51,342 nt of DNA from Limnohabitans sp. Rim8 (GCA_945897795.1 CAMDFT010000013.1:1-51342), one strand, 5' to 3'; shown: positions 1-51,342, numbered from the stretch's first letter. Notes: generated by a model not told the origin, from the letters alone. Numbers and translations: made by a program.

Positions 1-555
1 TACATCCTGAAAAACTGGCGCATGGTCAAGGTGGCCACCACCAAGGCCCAGCGCAAGCTGTTTTTCAACCTGCGCTCGATGAAGCAAGGCTACAAAGCGG
101 ATGCCGATGAAGGCACCCACCGCGACACCTTGACCCCCGACCAGGTGGATTCGATGGCGCACAGCCTGAACGTCAAACGCGAAGAAGTGCGTGAGATGGA
201 AATGCGCATGTCCGGCGGCGATGTGTTGCTGGACCCGGCCCCCTCGGACGACGGCGAGCAGGCCTTTGGCCCCATCGCCTACCTGGCCGATGTGAACCAC
301 GAGCCCACCGCCATGCTCGAAGCCCACGAGCGCGACGTGATGGCCAGCGATGGCCTGGCCACGGCCCTCAATGCCTTGGACGAACGCAGCCGCCGCATCG
401 TGGAAGAGCGCTGGCTCAAGGTCAACGACAACGGCTCGGGCGGCATGACGCTGCACGACCTGGCCGACGAATACGGCGTGAGCGCCGAGCGCATCCGCCA
501 GATCGAAGTCGCGGCCATGAAGAAAATGAAAAAGGCGCTTGTCGAGTTCGCTTGA
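1..555 (+). CDS. rpoH: RNA polymerase sigma-32 factor RpoH (3' part)
   Basis: Reading frame 1 is open from the first base, so the gene begins left of the window and only the last 184 codons are seen. The protein is the heat-shock sigma factor, which directs core polymerase to heat-shock promoters in the cytoplasm. The visible start carries the RpoH-specific stretch KAQRKLFFNLRS, which lies just after region 2.4. The C-terminal part has a region 4 helix-turn-helix (LHDLADEYGVSAERIRQIE) that contacts the -35 element. It ends in a lysine-rich tail and is followed 32 bases later by a strong intrinsic terminator. In this family translation is controlled by mRNA folding at the 5' end, which is outside the window. 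Confidence 0.95.
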   Translation, partial: YILKNWRMVKVATTKAQRKLFFNLRSMKQGYKADADEGTHRDTLTPDQVDSMAHSLNVKREEVREMEMRMSGGDVLLDPAPSDDGEQAFGPIAYLADVNHEPTAMLEAHERDVMASDGLATALNALDERSRRIVEERWLKVNDNGSGGMTLHDLADEYGVSAERIRQIEVAAMKKMKKALVEFA

Positions 556-586
556 CTACAGGCCTTATGGGTCACCTTTGATTCAG

Positions 587-615
587 ATACCCGGTTTTGA
601 CCGGGTATTTTTTTT
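587..615 (+). terminator. Rho-independent terminator of rpoH
   Basis: A perfect 8-bp stem, ATACCCGG (587-594) and CCGGGTAT (601-608), closes a 6-base loop and runs into a tract of eight T (608-615). It lies 32 bases after the rpoH stop and before the receptor gene at 665, so it separates the two transcripts. Confidence 0.9.
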
Positions 616-664
616 GCCCACAGTGCGCTAAAGTCACTGCAGTTTTGTTTTGAAAGCATCCACC

Positions 665-1672
665 ATGAACGTTCGCACACCCTCTGGTTTTTCTCGCCGC
701 CATTTGGCCCAAGCTCTTGGCGCTGCTTTGGCTTTGGGACTGACCCCATCATGGGCCAACCCAGCGGCCACGGGGGCATGGCCAACACAAACCGTTCGTC
801 TGGTGGTCGGCTTCCCGGCCGGCTCCAGCCCCGACCTGACGGCCCGTGCGCTGGCCGAGCCTTTGTCCAAGGCCTTGGGCCAAAACGTGATCGTCGAGAA
901 CAAAGTGGGTGCGGGCGGCAACATCGCCGCCGACTTCGTGGCCAAGTCCTCCGACGGCCACACCTTGGGCCTGATGATCAACGGCAACATGACGATTGCC
1001 CGCATCCTGAACCCCAAGGTGCCTTATGACCCCCTGAAAGATCTTGCACCCATCAGTCTGATCGGCAAAGCGCCCTTGGTGCTGACCGTGCCTGCCGATG
1101 CCCCAGGCCAAACCCCTGCCGAGTGGTTGAGCCAAGCCCAAAAGTCTGGCGACAAACTCAGCTATGCATCGCCCGGTGTCGGCACCGTGGCGCACCTGGG
1201 CATGGAGCTGCTCAAAACCAAGGCGGGCATTGCGCCAGTGCATGTGCCCTACCCCGGCAACCCGCAAATCATCACCGCCATGCTGGGTGGCCAGGTGCAG
1301 CTGGCTTTGCTGCCACCGGCCATGGCGGCCGCCCAGGTGCGAGGTGGCAAACTGCGGGCCATTGGGGCTTCGAGCACCGGGCGCAGCCCGGTGGCCGCTG
1401 AGGTGCCTAGCCTATCCGAAATCGGTGTGAAAGATTACCAACTAGAAATCTGGAACGCGGTGGCCGCACCCGCATCGATGCCCGCGGCCGTGGCCACCAA
1501 ATTGTCTGCCGTGGTCAGCGAGATCGTGCGTGCCCCCGAGATGCGCGCGCGTTTGTTCCAGCAAGGCTGGCAGGTGGTGGGCTCTTCGCCCGAGGGTTTG
1601 CGCAACCGGATTGAGTCAGACACAAAAGCGCTGGGCGACATCATCCGCAGCCAGAAAATCGCATTGAACTGA
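665..1672 (+). CDS. Bug-family (TTT-type) periplasmic solute receptor
   Basis: This is a 335-residue receptor of the tripartite tricarboxylate transporter family (Bug/TctC), which binds small carboxylates in the periplasm. Residues 1-30 form a signal peptide with a twin-arginine-like start (FSRRHLAQ) followed by an alanine-rich core. The mature part has family hallmarks: VRLVVGFPAGSSPDLTAR near the N-terminus, VIVENKVGAGGNIAAD, and YASPGVGTVAHLGMELL in the middle. I chose the ATG at 665; a TTG at 650 in the same frame is possible but less likely. No TctA or TctB membrane genes lie nearby, as is usual for the many orphan Bug receptors of Burkholderiales. The ligand cannot be inferred. Confidence 0.88.
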   Translation: MNVRTPSGFSRRHLAQALGAALALGLTPSWANPAATGAWPTQTVRLVVGFPAGSSPDLTARALAEPLSKALGQNVIVENKVGAGGNIAADFVAKSSDGHTLGLMINGNMTIARILNPKVPYDPLKDLAPISLIGKAPLVLTVPADAPGQTPAEWLSQAQKSGDKLSYASPGVGTVAHLGMELLKTKAGIAPVHVPYPGNPQIITAMLGGQVQLALLPPAMAAAQVRGGKLRAIGASSTGRSPVAAEVPSLSEIGVKDYQLEIWNAVAAPASMPAAVATKLSAVVSEIVRAPEMRARLFQQGWQVVGSSPEGLRNRIESDTKALGDIIRSQKIALN

Positions 1673-1717
1673 AGGCTCTGAAAAAGCGGGTTCAGTGCCC
1701 GGCCAAGAGGCCAGGCC

Positions 1718-2326
1718 TCATTTGCCGCCGAGCAAGACCTTCACGTCGGCAGCCAGCGTCTCGGCACCGCTGGCGTGGCGGTTGTACAAGCGGATGCGGC
1801 CTTTCGGATCAAAGGTGAAACTGCCCGCCGAGTGGTCCATGGTGTAACTGGTGGGGGTTTTGCCTTCAACCTTTTTGTAATAGATCTTGAAGTCTTTGGT
1901 GACTTTGGGCAGTTGCTCGGCCGTGGGGCGCAAGGCCACAAAATCCGGTCCGAAATTGGCCATGTAGGCCTTGAGCAACTCCGGTGTGTCGCGCTCGGGG
2001 TCGACCGTGATGAAGATGCCCTGGAGCTTGGCCCCATCGGCACCCAGCAACAGTTTGGCCTGGGCCATTTCCTGCAAGGCGGTCGGGCAAACATCAGGGC
2101 ACTGGGTGAAACCAAAAAACACCACCACGGCCTTGCCCGCAAAATCTTTGAGCGTGCGCACTTGCCCGTTTTGGTCGCTCAACTCCCAGCCTTGGGCATA
2201 GTCGGCTCCGGTGATGTCCACGCCACGAAATGAAGGTTTGTCATCGCCGCAGCCGCTCAAGCCCCACAACGCGCCTGCCAAGCTCAGGGCCAAGGCGGCG
2301 TTCGAAAATACTCTGCGTTGCAACAT
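1718..2326 (-). CDS. SCO1/SenC family copper chaperone lipoprotein
   Basis: This 202-residue thioredoxin-fold protein helps load copper into the CuA centre of cytochrome c oxidase subunit II. The N-terminus is a lipoprotein signal with lipobox LSGC (Cys26), so it should be anchored in the inner membrane facing the periplasm. The copper ligands are visible: CPDVC at residues 76-80 and the distal His165 in TMDHSAGSF. It is the last gene of the minus-strand run SURF1, SCO-like, ctaA, ctaB, SCO. The start at 2326 is preferred because the longer frame would run into ctaB; 10 bases separate the two genes. Function is well supported by both motif and neighbours. Confidence 0.93.
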   Translation of the reverse strand: MLQRRVFSNAALALSLAGALWGLSGCGDDKPSFRGVDITGADYAQGWELSDQNGQVRTLKDFAGKAVVVFFGFTQCPDVCPTALQEMAQAKLLLGADGAKLQGIFITVDPERDTPELLKAYMANFGPDFVALRPTAEQLPKVTKDFKIYYKKVEGKTPTSYTMDHSAGSFTFDPKGRIRLYNRHASGAETLAADVKVLLGGK

Positions 2327-2336
2327 GCCTGGGGCC

Positions 2337-3233
2337 TCAAAAAATGTAGTGGTCCAGCAACAAAGCGGCAAACAAGGCGCTCAGGTGGATCAGTGAAAAA
2401 CGGAAAGTTTTGCGGGCCAACTCGTCCGAATAGTCACGGTACAAGGCCACCGCGTAGCCGATGAAACCGATGCTCAGCACCACTGCGGTGGCCAAGTAAA
2501 GCCAAGAGCTCATGCCGTAGACAAAGGGCATCAGGCAGGACGCCATCAGCACGATGGTGTAGAGCAAGATCTGCAGGCGCGTGAACTCGTTGCCGTGCGT
2601 CACGGGCAACATGGGCAGACCCGACTTGCGGTAGTCCTCGACCCGGTAGAGCGCCAGCGCCCAAAAGTGCGGTGGGGTCCAGAGAAAGATGATCAGGAAC
2701 AGGATCAAGGCTTCAGGCCCCACCTGACCGGTCATGGCCGCCCAACCCAGCACGGGCGGCATGGCGCCACTGGCGCCGCCAATCACAATGTTTTGCGGCG
2801 TGAGCGGCTTCAGGATCACGGTGTAAACAATGGCGTAACCCACAAAGGTGGCAAAGGTGAGCCACATCGTGAGGGGGTTCACAAACACATACAGCACCAA
2901 CGATCCCAAGGCGCACAAGGCCGCAGAAAACACCAAGGCCTGGCGGTCGCTCAACTCGCCTTTGGCGGTGGGCCGCCAAGAGGTGCGCTTCATTTTAGAA
3001 TCGATGGTTTTTTCAACCAGGCAGTTGAAGGCCGCCGCGGCTCCCGACACCAACCAGATGCCAATGCAGGCCCACAAACCCAGCTTCAACTCGGCCAGAC
3101 TCGGGACGCCAGGCACGGCCAATACCATGCCGATCAGGGCACAGAAAACGATCAATTGAACCACGCGGGGTTTAGTCAGCGCGTAATACTGTTGCCAGAC
3201 ATTCATGGGCAAACGGGCGGTGGCGACGGTCAT
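2337..3233 (-). CDS. ctaB: Protoheme IX farnesyltransferase (heme O synthase)
   Basis: This polytopic inner-membrane UbiA-type prenyltransferase transfers a farnesyl group to protoheme IX to make heme O, the precursor of the heme A used by the aa3 oxidase. At 298 residues it has the usual length. The first Asp/Asn-rich prenyl-diphosphate-binding region is seen as [19 protein letters not shown], and several hydrophobic helices follow. The start overlaps the end of ctaA by four bases (ATGA), indicating translational coupling. The next step in the pathway, heme A synthesis, is encoded by that upstream gene, so both heme-modification steps sit together with the oxidase assembly genes. Confidence 0.96.
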
Positions 3234-4360
3234 TCGGCAAGCTTTTTGGAAAGGGGAAAAGGCCCTGAATTATCAGCCCGGCTGACACACAGCGCCCAGG
3301 TCAGGGTCAAGGCCATGGCCGCGGCACCGCCGGTGTGCATCACGGCTGCCAGCAAGGGCCAGCCCAGCACCACATTGCTCAAGCCGGTGGCGAACTGTAA
3401 GGCACACAGGCCCAACAACCAGCGCCCGGCCACGGCCAAGCCCGGCTGCACCCGCAATCGCCAGCCCAACCACAGCAGCACCGCCAACACCAGCCAAGCG
3501 GCCGAGCGGTGCACAAAATGGATGGACGCCAGCGCCGAGAAAGGCAGCAACTGGCCCTCGGGCGTGTAACCCAATTCGCGCCAGACGCTGAAGCCTTGCC
3601 AGTTCATCTCAGGCACCCACTGGCCGTGGCAGGTGGGGAAATCCGGGCAGGCTAACACCGCGTAATTGGTGCTGACCCAGCCACCCAAGGCAATTTGCAT
3701 ACACAGCAAAACAAAGCCGGCCCACAAACCCAAGCGCAGTGGCGACGGCAGGGGCCGCGTGCCTGCGCCGTCATAGCGCACGGCTTGCGCCATCAACAAA
3801 ACCAACAAGCCGATGCCGCCCATCAGGTGCAAGGTGACGATGGCCGGAAACAGCTTCATGGTCACCGTGAGCGCGCCAAACGCCCCTTGCATGCACACCC
3901 ACACCAGCGTGAGCGTGGGCAACCAAGGGCTCACCTCACGGCTTTGGCGGCGCAGCCACCAGGTCATGGCGGCCAAAGTCAGGATCAGGACGCCCACCCC
4001 CGTGGCCAAATAACGGTGCACCATCTCGATCCAGGCTTTGCTGTGCGTGACCGGTCCGGAGGGCATGGCCGTTTGAGCCGCCGTGATTTCGACCTTGGCC
4101 CCCATGGGTGTGGCGCTGCCGTAGCAGCCTGGCCAGTCGGGGCACCCCAAGCCAGAATCGGTCAGCCGGGTGAACGCCCCAAACAGCACCAGATCAAAGG
4201 TCAAAAACAAGGTGATCAAGGTCAAGGCCTTGAGCCGCCCCGATGGCGTGGTGCTGCGCTGGCGCCACAGCCACCAGCCCAAGGGCAGTGCTGCCACCGC
4301 CAGGCCCACGGCCATGAGCTCCAATATGGGCTCCAGGTTGTACAGGTCCACTTCGTTCAT
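3230..4360 (-). CDS. ctaA: Heme A synthase (COX15/CtaA family)
   Basis: This membrane enzyme oxidises the C8 methyl group of heme O to a formyl group, producing heme A. It is 376 residues long with about eight transmembrane segments. Histidines expected to bind heme are visible in [27 protein letters not shown] and MHTGGAAAM. The two extracytoplasmic cysteine pairs typical of the family are present in [10 protein letters not shown] and [11 protein letters not shown]. It lies three bases after the SCO-like gene and overlaps ctaB by four bases, so the three are surely one transcript. Confidence 0.95.
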
Positions 4361-4363
4361 GCC

Positions 4364-5077
4364 TCAACGCCCCGCATTGTCCCAAGACGAGGAGGCCTTG
4401 AGCAATCGATCCAGATCACGTTTGGCTTTGGAGGCACTGGGCACGTCCATGTTGGCGGGGAAACGCATCATGAAGTTGCCCATCGGATCGACGACGTACA
4501 AATGGTCCTGCAATTGCTGCCCTTGGGCCGGGCTGATCCAGCTTTGCACCGAGGCCGCATCCAGGCGCAGCACATGCGCCATGTTCAAGGCAGGCAAGAG
4601 ACTGGAGGCCACAGGCGCATCGTCAGTGACCAACCAGACGCGGTCAACCCGGTCCTTTTCGCGGGCCAGGATTTCGCGCAATTGGCGCTGAAAATACAGG
4701 TTTTGCTGGCAACGCTCGTCGCAACTGCCTGACGCAACCGTCACCAGCAGCCACTGGCCTTTGAGGCTGCTCAGCGTGACCGATTCGCCTTGCAGGTTTT
4801 TGGCACTGATCTGAGGCATGTCTTTTTGCGGCTGTATCAGCTCACCATACACACGACGGCCTTCGGGGCGGATCACGTAGTAGGTGAAGTACGAGGCGAT
4901 GACCGGAGAAGCGCAGACCAACATCATGAGGATCATTTTCCAGCGGCCCATGCGGGTGCGTTGGGCATCGGCTTGCACCACTGAGCCGGGGTTGGGCAAG
5001 TCGTGCACCGTCATGGCCAGGGGGCTGTCAGGCAGGTCGTTTTTGGCGGCGGGGTTGGACAATTTGGAACCAGACAT
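4364..5077 (-). CDS. Membrane-anchored SCO-like thioredoxin-fold protein of the cox cluster
   Basis: This 237-residue protein has one predicted transmembrane segment at about residues 48-68 (MILMMLVCASPVIASYFTYY) and a periplasmic domain. Proteins at this spot in Burkholderiales are usually left as hypothetical cytochrome oxidase-associated proteins. The domain resembles SCO: a CxxxC motif, CDERC at residues 119-123, follows a beta strand, and a His192 stands before VVDPMGNF, where SCO proteins carry the distal copper ligand. A role in copper delivery or in thiol reduction of the CuA site is therefore likely but inferred. The ATG at 5077 gives a 50-base overlap with the SURF1 gene; an internal ATG at 5014 would avoid it, and neither has a clear ribosome-binding site. 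Confidence 0.8.
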   Translation of the reverse strand: MSGSKLSNPAAKNDLPDSPLAMTVHDLPNPGSVVQADAQRTRMGRWKMILMMLVCASPVIASYFTYYVIRPEGRRVYGELIQPQKDMPQISAKNLQGESVTLSSLKGQWLLVTVASGSCDERCQQNLYFQRQLREILAREKDRVDRVWLVTDDAPVASSLLPALNMAHVLRLDAASVQSWISPAQGQQLQDHLYVVDPMGNFMMRFPANMDVPSASKAKRDLDRLLKASSSWDNAGR

Positions 5078-5771
5078 AAAGTAAAGCGATCAGGCCACTC
5101 AGGCCAAACCATTGGAAAGCGTATCCGTGGTGCTTTGCGACACCACTGGCCACCACGGGCCATTCGCGCAGCAGGCCTTCCGAGGGCCCGCCCGATTGCA
5201 GCAAGGTGACTTCGAGCACCTTCAAGCCAGACTCTTGACGGTAGGCTATCAGGTCGAGATTTTGCCGTATTGGACCTGTCTCGGCCCCGCCGAAGTCATA
5301 GAGCCTTGAAGGCCATGGGGCCAAATGGCCTTCTATTTGCACCCGATCTACAGACGTCTGCACAGGAGGCAATGCGGTACGGTCGGTGAAAGAGCGCTGC
5401 GCCCAGCCACGCTGCACCACCAAGACCTCGCCCGAGCCTTCGATCTGCAACGGGGTCAGCACAAAAAATCCAGGTTTGGCATTCATCTGCCGGTTGTCCA
5501 GATGCACCGTGTGGTTGGGCAGCCAACGTCCCGTCACCACCAATCGGCGGTGAATCAACTCGCTGCGCTGCGCCACACCTTCAGGCCCGCCCCTCAGGGT
5601 GCGGCCGTCCAGCGCCTCTTTGCTCGCCTGTTGTGTCCGCGCGTCTTGTAAGGCGGTTTTCTCATCGGCGCGGCCAAGCTGCCACAGCCCCAGGGAAAAG
5701 GTGATGGCCACGCCTGCGGCAGCCACTGCCAGCACCAGCCATCTTTTCCAGTGAAGGGGTTTGTCAGTCAT
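5028..5771 (-). CDS. SURF1 family cytochrome oxidase assembly protein
   Basis: This 247-residue inner-membrane protein belongs to the SURF1 family, which helps insert heme A into subunit I. It has the family's two-helix layout: an N-terminal helix at about residues 10-32 ending in SLGLWQLGRADEK, a periplasmic loop with RRLVVTGRWLPNHTVHLDNR and VLVVQRGWAQR, and a C-terminal helix (FQWFGLSGLIALLYVWF). It is the first gene of the assembly operon. Its ATG lies only 14 bases from the divergent ATG of the DUF2909 gene, so their promoters must overlap or lie inside the opposing coding sequence. Confidence 0.93.
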   Translation of the reverse strand: MTDKPLHWKRWLVLAVAAAGVAITFSLGLWQLGRADEKTALQDARTQQASKEALDGRTLRGGPEGVAQRSELIHRRLVVTGRWLPNHTVHLDNRQMNAKPGFFVLTPLQIEGSGEVLVVQRGWAQRSFTDRTALPPVQTSVDRVQIEGHLAPWPSRLYDFGGAETGPIRQNLDLIAYRQESGLKVLEVTLLQSGGPSEGLLREWPVVASGVAKHHGYAFQWFGLSGLIALLYVWFQIVQPRRQKRPA

Positions 5772-5785
5772 CGGATAATGTGCCC

Positions 5786-6019
5786 ATGAAAATACTTGTC
5801 GCCATCGCGTTTCTTGCCATTTTGGTCAGTCTGGGCTCGGCCCTGATGTACATGATGCGGGGCAGTGCCCCTCCCGTTGAGGGCCAAGCACCCAAAAAAG
5901 GGAACATGGCCACCGCGCTGGCCTTCCGTGTCGGCTTTTCCATTGTCCTCTTCATCTGCGTTCTGGCAGCCTGGAAATTGGGCTGGATCCAGCCTACAGG
6001 CATCCCCCCAGGGGCTTGA
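5786..6019 (+). CDS. DUF2909 twin-transmembrane protein
   Basis: This 77-residue protein has two hydrophobic helices, about residues 2-23 (ILVAIAFLAILVSLGSALMY) and 45-66, joined by a short loop rich in Pro, Gly and Lys. It matches the small DUF2909 proteins found beside oxidase assembly genes in betaproteobacteria; its function is unknown. It is the only plus-strand gene in this part of the cox region, divergent from SURF1 and convergent with ctaE. I chose the ATG at 5786 rather than a GTG at 5780. A long palindromic terminator follows at 6084. Confidence 0.82.
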   Translation: MKILVAIAFLAILVSLGSALMYMMRGSAPPVEGQAPKKGNMATALAFRVGFSIVLFICVLAAWKLGWIQPTGIPPGA

Positions 6020-6083
6020 TCGAATTTCTGATTTTTTTGGTCACCGCTATGCCGATTTGATCTGGCATTTTCGCGCCATCCAT

Positions 6084-6123
6084 CACCAACAAAAAAGCGC
6101 CCTTGGGCGCTTTTTTGTTGGTG
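6084..6123. terminator. Bidirectional terminator between DUF2909 and ctaE
   Basis: A perfect 19-bp inverted repeat (6084-6102 and 6105-6123) with a two-base spacer. Its core is GCGCCC-TT-GGGCGC flanked by A6 on the left and T6 on the right, so each strand reads a GC stem followed by a U tract. It sits between the convergent ends of DUF2909 (6019) and ctaE (6136) and can stop both transcripts. Confidence 0.92.
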
Positions 6124-6135
6124 CCAAGGGCAGGC

Positions 6136-7017
6136 TTACATCCAATATACGAGGATGTACAAACCCAGCCACACCACGTCCACAAAGTGCCAGTACCAAG
6201 CCGCGCCCTCAAAACCGAAGTGACGGTCTTTGGTGAAATGGCCTTTTTGCAAACGCAGGGTGATGAACAAGAGCATCAACATGCCCACGAACACGTGAAA
6301 GCCGTGAAAACCCGTCAGCATGTAAAAGGTAGAGCCATAAATGCCGGATGACAATTTGAGGTTCAGATCACCCCAAGCGTGGGCATATTCATAACCCTGC
6401 ACCAAGAGGAACGTGACGCCCAGCAGCACCGTCATCCACATGAACTTGATGGTCTTGCTGCGGTCACCCACCTGCAGGGCGTGGTGCGCGATGGTCAATG
6501 TCACGCCCGATGTCAACAGCAAAGCGGTGTTGATGGTGGGCAACCAGAAAGGACCCATGGTTTGGAAGGGCTCAACAAAGCCGGCTGGCGAGGTGGTTGC
6601 ACCTGCCACCACGCTGGGCCATGCCGCTTTGAAGTCAGGCCAAAGCAGTGCGTTTTCCAAGCTGCCGAGCGCCGGAATCGAATGTGAACGGGCCCACCAC
6701 AGTGCTGTGAAAAAGGCACCGAAAAACATGACCTCGGAGAAAATGAACCAGGTCATGCTCCAACGGTAAGACAAGTCGATTTTTCGACCGTACATGCCGG
6801 TTTCGCTTTCGTGCACGGCCTCAGAGAACCACTGGTACAAAACGATCAACCACCAAGCCATGCCGAAGAACAGGCAATACATGCCCCAGTCGGCACCGTT
6901 GATCCACTGACCAGCACCCAGAATCAGGAAAAATAGGCCGATGGCGGCCATCACCGGGTGACGCGATGGGTGCGGAACGTAGTAATAAGGCGTGGTGCCG
7001 TGTGCTGCTGAACTCAT
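6136..7017 (-). CDS. ctaE: Cytochrome c oxidase subunit III
   Basis: Subunit III of the aa3-type cytochrome c oxidase is an inner-membrane protein of seven helices that stabilises the catalytic subunits. The 293-residue product has family stretches such as YRWSMTWFIFSEVMFFGAFF, GMLMLLFITLRLQKGHF and the C-terminal GAAWYWHFVDVVWLGLYILV. It ends the structural oxidase operon 43 bases after DUF2970, and the strong palindromic terminator lies directly downstream. The gene name coxC is also used for it. Confidence 0.97.
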   Translation of the reverse strand: MSSAAHGTTPYYYVPHPSRHPVMAAIGLFFLILGAGQWINGADWGMYCLFFGMAWWLIVLYQWFSEAVHESETGMYGRKIDLSYRWSMTWFIFSEVMFFGAFFTALWWARSHSIPALGSLENALLWPDFKAAWPSVVAGATTSPAGFVEPFQTMGPFWLPTINTALLLTSGVTLTIAHHALQVGDRSKTIKFMWMTVLLGVTFLLVQGYEYAHAWGDLNLKLSSGIYGSTFYMLTGFHGFHVFVGMLMLLFITLRLQKGHFTKDRHFGFEGAAWYWHFVDVVWLGLYILVYWM

Positions 7018-7059
7018 GGGGACTCCTGCTCTCTCTTATTCGAAATCAAACGATGCGGG

Positions 7060-7275
7060 TTAAAGGCCAGTCGGCTGTGCCACCACCCAATTGACCAGGG
7101 CGATCAGCCCCAGAACAAACAACAATGCCATCCCGATGGCCACACCAATGATGTGGAAGGGGTTGAGCTTTTCAATGTCTTGCTGCGATTCGGAATTCTT
7201 GCGAAGCCCGACAAACGACCACAACACCACTTGAATGGTGCGCAGCCAAGAAGTTTGACGGACAGGCGCGGTCAT
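7060..7275 (-). CDS. DUF2970 small membrane protein
   Basis: This 71-residue protein has one strong C-terminal transmembrane helix (GVAIGMALLFVLGLIALVNW). It matches DUF2970, a small family found between ctaG and the subunit III gene in betaproteobacteria. The start at 7275 overlaps the ctaG stop as ATGA, which supports it over a frame extended to 7284. The role is unknown; position suggests oxidase assembly or a small accessory subunit. Confidence 0.85.
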   Translation of the reverse strand: MTAPVRQTSWLRTIQVVLWSFVGLRKNSESQQDIEKLNPFHIIGVAIGMALLFVLGLIALVNWVVAQPTGL

Positions 7276-7901
7276 GAACCCCAACCTGTCTTGACCGTCA
7301 CGGGCTGTACGGCAGCGGCCAATGGCGCAGTCGGTGCCGCCGGTGTCTTGCCACCCACTTCAAAGAAAGTGTAGGACAGCGTGATGGTGGTCACGTCTTT
7401 GGACAACTTGGGGTCGATCACGAAAGCCACAGGCCAGGACTTCTTTTCACCCGGCTCCAGCGTGTACTGGTTGAAACAGAAACACTCCAGCTTGTTGAAA
7501 TGGTTGGCCGCATTGCGTGGTGCATAGCTGGGAATGGCTTGAGCCGCCATGCGGCGATTTTGCACATTCTGGAACTCGTACATCACGGTGTTCAGCTCAC
7601 CAGGGTGAACCTGCATGGAGCGTTTTTCAGGCTTGAAATCCCAAGGTCCGCGAACATTGGCGTCGAACTCGACGGTGATTGTGCGGCTGGTGTCCACTTG
7701 GCTATTGCGCAACACTTCGGCGGCTTTACCCGCCTTGGCGTTGCCCGGGACCTGCGTCTCGGAAATCGACAGGATATTGATGCCGGTGATCTCGCAAATG
7801 GCCTTGTAAATGGGCACCAGCGCATAGCCGAACCCAAACATGCCAGCGGTGACGATCGCCAACTTGCCCACCATTTTCAGGTTTTCACCGCGCAGGTTCA
7901 T
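7272..7901 (-). CDS. ctaG: Cytochrome c oxidase assembly protein CtaG (Cox11)
   Basis: CtaG/Cox11 delivers copper to the CuB site of subunit I. The 209-residue protein has an N-terminal membrane anchor (residues 11-32) and a periplasmic immunoglobulin-like domain. The copper-binding signature CFCFNQYTLEPGE is present, preceded by NHFNKLE as in the family. It lies 10 bases after the 36-residue small assembly gene and overlaps DUF2970 by four bases, so it belongs to the ctaC-ctaD-ctaE transcript. Confidence 0.96.
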   Translation of the reverse strand: MNLRGENLKMVGKLAIVTAGMFGFGYALVPIYKAICEITGINILSISETQVPGNAKAGKAAEVLRNSQVDTSRTITVEFDANVRGPWDFKPEKRSMQVHPGELNTVMYEFQNVQNRRMAAQAIPSYAPRNAANHFNKLECFCFNQYTLEPGEKKSWPVAFVIDPKLSKDVTTITLSYTFFEVGGKTPAAPTAPLAAAVQPVTVKTGWGS

Positions 7902-7911
7902 CTTGGTTTTC

Positions 7912-8022
7912 TCAGGAAGCCAAGATCATTATCTTGGCCACAAAACCAGCCAACACAACGCAGGCCACCGAAGCCAAGATCAGGCCCAGGCGCACGTTGC
8001 TTTTTCTTTGTTCAGGGGTCAT
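7912..8022 (-). CDS. Cytochrome oxidase small assembly protein (36 aa)
   Basis: A 36-codon frame too short for common length cut-offs fills the gap between ctaD and ctaG. The product starts MTPEQRKSNVRLGL and continues as a single transmembrane helix ending in AKIMILAS. A small protein of this size and sequence type is found at this position in Burkholderiales oxidase operons. Three in-frame ATGs (8034, 8028, 8022) are possible; the one at 8022 fits the usual MTPEQ start, while that at 8034 would share a base with the ctaD stop (TGATG). It probably helps subunit I assembly, by location only. Confidence 0.82.
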   Translation of the reverse strand: MTPEQRKSNVRLGLILASVACVVLAGFVAKIMILAS

Positions 8023-8033
8023 GGCCATGACCA

Positions 8034-9650
8034 TCAACCGATCACACGGGTGGCTGAAGCGTCCAGCTTGGGTGGATTTTCAAAGGTATGGAAGGGTGCT
8101 GGCGAAGGCACTTCCCACTCTAGGCCTTCAGCGCCTTCCCAAGGCTTCTGAGCTGCCTTCTCGCCTTTGCCCATCATGGCTGGCAAGACGATGAACAGGA
8201 AGAAGTAGACCTGAGCGAAACCAAAGAAGAAGGCACCCACCGAAGCGATCATGTTGAAGTCGGTGAACTGCATGGGGTAGTCGGCGTAGCGACGGGGCAT
8301 GCCGGCCAGACCCAGGAAGTGCATCGGGAAGAAGGTGATGTTGAAGGAAATCAGCGACCACCAGAAGTGGATCTTGCCGCGTGATTCGTTGTACATCACA
8401 CCGGTCCACTTGGGAATCCAGTAATAAACACCGGCGAACAACGCAAACAAGGAACCCGCCACCAGCACATAGTGGAAGTGGGCCACAACGTAGTAAGTGT
8501 CTTGCAGTTGGATGTCGATCGGGGCCATGGCCAAGATCAATCCAGTGAAGCCACCCATGGTGAACACGAAGATGAAGCCCACCGCAAACAGCATCGGGGT
8601 TTCAAACGTCATGGAGCCGCGCCACATGGTCGCGATCCAGTTGAAAATCTTCACGGCAGTCGGCACAGCAATCAGCATCGTGGCGTACATGAAGAACAAC
8701 TGACCCGTGACGGGCATACCGGTCGTGAACATGTGGTGAGCCCACACGATGAAAGACAGGATGGCGATGGACGATGTGGCGTACACCATGGAGGCGTAAC
8801 CGAAGAGCTTCTTGCGTGCGAAAGCAGGCACGATGTGGCTGATGATGCCGAAAGCCGGCAAGATCATGATGTACACCTCGGGGTGACCGAAGAACCAGAA
8901 AATGTGCTGGTACATCACCGGGTCGCCGCCACCAGCAGGATTGAAGAAGCTGGTGCCAAAGTGTCGGTCTGTCAAAGTCATGGTGATCGCGCCAGCCAAC
9001 ACAGGCATCACGGCAATCAGCAGGTAAGCGGTGATGAGCCAAGTCCAGGCGAACATGGGCATCTTCATCAAGGTCATGCCAGGGGCGCGCATGTTCAGGA
9101 TGGTCACGATGATGTTGATCGAGCCCATGATGGACGAAGCGCCAAGGATGTGCATCGCGAAAATCGCTGCATCCATCGACGGGCCCATTTGCAGGGTCAA
9201 GGGGGCGTAAAGCGTCCAGCCAGCTGCGGGTGCGCCGCCAGGCATGAAGAAAGAACCCATCAGCATCAAGGACGCAGGAATCATCAGCCAAAAGCTGAAG
9301 TTGTTCATGCGGGCAAAGGCCATGTCAGCGGCGCCAATTTGCAAAGGGATCATCCAGTTCGCAAAGCCCACAAAGGCCGGCATGATCGCACCGAACACCA
9401 TGATGATGCCGTGCATGGTGGTGAACTGGTTGAACAACTCGGGGTTGACGATTTGCAAGCCTGGCTGGAACAACTCGGCCCGGATGCCCAGGGCCAGCAC
9501 ACCGCCCACCATCAGCATGGCAAAGCTGAACAACAGATACAAGGTACCAATGTCTTTGTGGTTGGTGGCATACACCCAACGACGCCAGCCCGCAGGCGCG
9601 TGACCGTGGTCGTCATGGGCGTGATCGTGATGGTCGAGAACGGCACTCAT
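8034..9650 (-). CDS. ctaD: Cytochrome c oxidase subunit I (aa3 type)
   Basis: The catalytic subunit of the terminal oxidase carries heme a and the heme a3-CuB centre and pumps protons. The 538-residue protein has the twelve-helix family layout. Key sites are visible: FFGHPEVY with the CuB histidine, the D-pathway glutamate and the cross-linked tyrosine; VVAHFHYVL with the heme ligands; the D-pathway entry aspartate in [14 protein letters not shown]; and the K-pathway lysine in TAVKIFNW. The N-terminus is histidine-rich ([12 protein letters not shown]). It lies 32 bases after ctaC in one operon. Confidence 0.98.
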
Positions 9651-9682
9651 CTTGATTTCCTTTGATTTGAATACGGTACGGT

Positions 9683-10855
9683 TTATTTGCGAGCGGCCAG
9701 CACTTCAGCCGGTTGCACAATTTGCCCGGTCTTGTTGGACCAGTTGTTTTTGGTGTAAGTGATGACTGCGGCAATTTCGGTGTCGGACAACTGCTTCCAT
9801 GCGGGCATGGCACCGTTGTTTTGGCCGTTCAGCAACACAGCGATTTGCTTGGATTTGTCCGCGTCCAGGACGAGTGCGGAACCGTCAAGGCCTTTGATGG
9901 CACCCGCCGCTTTGCCGGTGGCTTGGTGGCAAGCCGCGCAGTTGGCTGCATAAACTTTTTCACCACGCTTGGACAAATCGTCCATGGCCCACACTTTGGC
10001 CGGATCATCGGCTTTGGCGGCCTGCTTTTTCTTTTCTTCCACCACCCATGCCGCGTAGTCTTGTGCAGACAACACTTTCACATGAATGGGCATGTAAGCG
10101 TGCTCTTTCCCGCACAGCTCTTGGCACTGGCCGTAAAAGTCACCGGTTTTTTCGGCACGGAACCAGGTGTCGCGCACGAAGCCCGGAATCGCATCTTGTT
10201 TGATGCCGAAAGCAGGCACCGCAAATGCGTGGATCACGTCGTTGGCCGTGGTGATCACGCGCACTTTTTGGCCCACCGGAACCACCAACGGGTAGTCCAC
10301 CTTGAGCAAATAGTTGTCGCCTTCGGGCTTGCCCGCATTGGACATGGCGCGATGGCCGGAATCCAGGGTTGAGATGTAGCTCAGACCTTCGCCCTCACCC
10401 TTGATGTAGTCGTAGCCCCACTTCCACTGGTAACCGGTGGCTTTGATGGTCAGATCGGCATTGGTGGTGTCTTTTTGCGCGACCAGAACTTTGGTAGCGG
10501 GCAAAGCCATCAAAATCACAATCACGAAGGGCACTGCCGTCCAGATCACTTCCACCGTGATGGATTCCGTGAATTTGGCTGGCTTGTGGCCGACCGACTT
10601 GCGGTGCTTCCAGATGGAATAGAACATGACCGCGAACACGGCAATGAAAATCACCGTGCAAAGGATCAGCATGAACCAGTGCAGCCATTGCTGCTCTTCG
10701 GCAATTTTGGTGGCAGCAGGGTGCAAATTAAGCTGATTGACCGCAGGGCCACCCGGCAAATCATTGACCGCATAAGCTGCCGTGGTTGCCCACGCGCCTG
10801 CAAAGATGCCCGCGCGGGACAGCAAAGAAGCCAATTGGTTGGAAATATTCTTCAT
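9683..10855 (-). CDS. ctaC: Cytochrome c oxidase subunit II with C-terminal cytochrome c domain
   Basis: Subunit II accepts electrons from cytochrome c at its CuA centre. The 390-residue protein has a signal sequence, two transmembrane helices (about residues 55-80 and 100-122) and the cupredoxin domain with CuA ligands in [12 protein letters not shown] and [12 protein letters not shown]. About 90 further residues form a cytochrome c domain with CAACH heme attachment and the probable Met ligand in [10 protein letters not shown], so this is a caa3-like subunit II. The ATG at 10855 is preferred because the family signal peptide begins [10 protein letters not shown]; a longer frame adds 16 unlikely residues. 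It is the first oxidase structural gene of its operon. Confidence 0.96.
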
Positions 10856-10930
10856 GGTTCTCACTAACTTCCAAGACTCTGTTGAACTCACACCTTTGGC
10901 CAAGTCGGTCGTACCGTTTGGCCAGTGGCA

Positions 10931-11407
10931 TCACGCTGAGCGCAATGCCCTCCTGATTTCTCGCGCCAGCACTTGCCGGAGCTCGGGCCTGACAAATCGG
11001 CCCACTTCGATGGATCGACCTTGACCCGACAACTCGATCAGGCTTTGGTCGCCGGACTTGGGCTCAACCCGCACCCATTGGCGCTCAAATTCAGCACGTT
11101 CCAGTCGGCCCGCCGTTTCCAGCTCGACCACCAAGTTGCTGCCTTGCAGGGAAATCATCTCTCCATCCGCGGCATGTCGGGCATAGGCCAAAAAAGCCAA
11201 CCCCACCACCGCCACCTCGACGCCTGCAAAGGCCAACACCAAAGTGGCCCCTTGCATCCAGAAGAACACCCCGATGCCCAAGGACAGCGTGCACAACGAC
11301 AGGTACATCCAGCCCAACTGGGCCGGCGTGACCGAGCAATTGCGTTTAAGCCGCCATTGAACGGCAGGGCCCGACACTTGCGCGAATTGGTAAGCCTGAT
11401 TTGACAT
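10931..11407 (-). CDS. DUF2244 integral membrane protein
   Basis: This 158-residue protein has two adjacent transmembrane helices in its first half (about residues 30-75) and a C-terminal soluble part with RQVLAREIRRALRS at the end. It matches DUF2244, a family regularly found directly upstream of subunit II in proteobacteria. No enzymatic motif is visible. The 75-base gap to ctaC could hold the oxidase promoter, but I see no clear -35/-10 pair. Confidence 0.82.
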   Translation of the reverse strand: MSNQAYQFAQVSGPAVQWRLKRNCSVTPAQLGWMYLSLCTLSLGIGVFFWMQGATLVLAFAGVEVAVVGLAFLAYARHAADGEMISLQGSNLVVELETAGRLERAEFERQWVRVEPKSGDQSLIELSGQGRSIEVGRFVRPELRQVLAREIRRALRSA

Positions 11408-11501
11408 CCGTCAACTTTCAATAACCCTACAACCTGTCAAGCCAGTTCTGTGCTCAAAACCCGCGGATTTTACCTGAGATCAAATCATCTTTTGACAGAT
11501 C

Positions 11502-12419
11502 TCAAACTTTGTCCTTTATACCCCCACCCGACTGCAGCATAAGCCGCATCTGATCCAGACCAATTTCGGTCTTTGCGGCCATTTTCATGCGCGGTTGAGG
11601 CTTCAGGGCGTGACCGTAGACAATCTCGAACTCCAAGGACAAGCGTCCGCCCTCTTCGGGGCGCGCCAGCGTCAGCAAGGCCTCTGACAAGCGTGCACGC
11701 CATTGGCGCGAACGCAAGCCCTGAAATCGCTGCACATGCAAATTGCGTCCCAGCCCCCGCAACTCGGCCAACAAAGTGTCAGGGCTGGCATAGGTCAAGG
11801 TGATCCGTTCCATGTCCATGACCGGTTCGGCAAAACCGGCTTCCACCAGCATGTCACCCCAGTCATGCATGTCGGTGAACTCGTGCGCGGGCTCGGACCA
11901 GCCCGCTTGGGCATACACCTGACGCAGATCACGCAGCGTATCGGGGCCCAGACAAGAAAACATCAAAAAACCATCGACCGCCAAGGCTCGGTGCCAAATT
12001 TGCAGCAAGGCCTGGGGCTCGGAACTGGCGTGCAGGTGCATGTTGGCCCACAGCATTTGCACCGAGTGCTCGGGTGGCAAACCTTCATGCCGCTTGGGTC
12101 CACGCCAGTGCTGCACTTGCCACCACGGCGTTTGAAGTGCCTGTCGGGTGGCCTGTGCGTGCGGTGGGGGCTCTCCGGCCAGCCATACCTGCGCCTTGGG
12201 GTAACGCTGCTCCAGGGCGCGTTGTGCTGCCAGCCCGCCACGCAGTGGGCCCCAATGCACCCACTGCTCCGGTTGCAGTTTGATGAAGTCCAGCCGCTCC
12301 TGCATGCGCGATGCCACTTCTTCATGCAACCAGGGCGACTGCGCATCCTGCACGGGCAGACCCTGCCAACGGGCAGCGGCGACGGGGTCCAAAGAGGGGG
12401 GGCGAAGGGCTTGGGGCAT
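11502..12419 (-). CDS. BioC-like methyltransferase-fold protein with degraded SAM motif
   Basis: This 305-residue protein aligns with the malonyl-ACP methyltransferase BioC along its length, most clearly in FLMFSCLGPDTLRDLR and MHDWGDMLVEAGFAEPVMD. The glycine-rich SAM-binding motif I, normally of the form DxGxGxG, is replaced by WVHWGPLRGGLAAQ, and the acidic ribose-binding residue after strand 2 is displaced (VWLAGEPP). It may therefore not bind SAM in the normal way. It stands in the conserved Burkholderiales order trmL, comF, this gene, DUF2244, ctaC. A biotin role is doubtful: no bio genes are near. Confidence 0.75.
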   Translation of the reverse strand: MPQALRPPSLDPVAAARWQGLPVQDAQSPWLHEEVASRMQERLDFIKLQPEQWVHWGPLRGGLAAQRALEQRYPKAQVWLAGEPPPHAQATRQALQTPWWQVQHWRGPKRHEGLPPEHSVQMLWANMHLHASSEPQALLQIWHRALAVDGFLMFSCLGPDTLRDLRQVYAQAGWSEPAHEFTDMHDWGDMLVEAGFAEPVMDMERITLTYASPDTLLAELRGLGRNLHVQRFQGLRSRQWRARLSEALLTLARPEEGGRLSLEFEIVYGHALKPQPRMKMAAKTEIGLDQMRLMLQSGGGIKDKV

Positions 12420-12508
12420 GGGGCAGGTGTCTCAATAGCGCTGGGCCCGCTCAAGCTCCAAAAGCTTGTGTGCTTGTTCTGTCAGCCCGGGCTGAGTATA
12501 TTGACTGC

Positions 12509-13255
12509 ATGAGACCCGCTTGGCTTCAGGGCTTGCTTGACACATCGACCGCAACGCGCTCCGGTGGGTTTTGGCGCTGGCTGCCCAGCCGCTGCGCGAT
12601 CTGCCAAAGCTGGCCCCATTCGCCACTGTGCGAGACCTGTATCAGCCGCTTTGCCCAACCCCAGCCGCGCTGCCCCAGTTGCGCCCTGCCCTTGCCCTAC
12701 CCTGCCAGGCGCTGCGGCGCTTGCCTGAAATCACCGCCCCCGCTGGACCTGTGCCTGACGGCCACCGACTACGCCTGGCCCTGGGTGGACCTGATCGCTC
12801 GCTACAAGTTTCAGCAGCAACCCGGCTGGGCCGGGGCTTTGGCCACCCTGATGCTGAGCACCCCTTTGGCGGAAGACGCACTGGACGAGGCCGACTGGGT
12901 GCTGCCGATTCCGCTGTCAGCCCAGCGTCTGGCCGAGCGCGGCTACAACCAATCATGGTTGCTGGCACGCCAACTCAGCCCGCACAAAGCCGACGCCCAT
13001 TTGCTGCTGCGCACCCGCGACACGCCCTCGCAGCGCACCCTGCCTCGGGCAGAGCGGCTGGCCAATCTGGTGGGCGCTTTTGCGGTGGAGCCTTTGCGGG
13101 CAGCGCAACTACGTGGCAAAAAGGTGGTGCTGATCGACGACGTGATGACCAGCGGTGCTTCCTTGCACACGGCAGCCCGGGTGCTGCGCGAGGCGGGGGC
13201 GGCACAGGTCAGCGCCCTGGTGCTGGCACGCACCGAAGCGGGTAGCGGCACCTGA
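12509..13255 (+). CDS. comF: ComF family phosphoribosyltransferase-like protein
   Basis: This 248-residue protein has the two parts of ComF: an N-terminal zinc-ribbon-like region with cysteine pairs (CAICQSW, CETC, CPSC, CGAC) and a C-terminal phosphoribosyltransferase domain with the PRPP loop VVLIDDVMTSGASL. ComF proteins are needed for natural transformation in competent bacteria; in others the role is unknown. The ATG at 12509 gives the usual length; frames extending upstream would cross the divergent BioC-like gene. The 89-base gap to that gene probably holds both promoters. It is followed after 22 bases by trmL. Confidence 0.9.
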   Translation: MRPAWLQGLLDTSTATRSGGFWRWLPSRCAICQSWPHSPLCETCISRFAQPQPRCPSCALPLPYPARRCGACLKSPPPLDLCLTATDYAWPWVDLIARYKFQQQPGWAGALATLMLSTPLAEDALDEADWVLPIPLSAQRLAERGYNQSWLLARQLSPHKADAHLLLRTRDTPSQRTLPRAERLANLVGAFAVEPLRAAQLRGKKVVLIDDVMTSGASLHTAARVLREAGAAQVSALVLARTEAGSGT

Positions 13256-13277
13256 AGGCCAATGCACAATACGGGCC

Positions 13278-13775
13278 ATGTTCCATATCGTCCTCGTTGA
13301 GCCTGAAATCCCGCCGAACACCGGCAACGTCATCCGCCTGGCCGCCAACACTGGCTGCACGCTTCACCTGATTGAGCCCTTGGGTTTTTCAATGGACGAC
13401 AAACACATGCGCCGCGCAGGTTTGGACTACCACGAGTACGCCGACCTGCGGCGCCACGCCGACTGGCAGGCATTTTTGGCCCAGGAACAACCCGACCCCG
13501 AGCGCATGTTTGCCCTGACCACACGCGGCAGCCGCGCTGCCCACGGCGTGGCTTTTGCGCCAGGCGACTGGTTGGTGTTTGGCTCGGAAACGCGGGGCCT
13601 GTCGCCCGAGTTGCGTGAACAGTTCACCCCAGCCCAGCGCATCAAGCTGCCCATGCGGGACGGCCAACGCAGTCTGAACCTCTCGAACGCGGTGGCCATC
13701 ACCGTGTTCGAAGCCTGGCGACAAAACGGCTTTGCCGGGGCCAGCCTGGGGCCAGGCCTGCCGCCTCAGGCGTAA
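13278..13775 (+). CDS. trmL: tRNA (cytidine(34)-2'-O)-methyltransferase TrmL
   Basis: TrmL methylates the 2'-hydroxyl of the wobble nucleotide in certain leucine tRNAs using SAM. The 165-residue length is typical, and the SPOUT-class knot motifs are clear: MFHIVLVEPEIPPNTGNVIR at the start, VFGSETRGLS, and LPMRDGQRSLNLSNAVAI. It follows comF by 22 bases and its last ten bases overlap the convergent MaoC gene. Confidence 0.95.
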   Translation: MFHIVLVEPEIPPNTGNVIRLAANTGCTLHLIEPLGFSMDDKHMRRAGLDYHEYADLRRHADWQAFLAQEQPDPERMFALTTRGSRAAHGVAFAPGDWLVFGSETRGLSPELREQFTPAQRIKLPMRDGQRSLNLSNAVAITVFEAWRQNGFAGASLGPGLPPQA

Positions 13776-14221
13776 ATGCGCACCAGCGACTCGGCTGCAC
13801 ACACCGGCTTGTCGCTGCCCTCGCGCTCCACCGTCACGTTCCACTGCAGCTGCAGGCCATTGCCATCGATGGGCGTGGCCGAATGCAAATGCAGGTGCGC
13901 TCGCAAACGGCTGCCCACCGGCACCGGCGCCATAAAGCGCACTTTGTTCAGACCGTAATTGACGCCCATGCGGGCCGATGACACCACGATGGTTTTGTCA
14001 AAGAACTGTGACAGCAAGGACAGGGTCAAAAACCCATGCGCAATGGGCGCCCCAAAGGGGCCTTGTTTGGCACGCTCCACGTCGACGTGGATCCACTGGT
14101 GATCACCCGTGGCCTCGGCGAACTGGTTGACCTGTTGCTGGGTGATGGTCACCCATTCGGTCGCGGCCACATCCTGGCCGACACAAGCGGCCAACTCGGC
14201 CAAGTTTTCAAATGTTTTCAT
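13766..14221 (-). CDS. MaoC family dehydratase
   Basis: A 151-residue single hot-dog-fold protein with the hydratase 2 signature: ATGDHQWIHVDVERA carries the catalytic Asp/His pair and APIAHGFLTLSLL follows. Such proteins hydrate enoyl-CoA esters; the acyl chain acted on here is unknown. The ATG at 14221 begins MKTFENLAELAA as in relatives. It lies 73 bases downstream of a membrane protein of unknown function and may share its transcript. Confidence 0.88.
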   Translation of the reverse strand: MKTFENLAELAACVGQDVAATEWVTITQQQVNQFAEATGDHQWIHVDVERAKQGPFGAPIAHGFLTLSLLSQFFDKTIVVSSARMGVNYGLNKVRFMAPVPVGSRLRAHLHLHSATPIDGNGLQLQWNVTVEREGSDKPVCAAESLVRIYA

Positions 14222-14294
14222 GGTCCTGACTTTATTCACCTGCGCGTCTTCAGGCTGTCGATGACGTGACACGGCCCCATAGACCTCCTCGGGC

Positions 14295-14906
14295 TCAGGC
14301 AGGGGGAGCGGCCTCCCTGGCACTCATCTGCCGGAGCTCTTCACGCAAACGGGCCAATTCGTCGCGGTAATTTTCGGCATCGCCGTAAACGGCAAAACCG
14401 TGGTAATGCGCATGCGCTTGCATCCTGCGGCGGGCGTGCTTGATAGGGCACCAGTATTTTTCGGTCAGGGCCACCACCTCACGGCCATAAGCCATCAGAC
14501 CATTGCCATACGAACAATAAGCGCAATTGATTTTTTCCAGCCAATTCAAATAGGCCAGGTGCGTTCGGTCGTACACAAAATACGAAGTGCGCTTGACTCG
14601 GGGAATGCCGCACAAAGGGAAACACACCCATTGGTAGAGCGTGACGAAGGCATCGAGCAGCAGCATGGGCACCAGCACCGGGTAAATGAAGGGCACGCAC
14701 AGCACATGGCGCCAATCGGCCGTGAACACATAACCGAGCAAGCCCTCCTTGAAGCGCTTTTGCTGGGCCAGCACCTCTTTTTCAAAGCGCACCTTGTGCT
14801 CTTCAAAGTCGGCCTGCCACTGCTTTCGGTGGCTTTTGGCCTCTTGCTCAATGGCCGCTTCCAGCTGCTGGATACGGTCCAGAAATTCCTGAATTTGAGA
14901 TTTCAT
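14295..14906 (-). CDS. Conserved hypothetical membrane protein with coiled coil
   Basis: I do not recognise a characterised family. The 203-residue protein starts with about 50 charged residues of likely coiled coil (FLDRIQQLEAAIEQEAKSH). A hydrophobic stretch at about 68-95 (PFIYPVLVPMLLLDAFVTLY) could form one or two membrane helices, followed by a cysteine- and aromatic-rich region (INCAYCSYGNGLMAYGRE, YWCPIKHARRR) and a second short charged helix at the C-terminus. The three cysteines near CAYCSYG and YWCP could bind a metal. It is divergent from uppS. Confidence 0.6.
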   Translation of the reverse strand: MKSQIQEFLDRIQQLEAAIEQEAKSHRKQWQADFEEHKVRFEKEVLAQQKRFKEGLLGYVFTADWRHVLCVPFIYPVLVPMLLLDAFVTLYQWVCFPLCGIPRVKRTSYFVYDRTHLAYLNWLEKINCAYCSYGNGLMAYGREVVALTEKYWCPIKHARRRMQAHAHYHGFAVYGDAENYRDELARLREELRQMSAREAAPPA

Positions 14907-15019
14907 GGGGGTCTCCTTGGAAGCGACTGATCACCATAACACCGCCCAAGGTATGACAACAGCCCAGGCCGGCCGCAGAGCTACTAAAATCACGAACTAT
15001 CTTCAAGTGAGTCCTCCTG

Positions 15020-15739
15020 TTGCACCCGTCACCCGCCGCCCCTTTGCCACAGCACATTGCCATCATCATGGACGGCAACCGCCGTTGGGCCAAAAAACGC
15101 TTCATGCCTGCGGCTTTGGGACATGCAGCGGGCGCACAGCGGGTGCGCGACATCGTCAAAGCCTGCGGTGAAATCGGCATCCCTCAACTGAGCCTGTTTG
15201 CCTTCAGCACCGAAAACTGGAAACGCCCTGAAGAGGAAATCAGCGGCCTCATGGGCTTGTTCACGACTTACCTGAAAAAGGAAATTCGCAACATGAACAC
15301 CAACGGGGTTCGGCTGAAGGTGCTGGGTGACACAAGCCGGTTTTCTCCGGCCCTGCAAGCGCTGATCGCCGATGCCCAAGCCCAAACGGCGAACAATCAG
15401 GTCATCACCTTGAACATTTGCGCCAATTACGGCGGCCGATGGGACATGCTGCAGGCCACCAAAGCCTGGCAAAAAGCGCATCCGGACAAGCTTCTGGACA
15501 CCTTGACTGAAGAAGCCCTGGCCCCGTACCTGAGCACAGCCGACGCACCGGAAGTGGATTTGCTGATCCGCACGGGCGGGGAGTCACGGGTCAGCAACTT
15601 CCTGCTCTGGCAAGCGGCTTATGCCGAATTGTTTTTCTGCGACGAGCTCTGGCCAGACTTCACCCCCCAAACCCTGAAGCAGGCCCTGGCCTGGTTTGCC
15701 ACGCGCGACCGGCGCTTTGGCTCTTCTGCCCCACTTTGA
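15020..15739 (+). CDS. uppS: Isoprenyl (undecaprenyl) diphosphate synthase
   Basis: This cis-prenyltransferase condenses isopentenyl units to undecaprenyl diphosphate, the lipid carrier for cell-wall and surface polysaccharides. The signature IIMDGNRRWAKKR holds the catalytic Asp, FAFSTENWKRP follows, and DLLIRTGGESRVSNFLLWQ closes the substrate site. Length (239) is normal. An in-frame TGA lies at 15008 and no ATG precedes the conserved IIMDGN strand, so a TTG at 15020 is the likely start; no good ribosome-binding site is visible. It is not next to frr, cdsA or dxr, where Burkholderiales normally carry uppS, so it may be a second copy. Confidence 0.9.
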   Translation: MHPSPAAPLPQHIAIIMDGNRRWAKKRFMPAALGHAAGAQRVRDIVKACGEIGIPQLSLFAFSTENWKRPEEEISGLMGLFTTYLKKEIRNMNTNGVRLKVLGDTSRFSPALQALIADAQAQTANNQVITLNICANYGGRWDMLQATKAWQKAHPDKLLDTLTEEALAPYLSTADAPEVDLLIRTGGESRVSNFLLWQAAYAELFFCDELWPDFTPQTLKQALAWFATRDRRFGSSAPL

Positions 15740-15758
15740 AACGGGGTCAGGTCCGGCC

Positions 15759-16307
15759 TCAAACGCTGGTTTCGACCTGGTGATGATCCAATTGCACCAC
15801 CGTGGGCCGCCCAAAAATCTCCAGCAACACAGCCACCCTTTTACTGGACACGTTGTGCACCAAACCTTCGATGGCACCCAATGCGGTGTGCTTCAGACGC
15901 ACTTTTTGACCCACCTTGAGATGATTGAGTTCTTCGATCGTGGCCTGTTCGCGCAACTGCTCCATCTGACGAATCCGCTGCACCACATCGTCGTGCAACA
16001 AGGCGGGATCAAATCCAAATCGAACGATCGTGGTCACGCCTTTGGTGCTGCGCACAGCTGAAATGCTTTGCCCTGATCGGCCTGGTCGAAACAGGAGGTA
16101 ACGTGGAAACATCGGCTCAAACAGCGCCACCGGACCTTGTTCGGTTTTTTTGAATTTTTTGAACAGCGGCAAATACGCCTCAAACCCCTGTTGTTCTAGA
16201 TTGACATGCGCCAGGGCCTCTTGCCTGGGTTTGGTATAGGCCAAATACCAGCGGTCAAGGGTCTGATTTTCAACGTCGCCGTGATCCAAATTGTTAAATC
16301 CGCTCAT
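15759..16307 (-). CDS. RfaH/NusG-like transcription elongation factor
   Basis: This 182-residue NusG paralogue has an N-terminal NGN domain (DRWYLAYTKPRQEALAHVNL and EAYLPLFKKF, as in RfaH) and a C-terminal KOW domain beginning LKVGQKVRLKHTALGAIEG. Proteins of this type bind RNA polymerase and suppress termination, often in specific surface-polysaccharide or secretion operons. It is not the general NusG, which lies in the secE-nusG-rplK operon. The neighbouring uppS and H-NS-family genes fit a surface-polysaccharide control theme, but no such operon is in the window. Its target is unknown. Confidence 0.85.
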   Translation of the reverse strand: MSGFNNLDHGDVENQTLDRWYLAYTKPRQEALAHVNLEQQGFEAYLPLFKKFKKTEQGPVALFEPMFPRYLLFRPGRSGQSISAVRSTKGVTTIVRFGFDPALLHDDVVQRIRQMEQLREQATIEELNHLKVGQKVRLKHTALGAIEGLVHNVSSKRVAVLLEIFGRPTVVQLDHHQVETSV

Positions 16308-16380
16308 TCAAAATCTGCAGTTTTATTATAAAAATGAATTGTATCGCCAGGATGAGGGGCACCTCAGACGACCCAACAGT

Positions 16381-16404
16381 AAAAACCCCGCCAAGGCGGG
16401 GTTT
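16381..16404 (-). terminator. Rho-independent terminator of the H-NS family gene
   Basis: A 10-bp perfect inverted repeat, AAACCCCGCC and GGCGGGGTTT, around a two-base AA spacer (16393-16394). Read on the minus strand it is a GC-rich stem followed by five T. It lies about 75 bases after the H-NS-family stop and before the NusG-like gene. Confidence 0.85.
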
Positions 16405-16477
16405 CGTGTGCATTCTCTTGGAATGGCAACATTTGTAGGACTCACATTGTCATGAGCCGTTCAAATGACTGCCTATT

Positions 16478-16777
16478 TCAGGCAATGACAAAGGGCGTAC
16501 GGTCTTTGCCTTCGATCCACTTAGGGGCTTTGCCGCGGCCGGTCCAGGTCTGGCCTGTCGCCGCGTCACGGTACTTGGCAGCCACTTTGCTGGCGGCCTT
16601 GACTGCGCCAGTTTTGGCGCCACGGCCTGGAAAGATATCCTGGACCGTCAAGCCATACTCAGCCACCAGTTCGCGAACTTTGGCAACGGCGCTTGAAATT
16701 TCATTTTGACGGGCTTGGGCAATGGCCAACTCCAAAGCTTCGCGCTGCTGCAATAATTCTTTATAAGTTTGTGACAT
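16478..16777 (-). CDS. H-NS family nucleoid protein
   Basis: This 99-residue DNA-binding protein has the H-NS layout: an N-terminal oligomerising helix region (residues 1-45), a linker rich in Ala, Lys and Gly, and the C-terminal DNA-binding core TGQTWTGRGKAPKWIEG. It should bridge and silence AT-rich DNA. The ATG at 16777 follows a good GGAG ribosome-binding site; longer frames upstream run into AT-rich leader. Burkholderiales carry several such short paralogues, so the exact one is not identified. Confidence 0.92.
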   Translation of the reverse strand: MSQTYKELLQQREALELAIAQARQNEISSAVAKVRELVAEYGLTVQDIFPGRGAKTGAVKAASKVAAKYRDAATGQTWTGRGKAPKWIEGKDRTPFVIA

Positions 16778-17010
16778 GGTAAGCACTCCAATTAAAAATA
16801 TGAAGGCTCGAATATACAGCAAGCAGCGTCTTGATTTGAAAAAAGAATCTGCTTTTTTTGAATAACCCCGAGACGATGGATTAATTAAACCCGATCCCTC
16901 CCAGTTATCCCAATTTTGACACTGATAAAGGTTGGCATTTTCACGCATCGGGCTGACAATCCCAACCGGTCTGCCCTATTAATAGACCTTGTTTTATATT
17001 AAAGGAAGAA
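16778..17010. promoter_or_regulatory. AT-rich divergent promoter region of the H-NS gene and apaH
   Basis: This 233-base gap is clearly richer in A and T than its surroundings, as expected for an autoregulated H-NS promoter. On the minus strand a TATATT (16811-16816) lies 34 bases before the H-NS ATG and could be its -10, without a convincing -35. On the plus strand TTGACA occurs at 16916-16921 but lacks a -10 at normal spacing. AAGGA at 17001-17005 is the apaH ribosome-binding site. Confidence 0.4.
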
Positions 17011-17838
17011 ATGGCTGTTTACTGGATCGGTGATATTCAAGGCTGCGATGCCCCGCTGGGCCGCTTGTTGGACAGTGTGGCGTTTTCACCCAGCCGTGAC
17101 CACTTGATCGTGCTGGGTGATCTGGTTAATCGCGGCCCGGATTCGGTCGGCGTGCTGCGCCGCTTGATGGCATTGCAAGGCAGTGTGCAGTGTGTGCTGG
17201 GCAACCACGATTTGCATGCCTTGGCCGTGGCTTTTGGCCACAGCCGCGCCAAACGGCTGGACACGCTGGATGGCCTGCTGCAAGCGACCGACCGCTCCGT
17301 GCTGATCGATTGGCTGCGCCAGCAGCACTTGGCGCTTTGGTCTCACCACGTTTTGTCGGTGCATGCGGGGGTTTTGCCTGACTGGACCCTGGACAAAACC
17401 TTGTCCTTGGCGAGCGAGGTGCAAGCCGTTTTGCGCGGGCCAGATTTGTCGTATTTTTTGGCCCACCTGTATGGCAACGAGCCCGCCGCTTGGCGCGACG
17501 ACTTGCAGGGTCTGGATCGCTGGCGCGTCGTGGTCAACGCTTTGACACGGCTGCGTTTTTGCGCTCCTGATGGCACTATGGAATTTGCCACCAAAGACAG
17601 CGCCGCGCAGGCACCAGCAGGCTTCATGCCCTGGTTCGATGTGCCGGGACGGCGCACGGCCGACATCACGGTGGCCTTCGGCCACTGGTCGACGCTGGGC
17701 CAACAAGACCGCAGCGACGTCTGGGCTTTGGACACGGGTTGCGTCTGGGGCGGCTGCCTGAGCGCCATGCGCCTTGGCGAAAACGGGCTGCATCAACGGG
17801 TTCAAGTGGCATGCGAGCAGGCGCAGCTGCCGGGTTAA
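17011..17838 (+). CDS. apaH: Symmetrical bis(5'-nucleosyl)-tetraphosphatase ApaH
   Basis: ApaH hydrolyses diadenosine tetraphosphate to two ADP and can remove Np4A caps from RNA. The 275-residue protein carries the metallophosphatase motifs in order: GDIQGC near residue 7, GDLVNRGPDS near 35 and GNHD near 64, with later metal-binding histidines in VLSVHAG and FGHWSTLG. The start is supported by AAGGA six bases upstream. Its 3' end is convergent with the Smr gene, nine bases away. Confidence 0.96.
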   Translation: MAVYWIGDIQGCDAPLGRLLDSVAFSPSRDHLIVLGDLVNRGPDSVGVLRRLMALQGSVQCVLGNHDLHALAVAFGHSRAKRLDTLDGLLQATDRSVLIDWLRQQHLALWSHHVLSVHAGVLPDWTLDKTLSLASEVQAVLRGPDLSYFLAHLYGNEPAAWRDDLQGLDRWRVVVNALTRLRFCAPDGTMEFATKDSAAQAPAGFMPWFDVPGRRTADITVAFGHWSTLGQQDRSDVWALDTGCVWGGCLSAMRLGENGLHQRVQVACEQAQLPG

Positions 17839-17847
17839 TGGCTGGCC

Positions 17848-18486
17848 TCAGCCCCCCGGCTTGAGCAAGACCAACAAGGCCCCGGCACCACCTTCGGCGG
17901 GCTTGGCCTGGACGAAAGCCATGACCTGGTTTTTTTGCACCAGCCAGCTGTGCACTTTGGATTTGAGCACCGGCGTTTTGCCGGGCGAACCCAAGCCTTT
18001 GCCGTGCACCACGCGCAAACAGCGCAAACCCTGGCGTTGCGCCTGGCGGATGAACTCTGACAAGGCCACACGGGCTTCGTCGGTGCGCAGGCCGTGCAGA
18101 TCGATCTCACGCTGAATCGACCAATCGCCCTTGCGCAGTTTGTGGATCACGTCACGGCCAATGCCCGGACGGCGAAAACTCAGAGCGTCATCGGTGTCGA
18201 GCAAAGTGCTGGCATCGAACTCGTCGCTCAGGCAATCGCGCAGCACCGCCTCGTTGTCTTTTTGAAGTTGGTGCGCAATCGGGGCTGGGCTGGGGCCATC
18301 CAGCTGAACTTGACCGTGCGCAGGCAAGCGCTGCACAACACCCACCGCCCGCACAAACAGGTTAATTTCAGCCTCGCGCTGGCGCGCAGCCAGCTCTTGG
18401 GCTGCAGCCAGCGCCTGGGCTTGTGCGTGGGCTTCGGCCAGTTTCTGGCGGACTTTTTTCAGGTCTTGCAAGGCGTTGATTTTCAC
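17848..18486 (-). CDS. Smr domain protein
   Basis: This 212-residue protein has a charged N-terminal half, probably helical, and a C-terminal Smr domain. The domain begins with EIDLHGLRTDEA and has the VVHGKGLGSPG motif, typical of MutS2-like endonuclease domains acting on DNA or RNA. Stand-alone Smr proteins of this type have been linked to ribosome rescue and RNA cleavage in other bacteria. It is the last gene of the run permease, globin, Smr; 59 bases separate it from the globin gene. Confidence 0.9.
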   Translation of the reverse strand: MKINALQDLKKVRQKLAEAHAQAQALAAAQELAARQREAEINLFVRAVGVVQRLPAHGQVQLDGPSPAPIAHQLQKDNEAVLRDCLSDEFDASTLLDTDDALSFRRPGIGRDVIHKLRKGDWSIQREIDLHGLRTDEARVALSEFIRQAQRQGLRCLRVVHGKGLGSPGKTPVLKSKVHSWLVQKNQVMAFVQAKPAEGGAGALLVLLKPGG

Positions 18487-18545
18487 GGGGAATCCTGGCT
18501 AGACGTTAGGGGGCGTGCATACCGCACAGGCAGTTCGGGTGCACC

Positions 18546-18950
18546 TCAATCGCCCCGATTGCGCATCCAATCGCCGGTCTTGAAAAAGCTGGCATTCAGC
18601 CGCTCGCGCAGCACGGGGTCAACATCCGTCTCGGTCATGGCTTGGTCCATGCAGGCCAGCCACTGGTCACGCTCGAGCACACCAATCGAAAACGGCATGT
18701 GGCGCATGCGCAAACGCGGATGGCCAAAGCGCTCGGTGTAATGCTCAGGCCCACCCAGCCAGCCGCACAAAAACCAAAACAGTTTGTCGCGGGCATCTTG
18801 CAAAGTGCTGCCGTGTGCAGCGCGCAGCGCCCTATAGCCTGGCTCGATGTCCATCAGGTCATAAAAGCGGTCAGCCAAGCTGCGCACAGCCGCTTCGCCG
18901 CCGATCCAAGCAAACGGGCTGTCCAAGGGTGGCTTTTCTTCGGTGCTCAT
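18546..18950 (-). CDS. Group II truncated hemoglobin
   Basis: This 134-residue heme protein has the short two-over-two globin fold of group II (trHbO-like). The proximal histidine region appears as FGHPRLRMRHMPF, and the distal-side tryptophan characteristic of the group is seen in RDQWLACMDQAM. GGPEHYTERFG is also family-typical. Such proteins bind oxygen or detoxify NO or peroxide. The ATG at 18950 is chosen over one 24 bases upstream because MSTEEKPP leads straight into the globin fold. Confidence 0.9.
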   Translation of the reverse strand: MSTEEKPPLDSPFAWIGGEAAVRSLADRFYDLMDIEPGYRALRAAHGSTLQDARDKLFWFLCGWLGGPEHYTERFGHPRLRMRHMPFSIGVLERDQWLACMDQAMTETDVDPVLRERLNASFFKTGDWMRNRGD

Positions 18951-18992
18951 AGAGTTCGATTGTGCAATGTGCAATGGGGCAAGCCAACGGCT

Positions 18993-21545
18993 TCACTGCG
19001 CCGCTTGGCGCAAAGTCTGCACCACCGGCTGGCGCAACACTCCGGCCAAGCTCAGGCTGCCCGCCCCCCAAGCCAACAAGGCGCCGGCCACACCTCCGGC
19101 CAAAGGAGCCCACAAAGGCGCCTGCCAAGCGAACTCGAAGGCGTAGCGCGCCAAGGCCCAACCCACCACCAGGGCCATGGCGCTGGCCATGAAGCCTGCC
19201 AGCCAGCCAATGCCCAGCAACTCGGTGCGCTGCACCTGCGCCAGCAGGCTGCGGCCCGCGCCCAGCGCCCGCATGATGGCGTATTCGCGCTCACGCGCTT
19301 GGCGACTCGCGCCTACCGCGGCCAGCAAAACCATCAGGCCCGCCGCCAAAGTGAAGGCAAACAAAAACTCCACGGCCCGAATCACCTGGTCCATGACCCG
19401 CTGCACCTGCGACAGTGTGCTGCGCATGTCCACGCTGGTGATGTTGGGGAAGGCATTGACCATGGCGTTTTCAAAACCTGGCATTTCCTTTGGGGACTGG
19501 AAAGCGGCCATGTAAGTCATGGGCAAGTCGGGCATTTGCGAGACCGGGAACAGCATGAAGAAGTTGGCCCGCATCGAGGCCCAGTCCACCTTGCGCAAAG
19601 AGGTGACCCGAGCCTCGTGGGGCTGACCGGCAATGTCAAAACCCAGTCGGTCACCCAGCTTCAGGCCCAAGGCCTGGGCAATGCCCTCTTCGACGCTCAC
19701 GCCATCGGCCTCTTCGGCCTGCCAGCGCCCAGCCACCAAGGGGTTGTGGTCGGGCAAGACAGCGCTGTGCGAGAGATTGACTTCACGGTCAACAAAGCGT
19801 TTGCCCCGGTCTGCTTGCAGGTCATCGGGGCCGATGGCCCGGCCATTGATGGCCACCAAACGGCCCCGGATCATGGGGAACCAATCGGGCGCCTCAACAC
19901 CTGCTTTTTTCAGGTGCGCCAAAAAGGCCTCGGCCTGGTCGGGTTGCACATTGATGACAAAGCGGTCGGGCGCATTCACCGGCGTGGCCTGACGCCAACT
20001 GGCGATCAGGTCGGTGCGCAGCAAGACCAGCAAAGCCAGCGCCAGCAAACCCACCGACAAGGCACTGACCTGCACCACCGCAAACACCGGCCGAGCCGCC
20101 ACCTGCCGCGTGGCCAGGCGCAGCCAGCGCGGGGCCGACTCGTCGGGCACCAACCGGCGCAGCAAAAACAGAGCCGCCGCCGCCAGACCGGCAAACACCA
20201 AGAGCGCCAGCGCAAAACCGCCGACCGTGATCAATCCCAGTGTCAGGTTGCGGCTGACCATGAGCAAAGTCAGGGCAAAGCCGAGCAAGCCCATGACCAG
20301 TACCAGGCCTGAGCGCACCTGCACACTGCCCAGGTCACGGCGGATCACGCGCAGCGGCGGCACCTGCGCCAGCTGCAACACAGGCGGCAGGCCAAAAGCC
20401 ACCAACAGCGTCAAGCCCATGGCCAGACCCATCAGCGCCGGCTGCAGCGTGGCACCGGGTAAGTTGGCATCCACCAACCCCACCAGCAGCTGCACAAAAC
20501 CCAAGTGCACGCCGTAACCGGCCAGCACCCCCAACACGCTGGCCACCAGGCCCGCGCCCAGAAACTCCAGGCCATAACTCAATGTGAGTGTGCGCTGGCT
20601 TTGCCCCAAAACACGAAGCAGCCCACAGGCGTCCAGTTGCCGTTCAGCAAAGCTGCGGGCCGCCAAGGCCACCGCCACGGCGCACAGCAAGGCGGCCAGC
20701 AAAGCCACCAGGTTCAAAAACTGCGAGGCCCGGTCCAGGGTCTGGCGCATCTCGGGGCGGCCGCTGTCCAGCGACTCGACCTTCACACCGCGCACCTCCA
20801 GCTTGTCGGCCTCGGCCTGCGCCCAGGGCAAAAACTGGCCCACGGCCGCATCGTTGCCCGCCACAGCCATGCGCCAGCTCACGCGGCTGGCCGGCTGCAC
20901 CAGGCCCGTGGAGGCCAAGTCGGCCATGTTCATCATCACGCGCGGGGCAAAGCCCATGAAGCCCGCTCCGCGGTCGGGCTCGCGAATGATGGTGGCGGCA
21001 ATGCGCAGACTGCGCTCGCCCAAGCCCAGCATCTGGCCCACCTGCAGATTCAGGGCTTCGAGCAAGGCCGCATCGACCCAGACTTCGCCCTCAGGTGGAA
21101 TGCTGGGCGCGCTTTGGCCGGCGATCTCCAAGCGTCCGCGCAAGGGGTAACCGGGCTCCACGGCTTTGAGGGCCACCAGGCGTGTGGCGGGGGGGGGAGC
21201 GGGTGGCGCGTCAGGTGGGGAGGCGGCATCCGGCGCGTTCATGGCACGCGCCATGGTCGGGAAACTCACATTGGTGTTGCTTTGCAAACCCGCCACTTGG
21301 GCCTTTTGAACAAAGGCCTGGGGCGTGCGTTGGTCGCTCACGACCACCGCATCGCCGCCCAGCAGTTGGCGCGCATCGCGCCACAGACCCGACTGCATGC
21401 GATCGGCCAGAAAACCCACCGCCGTCAAGGCTGCCACGGCCAAGGCCACCGACACCATCAACAGGCGCAACTCACCCGCCCGCAGGTCACGCCACAACTG
21501 ACGCGCACCCAGCTTCAAACCATGCATCCAAGATTGCTTGTTCAT
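18993..21545 (-). CDS. Large ABC transporter permease of the FtsX/YbbP type
   Basis: This 850-residue inner-membrane protein has the long YbbP-like layout: an N-terminal helix (MVSVALAVAALTAVGFLA), a large periplasmic domain, and two FtsX-like domains with clusters of helices around residues 260-420 and 720-840. Such permeases pair with a small ATPase (YbbA) and have been implicated in lipid or lipoprotein handling. No ATPase gene is adjacent here, so the partner must be encoded elsewhere. A run of nine G near 21187-21196 lies in a low-complexity Pro/Ala stretch and is a possible slippage site. Confidence 0.88.
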   Translation of the reverse strand: MNKQSWMHGLKLGARQLWRDLRAGELRLLMVSVALAVAALTAVGFLADRMQSGLWRDARQLLGGDAVVVSDQRTPQAFVQKAQVAGLQSNTNVSFPTMARAMNAPDAASPPDAPPAPPPATRLVALKAVEPGYPLRGRLEIAGQSAPSIPPEGEVWVDAALLEALNLQVGQMLGLGERSLRIAATIIREPDRGAGFMGFAPRVMMNMADLASTGLVQPASRVSWRMAVAGNDAAVGQFLPWAQAEADKLEVRGVKVESLDSGRPEMRQTLDRASQFLNLVALLAALLCAVAVALAARSFAERQLDACGLLRVLGQSQRTLTLSYGLEFLGAGLVASVLGVLAGYGVHLGFVQLLVGLVDANLPGATLQPALMGLAMGLTLLVAFGLPPVLQLAQVPPLRVIRRDLGSVQVRSGLVLVMGLLGFALTLLMVSRNLTLGLITVGGFALALLVFAGLAAAALFLLRRLVPDESAPRWLRLATRQVAARPVFAVVQVSALSVGLLALALLVLLRTDLIASWRQATPVNAPDRFVINVQPDQAEAFLAHLKKAGVEAPDWFPMIRGRLVAINGRAIGPDDLQADRGKRFVDREVNLSHSAVLPDHNPLVAGRWQAEEADGVSVEEGIAQALGLKLGDRLGFDIAGQPHEARVTSLRKVDWASMRANFFMLFPVSQMPDLPMTYMAAFQSPKEMPGFENAMVNAFPNITSVDMRSTLSQVQRVMDQVIRAVEFLFAFTLAAGLMVLLAAVGASRQAREREYAIMRALGAGRSLLAQVQRTELLGIGWLAGFMASAMALVVGWALARYAFEFAWQAPLWAPLAGGVAGALLAWGAGSLSLAGVLRQPVVQTLRQAAQ

Positions 21546-21620
21546 CCCCTGACCTTAACCGAGGGGCGAAGGTCTGGCAGGACTGGGGGCTTGGCCAACG
21601 AGGAAAAAGCCACAAAAACC

Positions 21621-21650
21621 AAAAAGCCCGCAGTCGTGAAACTGCGGGCT
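21621..21650 (-). terminator. Rho-independent terminator of tRNA-Met
   Basis: AGCCCGCAGT (21625-21634) and ACTGCGGGCT (21641-21650) form a perfect 10-bp stem with a 6-base loop. On the minus strand the stem is followed by five T. It starts eight bases after the tRNA 3' end. Confidence 0.9.
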
Positions 21651-21657
21651 ATGGATT

Positions 21658-21734
21658 TGGTGGTGATAGGTGGATTTGAACCACCGACATCAGCATTATG
21701 AATGCTGCGCTCTAACCAACTGAGCTATATCACC
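21658..21734 (-). tRNA. tRNA-Met (CAT), elongator type
   Basis: The minus strand folds into a complete 77-base cloverleaf. The acceptor stem is GGTGATA paired with TATCACC, followed by A and an encoded CCA. The D arm has AGCTCAGTTGGTTAGAGC, the anticodon stem CAGCA/TGCTG encloses TTCATAA with anticodon CAT, and the T arm contains GGTTCAAATCC. The paired first acceptor base shows it is not the initiator. A CAT anticodon could also be an isoleucine tRNA modified to lysidine, but the sequence looks like elongator methionine. Confidence 0.95.
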
Positions 21735-21818
21735 TGAAACTTTTTGACGTTGCCGACAAGCCCAAAATTATACACAAAAAACCGTGGCAACCAGGCCGGT
21801 TGGCGTAACAATGGGCGC

Positions 21819-22664
21819 ATGACACAGCCCAGCACAGATCCCGGCCCATCCCAGCCCTCCACCGACCAGGCCAGCGCCCACCAAGCAGCCCAAGTGATTT
21901 GGGACCATTGGCAATCAGGCCAAGTGCTGAGCGCTCTGCCAGAGGCCTGCCGACCCTTGACGGCAGCGCAAGGCTACGCCGCACAAGCGCAATTGCCCAC
22001 CGTGTCCGGCCGTCAGGTGGTCGGCTGGAAGATCGCTGCCACCAGCGACAACGGACAATTGCACATCAACGTGGGCGGTCCATTGGCCGGTCGCTTGTTG
22101 TCCGGCCAAGTGTTTGAAAGCGGCGCCACCGTGCCGTCTGCCGGAAACCGCATGCGCGTGGCCGAACCAGAATTTGCTTTTGCCATGGCGCAAGACCTGC
22201 CACCACAATCTGCGCCCTATACCCAACAGCAAGTCATGGCCGCCGTGGCCAGCTTGCACCCGGCCCTAGAGGTGCCCGACTCGAGGCTGGAACCCTTTAC
22301 CGCAGCGGGTGAGGCGCAACTGCTGGCCGACAATGCCTGCGCCCGCCACTTTGTTCTGGGCCCGGCCGCGCCCGATGTTTGGCGCGACCTGGACTTGAGC
22401 AGCTACCCGGTGCATGCCAGGGTGGAGCATGGAAACCAACTGAAGTACACCCGGGACGGCACCGGCGGCAACGTGCTGGGCGACCCGCGCATCGCCCTGA
22501 CCTGGCTGGCCAACCAGCTGTCGGGCCTCGGCATCACATTGCTAAAGGGCCATGTGGTGACCACCGGCACCTGCATGGTGCCGCTGGAGCTGCAGCCCGG
22601 TGACAGCGCCAGCGCCGACTTTGGCCCACTGGGCCGTGTTGAGATGATTTTTTCGGAGACTTGA
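21819..22664 (+). CDS. 2-keto-4-pentenoate hydratase family protein
   Basis: This 281-residue protein belongs to the MhpD-like hydratase/decarboxylase branch of the fumarylacetoacetate hydrolase superfamily, which adds water to 2-hydroxy-dienoates from meta-cleavage of aromatics. The metal-binding acidic residues lie in VAEPEFAFAM and LHPALEVPDSR, and the C-terminal GLGITLLKGHVVTTGTCM is family-typical. No other aromatic degradation genes are near, so the substrate is open. The ATG at 21819 gives the normal length. The gap to the next gene is three bases, so the two are co-transcribed. Confidence 0.85.
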   Translation: MTQPSTDPGPSQPSTDQASAHQAAQVIWDHWQSGQVLSALPEACRPLTAAQGYAAQAQLPTVSGRQVVGWKIAATSDNGQLHINVGGPLAGRLLSGQVFESGATVPSAGNRMRVAEPEFAFAMAQDLPPQSAPYTQQQVMAAVASLHPALEVPDSRLEPFTAAGEAQLLADNACARHFVLGPAAPDVWRDLDLSSYPVHARVEHGNQLKYTRDGTGGNVLGDPRIALTWLANQLSGLGITLLKGHVVTTGTCMVPLELQPGDSASADFGPLGRVEMIFSET

Positions 22665-22667
22665 ACC

Positions 22668-23663
22668 ATGACCAAACTCCTTTTGGCACTGATCGGCACC
22701 GGTGGCACCATCGCAGGCGCGGCCAGTGCCGCATCCAGCAGCACCGATTACAAACCCGCCAGCCTCAGCCTGGCCGCCGTGGTCGACACCGTGCCGGAAC
22801 TGCGCCAGCGCTATGCCATCGACGTCACCCAGCCCATGCAATTGGCCAGCTACGACGTGCGGCCCGAGCATTGGCTCGATCTGCATGCCGCCGTGATGCA
22901 CGCGGTCAACAACCCCGATGTGGTGGGCATCGTGGTCACGCACGGCACCGACACACTGGAAGAAACCGCCACCTTTTTGCACCTGAGCGTGGACAGCGAC
23001 AAACCCATCGTGGTGGTGGGCGCCATGCGCCCGGCCACGGCCTATTCGGCCGATGGCCCGGCCAATTTGCTGGACGCCTGCAGCGTGGCCGCCTGCCCCG
23101 GTGCGCGGGGGCGCGGCACCTTGGTGGTGATGAACGGGCGCATCCATTCGGGCCTGTGGGTGGGAAAACGCCATGTGAGCAGTGTGGAAGCCTTTGACAG
23201 CCCGCTGGCCGGCGCTGTGGGCGAGGTGGCCGATCAGGCGGTGCAGTGGTTCCGCGCCTCCGGGCGTGCTCCAACTGTGGCTTGGCAAACCCCCACAGCA
23301 TGGCCCCGGGTGGACATTGCGGTGGCGTATGCCGGGGTGGACGAGACCGCGATGCGCGCCTTTGTCGCCGCCGGGGCGCGGGGCATTGTGCATGCCGGTT
23401 TGGGCAACGCCAACACGCCCACGGCCTACCGCGCTTTCATCCAGTCATTGCCTGCACAAGGTGTGCTGATGGCCCGCTGCGCCCGCTTCATCACCGGCAG
23501 CGTGACGAGGGCCAGCGTCTACGCCGATGCCCAGCACGGCATCCTGACCGCAGGCCCCTTGCCACCGCACAAGGTGCGCATCGTCATGCTGCTGGGCCTG
23601 GCGCACGGCATGGACGGGCCCGCGATTCAAACCTGGATCGACCAAATTTTGCTGGCCGGCTGA
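22668..23663 (+). CDS. Asparaginase
   Basis: This 331-residue enzyme converts asparagine to aspartate and ammonia. The first catalytic threonine lies in IGTGGTIAG at residues 8-16, and the second motif VVTHGTDTLEETA carries the Thr-Asp pair. RPATAYSADGPANL follows as in the family. No signal peptide is obvious before the first strand, which suggests the cytoplasmic type, although the motif order fits both classes. It is the second gene of a pair with the hydratase. Confidence 0.92.
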   Translation: MTKLLLALIGTGGTIAGAASAASSSTDYKPASLSLAAVVDTVPELRQRYAIDVTQPMQLASYDVRPEHWLDLHAAVMHAVNNPDVVGIVVTHGTDTLEETATFLHLSVDSDKPIVVVGAMRPATAYSADGPANLLDACSVAACPGARGRGTLVVMNGRIHSGLWVGKRHVSSVEAFDSPLAGAVGEVADQAVQWFRASGRAPTVAWQTPTAWPRVDIAVAYAGVDETAMRAFVAAGARGIVHAGLGNANTPTAYRAFIQSLPAQGVLMARCARFITGSVTRASVYADAQHGILTAGPLPPHKVRIVMLLGLAHGMDGPAIQTWIDQILLAG

Positions 23664-23673
23664 ACCCCGGTGC

Positions 23674-24852
23674 TCAGCGCGGTCGCTGTGTCCAATAAAG
23701 CACCGTGCCGCTGATGCTGGCCATGACCATCAGGCCCACAAAACCAGCGCGGTAGGTGCCAAACAGGCCCGACAAAGCGCCGAACATCGGCGGCCCCACG
23801 ACCACGCCCAAAAACGTAAAGGCCAGTGTGCCCCCTGTGGCCATGCTGGCCATGCCGGGGGGCGCGCGGCGGGCCACTTCGGCCAAATACACGCCGTTCC
23901 AGCCGATGGCCGAAGCCCCAAAACCCACCAAAATGGCGATCACCACCGCCTGCGGCGTATCGGTGGTCAAAAAGGCCGAAGCCAAAGCGCCCAAAGCCAT
24001 CATGCTGGCCAGCAGCAGCAACATGCGCCGTGCGCCCAACCAGCGGTCGGCCACATAGCCCCAGACCACGCGCCCGCCAATGCCGCCCAGCTGCGTGACC
24101 GACAAAGCCAGCCCTGCCGCCACCAGGCCGTAAGACAAATCGTCGTGCAAAAAAGTGACCAAATACGTGGTGAGCGACAACTGCACCATGGAAAACATGA
24201 ACGAGCAAGACGCCATGGTGAGCAGTGCCCGATGCGCCAACACCAGACGGATGGGCTCGATCAAACTGCCCCAACGGATGCGGACATCGCTTTGGCGGTC
24301 GCTGTCGAGTTCGGCCCGCAGACTTTGCGACACCCAGGCGCACAGCAGGCACACCCCAGCCACCGCCACCAAACTCAGCTGCCAATTGCCCAGCAGCGCC
24401 AAAGGCGGCACCACCGCGCCCGCCAGCATGCTGCCCAAGGGCACACCGGTTTGCTTGATGGAAAACACCAGCGACATCTGGTGCTTGGGTGTGGTGCGAG
24501 CCAGCAGGTGCGAGCTGGCCGGTGTGATCGGGCCATAACCCAACCCAATCAGCACCGCGCCCAGCACCATGGAAGGCAGCCAAGGCACGGCGCACAAAAG
24601 CAAGCCCAAGGCACACAAAACCAGGCCCCACTGGCTCACGCGGATCGCCCCCATGCGGGCCACCGTGGCGCCGCCCATCAAGGTGGCCACCATGGCCCCG
24701 GCATAAGTCACCGACACGTACAAGCCCACCAAGGCAGGCGAGACCTGCAATGTCTGCGCCACCACGGGGGCGACCACGGGCAGGCTCAGCAAGGCCATGG
24801 CCACCATGGCCTGGATCACCAGCGTCAGCAGCAAGGGCCACCAGTTGCTCAT
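23674..24852 (-). CDS. Major facilitator superfamily transporter
   Basis: This 392-residue inner-membrane transporter has twelve predicted helices. The MFS signature between helices 2 and 3 is recognisable (LMGGATVARMGAIRVSQWG), with a second-half counterpart in LGGIGGRVVWGYVADRWLGARR. It looks like an uptake or efflux permease for a small organic anion; the substrate is unknown. It is the last of three minus-strand genes with a Bug receptor and a CMD-family protein, with a gap of 60 bases, and ends 10 bases from the convergent asparaginase. Confidence 0.88.
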   Translation of the reverse strand: MSNWWPLLLTLVIQAMVAMALLSLPVVAPVVAQTLQVSPALVGLYVSVTYAGAMVATLMGGATVARMGAIRVSQWGLVLCALGLLLCAVPWLPSMVLGAVLIGLGYGPITPASSHLLARTTPKHQMSLVFSIKQTGVPLGSMLAGAVVPPLALLGNWQLSLVAVAGVCLLCAWVSQSLRAELDSDRQSDVRIRWGSLIEPIRLVLAHRALLTMASCSFMFSMVQLSLTTYLVTFLHDDLSYGLVAAGLALSVTQLGGIGGRVVWGYVADRWLGARRMLLLLASMMALGALASAFLTTDTPQAVVIAILVGFGASAIGWNGVYLAEVARRAPPGMASMATGGTLAFTFLGVVVGPPMFGALSGLFGTYRAGFVGLMVMASISGTVLYWTQRPR

Positions 24853-24912
24853 CGTTTCATCTCCCGTACAGGCGAGAAGACCCCCAGGGGGCCGCAGCGA
24901 TCACACCCAGCA

Positions 24913-25890
24913 TCAGTTGGCTTTGACGCCCGCCTTGACCAACAAACTGCCCAAGGTGTCGATCTCGTTTTTCAGGTGGGCCCGCAAAGCCTCTGGCCGC
25001 GCGAGCTCCACGCCCACGGCCGAAATGCCCATAGCCTCCAGGCGCTGGCGCACCTCCGGGTCGGCCACCGACTTTTGCAAGGCAGCGGTCAACTGATCGA
25101 GCACCGGCTTGGGCGTGCCCTTGGGTGCATACAGGCCAAAGGAGATGTTGATGTCAAAACCTTCCACACCGGCATCGGAGATGGCGGGCACTTCAGGCAG
25201 TTGGGGCAAACGGGCTTTGCCCGCCGAGGCATAGGCCTTGATCTTGCCGCCCTTGACCGAAGGCACCGTGCCCGAGGTTTGGTCACACAAAATGTCCACC
25301 TGACCGCCCATCAAGTCGGTCAAGGCCGGGCCCGTGCCCTTGTAAGGGATCTCGTTGAGCTTGACGTTCAACGCGTTCATCATCATCAGGCCGCACAGGT
25401 GCGAGGCCGAGCCCACGCCCGCATGCGCGAGGCTGACTTTGGAGCCATTGGCTTTCACGTAGGCCACAAACTCGTTCAGGTTTTTGGCCGGGAATTCGTT
25501 GCGCGCCACGATCACCATGGGGCCGCTGGTGGCCCGGCCAATCGGCTCAAAATCATCCACCGGGTGGTAGGGCAAGCTTTTGTACATGGCCACATTGGTG
25601 GCGTGGCTGACGTGGATCATCAGCAAGGTGTAGCCATCGGCTTTGGCGCGGGCCACTTTGGCCGTGCCGATCGAGCCCGAGGCGCCTGCGGTGTTGTCCA
25701 CCACGATCTGCTGACCCAGGTGCTTTTGCATGGCCCCGGCAAACAAGCGTGTGATGGTGTCACCCGGGCCGCCTGCGGCATAGGGCATGACCATGGTGAT
25801 GGCGCGGTTGGGAAAGTCTTGCGCCGCAACCTGAAAAGCGCTGAGGGCCAGCAGCAGGGCCAAGCCGGTGTGAATGAAACGAATGGACAT
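24913..25890 (-). CDS. Bug-family (TTT-type) periplasmic solute receptor
   Basis: A 325-residue receptor of the tripartite tricarboxylate family. It has a 24-residue signal peptide (GLALLLALSAFQVAAQ), the ligand-loop motifs MVMPYAAGGPGDTITRLF and VVDNTAGASGSIGTAKVA, and the mid-protein SLAHAGVGSASHLCGLMMM. The ATG at 25890 follows GGAGA at good spacing; an upstream frame adds seven lysine-rich residues only. No TctAB membrane partner is present, while an MFS gene follows. It differs clearly from the receptor at 665, so this is not a local duplication. Confidence 0.88.
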   Translation of the reverse strand: MSIRFIHTGLALLLALSAFQVAAQDFPNRAITMVMPYAAGGPGDTITRLFAGAMQKHLGQQIVVDNTAGASGSIGTAKVARAKADGYTLLMIHVSHATNVAMYKSLPYHPVDDFEPIGRATSGPMVIVARNEFPAKNLNEFVAYVKANGSKVSLAHAGVGSASHLCGLMMMNALNVKLNEIPYKGTGPALTDLMGGQVDILCDQTSGTVPSVKGGKIKAYASAGKARLPQLPEVPAISDAGVEGFDINISFGLYAPKGTPKPVLDQLTAALQKSVADPEVRQRLEAMGISAVGVELARPEALRAHLKNEIDTLGSLLVKAGVKAN

Positions 25891-25927
25891 GAAAGTCTCC
25901 TTTTTTTTCAAGCTGCAGTGTGACCCA

Positions 25928-26518
25928 TCAGGCCAACAAGCGCTGGCGAATTTCCAGAGGACTCAGCACCTCAAGGGGTTCAGCACCACCGCCCGGAATG
26001 CCCACTTGGGTAGCGTTCAGCAGCATGGACACCATGACATAGGTGCCCGACAAGACCGTCAGATCCACCACCGCTTGCTCGCCCATGCGGGTCACGGCTT
26101 GTTGCCATAAAGCATCGGGCACGCGGTGGTTGAGCGAGAGCTGAATGCAAAAGTCATACACCAGGCGTTCGTCCTCTTGCATGCTGCTGGGCCGACGGCA
26201 TTGCTGCAAGTCGCGCATCACCGCATCCGACAAACCCGCCTTGCGCGCAATGGGTTCGTGCGCCCACCACTCGAATTGTGCGTTCGAGATGCGTGCCTGG
26301 ATCAGGATGGCGAATTCATTCAATCGTTTGTTGACCGAGGTCTTGAAGCGCAGGTAGTCCAGAAAATCAAAGGCACGGCGCGCCATGTCGGGACTGCGCA
26401 GCAGCGCGTTGTAAGGGCCGCCGAGCGCCGCGCTCGACACCTTGAGGATGTCATCGGCCAAGGGCCGCACGTCAGATAGCAATTCGTCGTAACGGATCTG
26501 GGCGAATCGTTCGGTCAT
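25928..26518 (-). CDS. Carboxymuconolactone decarboxylase family protein
   Basis: This 196-residue all-helical protein belongs to the CMD/AhpD-like superfamily. The region around LNEFAILIQARISNAQFEWWAHEP is the family core, but the CxxC of AhpD is absent: the position reads ARISNAQFEWWAH. It is therefore closer to the decarboxylase-like branch, with the histidine kept. It starts the group that includes the receptor and MFS transporter. The ATG at 26518 starts MTERFAQIRYDELL. Substrate unknown. Confidence 0.8.
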   Translation of the reverse strand: MTERFAQIRYDELLSDVRPLADDILKVSSAALGGPYNALLRSPDMARRAFDFLDYLRFKTSVNKRLNEFAILIQARISNAQFEWWAHEPIARKAGLSDAVMRDLQQCRRPSSMQEDERLVYDFCIQLSLNHRVPDALWQQAVTRMGEQAVVDLTVLSGTYVMVSMLLNATQVGIPGGGAEPLEVLSPLEIRQRLLA

Positions 26519-26813
26519 GAAGCGTTCCTGCAAAAAATGGGGAAGACACCAGCGCTCGATCACCAACACTTGAGCACCAACACTTGAGCACCAGCGCCTG
26601 TTCAGCCGCGTTGTACAGGCCAGATGCTCCGAGCAACGCGCCAACGTAACAACAAAGCACAGGCTGTTGAGTCACCCACATGACTGGCAAGCCACCACCA
26701 CGGGCCTGGGTCTGGGCCACACTTGCAGTTGCTTGCCCCTGCGTGGACGCTTTGGCCATGAACGCTTGGCCTGTTACGCTTTTACCCTTAACCCCTATGG
26801 ATGGAACCCTCCC
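26519..26813. other. Intergenic region with a short tandem repeat
   Basis: This 295-base divergent gap between the CMD-family gene and the GST gene should contain two promoters, but I see no convincing -35/-10 pair. It holds two adjacent copies of CACCAACACTTGAG (26561-26574 and 26575-26588) followed by a partial third copy. No gene on either strand is supported. Confidence 0.5.
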
Positions 26814-27512
26814 ATGCTGAAATTTTTCTTCAACGCTGCGCCCAACCCCATGAAGATCACCCTGCTGCTCGAAGAGCTGGGCCTGCCTTTTGAGGCCGTG
26901 CCGGTGGACACGCGCAAGGGCGAACAATTTGCGCCTGCCTTCCTGGCCGTCAACCCCAATGCCAAGGTGCCTGCCATCACCGATGGTGACGTGACCGTGT
27001 TCGACAGCAACGCCATCTTGCTTTACTTGGCCGACCGCGAACAAAAATTTGTGCCCTCCATGGCGCAAGCCAAAGAGCGCGGCGCAGCCCTGTCCTGGCT
27101 GCTGTTCATCGCCAGCGGCATCGGGCCGTTTTCAGGCCAGTCGGTGCACTTTCGCCATGCCGCACCCGAGCCCAAAGAATACGCCCTGAACCGCTATGAC
27201 TTTGAAGCCCACCGCCACTGGAGCGTGCTGGAAAAGCACTTGGCGCAAAACACCTACATGCTGGGCGAGCACTACAGCATCGTCGATATGGCCTTGTGGG
27301 GCTGGGCCCGCATGTTGCCTCATGTGCTGGGCACGGGGGAAGCCACCTGGACGCAGTACCCCCACATCAAACGCCTGCTGGATTTGGTCAACGCCCGCCC
27401 AGCGGCCCAGCGCGCCGAAGCCTTCAGAACGAAATACACCTTCAAGACCGAAATGGACGCGGATGCCAAGAAATTCATGTTCCCGCAAAACGAGCGGCTG
27501 AACAAAGCCTGA
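26814..27512 (+). CDS. Glutathione S-transferase family protein
   Basis: A 232-residue cytosolic GST. The thioredoxin-like N-terminal domain carries FFNAAPNPMKITLLLEEL and the cis-proline/glutathione-binding stretch NAKVPAITDGD followed by FDSNAILLYLAD. The C-terminal helical domain has YMLGEHYSIVDMALWGW. It resembles the YfcG/YghU-like branch that binds glutathione through N-terminal Asn/Thr rather than a Ser or Tyr. The ATG at 26814 begins the first strand directly. It is followed eight bases later by an unknown gene. Confidence 0.9.
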   Translation: MLKFFFNAAPNPMKITLLLEELGLPFEAVPVDTRKGEQFAPAFLAVNPNAKVPAITDGDVTVFDSNAILLYLADREQKFVPSMAQAKERGAALSWLLFIASGIGPFSGQSVHFRHAAPEPKEYALNRYDFEAHRHWSVLEKHLAQNTYMLGEHYSIVDMALWGWARMLPHVLGTGEATWTQYPHIKRLLDLVNARPAAQRAEAFRTKYTFKTEMDADAKKFMFPQNERLNKA

Positions 27513-27520
27513 GGCCCACC

Positions 27521-28225
27521 GTGAGCCTGACGGGTGGGTGGCAGTGGCATTGGCGTGCCTGGCGTTCGCAAAAACGTTGGGCACCTGCTGCGGCACAAAT
27601 TTCAGATTGGCTGCTGGCGCAAGCCATGCCGCGCCAACAACTGGTGTTGATCGGACCGAGCGCAGGCTGGATGCTGCCCCCCGAATGGCTGACTCAGTTT
27701 GAGGAAGTGCATGCCTGGGACATCGACCCCTTGGCGGCACCTTTGTTTCGGTGGCGTCATGGTCAGGCTTTAAAGCGTGCAGGCACGCGCCTAACCCTGC
27801 ACACAGGCGATGGCTTGGCGCAACTCGATGAATGGACACGCACCCTGCCGAACGCCTTCTTCTGGTTTGACAACGTCCTGGGGCAATTGCGTTTCACAGA
27901 CCCATCGCCGGATGCCGTAGAGCAGCGTTTGAAAAATTTGCAGCGCCAACTCGAGACCGTTTCATGGGGCAGCGTCCATGACCGAATGTCTGGACGCCAC
28001 ACCCCTGGCACCCTCTTTCCGATGGGCCGCCACAGTTTGGCCGGATTGGCCATGGAAACCCCAGAAGGGCAGGCCTGGTTGCTCCAAATGGGGGCCATCA
28101 GTCCTTGGCTGGACCACTTGACCGAAGGCGTCTTGCCCAAAGGCACGCCCGTGCAGCACACTGCGTGGCCATTCAAACCGAGGTATGCGCATTGGCTCGA
28201 AATGGGCTGGACTGGGCCGTCTTAA
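27521..28225 (+). CDS. Conserved hypothetical protein with possible methyltransferase-like fold
   Basis: I do not recognise the family. The 234-residue product starts with GTG at 27521, eight bases after the GST stop; no in-frame ATG is better placed. A pattern near residues 37-70, LVLIGPSAGWMLP followed by VHAWDIDPLAAPLF, resembles the glycine-rich loop and acidic residue of Rossmann-type SAM-binding proteins, and a later DGLAQLDEW and FFWFDNVLGQL fit strands 3 and 4. Any activity is speculative. The 3' end overlaps the convergent GNAT gene by four bases. Confidence 0.6.
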   Translation: MSLTGGWQWHWRAWRSQKRWAPAAAQISDWLLAQAMPRQQLVLIGPSAGWMLPPEWLTQFEEVHAWDIDPLAAPLFRWRHGQALKRAGTRLTLHTGDGLAQLDEWTRTLPNAFFWFDNVLGQLRFTDPSPDAVEQRLKNLQRQLETVSWGSVHDRMSGRHTPGTLFPMGRHSLAGLAMETPEGQAWLLQMGAISPWLDHLTEGVLPKGTPVQHTAWPFKPRYAHWLEMGWTGPS

Positions 28226-28713
28226 TTTCCCAGATCCAGCGCCCAGTACTGACCCACCAGATCGTGTCCAAACGAATGGTGGGGCTCTTCGGACAACAAC
28301 ACAAAACCTGCGGTTTGGTAGATGTGCCTGGCCGCATGCAGGATGTCGTTGGTCCACAAAGTCAATTTGGGATAGCCCCGGTCTTTGGCAAAAGCGATGC
28401 ATTCCTGGGTCAAGCGCCGTCCCAGTCCGGTGCCGCGCATCTCGGGCTCCACGTACAGCAAGCGCAGCTTGGCCTCGGTGTCTGAGACCTTGACCACAAA
28501 CGACGAACCCACCACCCGACCCTCACACTCGGCGATCCAGGCGTTTTCTTTTACCGGGTCAAAGTTTTTCACGAACTGCGCGGCAATCTCGGCCACCAAG
28601 GCCTCGAAGGTGCCGTCCCAGCCGTATTCCTGCGCGTACAACATGCCTTGTCGATGCGCCACCCAGCCGATGTCGCCCACTTGCAGGCCGCGCAAAACAA
28701 TGTTGGGCGTCAT
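28222..28713 (-). CDS. GNAT family N-acetyltransferase
   Basis: This 163-residue acetyl-CoA-dependent acetyltransferase has the GNAT core: strand 4 LRLLYVEPEMRGTGLGRRL with the pyrophosphate-binding R/Q-x-x-G-x-G/A loop, and the C-terminal LTLWTNDILHAARHIYQTAG. Its ATG overlaps the stop of the lyase gene (ATGA), so it is the last gene of the long minus-strand catabolic operon. Either it acetylates a pathway intermediate or it rides along; the substrate is unknown. Confidence 0.88.
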   Translation of the reverse strand: MTPNIVLRGLQVGDIGWVAHRQGMLYAQEYGWDGTFEALVAEIAAQFVKNFDPVKENAWIAECEGRVVGSSFVVKVSDTEAKLRLLYVEPEMRGTGLGRRLTQECIAFAKDRGYPKLTLWTNDILHAARHIYQTAGFVLLSEEPHHSFGHDLVGQYWALDLGN

Positions 28714-29606
28714 GCCTTGTCACCGTTTTCATAACGCTGACCCAGCGCCAGCAATTGCGGTGTTTCAATGACCGCATTCAGGCCATCAAAATCAAGCATC
28801 TTTTCTTGCCAAGGCCGCGTGGTCTGGTGGGTGTGCAGGCTGGCGTAATAGCCTTGTAGCGTGTGCAGCACGGCCCGCGCCGTGCCGCCGGGGAAAATCA
28901 CGATTTTAAAACCGCGCTCGCCCAACTCGGCCGCGCTTTGCACCGGCGTTTTGCCACCCTCGACCATGTTGGCCAGCAGGGGAACACGTTTGGCAAACTG
29001 CGCACAGGCACGGTTCATCTGCTCGTCCGAGCGCAGGGCTTCGATGAACAAGGCATCGACGCCGCACTCCAGGTAGCGCTCGGCGCGCTCCAGAGCGGCA
29101 TCCAAACCTTCCACGGCCACCGCATCGGTGCGCGCCAGGATCAGGGTGTTGGGGTTGTGCCGGGCATCCAGGGCGGCGCGCAGTTTGCCCTGCATCTCGG
29201 CCACCGGTACCACGCCCTTGCCGTCCAGATGGCCGCAGCGTTTGGGGAAAGTCTGGTCTTCGATCTGGACCATCGCAGCCCCGGCGCGCTCAAAATCGCG
29301 CACCGTGCGCTGGGTGTTGAGCGCATTGCCAAAGCCGGTGTCGGCGTCCACGATCACCGGAATGTTGACGCGATCGGTGATGTGCGCCAAGGTCTGCGCC
29401 ACTTCGGTGGCGGTGGTCAGGCCAATGTCCGATCGGCCCAAGCGCGTGTAAGCGATCGATGCACCCGACAAATACAGCGCTTCAAAGCCGGCTTGCTGCG
29501 CCACCAACGCGGTGAGCGCGTCGTACACACCGGGGGCCAGCAAGGCCTGCGGTTGTTGCAGGCGATTCGCCAAAGAGGCCTGCTTGTCGTAGAGGTTATG
29601 GTTCAT
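28710..29606 (-). CDS. Isocitrate lyase/PEP mutase family C-C lyase
   Basis: This 298-residue TIM-barrel protein belongs to the family of 2-methylisocitrate lyase, 2,3-dimethylmalate lyase and oxaloacetate decarboxylase. Visible motifs are LYLSGASIAYTRLGRSDIG, the Mg-binding VIVDADTGFGN (Asp87, Asp89) and the lyase-type KRCGH with Cys124, which favours true carbon-carbon cleavage over decarboxylation. The product should be a 2-oxo or glyoxylate-like acid plus a carboxylate. The ATG at 29606 overlaps the FAD gene stop (ATGA). Together with the aconitase-family pair upstream it recalls dimethylmalate cleavage in nicotinate fermentation. Its base composition is closer to the left flank than to the rest of the operon. 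Confidence 0.88.
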   Translation of the reverse strand: MNHNLYDKQASLANRLQQPQALLAPGVYDALTALVAQQAGFEALYLSGASIAYTRLGRSDIGLTTATEVAQTLAHITDRVNIPVIVDADTGFGNALNTQRTVRDFERAGAAMVQIEDQTFPKRCGHLDGKGVVPVAEMQGKLRAALDARHNPNTLILARTDAVAVEGLDAALERAERYLECGVDALFIEALRSDEQMNRACAQFAKRVPLLANMVEGGKTPVQSAAELGERGFKIVIFPGGTARAVLHTLQGYYASLHTHQTTRPWQEKMLDFDGLNAVIETPQLLALGQRYENGDKA

Positions 29607-31051
29607 CGAATGGTTCCTTTCGATCGATTCGGCTGATATTCGGGGTTGAGTTGATTGGCCGCCGTGCCAGCTGCGATCCAGCCACCACCAATGGCGCTGA
29701 GCAATCCATTGCCCGACAAATAGCCCCACACCTCATTTCCAGAAACACCGCGTGCCGCGCCACCGGCAGCCAACAAATTGGGGAGCGGTCGTCCGTCCTC
29801 ACGCAATACACGACAGGTCGCATCAATGTCCAGCCCACCCTGTGTGTGAAACAGCGCGCCTGTGACCTTGACAGCGTAATAAGGCGCTTGCAATGTGCGT
29901 TTGAATACTCTGCCCAAACCATCGGCTTGCTGAGGTCCCACTTGGTCCAAAGTCGCTTGCAGTGTTTCAACACTGCAGCCCATTGTGGCGGCCAGTTCCT
30001 GGATGGTATTGGCCTTGCGAACAGCCCCTGCTTTTTCTGCTTCGACAAAATCTGGAAATTTTCGGGCCATGTCCAGCAAGGGGCCATCAAAGACATTCCA
30101 GGCGATATTTCCAGGCTGATCCAGCACGTTCACGGCGGCCTCGGAATAGCCTTGTGTCTCATCATGGAAGCGGCGGCCTTCGCCATTGATCTGAACCCCA
30201 CCCTCCATGATGATCGCCCAGGTCATGAGCGCGCCTTGCGGCGTGACCCAAGAGCCGTGGCCTTGGTAACCACCCAAGTCGGCCAAACGCGCACCCATGG
30301 CTTTGCCCCAGGCAATCGCGCTGCCATCGTTGCCGACGTGACCGCCGAACGCCGCATTGCGCATGGCGGGCAACATCTCGTTGACCATCGCGGCATTGCC
30401 GCCATACCCATTGCAAGCCAGCACCAAAACATCACAGGCGAGTCGCTCCAACGAGCCATCCGGCCGCCTGCAGCCCACACCTAAAACCCTGTCGTTGTCA
30501 TCCATCCAGATCTCACGCACCAGCGCCTGAGTCAATGTATCAGCGCCTGCCTGACTGGCAGTCCGCTCCATTGCCGCCATGAGGGCAAGGCCAGTGTGCT
30601 CGGGGACGGCATGCATTCTGCGCACACGATGACCTGGAAACAAAAATCCATCCAGGACTTCAAATTTGATTCCCTTTTCCTCTAGGGCATCAATGGCCTG
30701 AGACACCGCTTGGGTGTAGGCTTGCACCAAATGGGGTGCTGCCTGTCCATGGGATTTGGCCACCACATCCTGGGCAAATGCCGCATGGGAGTCCTCAATG
30801 CCCAAGGACTTTTGCAAACGGGTTTGTGCCGCCGGAACAAAACCTGATGACAAGGCGGTTGACCCGCTGGGCACGGCATCACGCTCCAGCAAGACGCATT
30901 CAACATCCGCCATCCTGAGTCGGATGGCTGTGGTCAGCCCACAAGCACCCGACCCCACGATCAACACGGGAACATGCGGGGTTTCTTCTGGCATGGTCGC
31001 AGACCGAACCACGGTTGGAGAAGAATTGGGGGCAGTGGCTTGCATGTTCAT
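29603..31051 (-). CDS. FAD-dependent oxidoreductase, fumarate reductase flavoprotein-like
   Basis: This 482-residue protein belongs to the FAD_binding_2 group (fumarate reductase, urocanate reductase, 3-ketosteroid dehydrogenase). It has the dinucleotide motif VLIVGSGACGLTTAIRL at about residues 29-45, LLERDAVPSGSTALSSG, and the C-terminal GGLDIDATCRVL and GGAARGVSGNEVWGYLSGN with the FAD-contacting end. No signal peptide or heme site is seen, so it is probably cytoplasmic. It would oxidise or reduce a C-C bond next to a carboxylate. It overlaps the LeuD-like gene and the lyase gene as ATGA at both ends. Confidence 0.87.
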   Translation of the reverse strand: MNMQATAPNSSPTVVRSATMPEETPHVPVLIVGSGACGLTTAIRLRMADVECVLLERDAVPSGSTALSSGFVPAAQTRLQKSLGIEDSHAAFAQDVVAKSHGQAAPHLVQAYTQAVSQAIDALEEKGIKFEVLDGFLFPGHRVRRMHAVPEHTGLALMAAMERTASQAGADTLTQALVREIWMDDNDRVLGVGCRRPDGSLERLACDVLVLACNGYGGNAAMVNEMLPAMRNAAFGGHVGNDGSAIAWGKAMGARLADLGGYQGHGSWVTPQGALMTWAIIMEGGVQINGEGRRFHDETQGYSEAAVNVLDQPGNIAWNVFDGPLLDMARKFPDFVEAEKAGAVRKANTIQELAATMGCSVETLQATLDQVGPQQADGLGRVFKRTLQAPYYAVKVTGALFHTQGGLDIDATCRVLREDGRPLPNLLAAGGAARGVSGNEVWGYLSGNGLLSAIGGGWIAAGTAANQLNPEYQPNRSKGTIR

Positions 31052-31539
31052 GATGGCCTTTTGATGCGCTGACGAAGTTGATTCATGAGGCCTCCGGCCT
31101 CGACCATGTTCAGAAGAAAATCAGGAATGGGGTCGCATGAGATGCGCGATCCATCAGGGGCCGTGAGAGTCAAGGTCTCCAGATCCAGCCCGAGGGACTG
31201 CAAATCCTTGAAAGCCGATGTGTCACGGCAGGTCAAAAGAAGCAACCCCAAATTGAACGCATTGCGAAAGAAAAGTCCACTGAAAGAAGGTGCAATGACG
31301 GCCCTGATGCCCAGATGAACGAGTGCGCCAGCAGCCTGCTCACGCGAAGAACCAATGCCAAAATTTGGACCAGCCACAATCACATCGCCCCTTTGGGCCT
31401 CTCTTGCAAATTCAGATCGAACCGCTTCAAGGCAATGGGGTGCAATACCCTCAATCCCCAACTTCATGTAAGCCCCAGGTGCCAGTGCATCGGTGTCGAT
31501 GTCCGCACCCAAAATCCAGACTCGGTGGGATGTGATCAT
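31048..31539 (-). CDS. Aconitase-family hydro-lyase small subunit (LeuD-like)
   Basis: This 163-residue swivel-domain subunit is of the 3-isopropylmalate dehydratase type. It starts RVWILGADIDTDALAPGAYM and carries the catalytic loop GPNFGIGSSREQAAGAL. The substrate-specificity loop reads PGAYMKLGIEG, unlike the usual PARYL of leucine enzymes. The true start is the ATG at 31539, which overlaps the large-subunit stop as ATGA. Given the catabolic setting and the lack of leuA or leuB, it likely hydrates another unsaturated dicarboxylate, as DmdB does in dimethylmaleate hydration; this is inference. Confidence 0.88.
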   Translation of the reverse strand: MITSHRVWILGADIDTDALAPGAYMKLGIEGIAPHCLEAVRSEFAREAQRGDVIVAGPNFGIGSSREQAAGALVHLGIRAVIAPSFSGLFFRNAFNLGLLLLTCRDTSAFKDLQSLGLDLETLTLTAPDGSRISCDPIPDFLLNMVEAGGLMNQLRQRIKRPS

Positions 31540-32831
31540 GCCAATGCCTCTCTTGGATCGCTGATGAAACCGCGCAAAGCGGATGCCGCTACGGTATAGG
31601 GCGAAGCAAGATAAACCTGCGCCGTGGCCGAACCCATGCGCCCCTTGAAATTCCGAGCCGTTGTGGCAATCACATTGGCACCATCCGGAATACTGCCACC
31701 ATAGCCTGAGCAAGCCCCACAGGTTGTGGGCAGGACTTCGGCTCCGGCATCGCGCAACACCGACATCACCCCTTCATTTTCTGCTTGGCTTTGGTCCGCC
31801 AAACTGGCGGGTGCCACCATCAGCCTCACACCCTGAGCAACCCGCTTGCCTTTGAAAATTTGGGCTGCCGCACGCAAATCGTCGAGCTTGGCCCCCGTAC
31901 ACGCACCGATGTAGGCCACCTGTACTGCAACGTTTTGGAATTCGTTGACTGCATGGGTGTTGGCTGGACTGTGGGGTGCGGCCACCTGGGGCGCCAGATC
32001 GGCAGCATTGAATCGGTGGACCAGGGCATAGGCTTCGTCATCGGTGTGCCAATGCCCAAGGTGGATGTCATCTTTTGACACGCCGTTTTTCACAAGCCAA
32101 TCTTGCGTCACTTCATCGGGTGCTATTAACCCCACTTGTGCACCCATTTCAGCGCTCATGTTGGACATCGTCATACGCTCTTGCATGGACAAGGCCTGCA
32201 CCGCTGGACCACAAAATTCAACCGCTTGATAGTCGCCCCCATTCATGCCAAATTGACCAATCATGTGGAGCATCATGTCTTTGGCCGTCAAACCCACGGG
32301 CAGTTGACCGTCCCACCACATGCGCCTCGTCTGCGGAACACGGACCCATATCTCACCTGTCACCACAACACCCAGCATTTCGGTGCTCCCAATACCGAAC
32401 ATGTAAGTGCCAAATGCTCCGCCGGTCGGGGAGTGTGAATCTCCGCCGACACAGAACATGCCCGGACGCAAATGTCCCTTTTGTGGCAACACGACATGGC
32501 AAATACCCTGGCTGTCATACACATGCGGAAGCTTCTGATCCTGGGCCCACTCACGGGCTATGCGTATGATGCGGCGCGAGTCCTCATCTTGCTCGGGCAC
32601 GTAATGGTCCATGACAAGAACCACCCGTGATTTGTCCCAAATTTCGGCCCCCAGCTCTTCCAGCATCGGTTTCAGCCGCCTGGGTCCCGATGAGTCGTGA
32701 AACATGGCCAAGTCCACTTTACAGCTGATGATGTCTCCCACGGCCACGTGAGATCGACACGACGCTTGAGCAATCAACTTTTGCGCCAAGGTTTGGGGGA
32801 TGGGCGTTTGCGTTGTCATGTCACTGTCCAT
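31536..32831 (-). CDS. Aconitase-family hydro-lyase large subunit (LeuC-like)
   Basis: The 431-residue large subunit binds the [4Fe-4S] cluster through Cys311 (IGACTGAKLDDLR), Cys371 and Cys374 (TTCGACSG). Substrate-binding MDHYVPEQ and GDSHSPTGGAFGT are present. It is slightly longer than the archaeal-type LeuC/HacA/DmdA proteins that it resembles, and ACTGAK replaces the SCTNGR of leucine enzymes. Together with the small subunit it should interconvert a hydroxy-dicarboxylate and an unsaturated dicarboxylate. It follows the regulator gene by 23 bases; an internal ATG at 32819 is an alternative start. Confidence 0.9.
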   Translation of the reverse strand: MDSDMTTQTPIPQTLAQKLIAQASCRSHVAVGDIISCKVDLAMFHDSSGPRRLKPMLEELGAEIWDKSRVVLVMDHYVPEQDEDSRRIIRIAREWAQDQKLPHVYDSQGICHVVLPQKGHLRPGMFCVGGDSHSPTGGAFGTYMFGIGSTEMLGVVVTGEIWVRVPQTRRMWWDGQLPVGLTAKDMMLHMIGQFGMNGGDYQAVEFCGPAVQALSMQERMTMSNMSAEMGAQVGLIAPDEVTQDWLVKNGVSKDDIHLGHWHTDDEAYALVHRFNAADLAPQVAAPHSPANTHAVNEFQNVAVQVAYIGACTGAKLDDLRAAAQIFKGKRVAQGVRLMVAPASLADQSQAENEGVMSVLRDAGAEVLPTTCGACSGYGGSIPDGANVIATTARNFKGRMGSATAQVYLASPYTVAASALRGFISDPREALA

Positions 32832-32854
32832 GTGATTGGGGTAAGAGGAGGTTT

Positions 32855-33646
32855 TCAGGCACGGATTTCCTTGGCCACAATGCGGGCGTCAATGCCACCC
32901 ACTTGCGACAACTCCATTTGGTATTCGTAGCGATCGGGACGGTACAAGCCATGCAACAAGAGGACAGGGCGATCGGCGGCGTCAAAAACCAAGCGGCGAA
33001 CCGACAACAATGCCGTACCCACAGCCACCTCGAGCTCCTGCGCCACTTGAGCATCTGCCTGCCTGGCTGAAACTGTTTGCATCGCACGACCCAGTTCAAT
33101 GCCTGACTCTTCCAGCAATTGCAAAATGGGCTTTTGTATCAAGTCACGCTGAACTATGCCCTTGACGATCGATTCCGGACAATAGGTGGTGATGTGCGAT
33201 ACAGGTCCCTCCTGCGTGCTGCGTCGACGCGCTGCCTTGCGTATCTTTGAACCCGGTGCCACCTGCAAGGTCAAGGCCAAACTGTCCGAAGCCTGAATCA
33301 CGCGCCAGTCCAGCACTTTGACGGTGGTGCCCCGACTCACACTCACGATGTTTTCCAGCAGACCCGTCAATTTGGTGGAGGGATGTCCCAGTGTCAACTC
33401 ATTTGACTGGCGGGCCCCCAGTTCTTTGCGGGTGGCGGGCCTCGTGCCTCGCCCAGCCTCGCGCACAATCAAACCATCTTCTGCAAGAAGTTCAAGAGCG
33501 CGGCGCACCGTCACACGACCTACGCCAAACTGTTGGGTTAACGCCAACTCACTCGGCAGACCCAGTGCGAAGCGCCCCTCGTCCAGTTGTTCACGCAACA
33601 CCAGATAAATCTGATGGTATTTGGTTAAAGGCAAAGAAGTAACCAT
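32855..33646 (-). CDS. GntR family regulator with UTRA ligand domain (HutC type)
   Basis: This 263-residue regulator has an N-terminal winged helix (residues about 8-75; LPSELALTQQFGVGRVTVRRALELL) and a C-terminal UTRA domain (about 95-255) ending in LLHGLYRPDRYEYQMEL. HutC-type proteins usually repress a pathway until its substrate or an intermediate binds the UTRA domain. It lies within the minus-strand operon, six bases after the AtuA-like gene, so it is probably autoregulated along with the pathway. The matching inverted repeats at 40762-40785 and 43098-43115 are candidate operators. Confidence 0.92.
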   Translation of the reverse strand: MVTSLPLTKYHQIYLVLREQLDEGRFALGLPSELALTQQFGVGRVTVRRALELLAEDGLIVREAGRGTRPATRKELGARQSNELTLGHPSTKLTGLLENIVSVSRGTTVKVLDWRVIQASDSLALTLQVAPGSKIRKAARRRSTQEGPVSHITTYCPESIVKGIVQRDLIQKPILQLLEESGIELGRAMQTVSARQADAQVAQELEVAVGTALLSVRRLVFDAADRPVLLLHGLYRPDRYEYQMELSQVGGIDARIVAKEIRA

Positions 33647-33652
33647 GGGAAC

Positions 33653-35050
33653 TCATTGAATCCATGCTGGCGCAATGGACTGGGCTTCGACTTGAAAGAT
33701 TTGATCCAAAGGGGCGTTGTGCATCACATGGTAGAGAACAAACCGATAGGCCTCGCGTCCAGCCAGTTCAGGGGGGGTGAAACAAAACGCCAAATTGCCT
33801 GCTGTCGTCAGCCGCTGTGGAAACGCGTGATGCAACAAATTTTGTTTAAAAACAGACGCCACAGTCATGGCCATGTCCGCATCATGTGCAAGGAACTCAA
33901 CCACCAACCCGGCCTCATGGCTGCTGAACTGCTCTGGCGGCAATGTTCGAACAGCGCCCTGCCCATAAATGTGCGGCAGAACACGCCAATCGCCGGGCAA
34001 GAGGGTGCGCACCTTTTCCTCAACGGCAGCAAGCGCTTCGGGCAAACAAGTCAAAAGACCTGGATCGGCAACGCCAGCGATCAACACCACACGGCTGCCG
34101 ACATAAGCAGCCCCTTCAATTTTCAAGGTAGGGTTTTCACGTGGCACAAACTCGGCACCCCTGACGCGGGTTCGGTGCGCATCCACAGCTTCATACCGCG
34201 CTCCGTGCAAGCGCAAGGTTCCTCCGGGCTCTTCGACTTCGTAGGGATTGGCTTGCTCGTACAAGGCATGCGCTGCAACCGAAGCGGGCGTAGCATGACA
34301 CGCTGGATTCATGCTTTCGAGCGTAAATCCATCTGCATCCAATGTGGCCAGCATCGCATCACGTCCGCCGGGCTGGCAACACAAGGATGTGCACTCTATA
34401 ACTTTGGCCATGTGCAAAGACAAGCCCACCGGATAACCCAGTAATTCCGGGAATACTGAAAAAATGGCGGTGTCGCACGCACGCCCAGCGAGCACAACAT
34501 CCGGGTCAAGTGCTAGCGCCCTCGCCAGTGTTTCTGTGCCACATTGACCCACAATGTGTTGGCAGTTGATCACATCATCTGCAGATGGCTCTGGCATCGG
34601 TCCAATCGGCTCCAACTCGCCCTTGTTCAAGCTGGTCAAGACCATTTCCGCATGCAAATCACTCTTCACAGTGACGAGTCGAAATGACAAACCTTTTTCG
34701 CAAGCGATCTCGCGCAACACCGCCACGGTGGCCTCCAAGTGAGGTCGCGCACCGGCCGTTCCGGCAGAACCGATGATCAATGGCACACCCGCATTCAGGC
34801 TGGCGGTCAAAACCAGCGCCAAATCACGCTTGACCATGGTCATCGGCGCCGCCATTTCACCTGACCCAAGGTAGTAAGGGCCAGGATCGATGGAGCCCAT
34901 GTCACAGCCAACCACATGCGGCTGTCGGGCCATACCGCGTTCAAATGACGCCTGCGGAATTCCAAATCCAAGCTGGCCCGAAGCGGCCAGAATTCTCAAG
35001 GGCTCATGTCCCACACGGTGACGACTCAGCAGTCTTACTGTGGCGTGCAT
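33653..35050 (-). CDS. AtuA/DUF1446 family protein
   Basis: This 465-residue protein matches the AtuA-like DUF1446 family, named after a gene of the acyclic terpene pathway, whose biochemical role is not established. Recognisable stretches are VVGCDMGSIDPGPYYLGSG, IIGSAGTAGARPHLE and VVLAGRACDTAIFS. The family's small partner DUF4387 is encoded just before it; the two are fused in some bacteria. The ATG at 35050 shares a base with that gene's stop (TGATG), fixing the start over a TTG at 35053. No CoA carboxylase genes of the terpene pathway are present, so a different pathway is meant. Confidence 0.85.
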   Translation of the reverse strand: MHATVRLLSRHRVGHEPLRILAASGQLGFGIPQASFERGMARQPHVVGCDMGSIDPGPYYLGSGEMAAPMTMVKRDLALVLTASLNAGVPLIIGSAGTAGARPHLEATVAVLREIACEKGLSFRLVTVKSDLHAEMVLTSLNKGELEPIGPMPEPSADDVINCQHIVGQCGTETLARALALDPDVVLAGRACDTAIFSVFPELLGYPVGLSLHMAKVIECTSLCCQPGGRDAMLATLDADGFTLESMNPACHATPASVAAHALYEQANPYEVEEPGGTLRLHGARYEAVDAHRTRVRGAEFVPRENPTLKIEGAAYVGSRVVLIAGVADPGLLTCLPEALAAVEEKVRTLLPGDWRVLPHIYGQGAVRTLPPEQFSSHEAGLVVEFLAHDADMAMTVASVFKQNLLHHAFPQRLTTAGNLAFCFTPPELAGREAYRFVLYHVMHNAPLDQIFQVEAQSIAPAWIQ

Positions 35051-35361
35051 CAAAGCATGACCCCCAACAATGGTCCATGCTGCTGAGCGCCGTAGACATC
35101 ACCATCCCCAGGTGAGCCCGCACACACTTTACGTGGCAAAGTGAACTTGATGGCGCACAAATCAGCCATGTCATAACGGCTTATGCGGGCTGGGGCGCAG
35201 CCATACAAATGGGCCACCGAGGCCGTCGACAATTGTGGACTTTGGATGGCGCAATCATAACCATGGCGATCCCGAAAAAACAAATCGAGTGTCAACAAAG
35301 TGGGCCCCGCATTTTTACTGCGAATGACATGGACCAAATCGGTCAAGGCAACAGCGGGCAT
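35050..35361 (-). CDS. DUF4387 protein, partner of the AtuA-like protein
   Basis: This 103-residue protein begins MPAVALTDLVHVIRSKNAGP, the typical start of DUF4387, and has the family stretch YDMADLCAIKFTLPRKVCAG. It is normally encoded next to, or fused to, DUF1446 and presumably forms one enzyme with it. I chose the ATG at 35361, which starts at the conserved region and clears the SDR stop by seven bases; ATGs or GTGs further upstream would overlap the SDR gene. Activity unknown. Confidence 0.82.
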   Translation of the reverse strand: MPAVALTDLVHVIRSKNAGPTLLTLDLFFRDRHGYDCAIQSPQLSTASVAHLYGCAPARISRYDMADLCAIKFTLPRKVCAGSPGDGDVYGAQQHGPLLGVML

Positions 35362-35368
35362 GTTCAAT

Positions 35369-36139
35369 TCAACGGGCGGTAAAACCACCATCGGCACAAA
35401 CGATCTGACCTGTGACAAACGAAGCCCTGCGTGACAACAGGAAACTCACCAGTTCAGCCACCTCGTGCGCTTGCCCCAACCGGCCCATGGGAATGCTCGC
35501 TTGCATGGCCGCCAAGGCTATGGGGTCGGCCATGGTGTTGGCCACCATGGGTGTTTCGATGGGGCCAGGACCCACTGCATTGATGCGCAAACCCATGCTC
35601 GCCCATTCCAGCGCCAACGATTTGACCATGCCATTGAGACCCGCTTTGGAGGCAGCATATGCCGCTCCCTTGGCATGCCCCACCAAACCGATCTGACTGC
35701 TGATGACGACCACGCTGGCGTCTGCGGACTGTTCTTGACGCATCACAGCCAAGGCGGAACGGGTCAATACGAATGTTGCCGTCAAGTTGAGATCCAAAGT
35801 TTGACGCCATTCATCCAAACGGGTGTCGTCAGATCCTTTTTTGAAAAAAATACCGGCACAGGCCACCAAGCCGTCAAGGCCACCCAAAGTCTGAGACACC
35901 TGGCCAGGTAAAGCAGCGGTGGACTCATCGTCCAACAGGTCACGTATAAAAACGGCTTCGGCTGGCAAATGTCCGAACAGGACTTGGCGTTGCGCCTCGG
36001 TCTGCACCACGGCCGCCACTTTGGCGCCCTGCTGCTGCAGCACCTGCACAGTGGCCAACCCAATGCCAGACCCAGCACCAGTGATCAACACACGGCGACC
36101 AAGAAGCTCCCCAGACAAAGTAGCCTTCGACAAAGTCAT
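35369..36139 (-). CDS. Short-chain dehydrogenase/reductase
   Basis: A 256-residue NAD(P)-dependent SDR of the FabG-like classical type. It has the cofactor loop VLITGAGSGIGLATVQVL, the NAG-type motif as VACAGIFF, the catalytic Ser in VVISSQIG and the YAASK pair, and a C-terminal VTGQIVCADGG. It likely oxidises or reduces a hydroxy group of a pathway intermediate. It sits four bases after livF, linking the transporter genes to the enzymes of the operon. Confidence 0.93.
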   Translation of the reverse strand: MTLSKATLSGELLGRRVLITGAGSGIGLATVQVLQQQGAKVAAVVQTEAQRQVLFGHLPAEAVFIRDLLDDESTAALPGQVSQTLGGLDGLVACAGIFFKKGSDDTRLDEWRQTLDLNLTATFVLTRSALAVMRQEQSADASVVVISSQIGLVGHAKGAAYAASKAGLNGMVKSLALEWASMGLRINAVGPGPIETPMVANTMADPIALAAMQASIPMGRLGQAHEVAELVSFLLSRRASFVTGQIVCADGGFTAR

Positions 36140-36143
36140 GTGT

Positions 36144-36845
36144 TCAAAGTCCCAAGTAGTTTTTTCGCAAATCGGGGTCGCGAGCCAAATCGGACGCTTT
36201 ACCCTTCATGGCCACCGCGCCGTTTTCAATGATGTAGGCCCGGTGTGCAATGGCCAGTGTTTGCACGGCGTTTTGCTCCATCAACAAAATGGACTGGCCT
36301 TCTTGATTGATCTTCTGAATAAGAGCAAACATCTCTTCAACCAACAACGGTGACAAGCCCAAAGAGGGCTCATCCATGATCAACAGATCTGGTTCAGACA
36401 TCAGCCCTCGACCAATGGCGAGCATTTGTTGCTCTCCACCGGACAAAGTGCCCGCCAGTTGGCTGAAACGCTCCTTCAGACGCGGAAAAATGGCAACCAC
36501 TTTTTCAAGATTTTTTTGACGGTTGGCCTTGCCCCGGACAAGACTGCCCAGTTCAAGGTTTTCCAGCACATTCAGGTTGGGAAATATGCGACGCCCTTCA
36601 GGCACGTGGATCACGCCCAGTTTGACAATGTCAGACGAGCTTTTGCCCACCAATTCCTGACCTCTGAATCGGATAGAACCTGCAAACGGCGTGTAAAGCG
36701 CAGAGATGTTGTTGTTGAGCGTGGACTTGCCGACACCATTACTGCCAAGTACCGCCACGATCTCGCCTTGGCCCACATCCAGATCGATGCCGCGCAAAAT
36801 TTCAACCTTGCCATAACCAGCATGCAGCGCACGAATCTCAAGCAT
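36144..36845 (-). CDS. livF: Branched-chain amino acid-type ABC transporter ATPase (LivF-like)
   Basis: This 233-residue ATPase has Walker A GSNGVGKST, the signature LSGGEQQMLAIG and Walker B LLIMDEPSLGL, with the EGRRIFPNLNVLENLELG stretch typical of LivF. The ATG at 36845 overlaps livG by eight bases. It would energise uptake together with LivG. The liv family imports amino acids, urea and short amides, so the real ligand is not given by the name. Confidence 0.93.
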   Translation of the reverse strand: MLEIRALHAGYGKVEILRGIDLDVGQGEIVAVLGSNGVGKSTLNNNISALYTPFAGSIRFRGQELVGKSSSDIVKLGVIHVPEGRRIFPNLNVLENLELGSLVRGKANRQKNLEKVVAIFPRLKERFSQLAGTLSGGEQQMLAIGRGLMSEPDLLIMDEPSLGLSPLLVEEMFALIQKINQEGQSILLMEQNAVQTLAIAHRAYIIENGAVAMKGKASDLARDPDLRKNYLGL

Positions 36846-37581
36846 GATTTGCCTCCTTCGCCATCTGCTCAGCGGCGCCACGTCCCAAATACGCCTCAAT
36901 CACCGCAGGGTCATTGACCACTTCGTGGGGTGCACCGTTGGCGATGATCTTGCCGTACGACAACACATAGATGTGCTCGGACAAACTCATCACAGCCTGC
37001 ATCACGTGCTCGATCAACAGCACCGTGACACCACTGGCGCGGATCTTCTGGATGATGTCGATGATGTCGATGATTTCCGATGGATTCAATCCCGCCATGA
37101 CCTCGTCCAGCAACAACAGCTTGGGGCCTGTGGCCAAAGTCCGAGCCAACTCCAGTCGCTTGCGTCCAGCCACGGTCAAGTCTGCGGCGGGCTGATCCAG
37201 AATCTGCCCCATGCCCACCTGATCAGCAATACGCCGGGCGTGCTCCCAAGCCTCATCGCGGTCGATGTACTCTTGGTAGGCACCCACCGCGATGTTTTCA
37301 TGCACCGTGAGTTTGGCAAAAGGCTGGGTAATTTGAAATGTGCGCACCATCCCCTGTCGTGCAATTTCGTGAACAGGCCGAGCTGTGATGTCATTCCCGG
37401 AAAACTCGACGCGACCTGCATTGATGGATTGGAAGCCCGCTATGCAAGCGAAAAGCGTCGTCTTTCCCGCTCCATTGGGGCCAATCAAGGCGACGATGCG
37501 CCCATCAGCGACTTCCAATGAGGCGTCATCAACCGCTTTGAGGCCGCCAAAAATTTTGGTTAATCCGGTCACCTTGAGCAT
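36838..37581 (-). CDS. livG: Branched-chain amino acid-type ABC transporter ATPase (LivG-like)
   Basis: This 247-residue ATPase has Walker A GPNGAGKTT, a modified signature LTVAGRKRLELARTL common in this subfamily, and Walker B LLLLDEVMAGLNPSE. The stretch GMVRTFQITQPFAKLTVHEN is typical of LivG. The ATG at 37581 shares a base with the livM stop (TGATG), so the upstream GTG at 37584 is not needed. It forms the second ATPase of the five-part importer. Confidence 0.93.
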   Translation of the reverse strand: MLKVTGLTKIFGGLKAVDDASLEVADGRIVALIGPNGAGKTTLFACIAGFQSINAGRVEFSGNDITARPVHEIARQGMVRTFQITQPFAKLTVHENIAVGAYQEYIDRDEAWEHARRIADQVGMGQILDQPAADLTVAGRKRLELARTLATGPKLLLLDEVMAGLNPSEIIDIIDIIQKIRASGVTVLLIEHVMQAVMSLSEHIYVLSYGKIIANGAPHEVVNDPAVIEAYLGRGAAEQMAKEANHA

Positions 37582-38555
37582 CACTGGCCCCTTTGTTTGA
37601 TGCGCTGGCCAATGCGTTTGAACAAGTCAATCAAACCATTTGGCAAAAAGGCAATGATGATGACCAGCAAGGAGCCATACAGCACCAAGGACAAGCCTTG
37701 AACGTTGGTCAGCACACGGGTGGCATCACTGACGCCAGCCAACAAAACCGCACCAATCAGTGGTCCGTAAACCGTGCCTGCACCACCGATCATGCTCACC
37801 AGCAACATCTCGACCGATTTGTCCACACCAAAAACGATGGTGGGATCGATGTAGAGAAAATATTGCGCAAAGAAACTGCCCCCAATGCCACACAGGGCAC
37901 CAGACAGGACCATGACCTTGACCTTCTCGTTGAAGACATTGATGCCCAGGGCCATGGCCGCATCTTCGTTTTCACGAATCGCTGCCAACTGCGCGCCAAA
38001 ACGGGAATGCTTGAGCCAGACTGCAATGGCCACCGACAACACAGTCAGGGAAAGAATGACGAAATAAAAACCAATGCGTTCTGAAAACTGGAAGTTATGT
38101 GCGCCGATCTTGGCAGGAATCAGCAAGCCCAAACCACCACCGGTGAACTCCACTGAATTGACCAAAATTCGCAACACCTCTGCAAATGCCAGAGTGATCA
38201 GAGCGAAGTAAGAGCCTTTGAGGCCGGCACGAAAAGAAAGGAACCCGATGATGCCGCCAACAATACCTCCGGCAATTGCGCTGGCGGGCAACCCGAGCCA
38301 AGGGTTCATGCCAAAGCGCAATTGCAATATTGTCGAGGCATATGCACCGGCACCAAAGAAGACAACGTGTCCGAAAGACAGTTGCCCAGCAAAGCCCCCG
38401 GCAATGTTCCAAGACTGTCCGATGAAGGCATAGAACAAAGCAAGTACGCCAAAATTCACCATGAAGGGTGTCGAAAAAACGAATGGGAAGACCACCGCCA
38501 GAGCCAACAGACTCAGATGCAAGGGCCACCCGATGGAACGCGAACTGTCAGTCAT
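37581..38555 (-). CDS. livM: Branched-chain amino acid-type ABC transporter permease (LivM-like)
   Basis: A 324-residue inner-membrane permease with about ten helices. Family features are GGFAGQLSFGHVVFFGAGAY, the cytoplasmic coupling loop with RENEDAAMALGINV, and GGAGTVYGPLIGAVLL near the C-terminus. It overlaps livH by four bases (ATGA). Confidence 0.94.
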   Translation of the reverse strand: MTDSSRSIGWPLHLSLLALAVVFPFVFSTPFMVNFGVLALFYAFIGQSWNIAGGFAGQLSFGHVVFFGAGAYASTILQLRFGMNPWLGLPASAIAGGIVGGIIGFLSFRAGLKGSYFALITLAFAEVLRILVNSVEFTGGGLGLLIPAKIGAHNFQFSERIGFYFVILSLTVLSVAIAVWLKHSRFGAQLAAIRENEDAAMALGINVFNEKVKVMVLSGALCGIGGSFFAQYFLYIDPTIVFGVDKSVEMLLVSMIGGAGTVYGPLIGAVLLAGVSDATRVLTNVQGLSLVLYGSLLVIIIAFLPNGLIDLFKRIGQRIKQRGQ

Positions 38556-39421
38556 CGCTTGGCTCCAAAAAGTCCAGAAGGTCGGAAGAGCAAAATCAGG
38601 ATGAAAATCAGCGAAATGCCGATTTGCCCAAGACTTTCTCCAAGGAACAAACCGCCAAAGGACTCCGTTAAGCCGACAATCAGACCGCCCACAATCGCTC
38701 CCAAGAAGCTACCCATCCCGCCCAAGACCACCACGGTAAAGGCCACCATGACAAAGATATGACCGGTGGTGGGTGACACATAGAAAATTGGCATCAACAG
38801 GCAGGCTGCAGCACCTAGGGTGGCCAGGCCGATACCATAAGAGATGGCAAAGACACGGTCCACGTTGATGCCCACCAGACGAGCGCCCACTCGCTCCTTG
38901 GCCACAGCCCGAATGGCTCTGCCAGTATCCGTGCGCTGTATGAAAAGCCCCAGAAGTGCGCACAAGACCATGGCCGCGCCAAAGGAAATGATCTTGGGCA
39001 GCGAAACCAGTGTGGGTCCTAACTCGACCATCACGTCTGAGTAGGGCACGGAGATGGTTCGCGTGTCGCCCTTGAAAAACATCAAGGCCAAGTTCTCGAT
39101 CAGGATGGACAAGCCCAAAGTGATCAAAAGAATGTTCTCGTCTTTGCCTTGAGCCAGTCTTCCGATCAATAATTTGTACAACCAGAAACCAAAAAGGTAC
39201 ATCACCGGAACCATGATCAAAAGCGAAACATAGGGATCGATGCCCAGCTTGATCAACAGGTAATAAACACCAAACATGGCCAACATCAACATGCTGCCAT
39301 GCGCAAAATTGATGATGTGCAAGACACCGTAGATCAAGGTCAATCCTGAAGCCACCAGGGTGTAAATACCCCCAATGAGGAGGCCGTTGATTGCAGCCGC
39401 ACCTAAAATTGTCAAGTCCAA
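38552..39421 (-). CDS. livH: Branched-chain amino acid-type ABC transporter permease (LivH-like)
   Basis: A 289-residue permease with about eight helices. The N-terminal GLLIGGIYTLVASGLTLIYG, HIINFAHGSMLMLAMF and the coupling loop RAVAKERVGARLVGINVDRV are family-typical. The start codon is TTG at 39421, supported by AGGGG seven bases upstream and by the conserved MDLTILGAAAINGLL start; no in-frame ATG is near. A hairpin in the preceding gap separates it from the binding-protein gene and may lower its expression relative to that gene. Confidence 0.93.
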   Translation of the reverse strand: MDLTILGAAAINGLLIGGIYTLVASGLTLIYGVLHIINFAHGSMLMLAMFGVYYLLIKLGIDPYVSLLIMVPVMYLFGFWLYKLLIGRLAQGKDENILLITLGLSILIENLALMFFKGDTRTISVPYSDVMVELGPTLVSLPKIISFGAAMVLCALLGLFIQRTDTGRAIRAVAKERVGARLVGINVDRVFAISYGIGLATLGAAACLLMPIFYVSPTTGHIFVMVAFTVVVLGGMGSFLGAIVGGLIVGLTESFGGLFLGESLGQIGISLIFILILLFRPSGLFGAKR

Positions 39422-39457
39422 ATCAGTACCCCTAAGTTAGGTCGCAGTCATCCCGAG

Positions 39458-39479
39458 GCCCGCCTTGACAAGCGGGCCC
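39458..39479 (-). promoter_or_regulatory. Intercistronic stem-loop between binding-protein and permease genes
   Basis: GGCCCGC (39458-39464) and GCGGGCC (39473-39479) form a perfect 7-bp GC stem around an 8-base loop. There is no T tract on the minus strand, so it is less likely a full terminator. In ABC operons such hairpins often protect the upstream binding-protein message from decay and so give more binding protein than permease. Confidence 0.6.
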
Positions 39480-39513
39480 CAATGAAAACTGCCAGTTAAA
39501 AATGGCTAAGGGT

Positions 39514-40731
39514 TTACCCCATTTTGGGGCGTGGGTAGACGGGTTTGACCGATGCAAACTGGTTGGGCCATACCACCTCAATGTCGGTGGCAGTGGCTTG
39601 CAGCAATGCGGCACGGCCACCGGTGTTTTGGCCGTTGACGAATTTGGTCTCGCCGTAGGGCATGAAGTGGTTTGACCAAGTGCTGCTTTCGAGTGCTGCA
39701 ATCGCTTTTTCCTTGTCAGCAGACTTGGCTCGCTCCAAAGCGTCGGCATACAACATCACCGAATTCCAGCCGCAATACACCTCAAACGTGAAGAGGTTTC
39801 CGGTCGCTTCAACTTTTTTCTTCATCTCCATGGCCTGCGCACTGCGCGGATTGAACCAATGGTTGAAGTCCATCATGTGCTGAGCCACTTGTGGCTGCTC
39901 TTTGACAAGCCTGTAGTTGAAGCCGCCACCCAACACGCTGAACATCGCAGCAACCTCAACTTTTTGTTGGTGCATGGTACGGGCCAACAACACATATTCA
40001 TTTTGGTAGTTGCTCATGATCACCAAATCGGGCTTGAGACCCTTGATGCGCAGTGCCACGTTGGAGAAATCACGGGTTGGGTTGGCATGCTTGATGACTT
40101 CCGCGACCTGAATGTTGATGGTTGGCAGCTTTCCTGCCAACAACTTGGCAGTGCCGGTGCCGAATTCAGACTCCTCATGAACCAGGACCGCAGTCTTGGC
40201 AACACCACCAGCCGCTTTGTTGACTTCACCCAGCGCCAAGACGGCATCGTCGGCGCATTTGCCAAAGCCAGGGGCCAAGCGAAACACGTTTTTCAATCCA
40301 CGATTGACGATCAAGTCGGACACGCCAACGTCAATCAGGAAAGGTGTGTTGTATTTAGCTGCAGCCTGCGTTGCAGGTAAGGCAATGGCGCTGGAGAAGC
40401 AGCCAATGTAGGCAGAAACACCTTCTTGGTGCAGGCGCTCCACTTCGGCAACACCAACTTCAGGGCGCGACTGCGAGTCACCCAGCGCTGCCTCCAACTT
40501 GGCGCCGCCCATGGACTTGATACCGCCGGCTGCGTTGATGGCGTCAATGGCCATAACGCAACCCAAGCGTCCTTGACCACCACTGTAAGCCAAGCCTCCG
40601 CTAACAGGGTGAACCAAACCAATTTTGATGGGTTTGGGTTGCGCAAGCAGCAGGGCTGGAGCGCCCAGAACAGAAGTGGCTGCACCAGCTTGCAGCACCA
40701 GTCGACGGGAAATGCGGTTTTCGGAAGTCAT
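39514..40731 (-). CDS. ABC transporter periplasmic binding protein, branched-chain amino acid type
   Basis: This 405-residue binding protein of the LivK/AmiC/UrtA class starts with a twin-arginine-like signal (ISRRLVLQAGAATSVLGAP). The first lobe has IKIGLVHPVSGGLAYSGGQG and AAGGIKSMGGAKLEAALGDSQ, and the pocket region has GCFSSAIALPATQAAAKY. Its sequence class includes binders of amino acids, urea and amides; it cannot be narrowed. It is the first gene of the operon, preceded by GAGGAC as ribosome-binding site and the inverted repeat at 40762-40785. Confidence 0.9.
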   Translation of the reverse strand: MTSENRISRRLVLQAGAATSVLGAPALLLAQPKPIKIGLVHPVSGGLAYSGGQGRLGCVMAIDAINAAGGIKSMGGAKLEAALGDSQSRPEVGVAEVERLHQEGVSAYIGCFSSAIALPATQAAAKYNTPFLIDVGVSDLIVNRGLKNVFRLAPGFGKCADDAVLALGEVNKAAGGVAKTAVLVHEESEFGTGTAKLLAGKLPTINIQVAEVIKHANPTRDFSNVALRIKGLKPDLVIMSNYQNEYVLLARTMHQQKVEVAAMFSVLGGGFNYRLVKEQPQVAQHMMDFNHWFNPRSAQAMEMKKKVEATGNLFTFEVYCGWNSVMLYADALERAKSADKEKAIAALESSTWSNHFMPYGETKFVNGQNTGGRAALLQATATDIEVVWPNQFASVKPVYPRPKMG

Positions 40732-40761
40732 GAGGTGTCCTCGAAAAATAGAATGGAGTTT

Positions 40762-40785
40762 AATTGTTCTTAAAATAGAACAATT
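40762..40785. promoter_or_regulatory. Perfect inverted repeat, candidate operator of both catabolic operons
   Basis: AATTGTTCT (40762-40770), a 6-base spacer TAAAAT, and AGAACAATT (40777-40785) form a perfect 9-bp inverted repeat in the 104-base gap between the divergent binding-protein gene (ATG 40731) and the first amidohydrolase gene (ATG 40836). Its central part TGTTCT-N6-AGAACA recurs with one change at 43098. Position and symmetry fit a dimeric GntR-type repressor acting on both directions. Confidence 0.7.
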
Positions 40786-40835
40786 GGGCTAGACTATGTA
40801 TTGACTCAGTTGGGCTGTCAAGCCCCTTTGCACAA

Positions 40836-41720
40836 ATGGACCACTCTCACTACGGCTATTCGGCTTTGCCCAAGCGCCCTCAGGAGCCAACAGGCACATC
40901 GGCCCGACTTCAAGCTTTTGTGGTGTTGTGCCTAGAGCACTGGGTAGCACTTCCCCCCGTGGACAGCCTTCGCGACCCCCGCTTCGTCGGCGAATTCGGA
41001 AGTTTTACCCCGGATTACAGGAGCTGGACACAACGCGAATACGGTTTGCGCATCGGAATTTTCAGAGTGCTGGACGCCTTGAAAGCAAGGGGCATACGTC
41101 CTGCCATCGCAGCCAATTCAGTGGCCGTTCAGAGACTCCCGCAACTGGTCGAAACCCTCAACGAATGGGGCTGCGAGTGGATCGGTCACGCTGAATCGGC
41201 CTCCGTCCTGATGCATTCGGGATTCCGACCCGAGCAACAAGCCGAAATCATCGAGCATTCGTTGAACACCATCGTGTCGTGCACGGGACACAAACCTCTG
41301 GGTTGGCTGAGTCAGGATTGGGGGACCACCGTGGAAACCTACAAGTTACTGGCGCAAGCTGGCATTCGTTACACCCTCGATTGGACCAATGACGATCAAC
41401 CTTACATGCTCAACACACAACCGGGCATCACCGCCATACCGCTTGGCGCCGAATGGGATGACGTCCAGAGCCAATGGTTAAGGAACCTCGATCCTCGCAG
41501 CCACGCCCGGCTTGCTTTGAGTGCCTTTGACAGGCTTCGCTTGGAGGCCATTGAACAGCAACGCCAACTTGTATTTGGCCTCACGCTGCATCCTTGGGTC
41601 TGTGGCATGTCCAGCCGCATAGGCCCACTTCGTCAGTTGCTTGCTGACATGCACACACGGCCGGATGTGAACTGGACCCAGCCAGCCGACATCTTTCACA
41701 ACTTCCAACAGAATGCCTGA
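40836..41720 (+). CDS. PuuE-like NodB-fold amidohydrolase, paralogue 1
   Basis: This 294-residue protein belongs to the polysaccharide deacetylase (NodB) superfamily in the branch of the metal-independent allantoinase PuuE, which opens cyclic amides. Conserved features of the four local paralogues are visible but most diverged here: EYGLRIGIFRVLDAL for YGNRVG, GHAES at 117-121 with His118 where relatives have SHG, LDWTNDDQPY, and a C-terminal LHPWVCG. The N-terminal part is shorter than in the other copies. It is the first gene of the plus operon, with eight bases overlapping the PrpD-like gene. A catalytic role is less sure than for paralogues 2 and 4. Confidence 0.83.
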   Translation: MDHSHYGYSALPKRPQEPTGTSARLQAFVVLCLEHWVALPPVDSLRDPRFVGEFGSFTPDYRSWTQREYGLRIGIFRVLDALKARGIRPAIAANSVAVQRLPQLVETLNEWGCEWIGHAESASVLMHSGFRPEQQAEIIEHSLNTIVSCTGHKPLGWLSQDWGTTVETYKLLAQAGIRYTLDWTNDDQPYMLNTQPGITAIPLGAEWDDVQSQWLRNLDPRSHARLALSAFDRLRLEAIEQQRQLVFGLTLHPWVCGMSSRIGPLRQLLADMHTRPDVNWTQPADIFHNFQQNA

Positions 41721-43077
41721 CATGAAAACCGAAGAACTTGACCAACTCAGTCATTTCGCCTCGAACCTGAACTACGCAGATTTACCCCTTGAAGTTCAAG
41801 CCCACACGGGCTGGGTGCTTGCCGATACTCTGGCATCCATCGTGGCAGGCTCCGCAGAACCAGAGATGCAACGGCTCAATGCAGCCATGGGCTTTGGCAG
41901 TGGTGCAACACTCATTGGAACAGGTCGGCAAGTTCATGCCGAAGCAGCCGCCCTGCTCAACGGCACAGCAGGCACATTTTTGGAAATGGACGAGGGAAAC
42001 CGGTTCTCCAGAGGTCACCCGGCCATTCACGTGCTGCCCGCTGCGCTGTCTTTGAGCGAGATGCAGGGGGTGGATGCGGAGCGCTTTCTGTCGGCCCTGG
42101 TGGTGGGTTACGAAGTGGGCTCTCGCATTGGTGCAGCCTCCCAATTGCGTGGCGCCATGCATCCCCACGGCACTTGGGGCACCATTGGGGCGGCAGCCGC
42201 TTGCGCACGCGTGCTGGGTTCAGATCCCTCCAGCATGAAGGAAACCATCAACGTCAGCTCCTCCCTGACCACCGCCACCTCCAAGCGCACCATGCTCGAA
42301 GGGGGTCTGGTACGCAACGTTTACGCGGGCCTGAGCAACCGAAATGGTGTTTTGGCTTCTCAACTGGTCGCCTGCGGTTTCACTGGAGAGCGAGATGGCT
42401 TGAGCTCGTTGTTTGGTGAAATCGTCTCCGAAAAATTTGACGTGAATATCTTGCTGCGCGACTTGGGCAGCGACTGGCATTTGATGCACAATTACTTCAA
42501 ATTGCATTCTTGCTGCCGTTACAACCACGGCACACTGGATGCGCTGGACGCGATGGCAGCACAAAACCCTTTGCCCGAGGCCGATCGCATCGCACGCATT
42601 CAAGTGACCACCTACCACCTGGCCGCCGAACTCAACGATCCTGCGCCACGCAATACTTTGGCTGCCAAATTTTCTGTCCCCTTTGCTGTGGCCACACGCA
42701 TTGTTCACCAAAGCAGTGCACTTTCGAGCTTTACCTGGGAAGCCGTGCGAGACCCTCGGGTCTTGGCCCTGGCCCAAAAGGTTGAAATCTCGGAAGACCC
42801 TGACATGTCACGCCGATTGCCCAACGAACGCCCCGCTCGTGTGGTGATCACCGACATCGATGGCCGTCAATGGACCGGGGAAGCTGGCGTCAACCGGGGC
42901 GATGATGCATCGCCTTACAGCGAAGAGGAGTTGACGCATAAATTCCTCGATTTGACGGGTCGCGTATGGTCCGAAGACCACGCCAAACAGGTTTTGCAGG
43001 CCTCCCACCAGCTTTGCACCGGCAAGCTCAAATTGGCGCACTGGTTAGACCTTGTCAAAGCGCCACCAAAGCATTGA
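41713..43077 (+). CDS. MmgE/PrpD family protein
   Basis: This 454-residue protein belongs to the MmgE/PrpD family, which includes 2-methylcitrate dehydratase, cis-aconitate decarboxylase and iminodisuccinate epimerase. Family stretches are LADTLASIVAGS, FLEMDEGNRFSRGHPAIHVL, VVGYEVGSRIGAA and FKLHSCCRYNHGTLDA. It probably performs a dehydration, isomerisation or epimerisation on a small carboxylate in the pathway. The ATG at 41713 overlaps the previous gene; another ATG at 41722 is possible. Confidence 0.9.
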   Translation: MPDMKTEELDQLSHFASNLNYADLPLEVQAHTGWVLADTLASIVAGSAEPEMQRLNAAMGFGSGATLIGTGRQVHAEAAALLNGTAGTFLEMDEGNRFSRGHPAIHVLPAALSLSEMQGVDAERFLSALVVGYEVGSRIGAASQLRGAMHPHGTWGTIGAAAACARVLGSDPSSMKETINVSSSLTTATSKRTMLEGGLVRNVYAGLSNRNGVLASQLVACGFTGERDGLSSLFGEIVSEKFDVNILLRDLGSDWHLMHNYFKLHSCCRYNHGTLDALDAMAAQNPLPEADRIARIQVTTYHLAAELNDPAPRNTLAAKFSVPFAVATRIVHQSSALSSFTWEAVRDPRVLALAQKVEISEDPDMSRRLPNERPARVVITDIDGRQWTGEAGVNRGDDASPYSEEELTHKFLDLTGRVWSEDHAKQVLQASHQLCTGKLKLAHWLDLVKAPPKH

Positions 43078-43097
43078 ACCAGCGCTTCACTGTCAAA

Positions 43098-43115
43098 TGT
43101 TCTATTGACAGGACA
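43098..43115. promoter_or_regulatory. Second copy of the candidate operator
   Basis: TGTTCT (43098-43103), six bases ATTGAC, and AGGACA (43110-43115) repeat the core of the palindrome at 40762-40785 with identical spacing and one mismatch. It lies in the 137-base gap between the PrpD-like and first isochorismatase genes, the only long gap of the plus operon, so an internal promoter under the same regulator is likely. Confidence 0.6.
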
Positions 43116-43214
43116 AATCGATGCATGCACCATTTGTCAGAGGTCGATCCTGCATGCTTGCCGCACCTGATCACGACCGATCATCACCGACCACACACTG
43201 AAAGTTTTTTTAAA

Positions 43215-43901
43215 ATGCAAACTTCCGACAAGACAGCCCGACAGCTTTTCGCCGACATCAAGGCCGCTCCGACCCGCAAACGTTTTGGTTTCGGTCGCAT
43301 GCCCGCCTTGATCAACATCGATTTGCAAAAAGCCTACACTTGCGTTGGCGAATTTGCCACCGCCTATGAAACCGATCCTCACCAACTGGACCATGTCAAT
43401 GAGTTGGCTGCCGAATTCAGGTCCAAAGGGTTTCCTGTGGTCTGGACCTATGTGGCCTACATGCCTTCCGGCGAAGATTGCGGCGTCTGGGGGACCCGCT
43501 CCAACACTCCGGATTCCCTGCAAAACATCAAGATTGGCAGTCGCCGTGCAGAGTTTGACGACCGCCTGAAGATTGATCGCGAACGCGACATCATCATCAA
43601 CAAACGAATGGCGTCGGTTTTTTTCGAAACCAACCTGGGCTCGATCTTCACCTTCCATGGTGTGGACACGGTTGTCGTCACAGGAGGTTCGACCTCTGGT
43701 TGTGTTCGGGCCACTGTGGTGGACAGCCTGCAACGCAGTTTTCGCACCATCGTGCCGGAAGAGTGTGTTGCCGACAAACATGAATCCCCTCACTTTTCCA
43801 ACTTGTACGACATGGCCTTGAAATACGCGGACGTCATTTCGGTCAAGGAAACCCTGGAAGGCCTGCGTCAGCTGGCCCCAGCTTCGGGAGTGCGGGCGTG
43901 A
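43215..43901 (+). CDS. Isochorismatase-family amidohydrolase 1
   Basis: A 228-residue cysteine hydrolase resembling N-carbamoylsarcosine amidase. The catalytic triad of the family is complete: Asp36 in LINIDLQKAY, Lys130 in IIINKRMASVFFETNL and Cys163 in TGGSTSGCVRATVVDS. Such enzymes hydrolyse carbamoyl or amide C-N bonds and release ammonia. The ATG at 43215 is preceded only by an A/T-rich tract with no clear ribosome-binding site. It overlaps the next gene as GTGA. Confidence 0.92.
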   Translation: MQTSDKTARQLFADIKAAPTRKRFGFGRMPALINIDLQKAYTCVGEFATAYETDPHQLDHVNELAAEFRSKGFPVVWTYVAYMPSGEDCGVWGTRSNTPDSLQNIKIGSRRAEFDDRLKIDRERDIIINKRMASVFFETNLGSIFTFHGVDTVVVTGGSTSGCVRATVVDSLQRSFRTIVPEECVADKHESPHFSNLYDMALKYADVISVKETLEGLRQLAPASGVRA

Positions 43902-44812
43902 AAAGAGATCCCGGTTTTTACGACTATTTGCCCTACGACCAGCGGCCCAAAATAAGCTGGCCCGGTGGTGCCCGAGTGGCATTTTGGGTCGCCCCCAACA
44001 TCGAATACTACGAGCTCGATCCACCACGCAATCCTGCTCGTGCGCCATGGGCTCGCCCCTCACCCGACGTTCAAAATTTCTCGTACCGCGACTACGGCAA
44101 TCGCGTGGGATTTTGGCGCATGCTCGACGCCATGAAACGCTGCAACATGCGTGGCAGTGTGTCGCTCAACGTGGCCGTGTGTGAACACCACCCCGAGGTG
44201 ATTGCTGCTTGTGCTGAAAATGGTTGGGAGTTTTATTCTCACGGCACATACAACACCCGCTATCTCATGGGAATGACCGAAGCGCAAGAGCGCGCCGTCA
44301 TCCAAGATTCCATCGACACGATCAAAAAACACACGGGCCAAAAACTGGACGGTTGGCTGGCCCCCGCTCTGACCTACACCGACAGAACCATGGACTTGGT
44401 GGCTGAAATGGGTCTGACCTATGTTTGCGACCTGTTTCACGATGACCAACCCGGCCCCGTGAAAGTCAAGCAGGGTCGATTGACCAGCATCCCCTATTCG
44501 CTGGAAATGAACGACACCATCGTCTACAACGTCAATCTGGTTTCACCGCGTCGCTACGCAGACATCCTCAAACGCCAGTTTGACCGGCTCTATGCTGAGG
44601 GCGAAAAATCGGGAACGGTGATGTGCATACCACTTCACCCCTATTTGATTGGTCAACCCTATCGGATGGCGGCCTTTGAAGAGGCCCTGTCTTACATCAC
44701 GGGCCATGACAAGGTTTGGCTGGCCACTGGTAGGGAAATCGCGCGCCACTTCAACACGCATTACCACGCCGAATTCACGGCGGCGGCACAGACCGTGGGA
44801 GAAGCCGCATGA
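43898..44812 (+). CDS. PuuE-like NodB-fold amidohydrolase, paralogue 2
   Basis: A 304-residue member of the PuuE-like branch of the NodB superfamily. It has WPGGARVAFWVAPNIEYYE, YRDYGNRVGFWRMLDAM, the SHG motif with His115, GWLAPALTYTDRTMDLVAE, LFHDDQPG and the C-terminal LHPYLIGQPYRM. PuuE hydrolyses the hydantoin ring of allantoin without metal. The start is GTG, coupled to the isochorismatase stop. It shares all key positions with paralogue 4 and is a likely active enzyme; the cyclic or linear amide substrate is unknown. Confidence 0.9.
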   Translation: MKRDPGFYDYLPYDQRPKISWPGGARVAFWVAPNIEYYELDPPRNPARAPWARPSPDVQNFSYRDYGNRVGFWRMLDAMKRCNMRGSVSLNVAVCEHHPEVIAACAENGWEFYSHGTYNTRYLMGMTEAQERAVIQDSIDTIKKHTGQKLDGWLAPALTYTDRTMDLVAEMGLTYVCDLFHDDQPGPVKVKQGRLTSIPYSLEMNDTIVYNVNLVSPRRYADILKRQFDRLYAEGEKSGTVMCIPLHPYLIGQPYRMAAFEEALSYITGHDKVWLATGREIARHFNTHYHAEFTAAAQTVGEAA

Positions 44813-45753
44813 GTTTGCCCGAAGATTACCTCGATTACCCTTTGCGTCGTTATGGCATGGACCATGACCGGTACGCTTGGTCCATGTTGCCGCAACGCCC
44901 CCCAGTGCGTTGGCCCCAGGGTGCTCGTTTGGCACTTTGGGTGATACCGGCTCTCGAGTGGTTTCCCCTCAACATGAAAGGATTGCCCTTCAAGCCCCCA
45001 GGGGCGATGCAAACGGCCTATCCTGATTTTCGCCATTACACCTTGCGAGATTACGGCAATCGGGTTGGCATCTTTCGCATCATGCAAGCTTTGGAAAAAC
45101 ATGCCATACCCGCTTCGGTTGCCATCAATGCCGCCGTGGCCCAACGCTACCCGTCGCTGATCCAGTCTTGTTTACAACGCGGCTGGGAAATCATCGCCAA
45201 TGGCATGGACATGGACCACATCCACCATGGTGGACTGGCCGAAGCCGATGAGCGGCAGTGGATCACCCACTCCCTGGATGTGCTCCAGCGCATCAGCGGT
45301 CAACGCATCCGTGGCTGGCTTTCCCCTGCCAAATCAGAATCACACCACACGCTTGACTTGTTAAAGGAAGCCGGTCTCGACTACGTTTGCGACTGGGTCA
45401 ATGACGACATGCCCTATGCCATGCACACACGTGCAGGTGAGCTGATGGCCATGCCGCACCCGATTGACATTGACGACCACACCATTCTGGTTCAAAACCA
45501 CCATACCGAAGACGACTTCAGGGACCAGTTGATCGATCAATTCGACGGGCTTTACCGTGAATCGAGCAGCGATAACGGTCGCGTCATGGCCATTTCCCTG
45601 CACCCTTGGGTGATTGGTCAACCTTACCGAATCAGGGCGCTGGAAGAGGCACTGGCCCACATCATGAGTCACCCTGGGGTTTGGGCGGCCACCGGCAACG
45701 ACATCCTGGATGCATGGAAGACCAGCGCAGCCCAAGCTTCGTCTGCGACCTGA
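44809..45753 (+). CDS. PuuE-like NodB-fold amidohydrolase, paralogue 3 (active-site His replaced)
   Basis: A 314-residue paralogue with the same framework: WPQGARLALWVIPALEWF, LRDYGNRVGIFRIMQAL, GWLSPAKSESHHTLDLL, WVNDDMPY and LHPWVIGQPYRI. Where paralogues 2 and 4 have SHG, it reads ANG with Asn131 in place of histidine, followed by an unusual DMDHIHHGG. It may be catalytically altered or a partner subunit of an active copy. ATGA overlap with paralogue 2. Confidence 0.88.
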   Translation: MSLPEDYLDYPLRRYGMDHDRYAWSMLPQRPPVRWPQGARLALWVIPALEWFPLNMKGLPFKPPGAMQTAYPDFRHYTLRDYGNRVGIFRIMQALEKHAIPASVAINAAVAQRYPSLIQSCLQRGWEIIANGMDMDHIHHGGLAEADERQWITHSLDVLQRISGQRIRGWLSPAKSESHHTLDLLKEAGLDYVCDWVNDDMPYAMHTRAGELMAMPHPIDIDDHTILVQNHHTEDDFRDQLIDQFDGLYRESSSDNGRVMAISLHPWVIGQPYRIRALEEALAHIMSHPGVWAATGNDILDAWKTSAAQASSAT

Positions 45754-45778
45754 ACCCTCTGGCCATTGGAAAGCACCC

Positions 45779-46342
45779 ATGCCTGTCATCTCCATCACTT
45801 TACTGCCGGGCTACAGCCCTGAAACCGAGCAGCGCCTGGTCAATCGCGTCGCGCAGGCAGCCCGATCTGTGATCGCGGCCTCTTCTGCGGGCACCACTGT
45901 TTTTGTGAACCAGGCCAGCACCTACCAACGCGATGGTCGTGTGTTCAGTGGCGGCGGTGCTGCACGTGTCGATGCATGTGCGCTGGTGCGTGACTTTTTG
46001 CAGCGCATGCAAAACCGACAGCTTGCGGATGCGGCGCTGCTGCTGACACCTGATTTCACCATGCGATTTCCTGCAAGTCCTGTCATGCACAAACTCGAAG
46101 AGTTGGTGTCATGGGCCCACGGCAGGTACCAACAGGTCGGCAAAAACTATGAGAAATTTGACGAATCCTGGGGCGATGAATCCTGTGTGGTCTATTGCTT
46201 TGGCACATTGCACGGCATCTGGCTGGACGGCACGCCTTTTGAGGGCATCCGTTTCATTGACCGTTTTGAAATCGTGGACGGCTTGATTCAGCGCCAAGAC
46301 GTCTGGAATGATTTGGCTGAAACCCAGGCCCAACGCCGCTGA
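45779..46342 (+). CDS. Tautomerase-superfamily domain fused to an NTF2/SnoaL-like domain
   Basis: The 187-residue product has two parts. Residues 1-57 match the 4-oxalocrotonate tautomerase family: Met is followed directly by Pro (the catalytic Pro-1 after Met removal), then VISITLLPGYSPETEQRLVN and VFVNQASTYQRDGRVF. The arginines 11 and 39 of 4-oxalocrotonate tautomerase are Tyr and Thr here. Residues about 65-185 form an NTF2/SnoaL-like alpha-beta barrel (VRDFLQRMQNRQLADAALLL, FDESWGDESCVVYCFG, IRFIDRFEIVDGLIQRQDVW). The ATG at 45779 is chosen because it exposes the proline. The pair of isomerase-type folds in one chain is unusual. Confidence 0.8.
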   Translation: MPVISITLLPGYSPETEQRLVNRVAQAARSVIAASSAGTTVFVNQASTYQRDGRVFSGGGAARVDACALVRDFLQRMQNRQLADAALLLTPDFTMRFPASPVMHKLEELVSWAHGRYQQVGKNYEKFDESWGDESCVVYCFGTLHGIWLDGTPFEGIRFIDRFEIVDGLIQRQDVWNDLAETQAQRR

Positions 46343-46352
46343 GAAGGCGCAA

Positions 46353-47318
46353 ATGACGGGGCACCTCCCAATGCTGGACTCTGGCGATTTGGCTGCACAC
46401 GCCATGGAGGTGGCCATGCAGGATCGGATTGCGTATTCAGCCATGCCCACTCGTCCAGCCCTTCAATGGCCTGAAGGCGCTCGACTGGCCCTTTGGGTTG
46501 CGCCCAACATTGAGCACTACGAATACTTGCCGGAGGAGGTGCGTGTTCGAAACCCATGGCCAAGGGTTCCTCACCCCGATATTCTTGGATATGGTCTGCG
46601 CGACTATGGCAACCGGGTTGGCGTTTGGCGGTTGATGGAGGTGTTCGACCGGTTCAATTTGCCCTGCACCGTGTCTCTGTCCATGGCGGTTTTGGACATG
46701 TACCCGGACATTGCCGAGGCCATGCTCAAGCGCCATTGGGAATTCATGTCGCATGGCATGTTCAACACCCGCTACCACTGGGGCATGAACGAGCAAGAAG
46801 AACGGGACGCCATTGAGGAATGCCAGACCATTCACCGCCGCATGACCGGAAAAAGTCTGCGTGGCTGGTTTTCTCCTGCGGCATCGAACACACTCCTGAC
46901 CCCTGACTTGGTGGCCGAGTCGGGCATGGACTACCTGTGCGACCTTTACCATGACGATCAGCCCACCCCCATCAGGGTCCGCCGTGGTTCATTGCTGTCC
47001 TTGCCTTACAGCATGGAAATCAACGACAGCATCGCTTGGCGTCGGGGCATGGAGGCAGAGGCTTTTGCACAAAAAATCTGCGATGAATTTGACACCCTTT
47101 ATGCCGAAGGCGGACGTGTGATGAACATCGCCGTCCACCCGTTCATCATGGGCCAACCCCACCGCATTGAACACCTCGACAGCGCACTGGCCTACATCCT
47201 GGGACACAGCGGGGTGTGGTGCGCTACTGGCAGCCAAATCGTTGACAGTTACCGCGAACAATCCGCCCTGTCTGCACAATCTCCACAAACGCCATTGACC
47301 GAAAGTTTCAAGCCATGA
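46353..47318 (+). CDS. PuuE-like NodB-fold amidohydrolase, paralogue 4
   Basis: A 321-residue PuuE-like protein with WPEGARLALWVAPNIEHYE, LRDYGNRVGVWRLMEVF, the SHG motif with His134, GWFSPAASNTLLTPDLV, LYHDDQPT and VHPFIMGQPHRI. It is closest to paralogue 2 in its key residues. The ATG at 46353 has GAGAAGG upstream and lies 10 bases after the tautomerase-fusion gene; longer frames would start inside that gene. It overlaps isochorismatase 2 by four bases. Confidence 0.9.
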   Translation: MTGHLPMLDSGDLAAHAMEVAMQDRIAYSAMPTRPALQWPEGARLALWVAPNIEHYEYLPEEVRVRNPWPRVPHPDILGYGLRDYGNRVGVWRLMEVFDRFNLPCTVSLSMAVLDMYPDIAEAMLKRHWEFMSHGMFNTRYHWGMNEQEERDAIEECQTIHRRMTGKSLRGWFSPAASNTLLTPDLVAESGMDYLCDLYHDDQPTPIRVRRGSLLSLPYSMEINDSIAWRRGMEAEAFAQKICDEFDTLYAEGGRVMNIAVHPFIMGQPHRIEHLDSALAYILGHSGVWCATGSQIVDSYREQSALSAQSPQTPLTESFKP

Positions 47319-47995
47319 ACCCGCCCGCCGACTACATCCGCGCCTACATGCCCGATCGCCCGATCAAGCCAGGCTCGACGGCCTTGGTCATGATTGACTT
47401 GCAATATGCCACGGGCTCACGCCATGGCGCTTTGGGGCGAAAACTTCAGGCCGAAGGCTCAACGATTGGCAACTACCGTTTTGACCGCATTGAATCCCAC
47501 GTCGTTCCCAATTCATTGCGCTTGAGAGACCATTTTCGCGCCATGGGTCGACCCATCTTGCATGTCACCATTGGCGCAGCCCATCCCGATGCCTTGGATG
47601 CGCCACCGCACATGCGCAAATTGTTTGTCGAGTTTCGCAACTTCGTCGGCAGCCGCGAGCACGAGATCCTGGATGAATTGAAACCCTTGTCGGGTGAACA
47701 TGTTCTGAGAAAAACCACCATTGGCGCTTTCGCTTCGACCAACATCGACAGCTTGCTGCGCGCACTTCAGTGCGAGCAAATTTACCTCACCGGCGTCTCG
47801 ACCAACATGTGTGTCGAAACGACGGCTCGGGAAGCTGCCGACCGCGGTTACCTGGTGACCCTGGTTGAAGATGCTTGCGGCACCACGCACGAAGATTTGC
47901 ACCTGGTCACCGTGCGCAATTTTCAACGCCTCTTTGGTCGTGTCAGCAGCACCGAACATGTTTTGAACGAATTGGAGAGCCCCCATGGTCAATGA
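47315..47995 (+). CDS. Isochorismatase-family amidohydrolase 2
   Basis: A second cysteine hydrolase of 226 residues, with the triad Asp28 (ALVMIDLQYA), Lys133 (LRKTTIGAFASTN) and Cys166 (TGVSTNMCVETTAREA). It differs strongly from the first copy, so the two probably act on different amides of the same pathway, for example successive ammonia-releasing steps. It overlaps paralogue 4 (ATGA) and the next gene by 11 bases. Confidence 0.92.
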   Translation: MNPPADYIRAYMPDRPIKPGSTALVMIDLQYATGSRHGALGRKLQAEGSTIGNYRFDRIESHVVPNSLRLRDHFRAMGRPILHVTIGAAHPDALDAPPHMRKLFVEFRNFVGSREHEILDELKPLSGEHVLRKTTIGAFASTNIDSLLRALQCEQIYLTGVSTNMCVETTAREAADRGYLVTLVEDACGTTHEDLHLVTVRNFQRLFGRVSSTEHVLNELESPHGQ

Positions 47996-48788
47996 GACTG
48001 CAGCACCCGCGCCGACTTGGCGGGTTCTGGTGATTGTTCCGTTCGCCATGTCAGCAGAGAACCTGTTGTTGCGGCAGGCGCAATTGGCCAGTTTGTCCTT
48101 GGGCCCCCACATCCACTTTGAATACCGACCCGTCAAAGCCGGTCCCGTCAATTACTCCAGCCATCACGATTTTGTTTTAGCGGATGTGGCCAACTTCGAA
48201 GCCGGTTGCCGCGCACAGGCCGAAGGTTTTGACGCTGTCTGCATTGACACCATGAGCGACTCAGGGGTGGCCGCTTTGCGCTCGGTGCTGGACATCCCGG
48301 TGTTTGGCCCCGGCAAGGTATCGGTGCTGACGGCGCTCATGCTGGGTGACCGTTTTTCGTTTTTGACCATGGCCAGTCGATGGAAACCGCTCTACAAGAA
48401 AGCCCTCGACGAGCTCGGTCTCCACCACAAATGCGCCTCTGTTCGGGCCATCGAAGTATCCCCTGACAACCAAAACCTGTTGTCAGGTAAAGAGGAAGAC
48501 GTTTTTCCCTTGCTGGAAGCTGCCGCGCTCAAGGCCATTGAGCAAGATGGTGCCGAAGTGATCATTTTGGGCTCGACCACCATGCACCAATCGCATGCCT
48601 ATCTCCAGTCCCGATTGCCTGTACCCATCATCAACCCTGGCCCGCTCAGCTACAAAATGGCCGAGGCGGCCCTGGGGCTTCGGTTGACGCACAGCCGTGT
48701 GGGCTTCCCCAAGCCCATGCACGACCGCTTGAACATGCTGGGTTGCATGTTGGATGCGGCCCAAACCCATGTCAAAGGATCCACATGA
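47985..48788 (+). CDS. Asp/Glu/hydantoin racemase-family protein without the usual cysteines
   Basis: This 267-residue protein has the two-lobe fold of the Asp/Glu racemase superfamily (hydantoin racemase, maleate isomerase, arylmalonate decarboxylase). The two active-site positions are recognisable by context: ADAVCIDTMSDSGVAALR-like strand, with Thr89 where hydantoin racemase has Cys in ACFGDPG, and VIILGSTTMHQSHA with Ser197 where it has Cys in LGCAGM. Both cysteines are thus replaced. Racemisation by two thiols is unlikely; a one-base, hydrolytic or lyase role is possible. Eleven bases overlap the isochorismatase gene. Confidence 0.8.
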   Translation: MVNETAAPAPTWRVLVIVPFAMSAENLLLRQAQLASLSLGPHIHFEYRPVKAGPVNYSSHHDFVLADVANFEAGCRAQAEGFDAVCIDTMSDSGVAALRSVLDIPVFGPGKVSVLTALMLGDRFSFLTMASRWKPLYKKALDELGLHHKCASVRAIEVSPDNQNLLSGKEEDVFPLLEAAALKAIEQDGAEVIILGSTTMHQSHAYLQSRLPVPIINPGPLSYKMAEAALGLRLTHSRVGFPKPMHDRLNMLGCMLDAAQTHVKGST

Positions 48789-49624
48789 CACGTTTGCTCA
48801 ATTCCGAACAAGTCCAGCGCTACGAGCAGGATGGTTTTTTGTTTCCGATCGATGTGCTCACACCAGCCGAAGTGACCCGCTACCGTTCAGAGCTCCAAGC
48901 ATGGGAGCAGGCTAGGGGAGGGCCGATCGATTTTCCAGAAAAATCGAAGTCTTACCTTCTGTTTGATTGGGCCGATCAATTGGTCCACCACCCTCGCATA
49001 CTGGATGCTGTCGAAGACGTGATTGGCCCTGACATTTTGGTTTACCACTCGACCCTTTTTTTGAAAGAGGCCCACACGCCGGCTTACGTGCGATGGCACC
49101 AGGATAGCACCTATTTTTATCTTGACCCTCATCTGCATATCACTGCGTGGGTGGCATTGTCAGACGCCACCGAACAAGCCGGTTGCATGAGGGCGCTGCC
49201 AGGCAGTCACCACTGGGGCTCCTTTGAACACGACGACAAACCTGAGCCCATGAACATGATTCGGCGCGGGCAGGGGATCAGTGATCGGTTCGACCATGAA
49301 ACTGGGGTCCCCATGCCCGTGATGGCGGGTCAAATGTCCTTGCATCACACAGACCTTGTGCATGCTTCTGGCGCCAATGACAGCGATGACCGCCGATTGG
49401 GATTTGCCATCAGTTATATCCCGGCTCACCTCAAACCCACCGGTCCAGTTCGACCGTCCGCCTTGTGTGTCCGAGGCAAGGACCATGGTCATTTTCTGGC
49501 TGAGCAGCGATTGAAACAGGCGCTTTCTTCGCAAGCCCTTGAAGAGCACAAACAAGCGCTGGCTCTTTTCAGATCCTTGCAAGACGCCGGATTTTCTTCC
49601 CCCTCCAAACAGGTAGCCGTATGA
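48785..49624 (+). CDS. Phytanoyl-CoA dioxygenase (PhyH) family oxygenase
   Basis: A 279-residue Fe(II)/2-oxoglutarate oxygenase. The iron ligands are visible as HQD (His105, Asp107) in YVRWHQDSTYFYL and His193 in LVHASGANDSDDRR; the following arginine should bind 2-oxoglutarate. Family members hydroxylate CoA esters or free small molecules, including N-methyl and quaternary amines. It may make the first oxidative change on the imported compound. The ATG at 48785 overlaps the previous stop (ATGA). Confidence 0.9.
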   Translation: MTRLLNSEQVQRYEQDGFLFPIDVLTPAEVTRYRSELQAWEQARGGPIDFPEKSKSYLLFDWADQLVHHPRILDAVEDVIGPDILVYHSTLFLKEAHTPAYVRWHQDSTYFYLDPHLHITAWVALSDATEQAGCMRALPGSHHWGSFEHDDKPEPMNMIRRGQGISDRFDHETGVPMPVMAGQMSLHHTDLVHASGANDSDDRRLGFAISYIPAHLKPTGPVRPSALCVRGKDHGHFLAEQRLKQALSSQALEEHKQALALFRSLQDAGFSSPSKQVAV

Positions 49625-50010
49625 GTACATCACTGGATTCAGTTCAACTGGTGGCTCTGGTCGAGCATTATTTTGCAACGGTTGACCGAATGGATCTCGA
49701 TGCGACGCTGGCCTGTTTCGAGCCAGATGCCACCTTTACCATCGCCACCTTCAATACGATTTATCAAGGACGAGACACTGGCATTCGAAGCATGTTCGAG
49801 CGTCTCAACAGTCGCTACAACCGCGTTTGGCACGGGAATTTTGACCACGTCATTCAATCCCCCGCGCGCGTCGCCAGCCAGTTCCGGGTTGAGAACACAC
49901 TGCTGGATGGCAGCTTGAGTGTCAAAAACAACTGCAATTTTTTCAGCGTCCGTGGCACCCGGTTTGATGCCGTGCAGGTCTACATGAGTGGCGACAACTC
50001 ACTGGCCTGA
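49621..50010 (+). CDS. NTF2/SnoaL-like protein
   Basis: This 129-residue single-domain protein has the NTF2-like fold (LVALVEHYFATVDRMDLDATLA, FEPDATFTIATFNTIYQGRD, VKNNCNFFSVRGTRFDAVQVYM). Such domains act as isomerases, dehydratases or ligand-binding partners. It overlaps the PhyH gene (ATGA) and ends the plus operon. The C-terminal domain of the tautomerase fusion is a distant relative. No clear terminator follows in the 30-base gap to the convergent synthetase. Confidence 0.82.
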   Translation: MSTSLDSVQLVALVEHYFATVDRMDLDATLACFEPDATFTIATFNTIYQGRDTGIRSMFERLNSRYNRVWHGNFDHVIQSPARVASQFRVENTLLDGSLSVKNNCNFFSVRGTRFDAVQVYMSGDNSLA

Positions 50011-50040
50011 TCAGACCAAGTGCATGTGCTTTGAACCACC

Positions 50041-51342
50041 TCACGCGTAGCGCACCCGCAAATCCCGCTTGAGCAGTTTGCCGCTCGGGTTCTTGGGCAG
50101 TGTGTCGGTGAAGATCACGCGCTTAGGCGCCTTGAAACCCGCCATGTGCTGGGCGCAGTGCGCTATCACGGCGGCCTCGTCCAACGTCTGACCGGCCTTG
50201 ACCACCACCACCGCCGTCACGGCTTCGACCCACTTGGGGTCGGGCAAGCCGATCACCGCCACCTCGCTGACTTGCGGCAGGCGGTAAATCATCTCTTCCA
50301 CCTCGCGACTGGCCACGTTTTCGCCGCCCGACTTGATCATGTCCTTCTTGCGGTCCACCACAGAGATGTAGCCCTCCTCGTCAATCATGCCCAGATCGCC
50401 ACTGTGGAACCAATCCCCCTCAAACGCCGCCCGGGTGCGCTCGTCGTCGTGAAAGTAGCCCAGCATCAAATGCGGCGAGCGGTGCACGATCTCGCCGACC
50501 TCGCCCACGGCCACGTCCTGCATGTCGTCGTTCACCACACGGGTTTCGACGTTGCGCACCGCCTTGCCGCATGAACCCAGTTTGCGCAGTTGGTCGTCTG
50601 GGCCGAGCAGGGTGGCCAAGGGCGCGATTTCGGTTTGGCCGTACAGGTTCCACAAGCGCACCTTGGGCAGGCGCGCGGCCAGCTCTTTGAGCACCTCGAC
50701 CGGCATGATGGACGCACCGTAGTAGCCCTTGGCCAGCTTGGACAGTTTGTCGGCGTCCATGAGGGGTGAGCGCAGCAGCGCAATCCACACCGTGGGCGGC
50801 GCAAAGAAGCTGGTGATGCCAAATTTTTCAATCATCAGCAGCAGGTTGTCGGGCGTGGGCTTGGACGTGATGACGTTGGTGCTGCCCATGTAAATGGCCG
50901 GGCCAAAGAACACATCGAGCTGGGCGCAGTGGTACAGCGGCAGCGCGTGCAGGGCCACGTCAGCCTCGGCGATTTCGGCGTCGATCACGCAGCTGACGTA
51001 TTGCCACATCACAGCGTCGTGCGTGAGCTGCGCGCCTTTGGGCGATGACTCGGTGCCGCTGGTGTAGACGATCTGCGCCACGTCGTAGCTGCCCAGCTGC
51101 ACATCGGGCAGCGCATCGGGGCAGGCGGCCAGCATGTCAAAGCTGTGCATGCCCGCCACGCTCTGGCTTGGGTCTTCAGACGGCAGCCAGATGAACTGCT
51201 GCACTTGGGTGTCGAGCTTGGCTGCAGCCTGCGCCAGCTCGGCCAAGCCACTGTCTGTGGCCAAAGTTTTGGCGCCTGCGTGGCGCAAGATGTAAGCCAC
51301 CTCTTCGGCCTTTAGCATGAAGTTGATCGGCACCATGACCGC
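50041..51342 (-). CDS. Acyl-CoA synthetase/AMP-dependent ligase (5' end beyond window)
   Basis: The frame is open to the right edge, so the N-terminus is missing; about 433 residues are seen. The family motifs are the P-loop YTSGTESSPKGAQLTH, the adenylate motif YGQTEIAPL, GDLGMIDEEGYISVVDRKKD with IKSGGENVASREVEE, and the C-terminal catalytic lysine in NPSGKLLKRDLR. It activates a carboxylic acid as its CoA ester via an acyl-adenylate; substrate unknown. Its high GC matches the left flank rather than the catabolic operons, so it may be older resident DNA and not part of the pathway. Confidence 0.92.
   Translation of the reverse strand, partial: AVMVPINFMLKAEEVAYILRHAGAKTLATDSGLAELAQAAAKLDTQVQQFIWLPSEDPSQSVAGMHSFDMLAACPDALPDVQLGSYDVAQIVYTSGTESSPKGAQLTHDAVMWQYVSCVIDAEIAEADVALHALPLYHCAQLDVFFGPAIYMGSTNVITSKPTPDNLLLMIEKFGITSFFAPPTVWIALLRSPLMDADKLSKLAKGYYGASIMPVEVLKELAARLPKVRLWNLYGQTEIAPLATLLGPDDQLRKLGSCGKAVRNVETRVVNDDMQDVAVGEVGEIVHRSPHLMLGYFHDDERTRAAFEGDWFHSGDLGMIDEEGYISVVDRKKDMIKSGGENVASREVEEMIYRLPQVSEVAVIGLPDPKWVEAVTAVVVVKAGQTLDEAAVIAHCAQHMAGFKAPKRVIFTDTLPKNPSGKLLKRDLRVRYA

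Follow-up and report, generated by a model that had tools for sequence, protein, structure and literature searches.

Which compound is taken up and broken down by the genes that fill positions 28222-50010 of the window analysed here, a 51,342-nucleotide stretch of DNA from Limnohabitans sp. Rim8? The original prediction saw two operons for the import and degradation of a nitrogenous compound, by ring or amide opening with ammonia release, isomerization, hydration and cleavage. We put at about one in two the probability that the cluster encodes an undescribed pathway for import and breakdown of cyclic imides with a C-alkylated five-membered ring, namely substituted maleimides and succinimides. 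All of the enzyme families named in that prediction are present by Pfam and NCBIfam profile searches: four PuuE-like proteins and two isochorismatase-fold hydrolases, along with an Asp/Glu-racemase fold, MmgE/PrpD, large and small aconitase-family subunits, a PEP-mutase/isocitrate-lyase (ICL) lyase with KRCGH, a FAD_binding_2 flavoprotein (FAD2), AtuA with DUF4387, SDR, LivKHMGF, GntR/UTRA, PhyH, SnoaL and a tautomerase-SnoaL fusion (TautSnoaL).

On the minus strand, the ICL-type lyase (28710-29606; PF13714, 9.4e-45; motifs KRCGH and NMVEGGKTP; listed ORF from 29729, start at 29606 by conservation) has TIGR02317 prpB as its best model match, at 292.3 bits, which is under the cut-off of 354.4 and so outside PrpB. 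Its solved relatives include methylisocitrate lyases, the petal death protein and 2,3-dimethylmalate lyase, and 29 of 38 cluster genomes have a relative at least 71% identical. FAD2 (29603-31051; PF00890, 2.4e-53) lies next to the lyase in 27 of 30 loci; its nearest solved proteins are flavocytochrome c fumarate reductases. FAD2 was rejected as a fumarate reductase because Tyr aligns with both Arg of flavocytochrome c (in TTRDKAS and RLGGN) that we take to be active-site residues, and as tricarballylate dehydrogenase TcuA because it reached 128.4 of 369 bits, under the curated cut-off. The hydro-lyase small subunit of LeuD/DmdB type (31048-31539; listed ORF from 31713, start at 31539 by conservation) belongs to its family with 146.5 bits against a TIGR02087 cut-off of 108.95. 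Its loop YMKL aligns with YLRT in homoaconitase (2pkp) and with YLVY in the isopropylmalate/citramalate isomerase (3vba), placing Lys against Arg and Val, respectively, a likeness to 2pkp in charge only; 1v7l, an isopropylmalate dehydratase and the third small subunit of known structure, reads differently in the loop and is no help for LeuD specificity. The LeuC/HacA-type large subunit (31536-32831) scores above cut-off with NF001614 (521 bits) and TIGR01343 (411 bits), and slightly under it with TIGR02086 (404 bits, cut-off 410). The GntR/UTRA regulator gene (32855-33646; PF07702, 5.6e-30; PF00392, 2.8e-15) adjoins the LeuC gene also in the related loci L032, L038, L053 and L105.

The AtuA-family protein (33653-35053), a CmlA-like citramalate lyase subunit A, matches 9erq/9evf by phmmer (2.7e-90), deposited as 'Citramalate lyase, subunit A (cmlA)', and 9evf was the single PDB match at E <= 0.001 for its predicted model (pLDDT 78.9; 35% identity over 454 columns, TM 0.67, rmsd 7.7). 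By sequence it is a homologue of a solved citramalate lyase subunit, and citramalate cleavage itself is predicted. The DUF4387 protein (35050-35391; PF14330, 1.4e-28; listed ORF from 35418) adjoins AtuA in all eight of the loci L148-L155 and is probably the second subunit of an AtuA-type lyase; in the same eight loci the gene of the SDR dehydrogenase (35369-36139; PF13561, 3e-57) sits between DUF4387 and LivF. Also on the minus strand is a branched-chain-amino-acid-type ABC importer (LivF, LivG, LivM, LivH and LivK; 36144-40731; Pfam matches); 32 of the 93 loci contain a relative of LivK.

The divergent promoter contains a palindrome, TTGTTC-N8-GAACAA (40764-40783), a candidate operator at which a putative regulator would act. 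Its conserved form, TTGTYCYN6RGRACAA, is found in 24 of 25 LivK/PuuE_A intergenic gaps, the window counted in. A second, weaker copy (43097-43116; two mismatches in the window) lies upstream of Isoch1, where the palindrome was exact in 26 of 67 upstream regions, had one or two mismatches in 13 and three or more in 28. The palindrome stands ahead of both halves in many genomes; with at most one mismatch, it marked no other locus in the window's genome (87% complete). Contrary to the proposal of two divergent coupled operons, the plus strand is not a single coupled operon: MmgE ends at 43077, the second palindrome follows, and Isoch1 probably begins only at 43215 (listed ORF from 42966). PuuE_A-MmgE, and also TautSnoaL, have the opposite orientation in many relatives.

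Among the plus-strand hydrolases, PuuE_B (43898-44812; 1z7a, 1.5e-35; 3cl6, 7.9e-32) and PuuE_D (46416-47318; 47% identical to PuuE_B; listed ORF from 46308, start at about 46416 by conservation) are predicted to be canonical PuuE-like ring hydrolases. Both have the two His that are invariant in this B/D type and are thereby hydrolases of PuuE-like fold: all 90 aligned PuuE_B sequences carry His115 and His247, and all 34 aligned PuuE_D sequences carry the pair. PuuE_C (44809-45753), directly after PuuE_B in all of the 80 best PuuE_B loci, is a divergent partner without His115 in 65 of 84 aligned sequences (Asn in 56, His in 19), and PuuE_A (40836-41720; 26 sequences aligned) is a divergent protein of this partner type, with no Pfam match at 0.01 and detected via TIGR03212. 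As PuuE allantoinases all four were rejected, falling below the TIGR03212 cut-off of 424.6 (A 60.6, B 149.4, C 137.5 and D 144.4 bits). PuuE_B is nonetheless much closer to PuuE allantoinase 3cl6 (7.9e-32) than to HpPgdA (1.7e-13), a structure near known imidases, which counts against an imide as substrate. Isoch1 (43215-43901; PF00857, 1.1e-27), of N-carbamoylsarcosine amidase type, has N-carbamoylsarcosine amidohydrolase as its nearest named enzyme (3.8e-28), and Isoch2 (47315-47995; PF00857, 1.3e-35) reaches 87 bits with a biuret hydrolase model whose cut-off is 370; both are isochorismatase-fold cysteine amidases, with the Asp-Lys-Cys triad found by inspection.

Of the other plus-strand products, the racemase-fold protein (47985-48788; PF01177, 2.8e-31; model pLDDT 82.5, top fold matches allantoin racemases) keeps the motifs DTMSDSG and GSTTM among 45 aligned sequences. 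Where its relatives have the catalytic Cys, it carries Thr89, which is nearly invariant, and Ser197, which is invariant in 21 sequences. Since both Cys are replaced, we rejected it as a hydantoin or Asp/Glu racemase or maleate isomerase, and the predicted isomerization to an unsaturated dicarboxylate lacks support. The MmgE/PrpD-family protein (41713-43077; PF03972, 2.6e-41) has IDS-epimerase and cis-aconitate-decarboxylase-type proteins as its nearest solved relatives. TautSnoaL (45779-46342; TIGR00013, 3.6e-4, below cut-off; PF12680) has the Pro of 4-oxalocrotonate tautomerases right after the start Met, the MPV that places its start at 45779 being kept among 24 aligned sequences, and full-length relatives occur in three of 299 family genomes, its own counted. 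The PhyH-type Fe(II)/2-oxoglutarate dioxygenase (48785-49624, start by conservation; PF05721, 1e-36) keeps HxD, the distal His and Arg among 22 aligned sequences, so that its iron site is intact; the SnoaL-like protein (49621-50010; PF12680, 3.5e-10) occurs in 23 of 93 loci. MmgE, the racemase fold, SDR, PhyH, SnoaL and the tautomerase have no firm role in an imide pathway. At the cluster's edges, a GNAT gene (28222-28713) earlier counted as a member is no core part, because it occurs in one of 30 lyase loci (flanks up to 1.5 kb), that of the closest relative, L118; an AMP-forming acyl-CoA ligase (50041-51336, minus strand; NF006182, 682 bits), truncated at the contig end, is possibly linked, and its relative (81-85%) lies directly upstream of Isoch1 in L039, L040, L049 and L051.

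That the halves might never co-occur elsewhere was the danger named at the outset; the neighbourhood comparison found them together. Isoch1 precedes PuuE_B-PuuE_C in 69 of the 74 loci with room for it, both halves lie within a single 20-kb locus in eight of the 80 best PuuE_B loci, and the ICL-type lyase (at least 71% identity) and AtuA (at least 58%) are a few kb apart on the same contig in 20 of 38 cluster genomes. Across 93 neighbourhoods (L025-L117), all but one of 16 control genes taken from the window had no match, the exception having four; the same neighbourhoods gave 77 matches to Isoch1, 89 to PuuE_B and 88 to PuuE_C. On these comparisons of sequence the two halves belong together. 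Going by genome-record titles, uncorrected for background rate, many of the loci belong to genomes from lakes, reservoirs and ponds.

The same functional set is rebuilt elsewhere with non-homologous parts. Bacterial-type LeuCD takes the place of the window type in nine of 13 LeuCD loci. In L114, L163 and L164, HyuA/HyuB, which carry hydantoinase/oxoprolinase names and replace PuuE in some clusters, are found with a cysteine hydrolase, an ICL lyase and one or both of LeuCD and FAD2. CaiB and HMG-CoA lyase stand in for the ICL lyase in L110 (with the gene triad, LeuCD and FAD2) and alongside it in L111 (with the gene triad and LeuCD). Amidase, lyase and LeuCD remain together despite a changed ring opener (L162, L163, L164). 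All of the reassembled gene sets make sense if the route runs through an amide, a double bond that can be hydrated and an alkylmalate; an amino acid intermediate fails for them, since the minimal clusters L105 and L110 carry no annotated ammonia lyase. The predicted order of opening with ammonia release, hydration and C-C cleavage is thus well supported by comparative genomics.

In the proposed pathway, the Liv-type system would import the compound, and the PuuE-like hydrolases, perhaps as canonical and divergent pairs (B with C, D with A), would open the imide to a half-amide, from which Isoch1 and Isoch2 would free ammonia, giving an alkylated maleate or succinate. If the ring was saturated, FAD2 would put in the double bond; that it is unneeded for an already unsaturated maleimide counts against this reading. 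The LeuCD-type hydro-lyase would then hydrate alkylmaleate to alkylmalate, for the ICL-type lyase to cleave into pyruvate (or another 2-oxoacid) and an acid, and the AtuA/DUF4387 lyase would likewise cleave a citramalate-type product.

We infer that the best substrate candidates are hematinic acid, 3-(2-carboxyethyl)-4-methylmaleimide, and related tetrapyrrole-derived maleimides. Hydrolysis, hydration and cleavage of hematinic acid, the favoured core substrate, would yield pyruvate and glutarate (C8H12O7 = C3H4O3 + C5H8O4), and what is probably a glutarate module lies beside the lyase in Burkholderia-type clusters. Four of these have genes for a CoA-transferase, an acyl-CoA dehydrogenase and ETF next to the lyase, contiguous in three and split over two contig ends in one. 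For the CoA-transferase of L105 the best model is succinate-glutarate CoA-transferase NF052585 (542 bits, below the cut-off of 750). The glutaryl-CoA dehydrogenase model NF045552 ranks only fourth for the acyl-CoA dehydrogenase (207 of 470 bits), whose identity rests on the C-terminal motif YEGTHDIHALILGRAITG, presumably a mark of glutaryl-CoA dehydrogenases and exact in three of L105, L157, L158 and L160, with L160 the exception. The other 89 of the 93 loci, many of them short, had no relative of this dehydrogenase above 33% identity, and the surroundings of the window's cluster showed no glutarate module. Methyl-, methyl-ethyl- and methyl-vinyl-maleimide may be handled by the hydrolases, dioxygenase, SDR and tautomerase that the freshwater version has in addition. 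Counting against this reading, no tetrapyrrole-cleaving gene lies near the cluster. Senescent leaves contain hematinic acid, and there are reports of maleimides in leaves and recent sediments (PMC7318184, PMC12860425); the leaves studied in PMC7318184 itself yielded hematinic acid but not maleimides.

If this is true, Proteobacteria living in fresh water or with plants import the single-pyrrole remnants of chlorophyll, heme and bilins (hematinic acid, methyl-, methyl-ethyl- and methyl-vinyl-maleimide and their dihydro forms) and feed the nitrogen and carbon of these compounds back into metabolism, by means of heteromeric PuuE-type imidases and three alternative or additional solutions to alkylmalate cleavage. 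The cluster could then be the first set of genes described for the final stage of tetrapyrrole decay in nature, a claim we make tentatively, with the odds leaning against it.

A cyclic ureide (a substituted hydantoin, an allantoin-like compound or a dihydropyrimidine) is an unlikely substrate. PuuE would open its ring, isochorismatase remove the carbamoyl group and the racemase fold sort stereoisomers, the carbon skeleton of the amino acid passing to the hydro-lyase and lyases. Allantoinase, N-carbamoylsarcosine amidase and allantoin/hydantoin racemase are indeed the nearest characterised relatives of three of the proteins, those of Isoch1 and the racemase fold suiting ureides at the expense of imides, and HyuA/HyuB bear fitting names where they substitute for PuuE. 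However, PuuE_B has 149 bits against the PuuE cut-off of 424.6, the racemase fold, in which Thr (nearly always) and Ser replace the two Cys, is not found in L105 or L110, and before hydration an amino acid would have to lose its amino group to an ammonia lyase or an aminotransferase, neither of which is annotated in the minimal clusters. Less probable still are two pathways with different substrates under a shared regulator, one a general route for cyclic imides and glutarimide (PuuE, isochorismatase, glutarate module) and the other for methylated dicarboxylates (FAD2, LeuCD, lyases). Glutarimide would lead to glutarate directly, PuuE_B-PuuE_C occurs without LeuCD or lyase in many loci, and L108 and L162 have the lyase module without PuuE; yet many loci are too short to reveal the other module, many genomes have the palindrome in front of both halves, and the joint retention of amidase, lyase and LeuCD when the ring opener changes (L162, L163, L164) argues for one pathway. 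An aromatic N-heterocycle, attacked by PhyH or another oxygenase in a maleamate-type pathway like those to which the original prediction likened the cluster, is very improbable: isochorismatase and maleate-isomerase folds are common to such pathways, the Variovorax RA8 lyase kernel is paired with an LLM flavin oxidoreductase and flavin reductase, the HyuA/HyuB-type relative L163 has xanthine-dehydrogenase-type and PhyH-family genes some kb from the lyase, and the PhyH iron site is intact, but the substrate is unsupported because the cluster has no conserved ring hydroxylase, no PhyH was detected in L032, L038, L053, L105, L107, L110, L111 or L117, the maleate-isomerase Cys are absent, and plain maleate needs no alkylmalate lyase.

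As predicted, the gene set matched no described pathway in literature searches, some of them uninformative. The known systems closest to the cluster each share some features with it. The last steps of nicotinate fermentation in Eubacterium barkeri employ dimethylmaleate hydratase DmdAB and 2,3-dimethylmalate lyase, comparable with a LeuCD/DmdAB-type hydratase followed by an ICL-superfamily lyase on a dialkylmalate; that route is anaerobic, reaches dialkylmaleate via a B12 mutase and, to our knowledge, has no imide ring, PuuE or AtuA pair. A ring opener followed by an isochorismatase-fold amidase is also found in the Rut pyrimidine pathway and in the creatinine/N-methylhydantoin route (HyuA/HyuB-type hydrolase and N-carbamoylsarcosine amidase); we know of no LeuCD or alkylmalate lyase in either. 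In Aspergillus nidulans, a cyclic imide is opened by HxnM, a relative of cyclic imidases and of the PuuE fold, and then deamidated by HxnN (PMC9304392), so that here too a PuuE-fold-related imidase and then an amidase free ammonia. The differences are a six-membered 3-hydroxyglutarimide, a hydroxyglutarate product, no described hydratase or lyase, and a place for HxnM on the HpPgdA/imidase side of the family, unlike PuuE_B. CmlA shares the AtuA family and 35% identity over 454 columns with the cluster's protein, which DUF4387 adjoins; literature searches found no paper on structures 9erq/9evf, whose name is as deposited and whose title, with its ADP-pyruvate complex, implies a nucleotide. Finally, the ICL-type lyase departs from PrpB of the methylcitrate cycle in its sub-cut-off prpB score and in NMVEGG against the NMTEFG of five superfamily chains compared, but is like PrpB, the petal death protein and dimethylmalate lyase in superfamily, KRCGH and best model match.

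The cluster occupies 28.7-50.0 kb of the window, a single contig (G000:C13) of a 3.26-Mb, 87%-complete genome; the window's first 27 kb include genes for cytochrome oxidase, UbiA and COX15. It consists of two divergent gene sets. Reading from the middle outwards, the minus-strand set encodes LivK, LivH, LivM, LivG, LivF, an SDR, DUF4387, AtuA, a GntR/UTRA protein, LeuC, LeuD, an FAD_binding_2 flavoprotein (FAD2) and a lyase of the PEP-mutase/isocitrate-lyase superfamily (ICL-type lyase). The plus-strand set begins with PuuE_A, MmgE/PrpD, Isoch1, PuuE_B, PuuE_C and a tautomerase-SnoaL fusion, and continues with PuuE_D, Isoch2, a racemase-fold protein, PhyH and SnoaL, beyond which an acyl-CoA ligase gene on the minus strand is cut by the contig end. 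Overlaps of a few bases are common between adjacent genes, but the plus strand is not a single unit: a gap holding a weaker palindrome copy separates MmgE from Isoch1, and the orientation of tautomerase-SnoaL and of PuuE_A-MmgE is reversed in many relatives. A GNAT acetyltransferase gene (28222-28713) overlaps the stop codon of the lyase gene; it was dropped from the system, as it adjoins the lyase in one of 30 lyase loci, that of the closest relative.

When the PuuE_B alignment was scanned against one genome per species (84,980 species), 414 stretches coding for relatives were found, and the analysis continued with the best 80 loci. PuuE_C directly follows PuuE_B in all of these 80 loci, and Isoch1 lies upstream of the pair in 69 of the 74 with room for it. 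The window's order from AtuA to PuuE_B, the maximum span visible with 10-kb flanks, recurs in eight loci (L025, L027, L028, L030, L054, L056, L061 and L062), and the order LeuC-GntR-AtuA-DUF4387-SDR-LivF was intact in all eight loci of another set (L148-L155). The far end was searched for in 38 of the 80 cluster genomes: 29 encode a relative of the ICL-type lyase at 71% identity or more, 25 an AtuA relative at 58% or more, and 20 carry both on the same contig a few kb apart, while FAD2 adjoins the lyase in 27 of 30 loci. By comparison, 15 of 16 control genes from the same window had no match in the 93 neighbourhood loci, and one had four. Because gene order and co-location are conserved and the controls absent, the case that would have undone the original prediction, two halves that never co-occur, is excluded, and the cluster is real and conserved.

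The distribution of this cluster is nonetheless patchy. Full-length relatives of tautomerase-SnoaL occur in three of 299 family genomes, its own included, and in none of three other genomes of the same genus. LeuCD or the lyase is absent within reach of many PuuE_B loci, and one locus (L108) has the lyase module with PuuE absent, both of which count against a tidy unity of the system. As a separate observation, PuuE_B-PuuE_C pairs 74-85% like the window's occur under the titles of Singulisphaera, Nitrosovibrio, Bordetella parapertussis and Klebsiella pneumoniae metagenome-assembled genomes (L055, L074, L082 and L089, respectively), which may be mislabelled or contaminated bins.

The 104-bp divergent promoter contains a palindrome, TTGTTCTTAAAATAGAACAA (40764-40783), whose form TTGTYCYN6RGRACAA is found in 24 of 25 homologous divergent gaps. 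Upstream of Isoch1, an exact copy is present in 26 of 67 loci; among the remaining 41, 13 have one or two mismatches, including the Burkholderia-type L032, L038 and L053, and 28 have at least three, including four loci of full window order (L054, L056, L061 and L062) and distant relatives. Random 225-base stretches of the same loci contained the form in 25 of 2000 draws, true sites counted in. The window itself has one exact and one two-mismatch site, an unremarkable count because shuffled versions averaged 0.63 sites and reached two or more in 11 of 100 shuffles; the evidence for the palindrome is thus its conservation, not its count. The GntR/UTRA protein is the putative binder of this candidate operator. 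Judged by match counts, a regulon search with the palindrome for upstream tetrapyrrole-cleaving genes gave no result: with at most one mismatch it occurs once in the window's 87%-complete genome, and 12 genomes yielded 34 matches versus 52 for the reversed control pattern, with three (G300, G326 and G328) above their own control.

We consider the cluster to degrade a C-alkylated cyclic imide by ring opening, deamidation, hydration of the resulting alkylated maleate, and cleavage, a full statement to which we give roughly even odds (about 0.5); ring opening, deamidation and alkylmalate cleavage on their own are more probable. The main support for this mechanism, drawn from comparative sequence data, is that its functions are exchangeable. 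LeuC/LeuD lies close to the triad (an Isoch1-type cysteine hydrolase with PuuE_B and PuuE_C) in 13 of the 93 loci, as the window type in four (L032, L038, L053 and L105) and as a distantly related bacterial type in nine. Two of the loci with the bacterial type, on Rhizobium and Neorhizobium plasmids (L107 and L117), combine it with the triad, Liv genes, ICL lyase, FAD2, two racemase-fold genes and MmgE. PuuE and Isoch1 give way to HyuB/HyuA and a hydrolase of the isochorismatase type in three loci, from Paraburkholderia (L163), Azospirillum (L164) and Neorhizobium petrolearium (L114); all three retain ICL lyase and Liv genes, L163 and L164 have LeuCD, and L164 and L114 have FAD2. A third variant of ring opener, oxidative and Rut-like, may be present in Variovorax RA8 (L162), where isochorismatase, ICL lyase, LeuC and LeuD accompany an LLM flavin oxidoreductase, a flavin reductase and a RibBA homologue. 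The C-C lyase varies as well: in the Acidiphilium stretch (L110), where no ICL lyase was found, the triad, LeuCD and FAD2 are accompanied by a CaiB CoA-transferase and an enzyme of the HMG-CoA-lyase type, and Sphingomonas JE1 (L111) has these two enzymes alongside an ICL lyase. The window adds DUF4387 and AtuA, the latter with a citramalate lyase as its single significant PDB relative. With ring opener, hydratase and lyase each exchangeable, the theme of amide, unsaturated diacid, alkylmalate and cleavage would stay constant.

Several of these loci have further features. The minimal L105 cluster may be a mobile catabolic cassette, since it lies on a conjugative plasmid (Burkholderia plantarii p1), flanked by IS481 and IS6 transposases; in L110, one side is bordered by transposases. 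Salipiger abyssi (L109) carries the triad with amidases, HyuA/HyuB, a sulfurtransferase and a cystathionine beta-lyase, and its substrate is perhaps a sulfur-containing ring. Neighbours of L064-L067 (protocatechuate-type), L096-L100 and L101-L104, annotated via single representatives, were judged unlinked.

A lyase acting after a hydratase would be needed only for a diacid outside the TCA cycle, which is why a C-alkylated skeleton is suggested. As single candidates, hematinic acid and other maleimides derived from tetrapyrroles rank highest, although this choice is tentative and clearly less probable than the general logic. In four Burkholderia-type clusters (L105, B. plantarii plasmid; L156/L157, Caballeronia hypogeia; L158, Chitinasiproducens palmae; L159/L160, Burkholderia sp. 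SRS-W, split between two contig ends, with one gene shared out between them), the lyase is adjoined by a CoA-transferase, an acyl-CoA dehydrogenase, ETF beta and an FAD-binding protein taken for ETF alpha. The best model for the CoA-transferase is succinate-glutarate CoA-transferase, at 542 bits, under the cut-off of 750. The dehydrogenase ends in YEGTHDIHALILGRAITG, exact in three of the four loci but not in L160, which we take to be typical of glutaryl-CoA dehydrogenase, although in NCBIfam a model for that enzyme ranks only fourth. This copy looks dedicated, since the C. hypogeia and SRS-W genomes each hold a second one elsewhere, 83-84% identical to the query. The module is absent from the window's own cluster, but relatives of both genes (84%, and 63% over residues 7-299) lie on other contigs of its genome. 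A methylisocitrate-lyase-like enzyme would split the hydrated triacid of hematinic acid into glutarate and pyruvate. In the LeuD loop, YMKL, a positive residue takes the position of Arg in homoaconitase (2pkp) and of Val in an isomerase (3vba), which would suit an extra carboxylate on the substrate; this Lys was seen in three window-type sequences (window, L032 and L038), with L053 and L105 outside the alignment. Reports in PMC7318184 and PMC12860425 place hematinic acid and methyl-ethyl-maleimide in senescent leaves and maleimides in recent sediments, and a reference title in PMC8669743 mentions hematinic acid release by an E. coli heme-degrading protein. None of these points is proof.

Among other substrates, an amino-acid-yielding ureide is less favoured than an imide because the minimal clusters L105 and L110 have no annotated ammonia lyase. 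Plain hydantoin utilisation is rejected or weak, with the catalytic Cys missing and no amino acid step, as is degradation of pyridoxine, trigonelline, caffeine, riboflavin or lumichrome, the genes of which are absent from the cluster.

Some of the proteins are unusual. Two His residues are present in every aligned PuuE_B and PuuE_D sequence, and the first is lost from PuuE_C in 65 of 84. In all 80 loci B comes with C, and in L115 D- and A-type proteins occur as a pair, so each ring-opening enzyme may be heteromeric. This second-type triad of Variovorax paradoxus VAI-C (L115:6382-12759) comprises a cysteine hydrolase with PuuE_D-like (55%) and PuuE_A-like (41%) proteins, accompanied by an amino-acid ABC importer and two racemase-fold genes; no LeuCD was found in the stretch. 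The racemase-fold protein of the window, with a predicted allantoin/hydantoin racemase fold (the two structure models inform on fold only), has Thr89 and Ser197 at the two Cys positions, in motifs conserved across alpha- and betaproteobacteria. The window's genome encodes a further tautomerase-SnoaL fusion, with 62% identity, elsewhere (L024:2575-5517, G000:C6), beside unrelated genes and near an FAD_binding_3 monooxygenase and a LuxR-type response regulator.

In the open-access literature, we found among the matches listed no account of AtuA with DUF4387, of the 2025 citramalate lyase structure, or of bacterial use of or growth on hematinic acid or alkylmaleimides. PMC7318184 puts chlorophyll turnover at ~10^12 kg a year, reports that in leaves hematinic acid is one of the end products, and cites maleimides for leaves and lake sediments. 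If the proposed reading is true, what becomes of the pyrrole rings could be tested with a handful of small compounds and the gene clusters named; functions would be suggested for AtuA/DUF4387 in aerobes, the Cys-less racemase-fold branch and the paired PuuE-like proteins; and automatic annotations, polysaccharide deacetylase and isopropylmalate dehydratase among them, would be corrected. With respect to known systems, FAD2 is similar to flavocytochrome c fumarate reductase, but Tyr takes the place of Arg at two positions, so that this function is rejected or weak. As originally predicted, the pathway itself matches none that we can name, although its enzymes come from known families.
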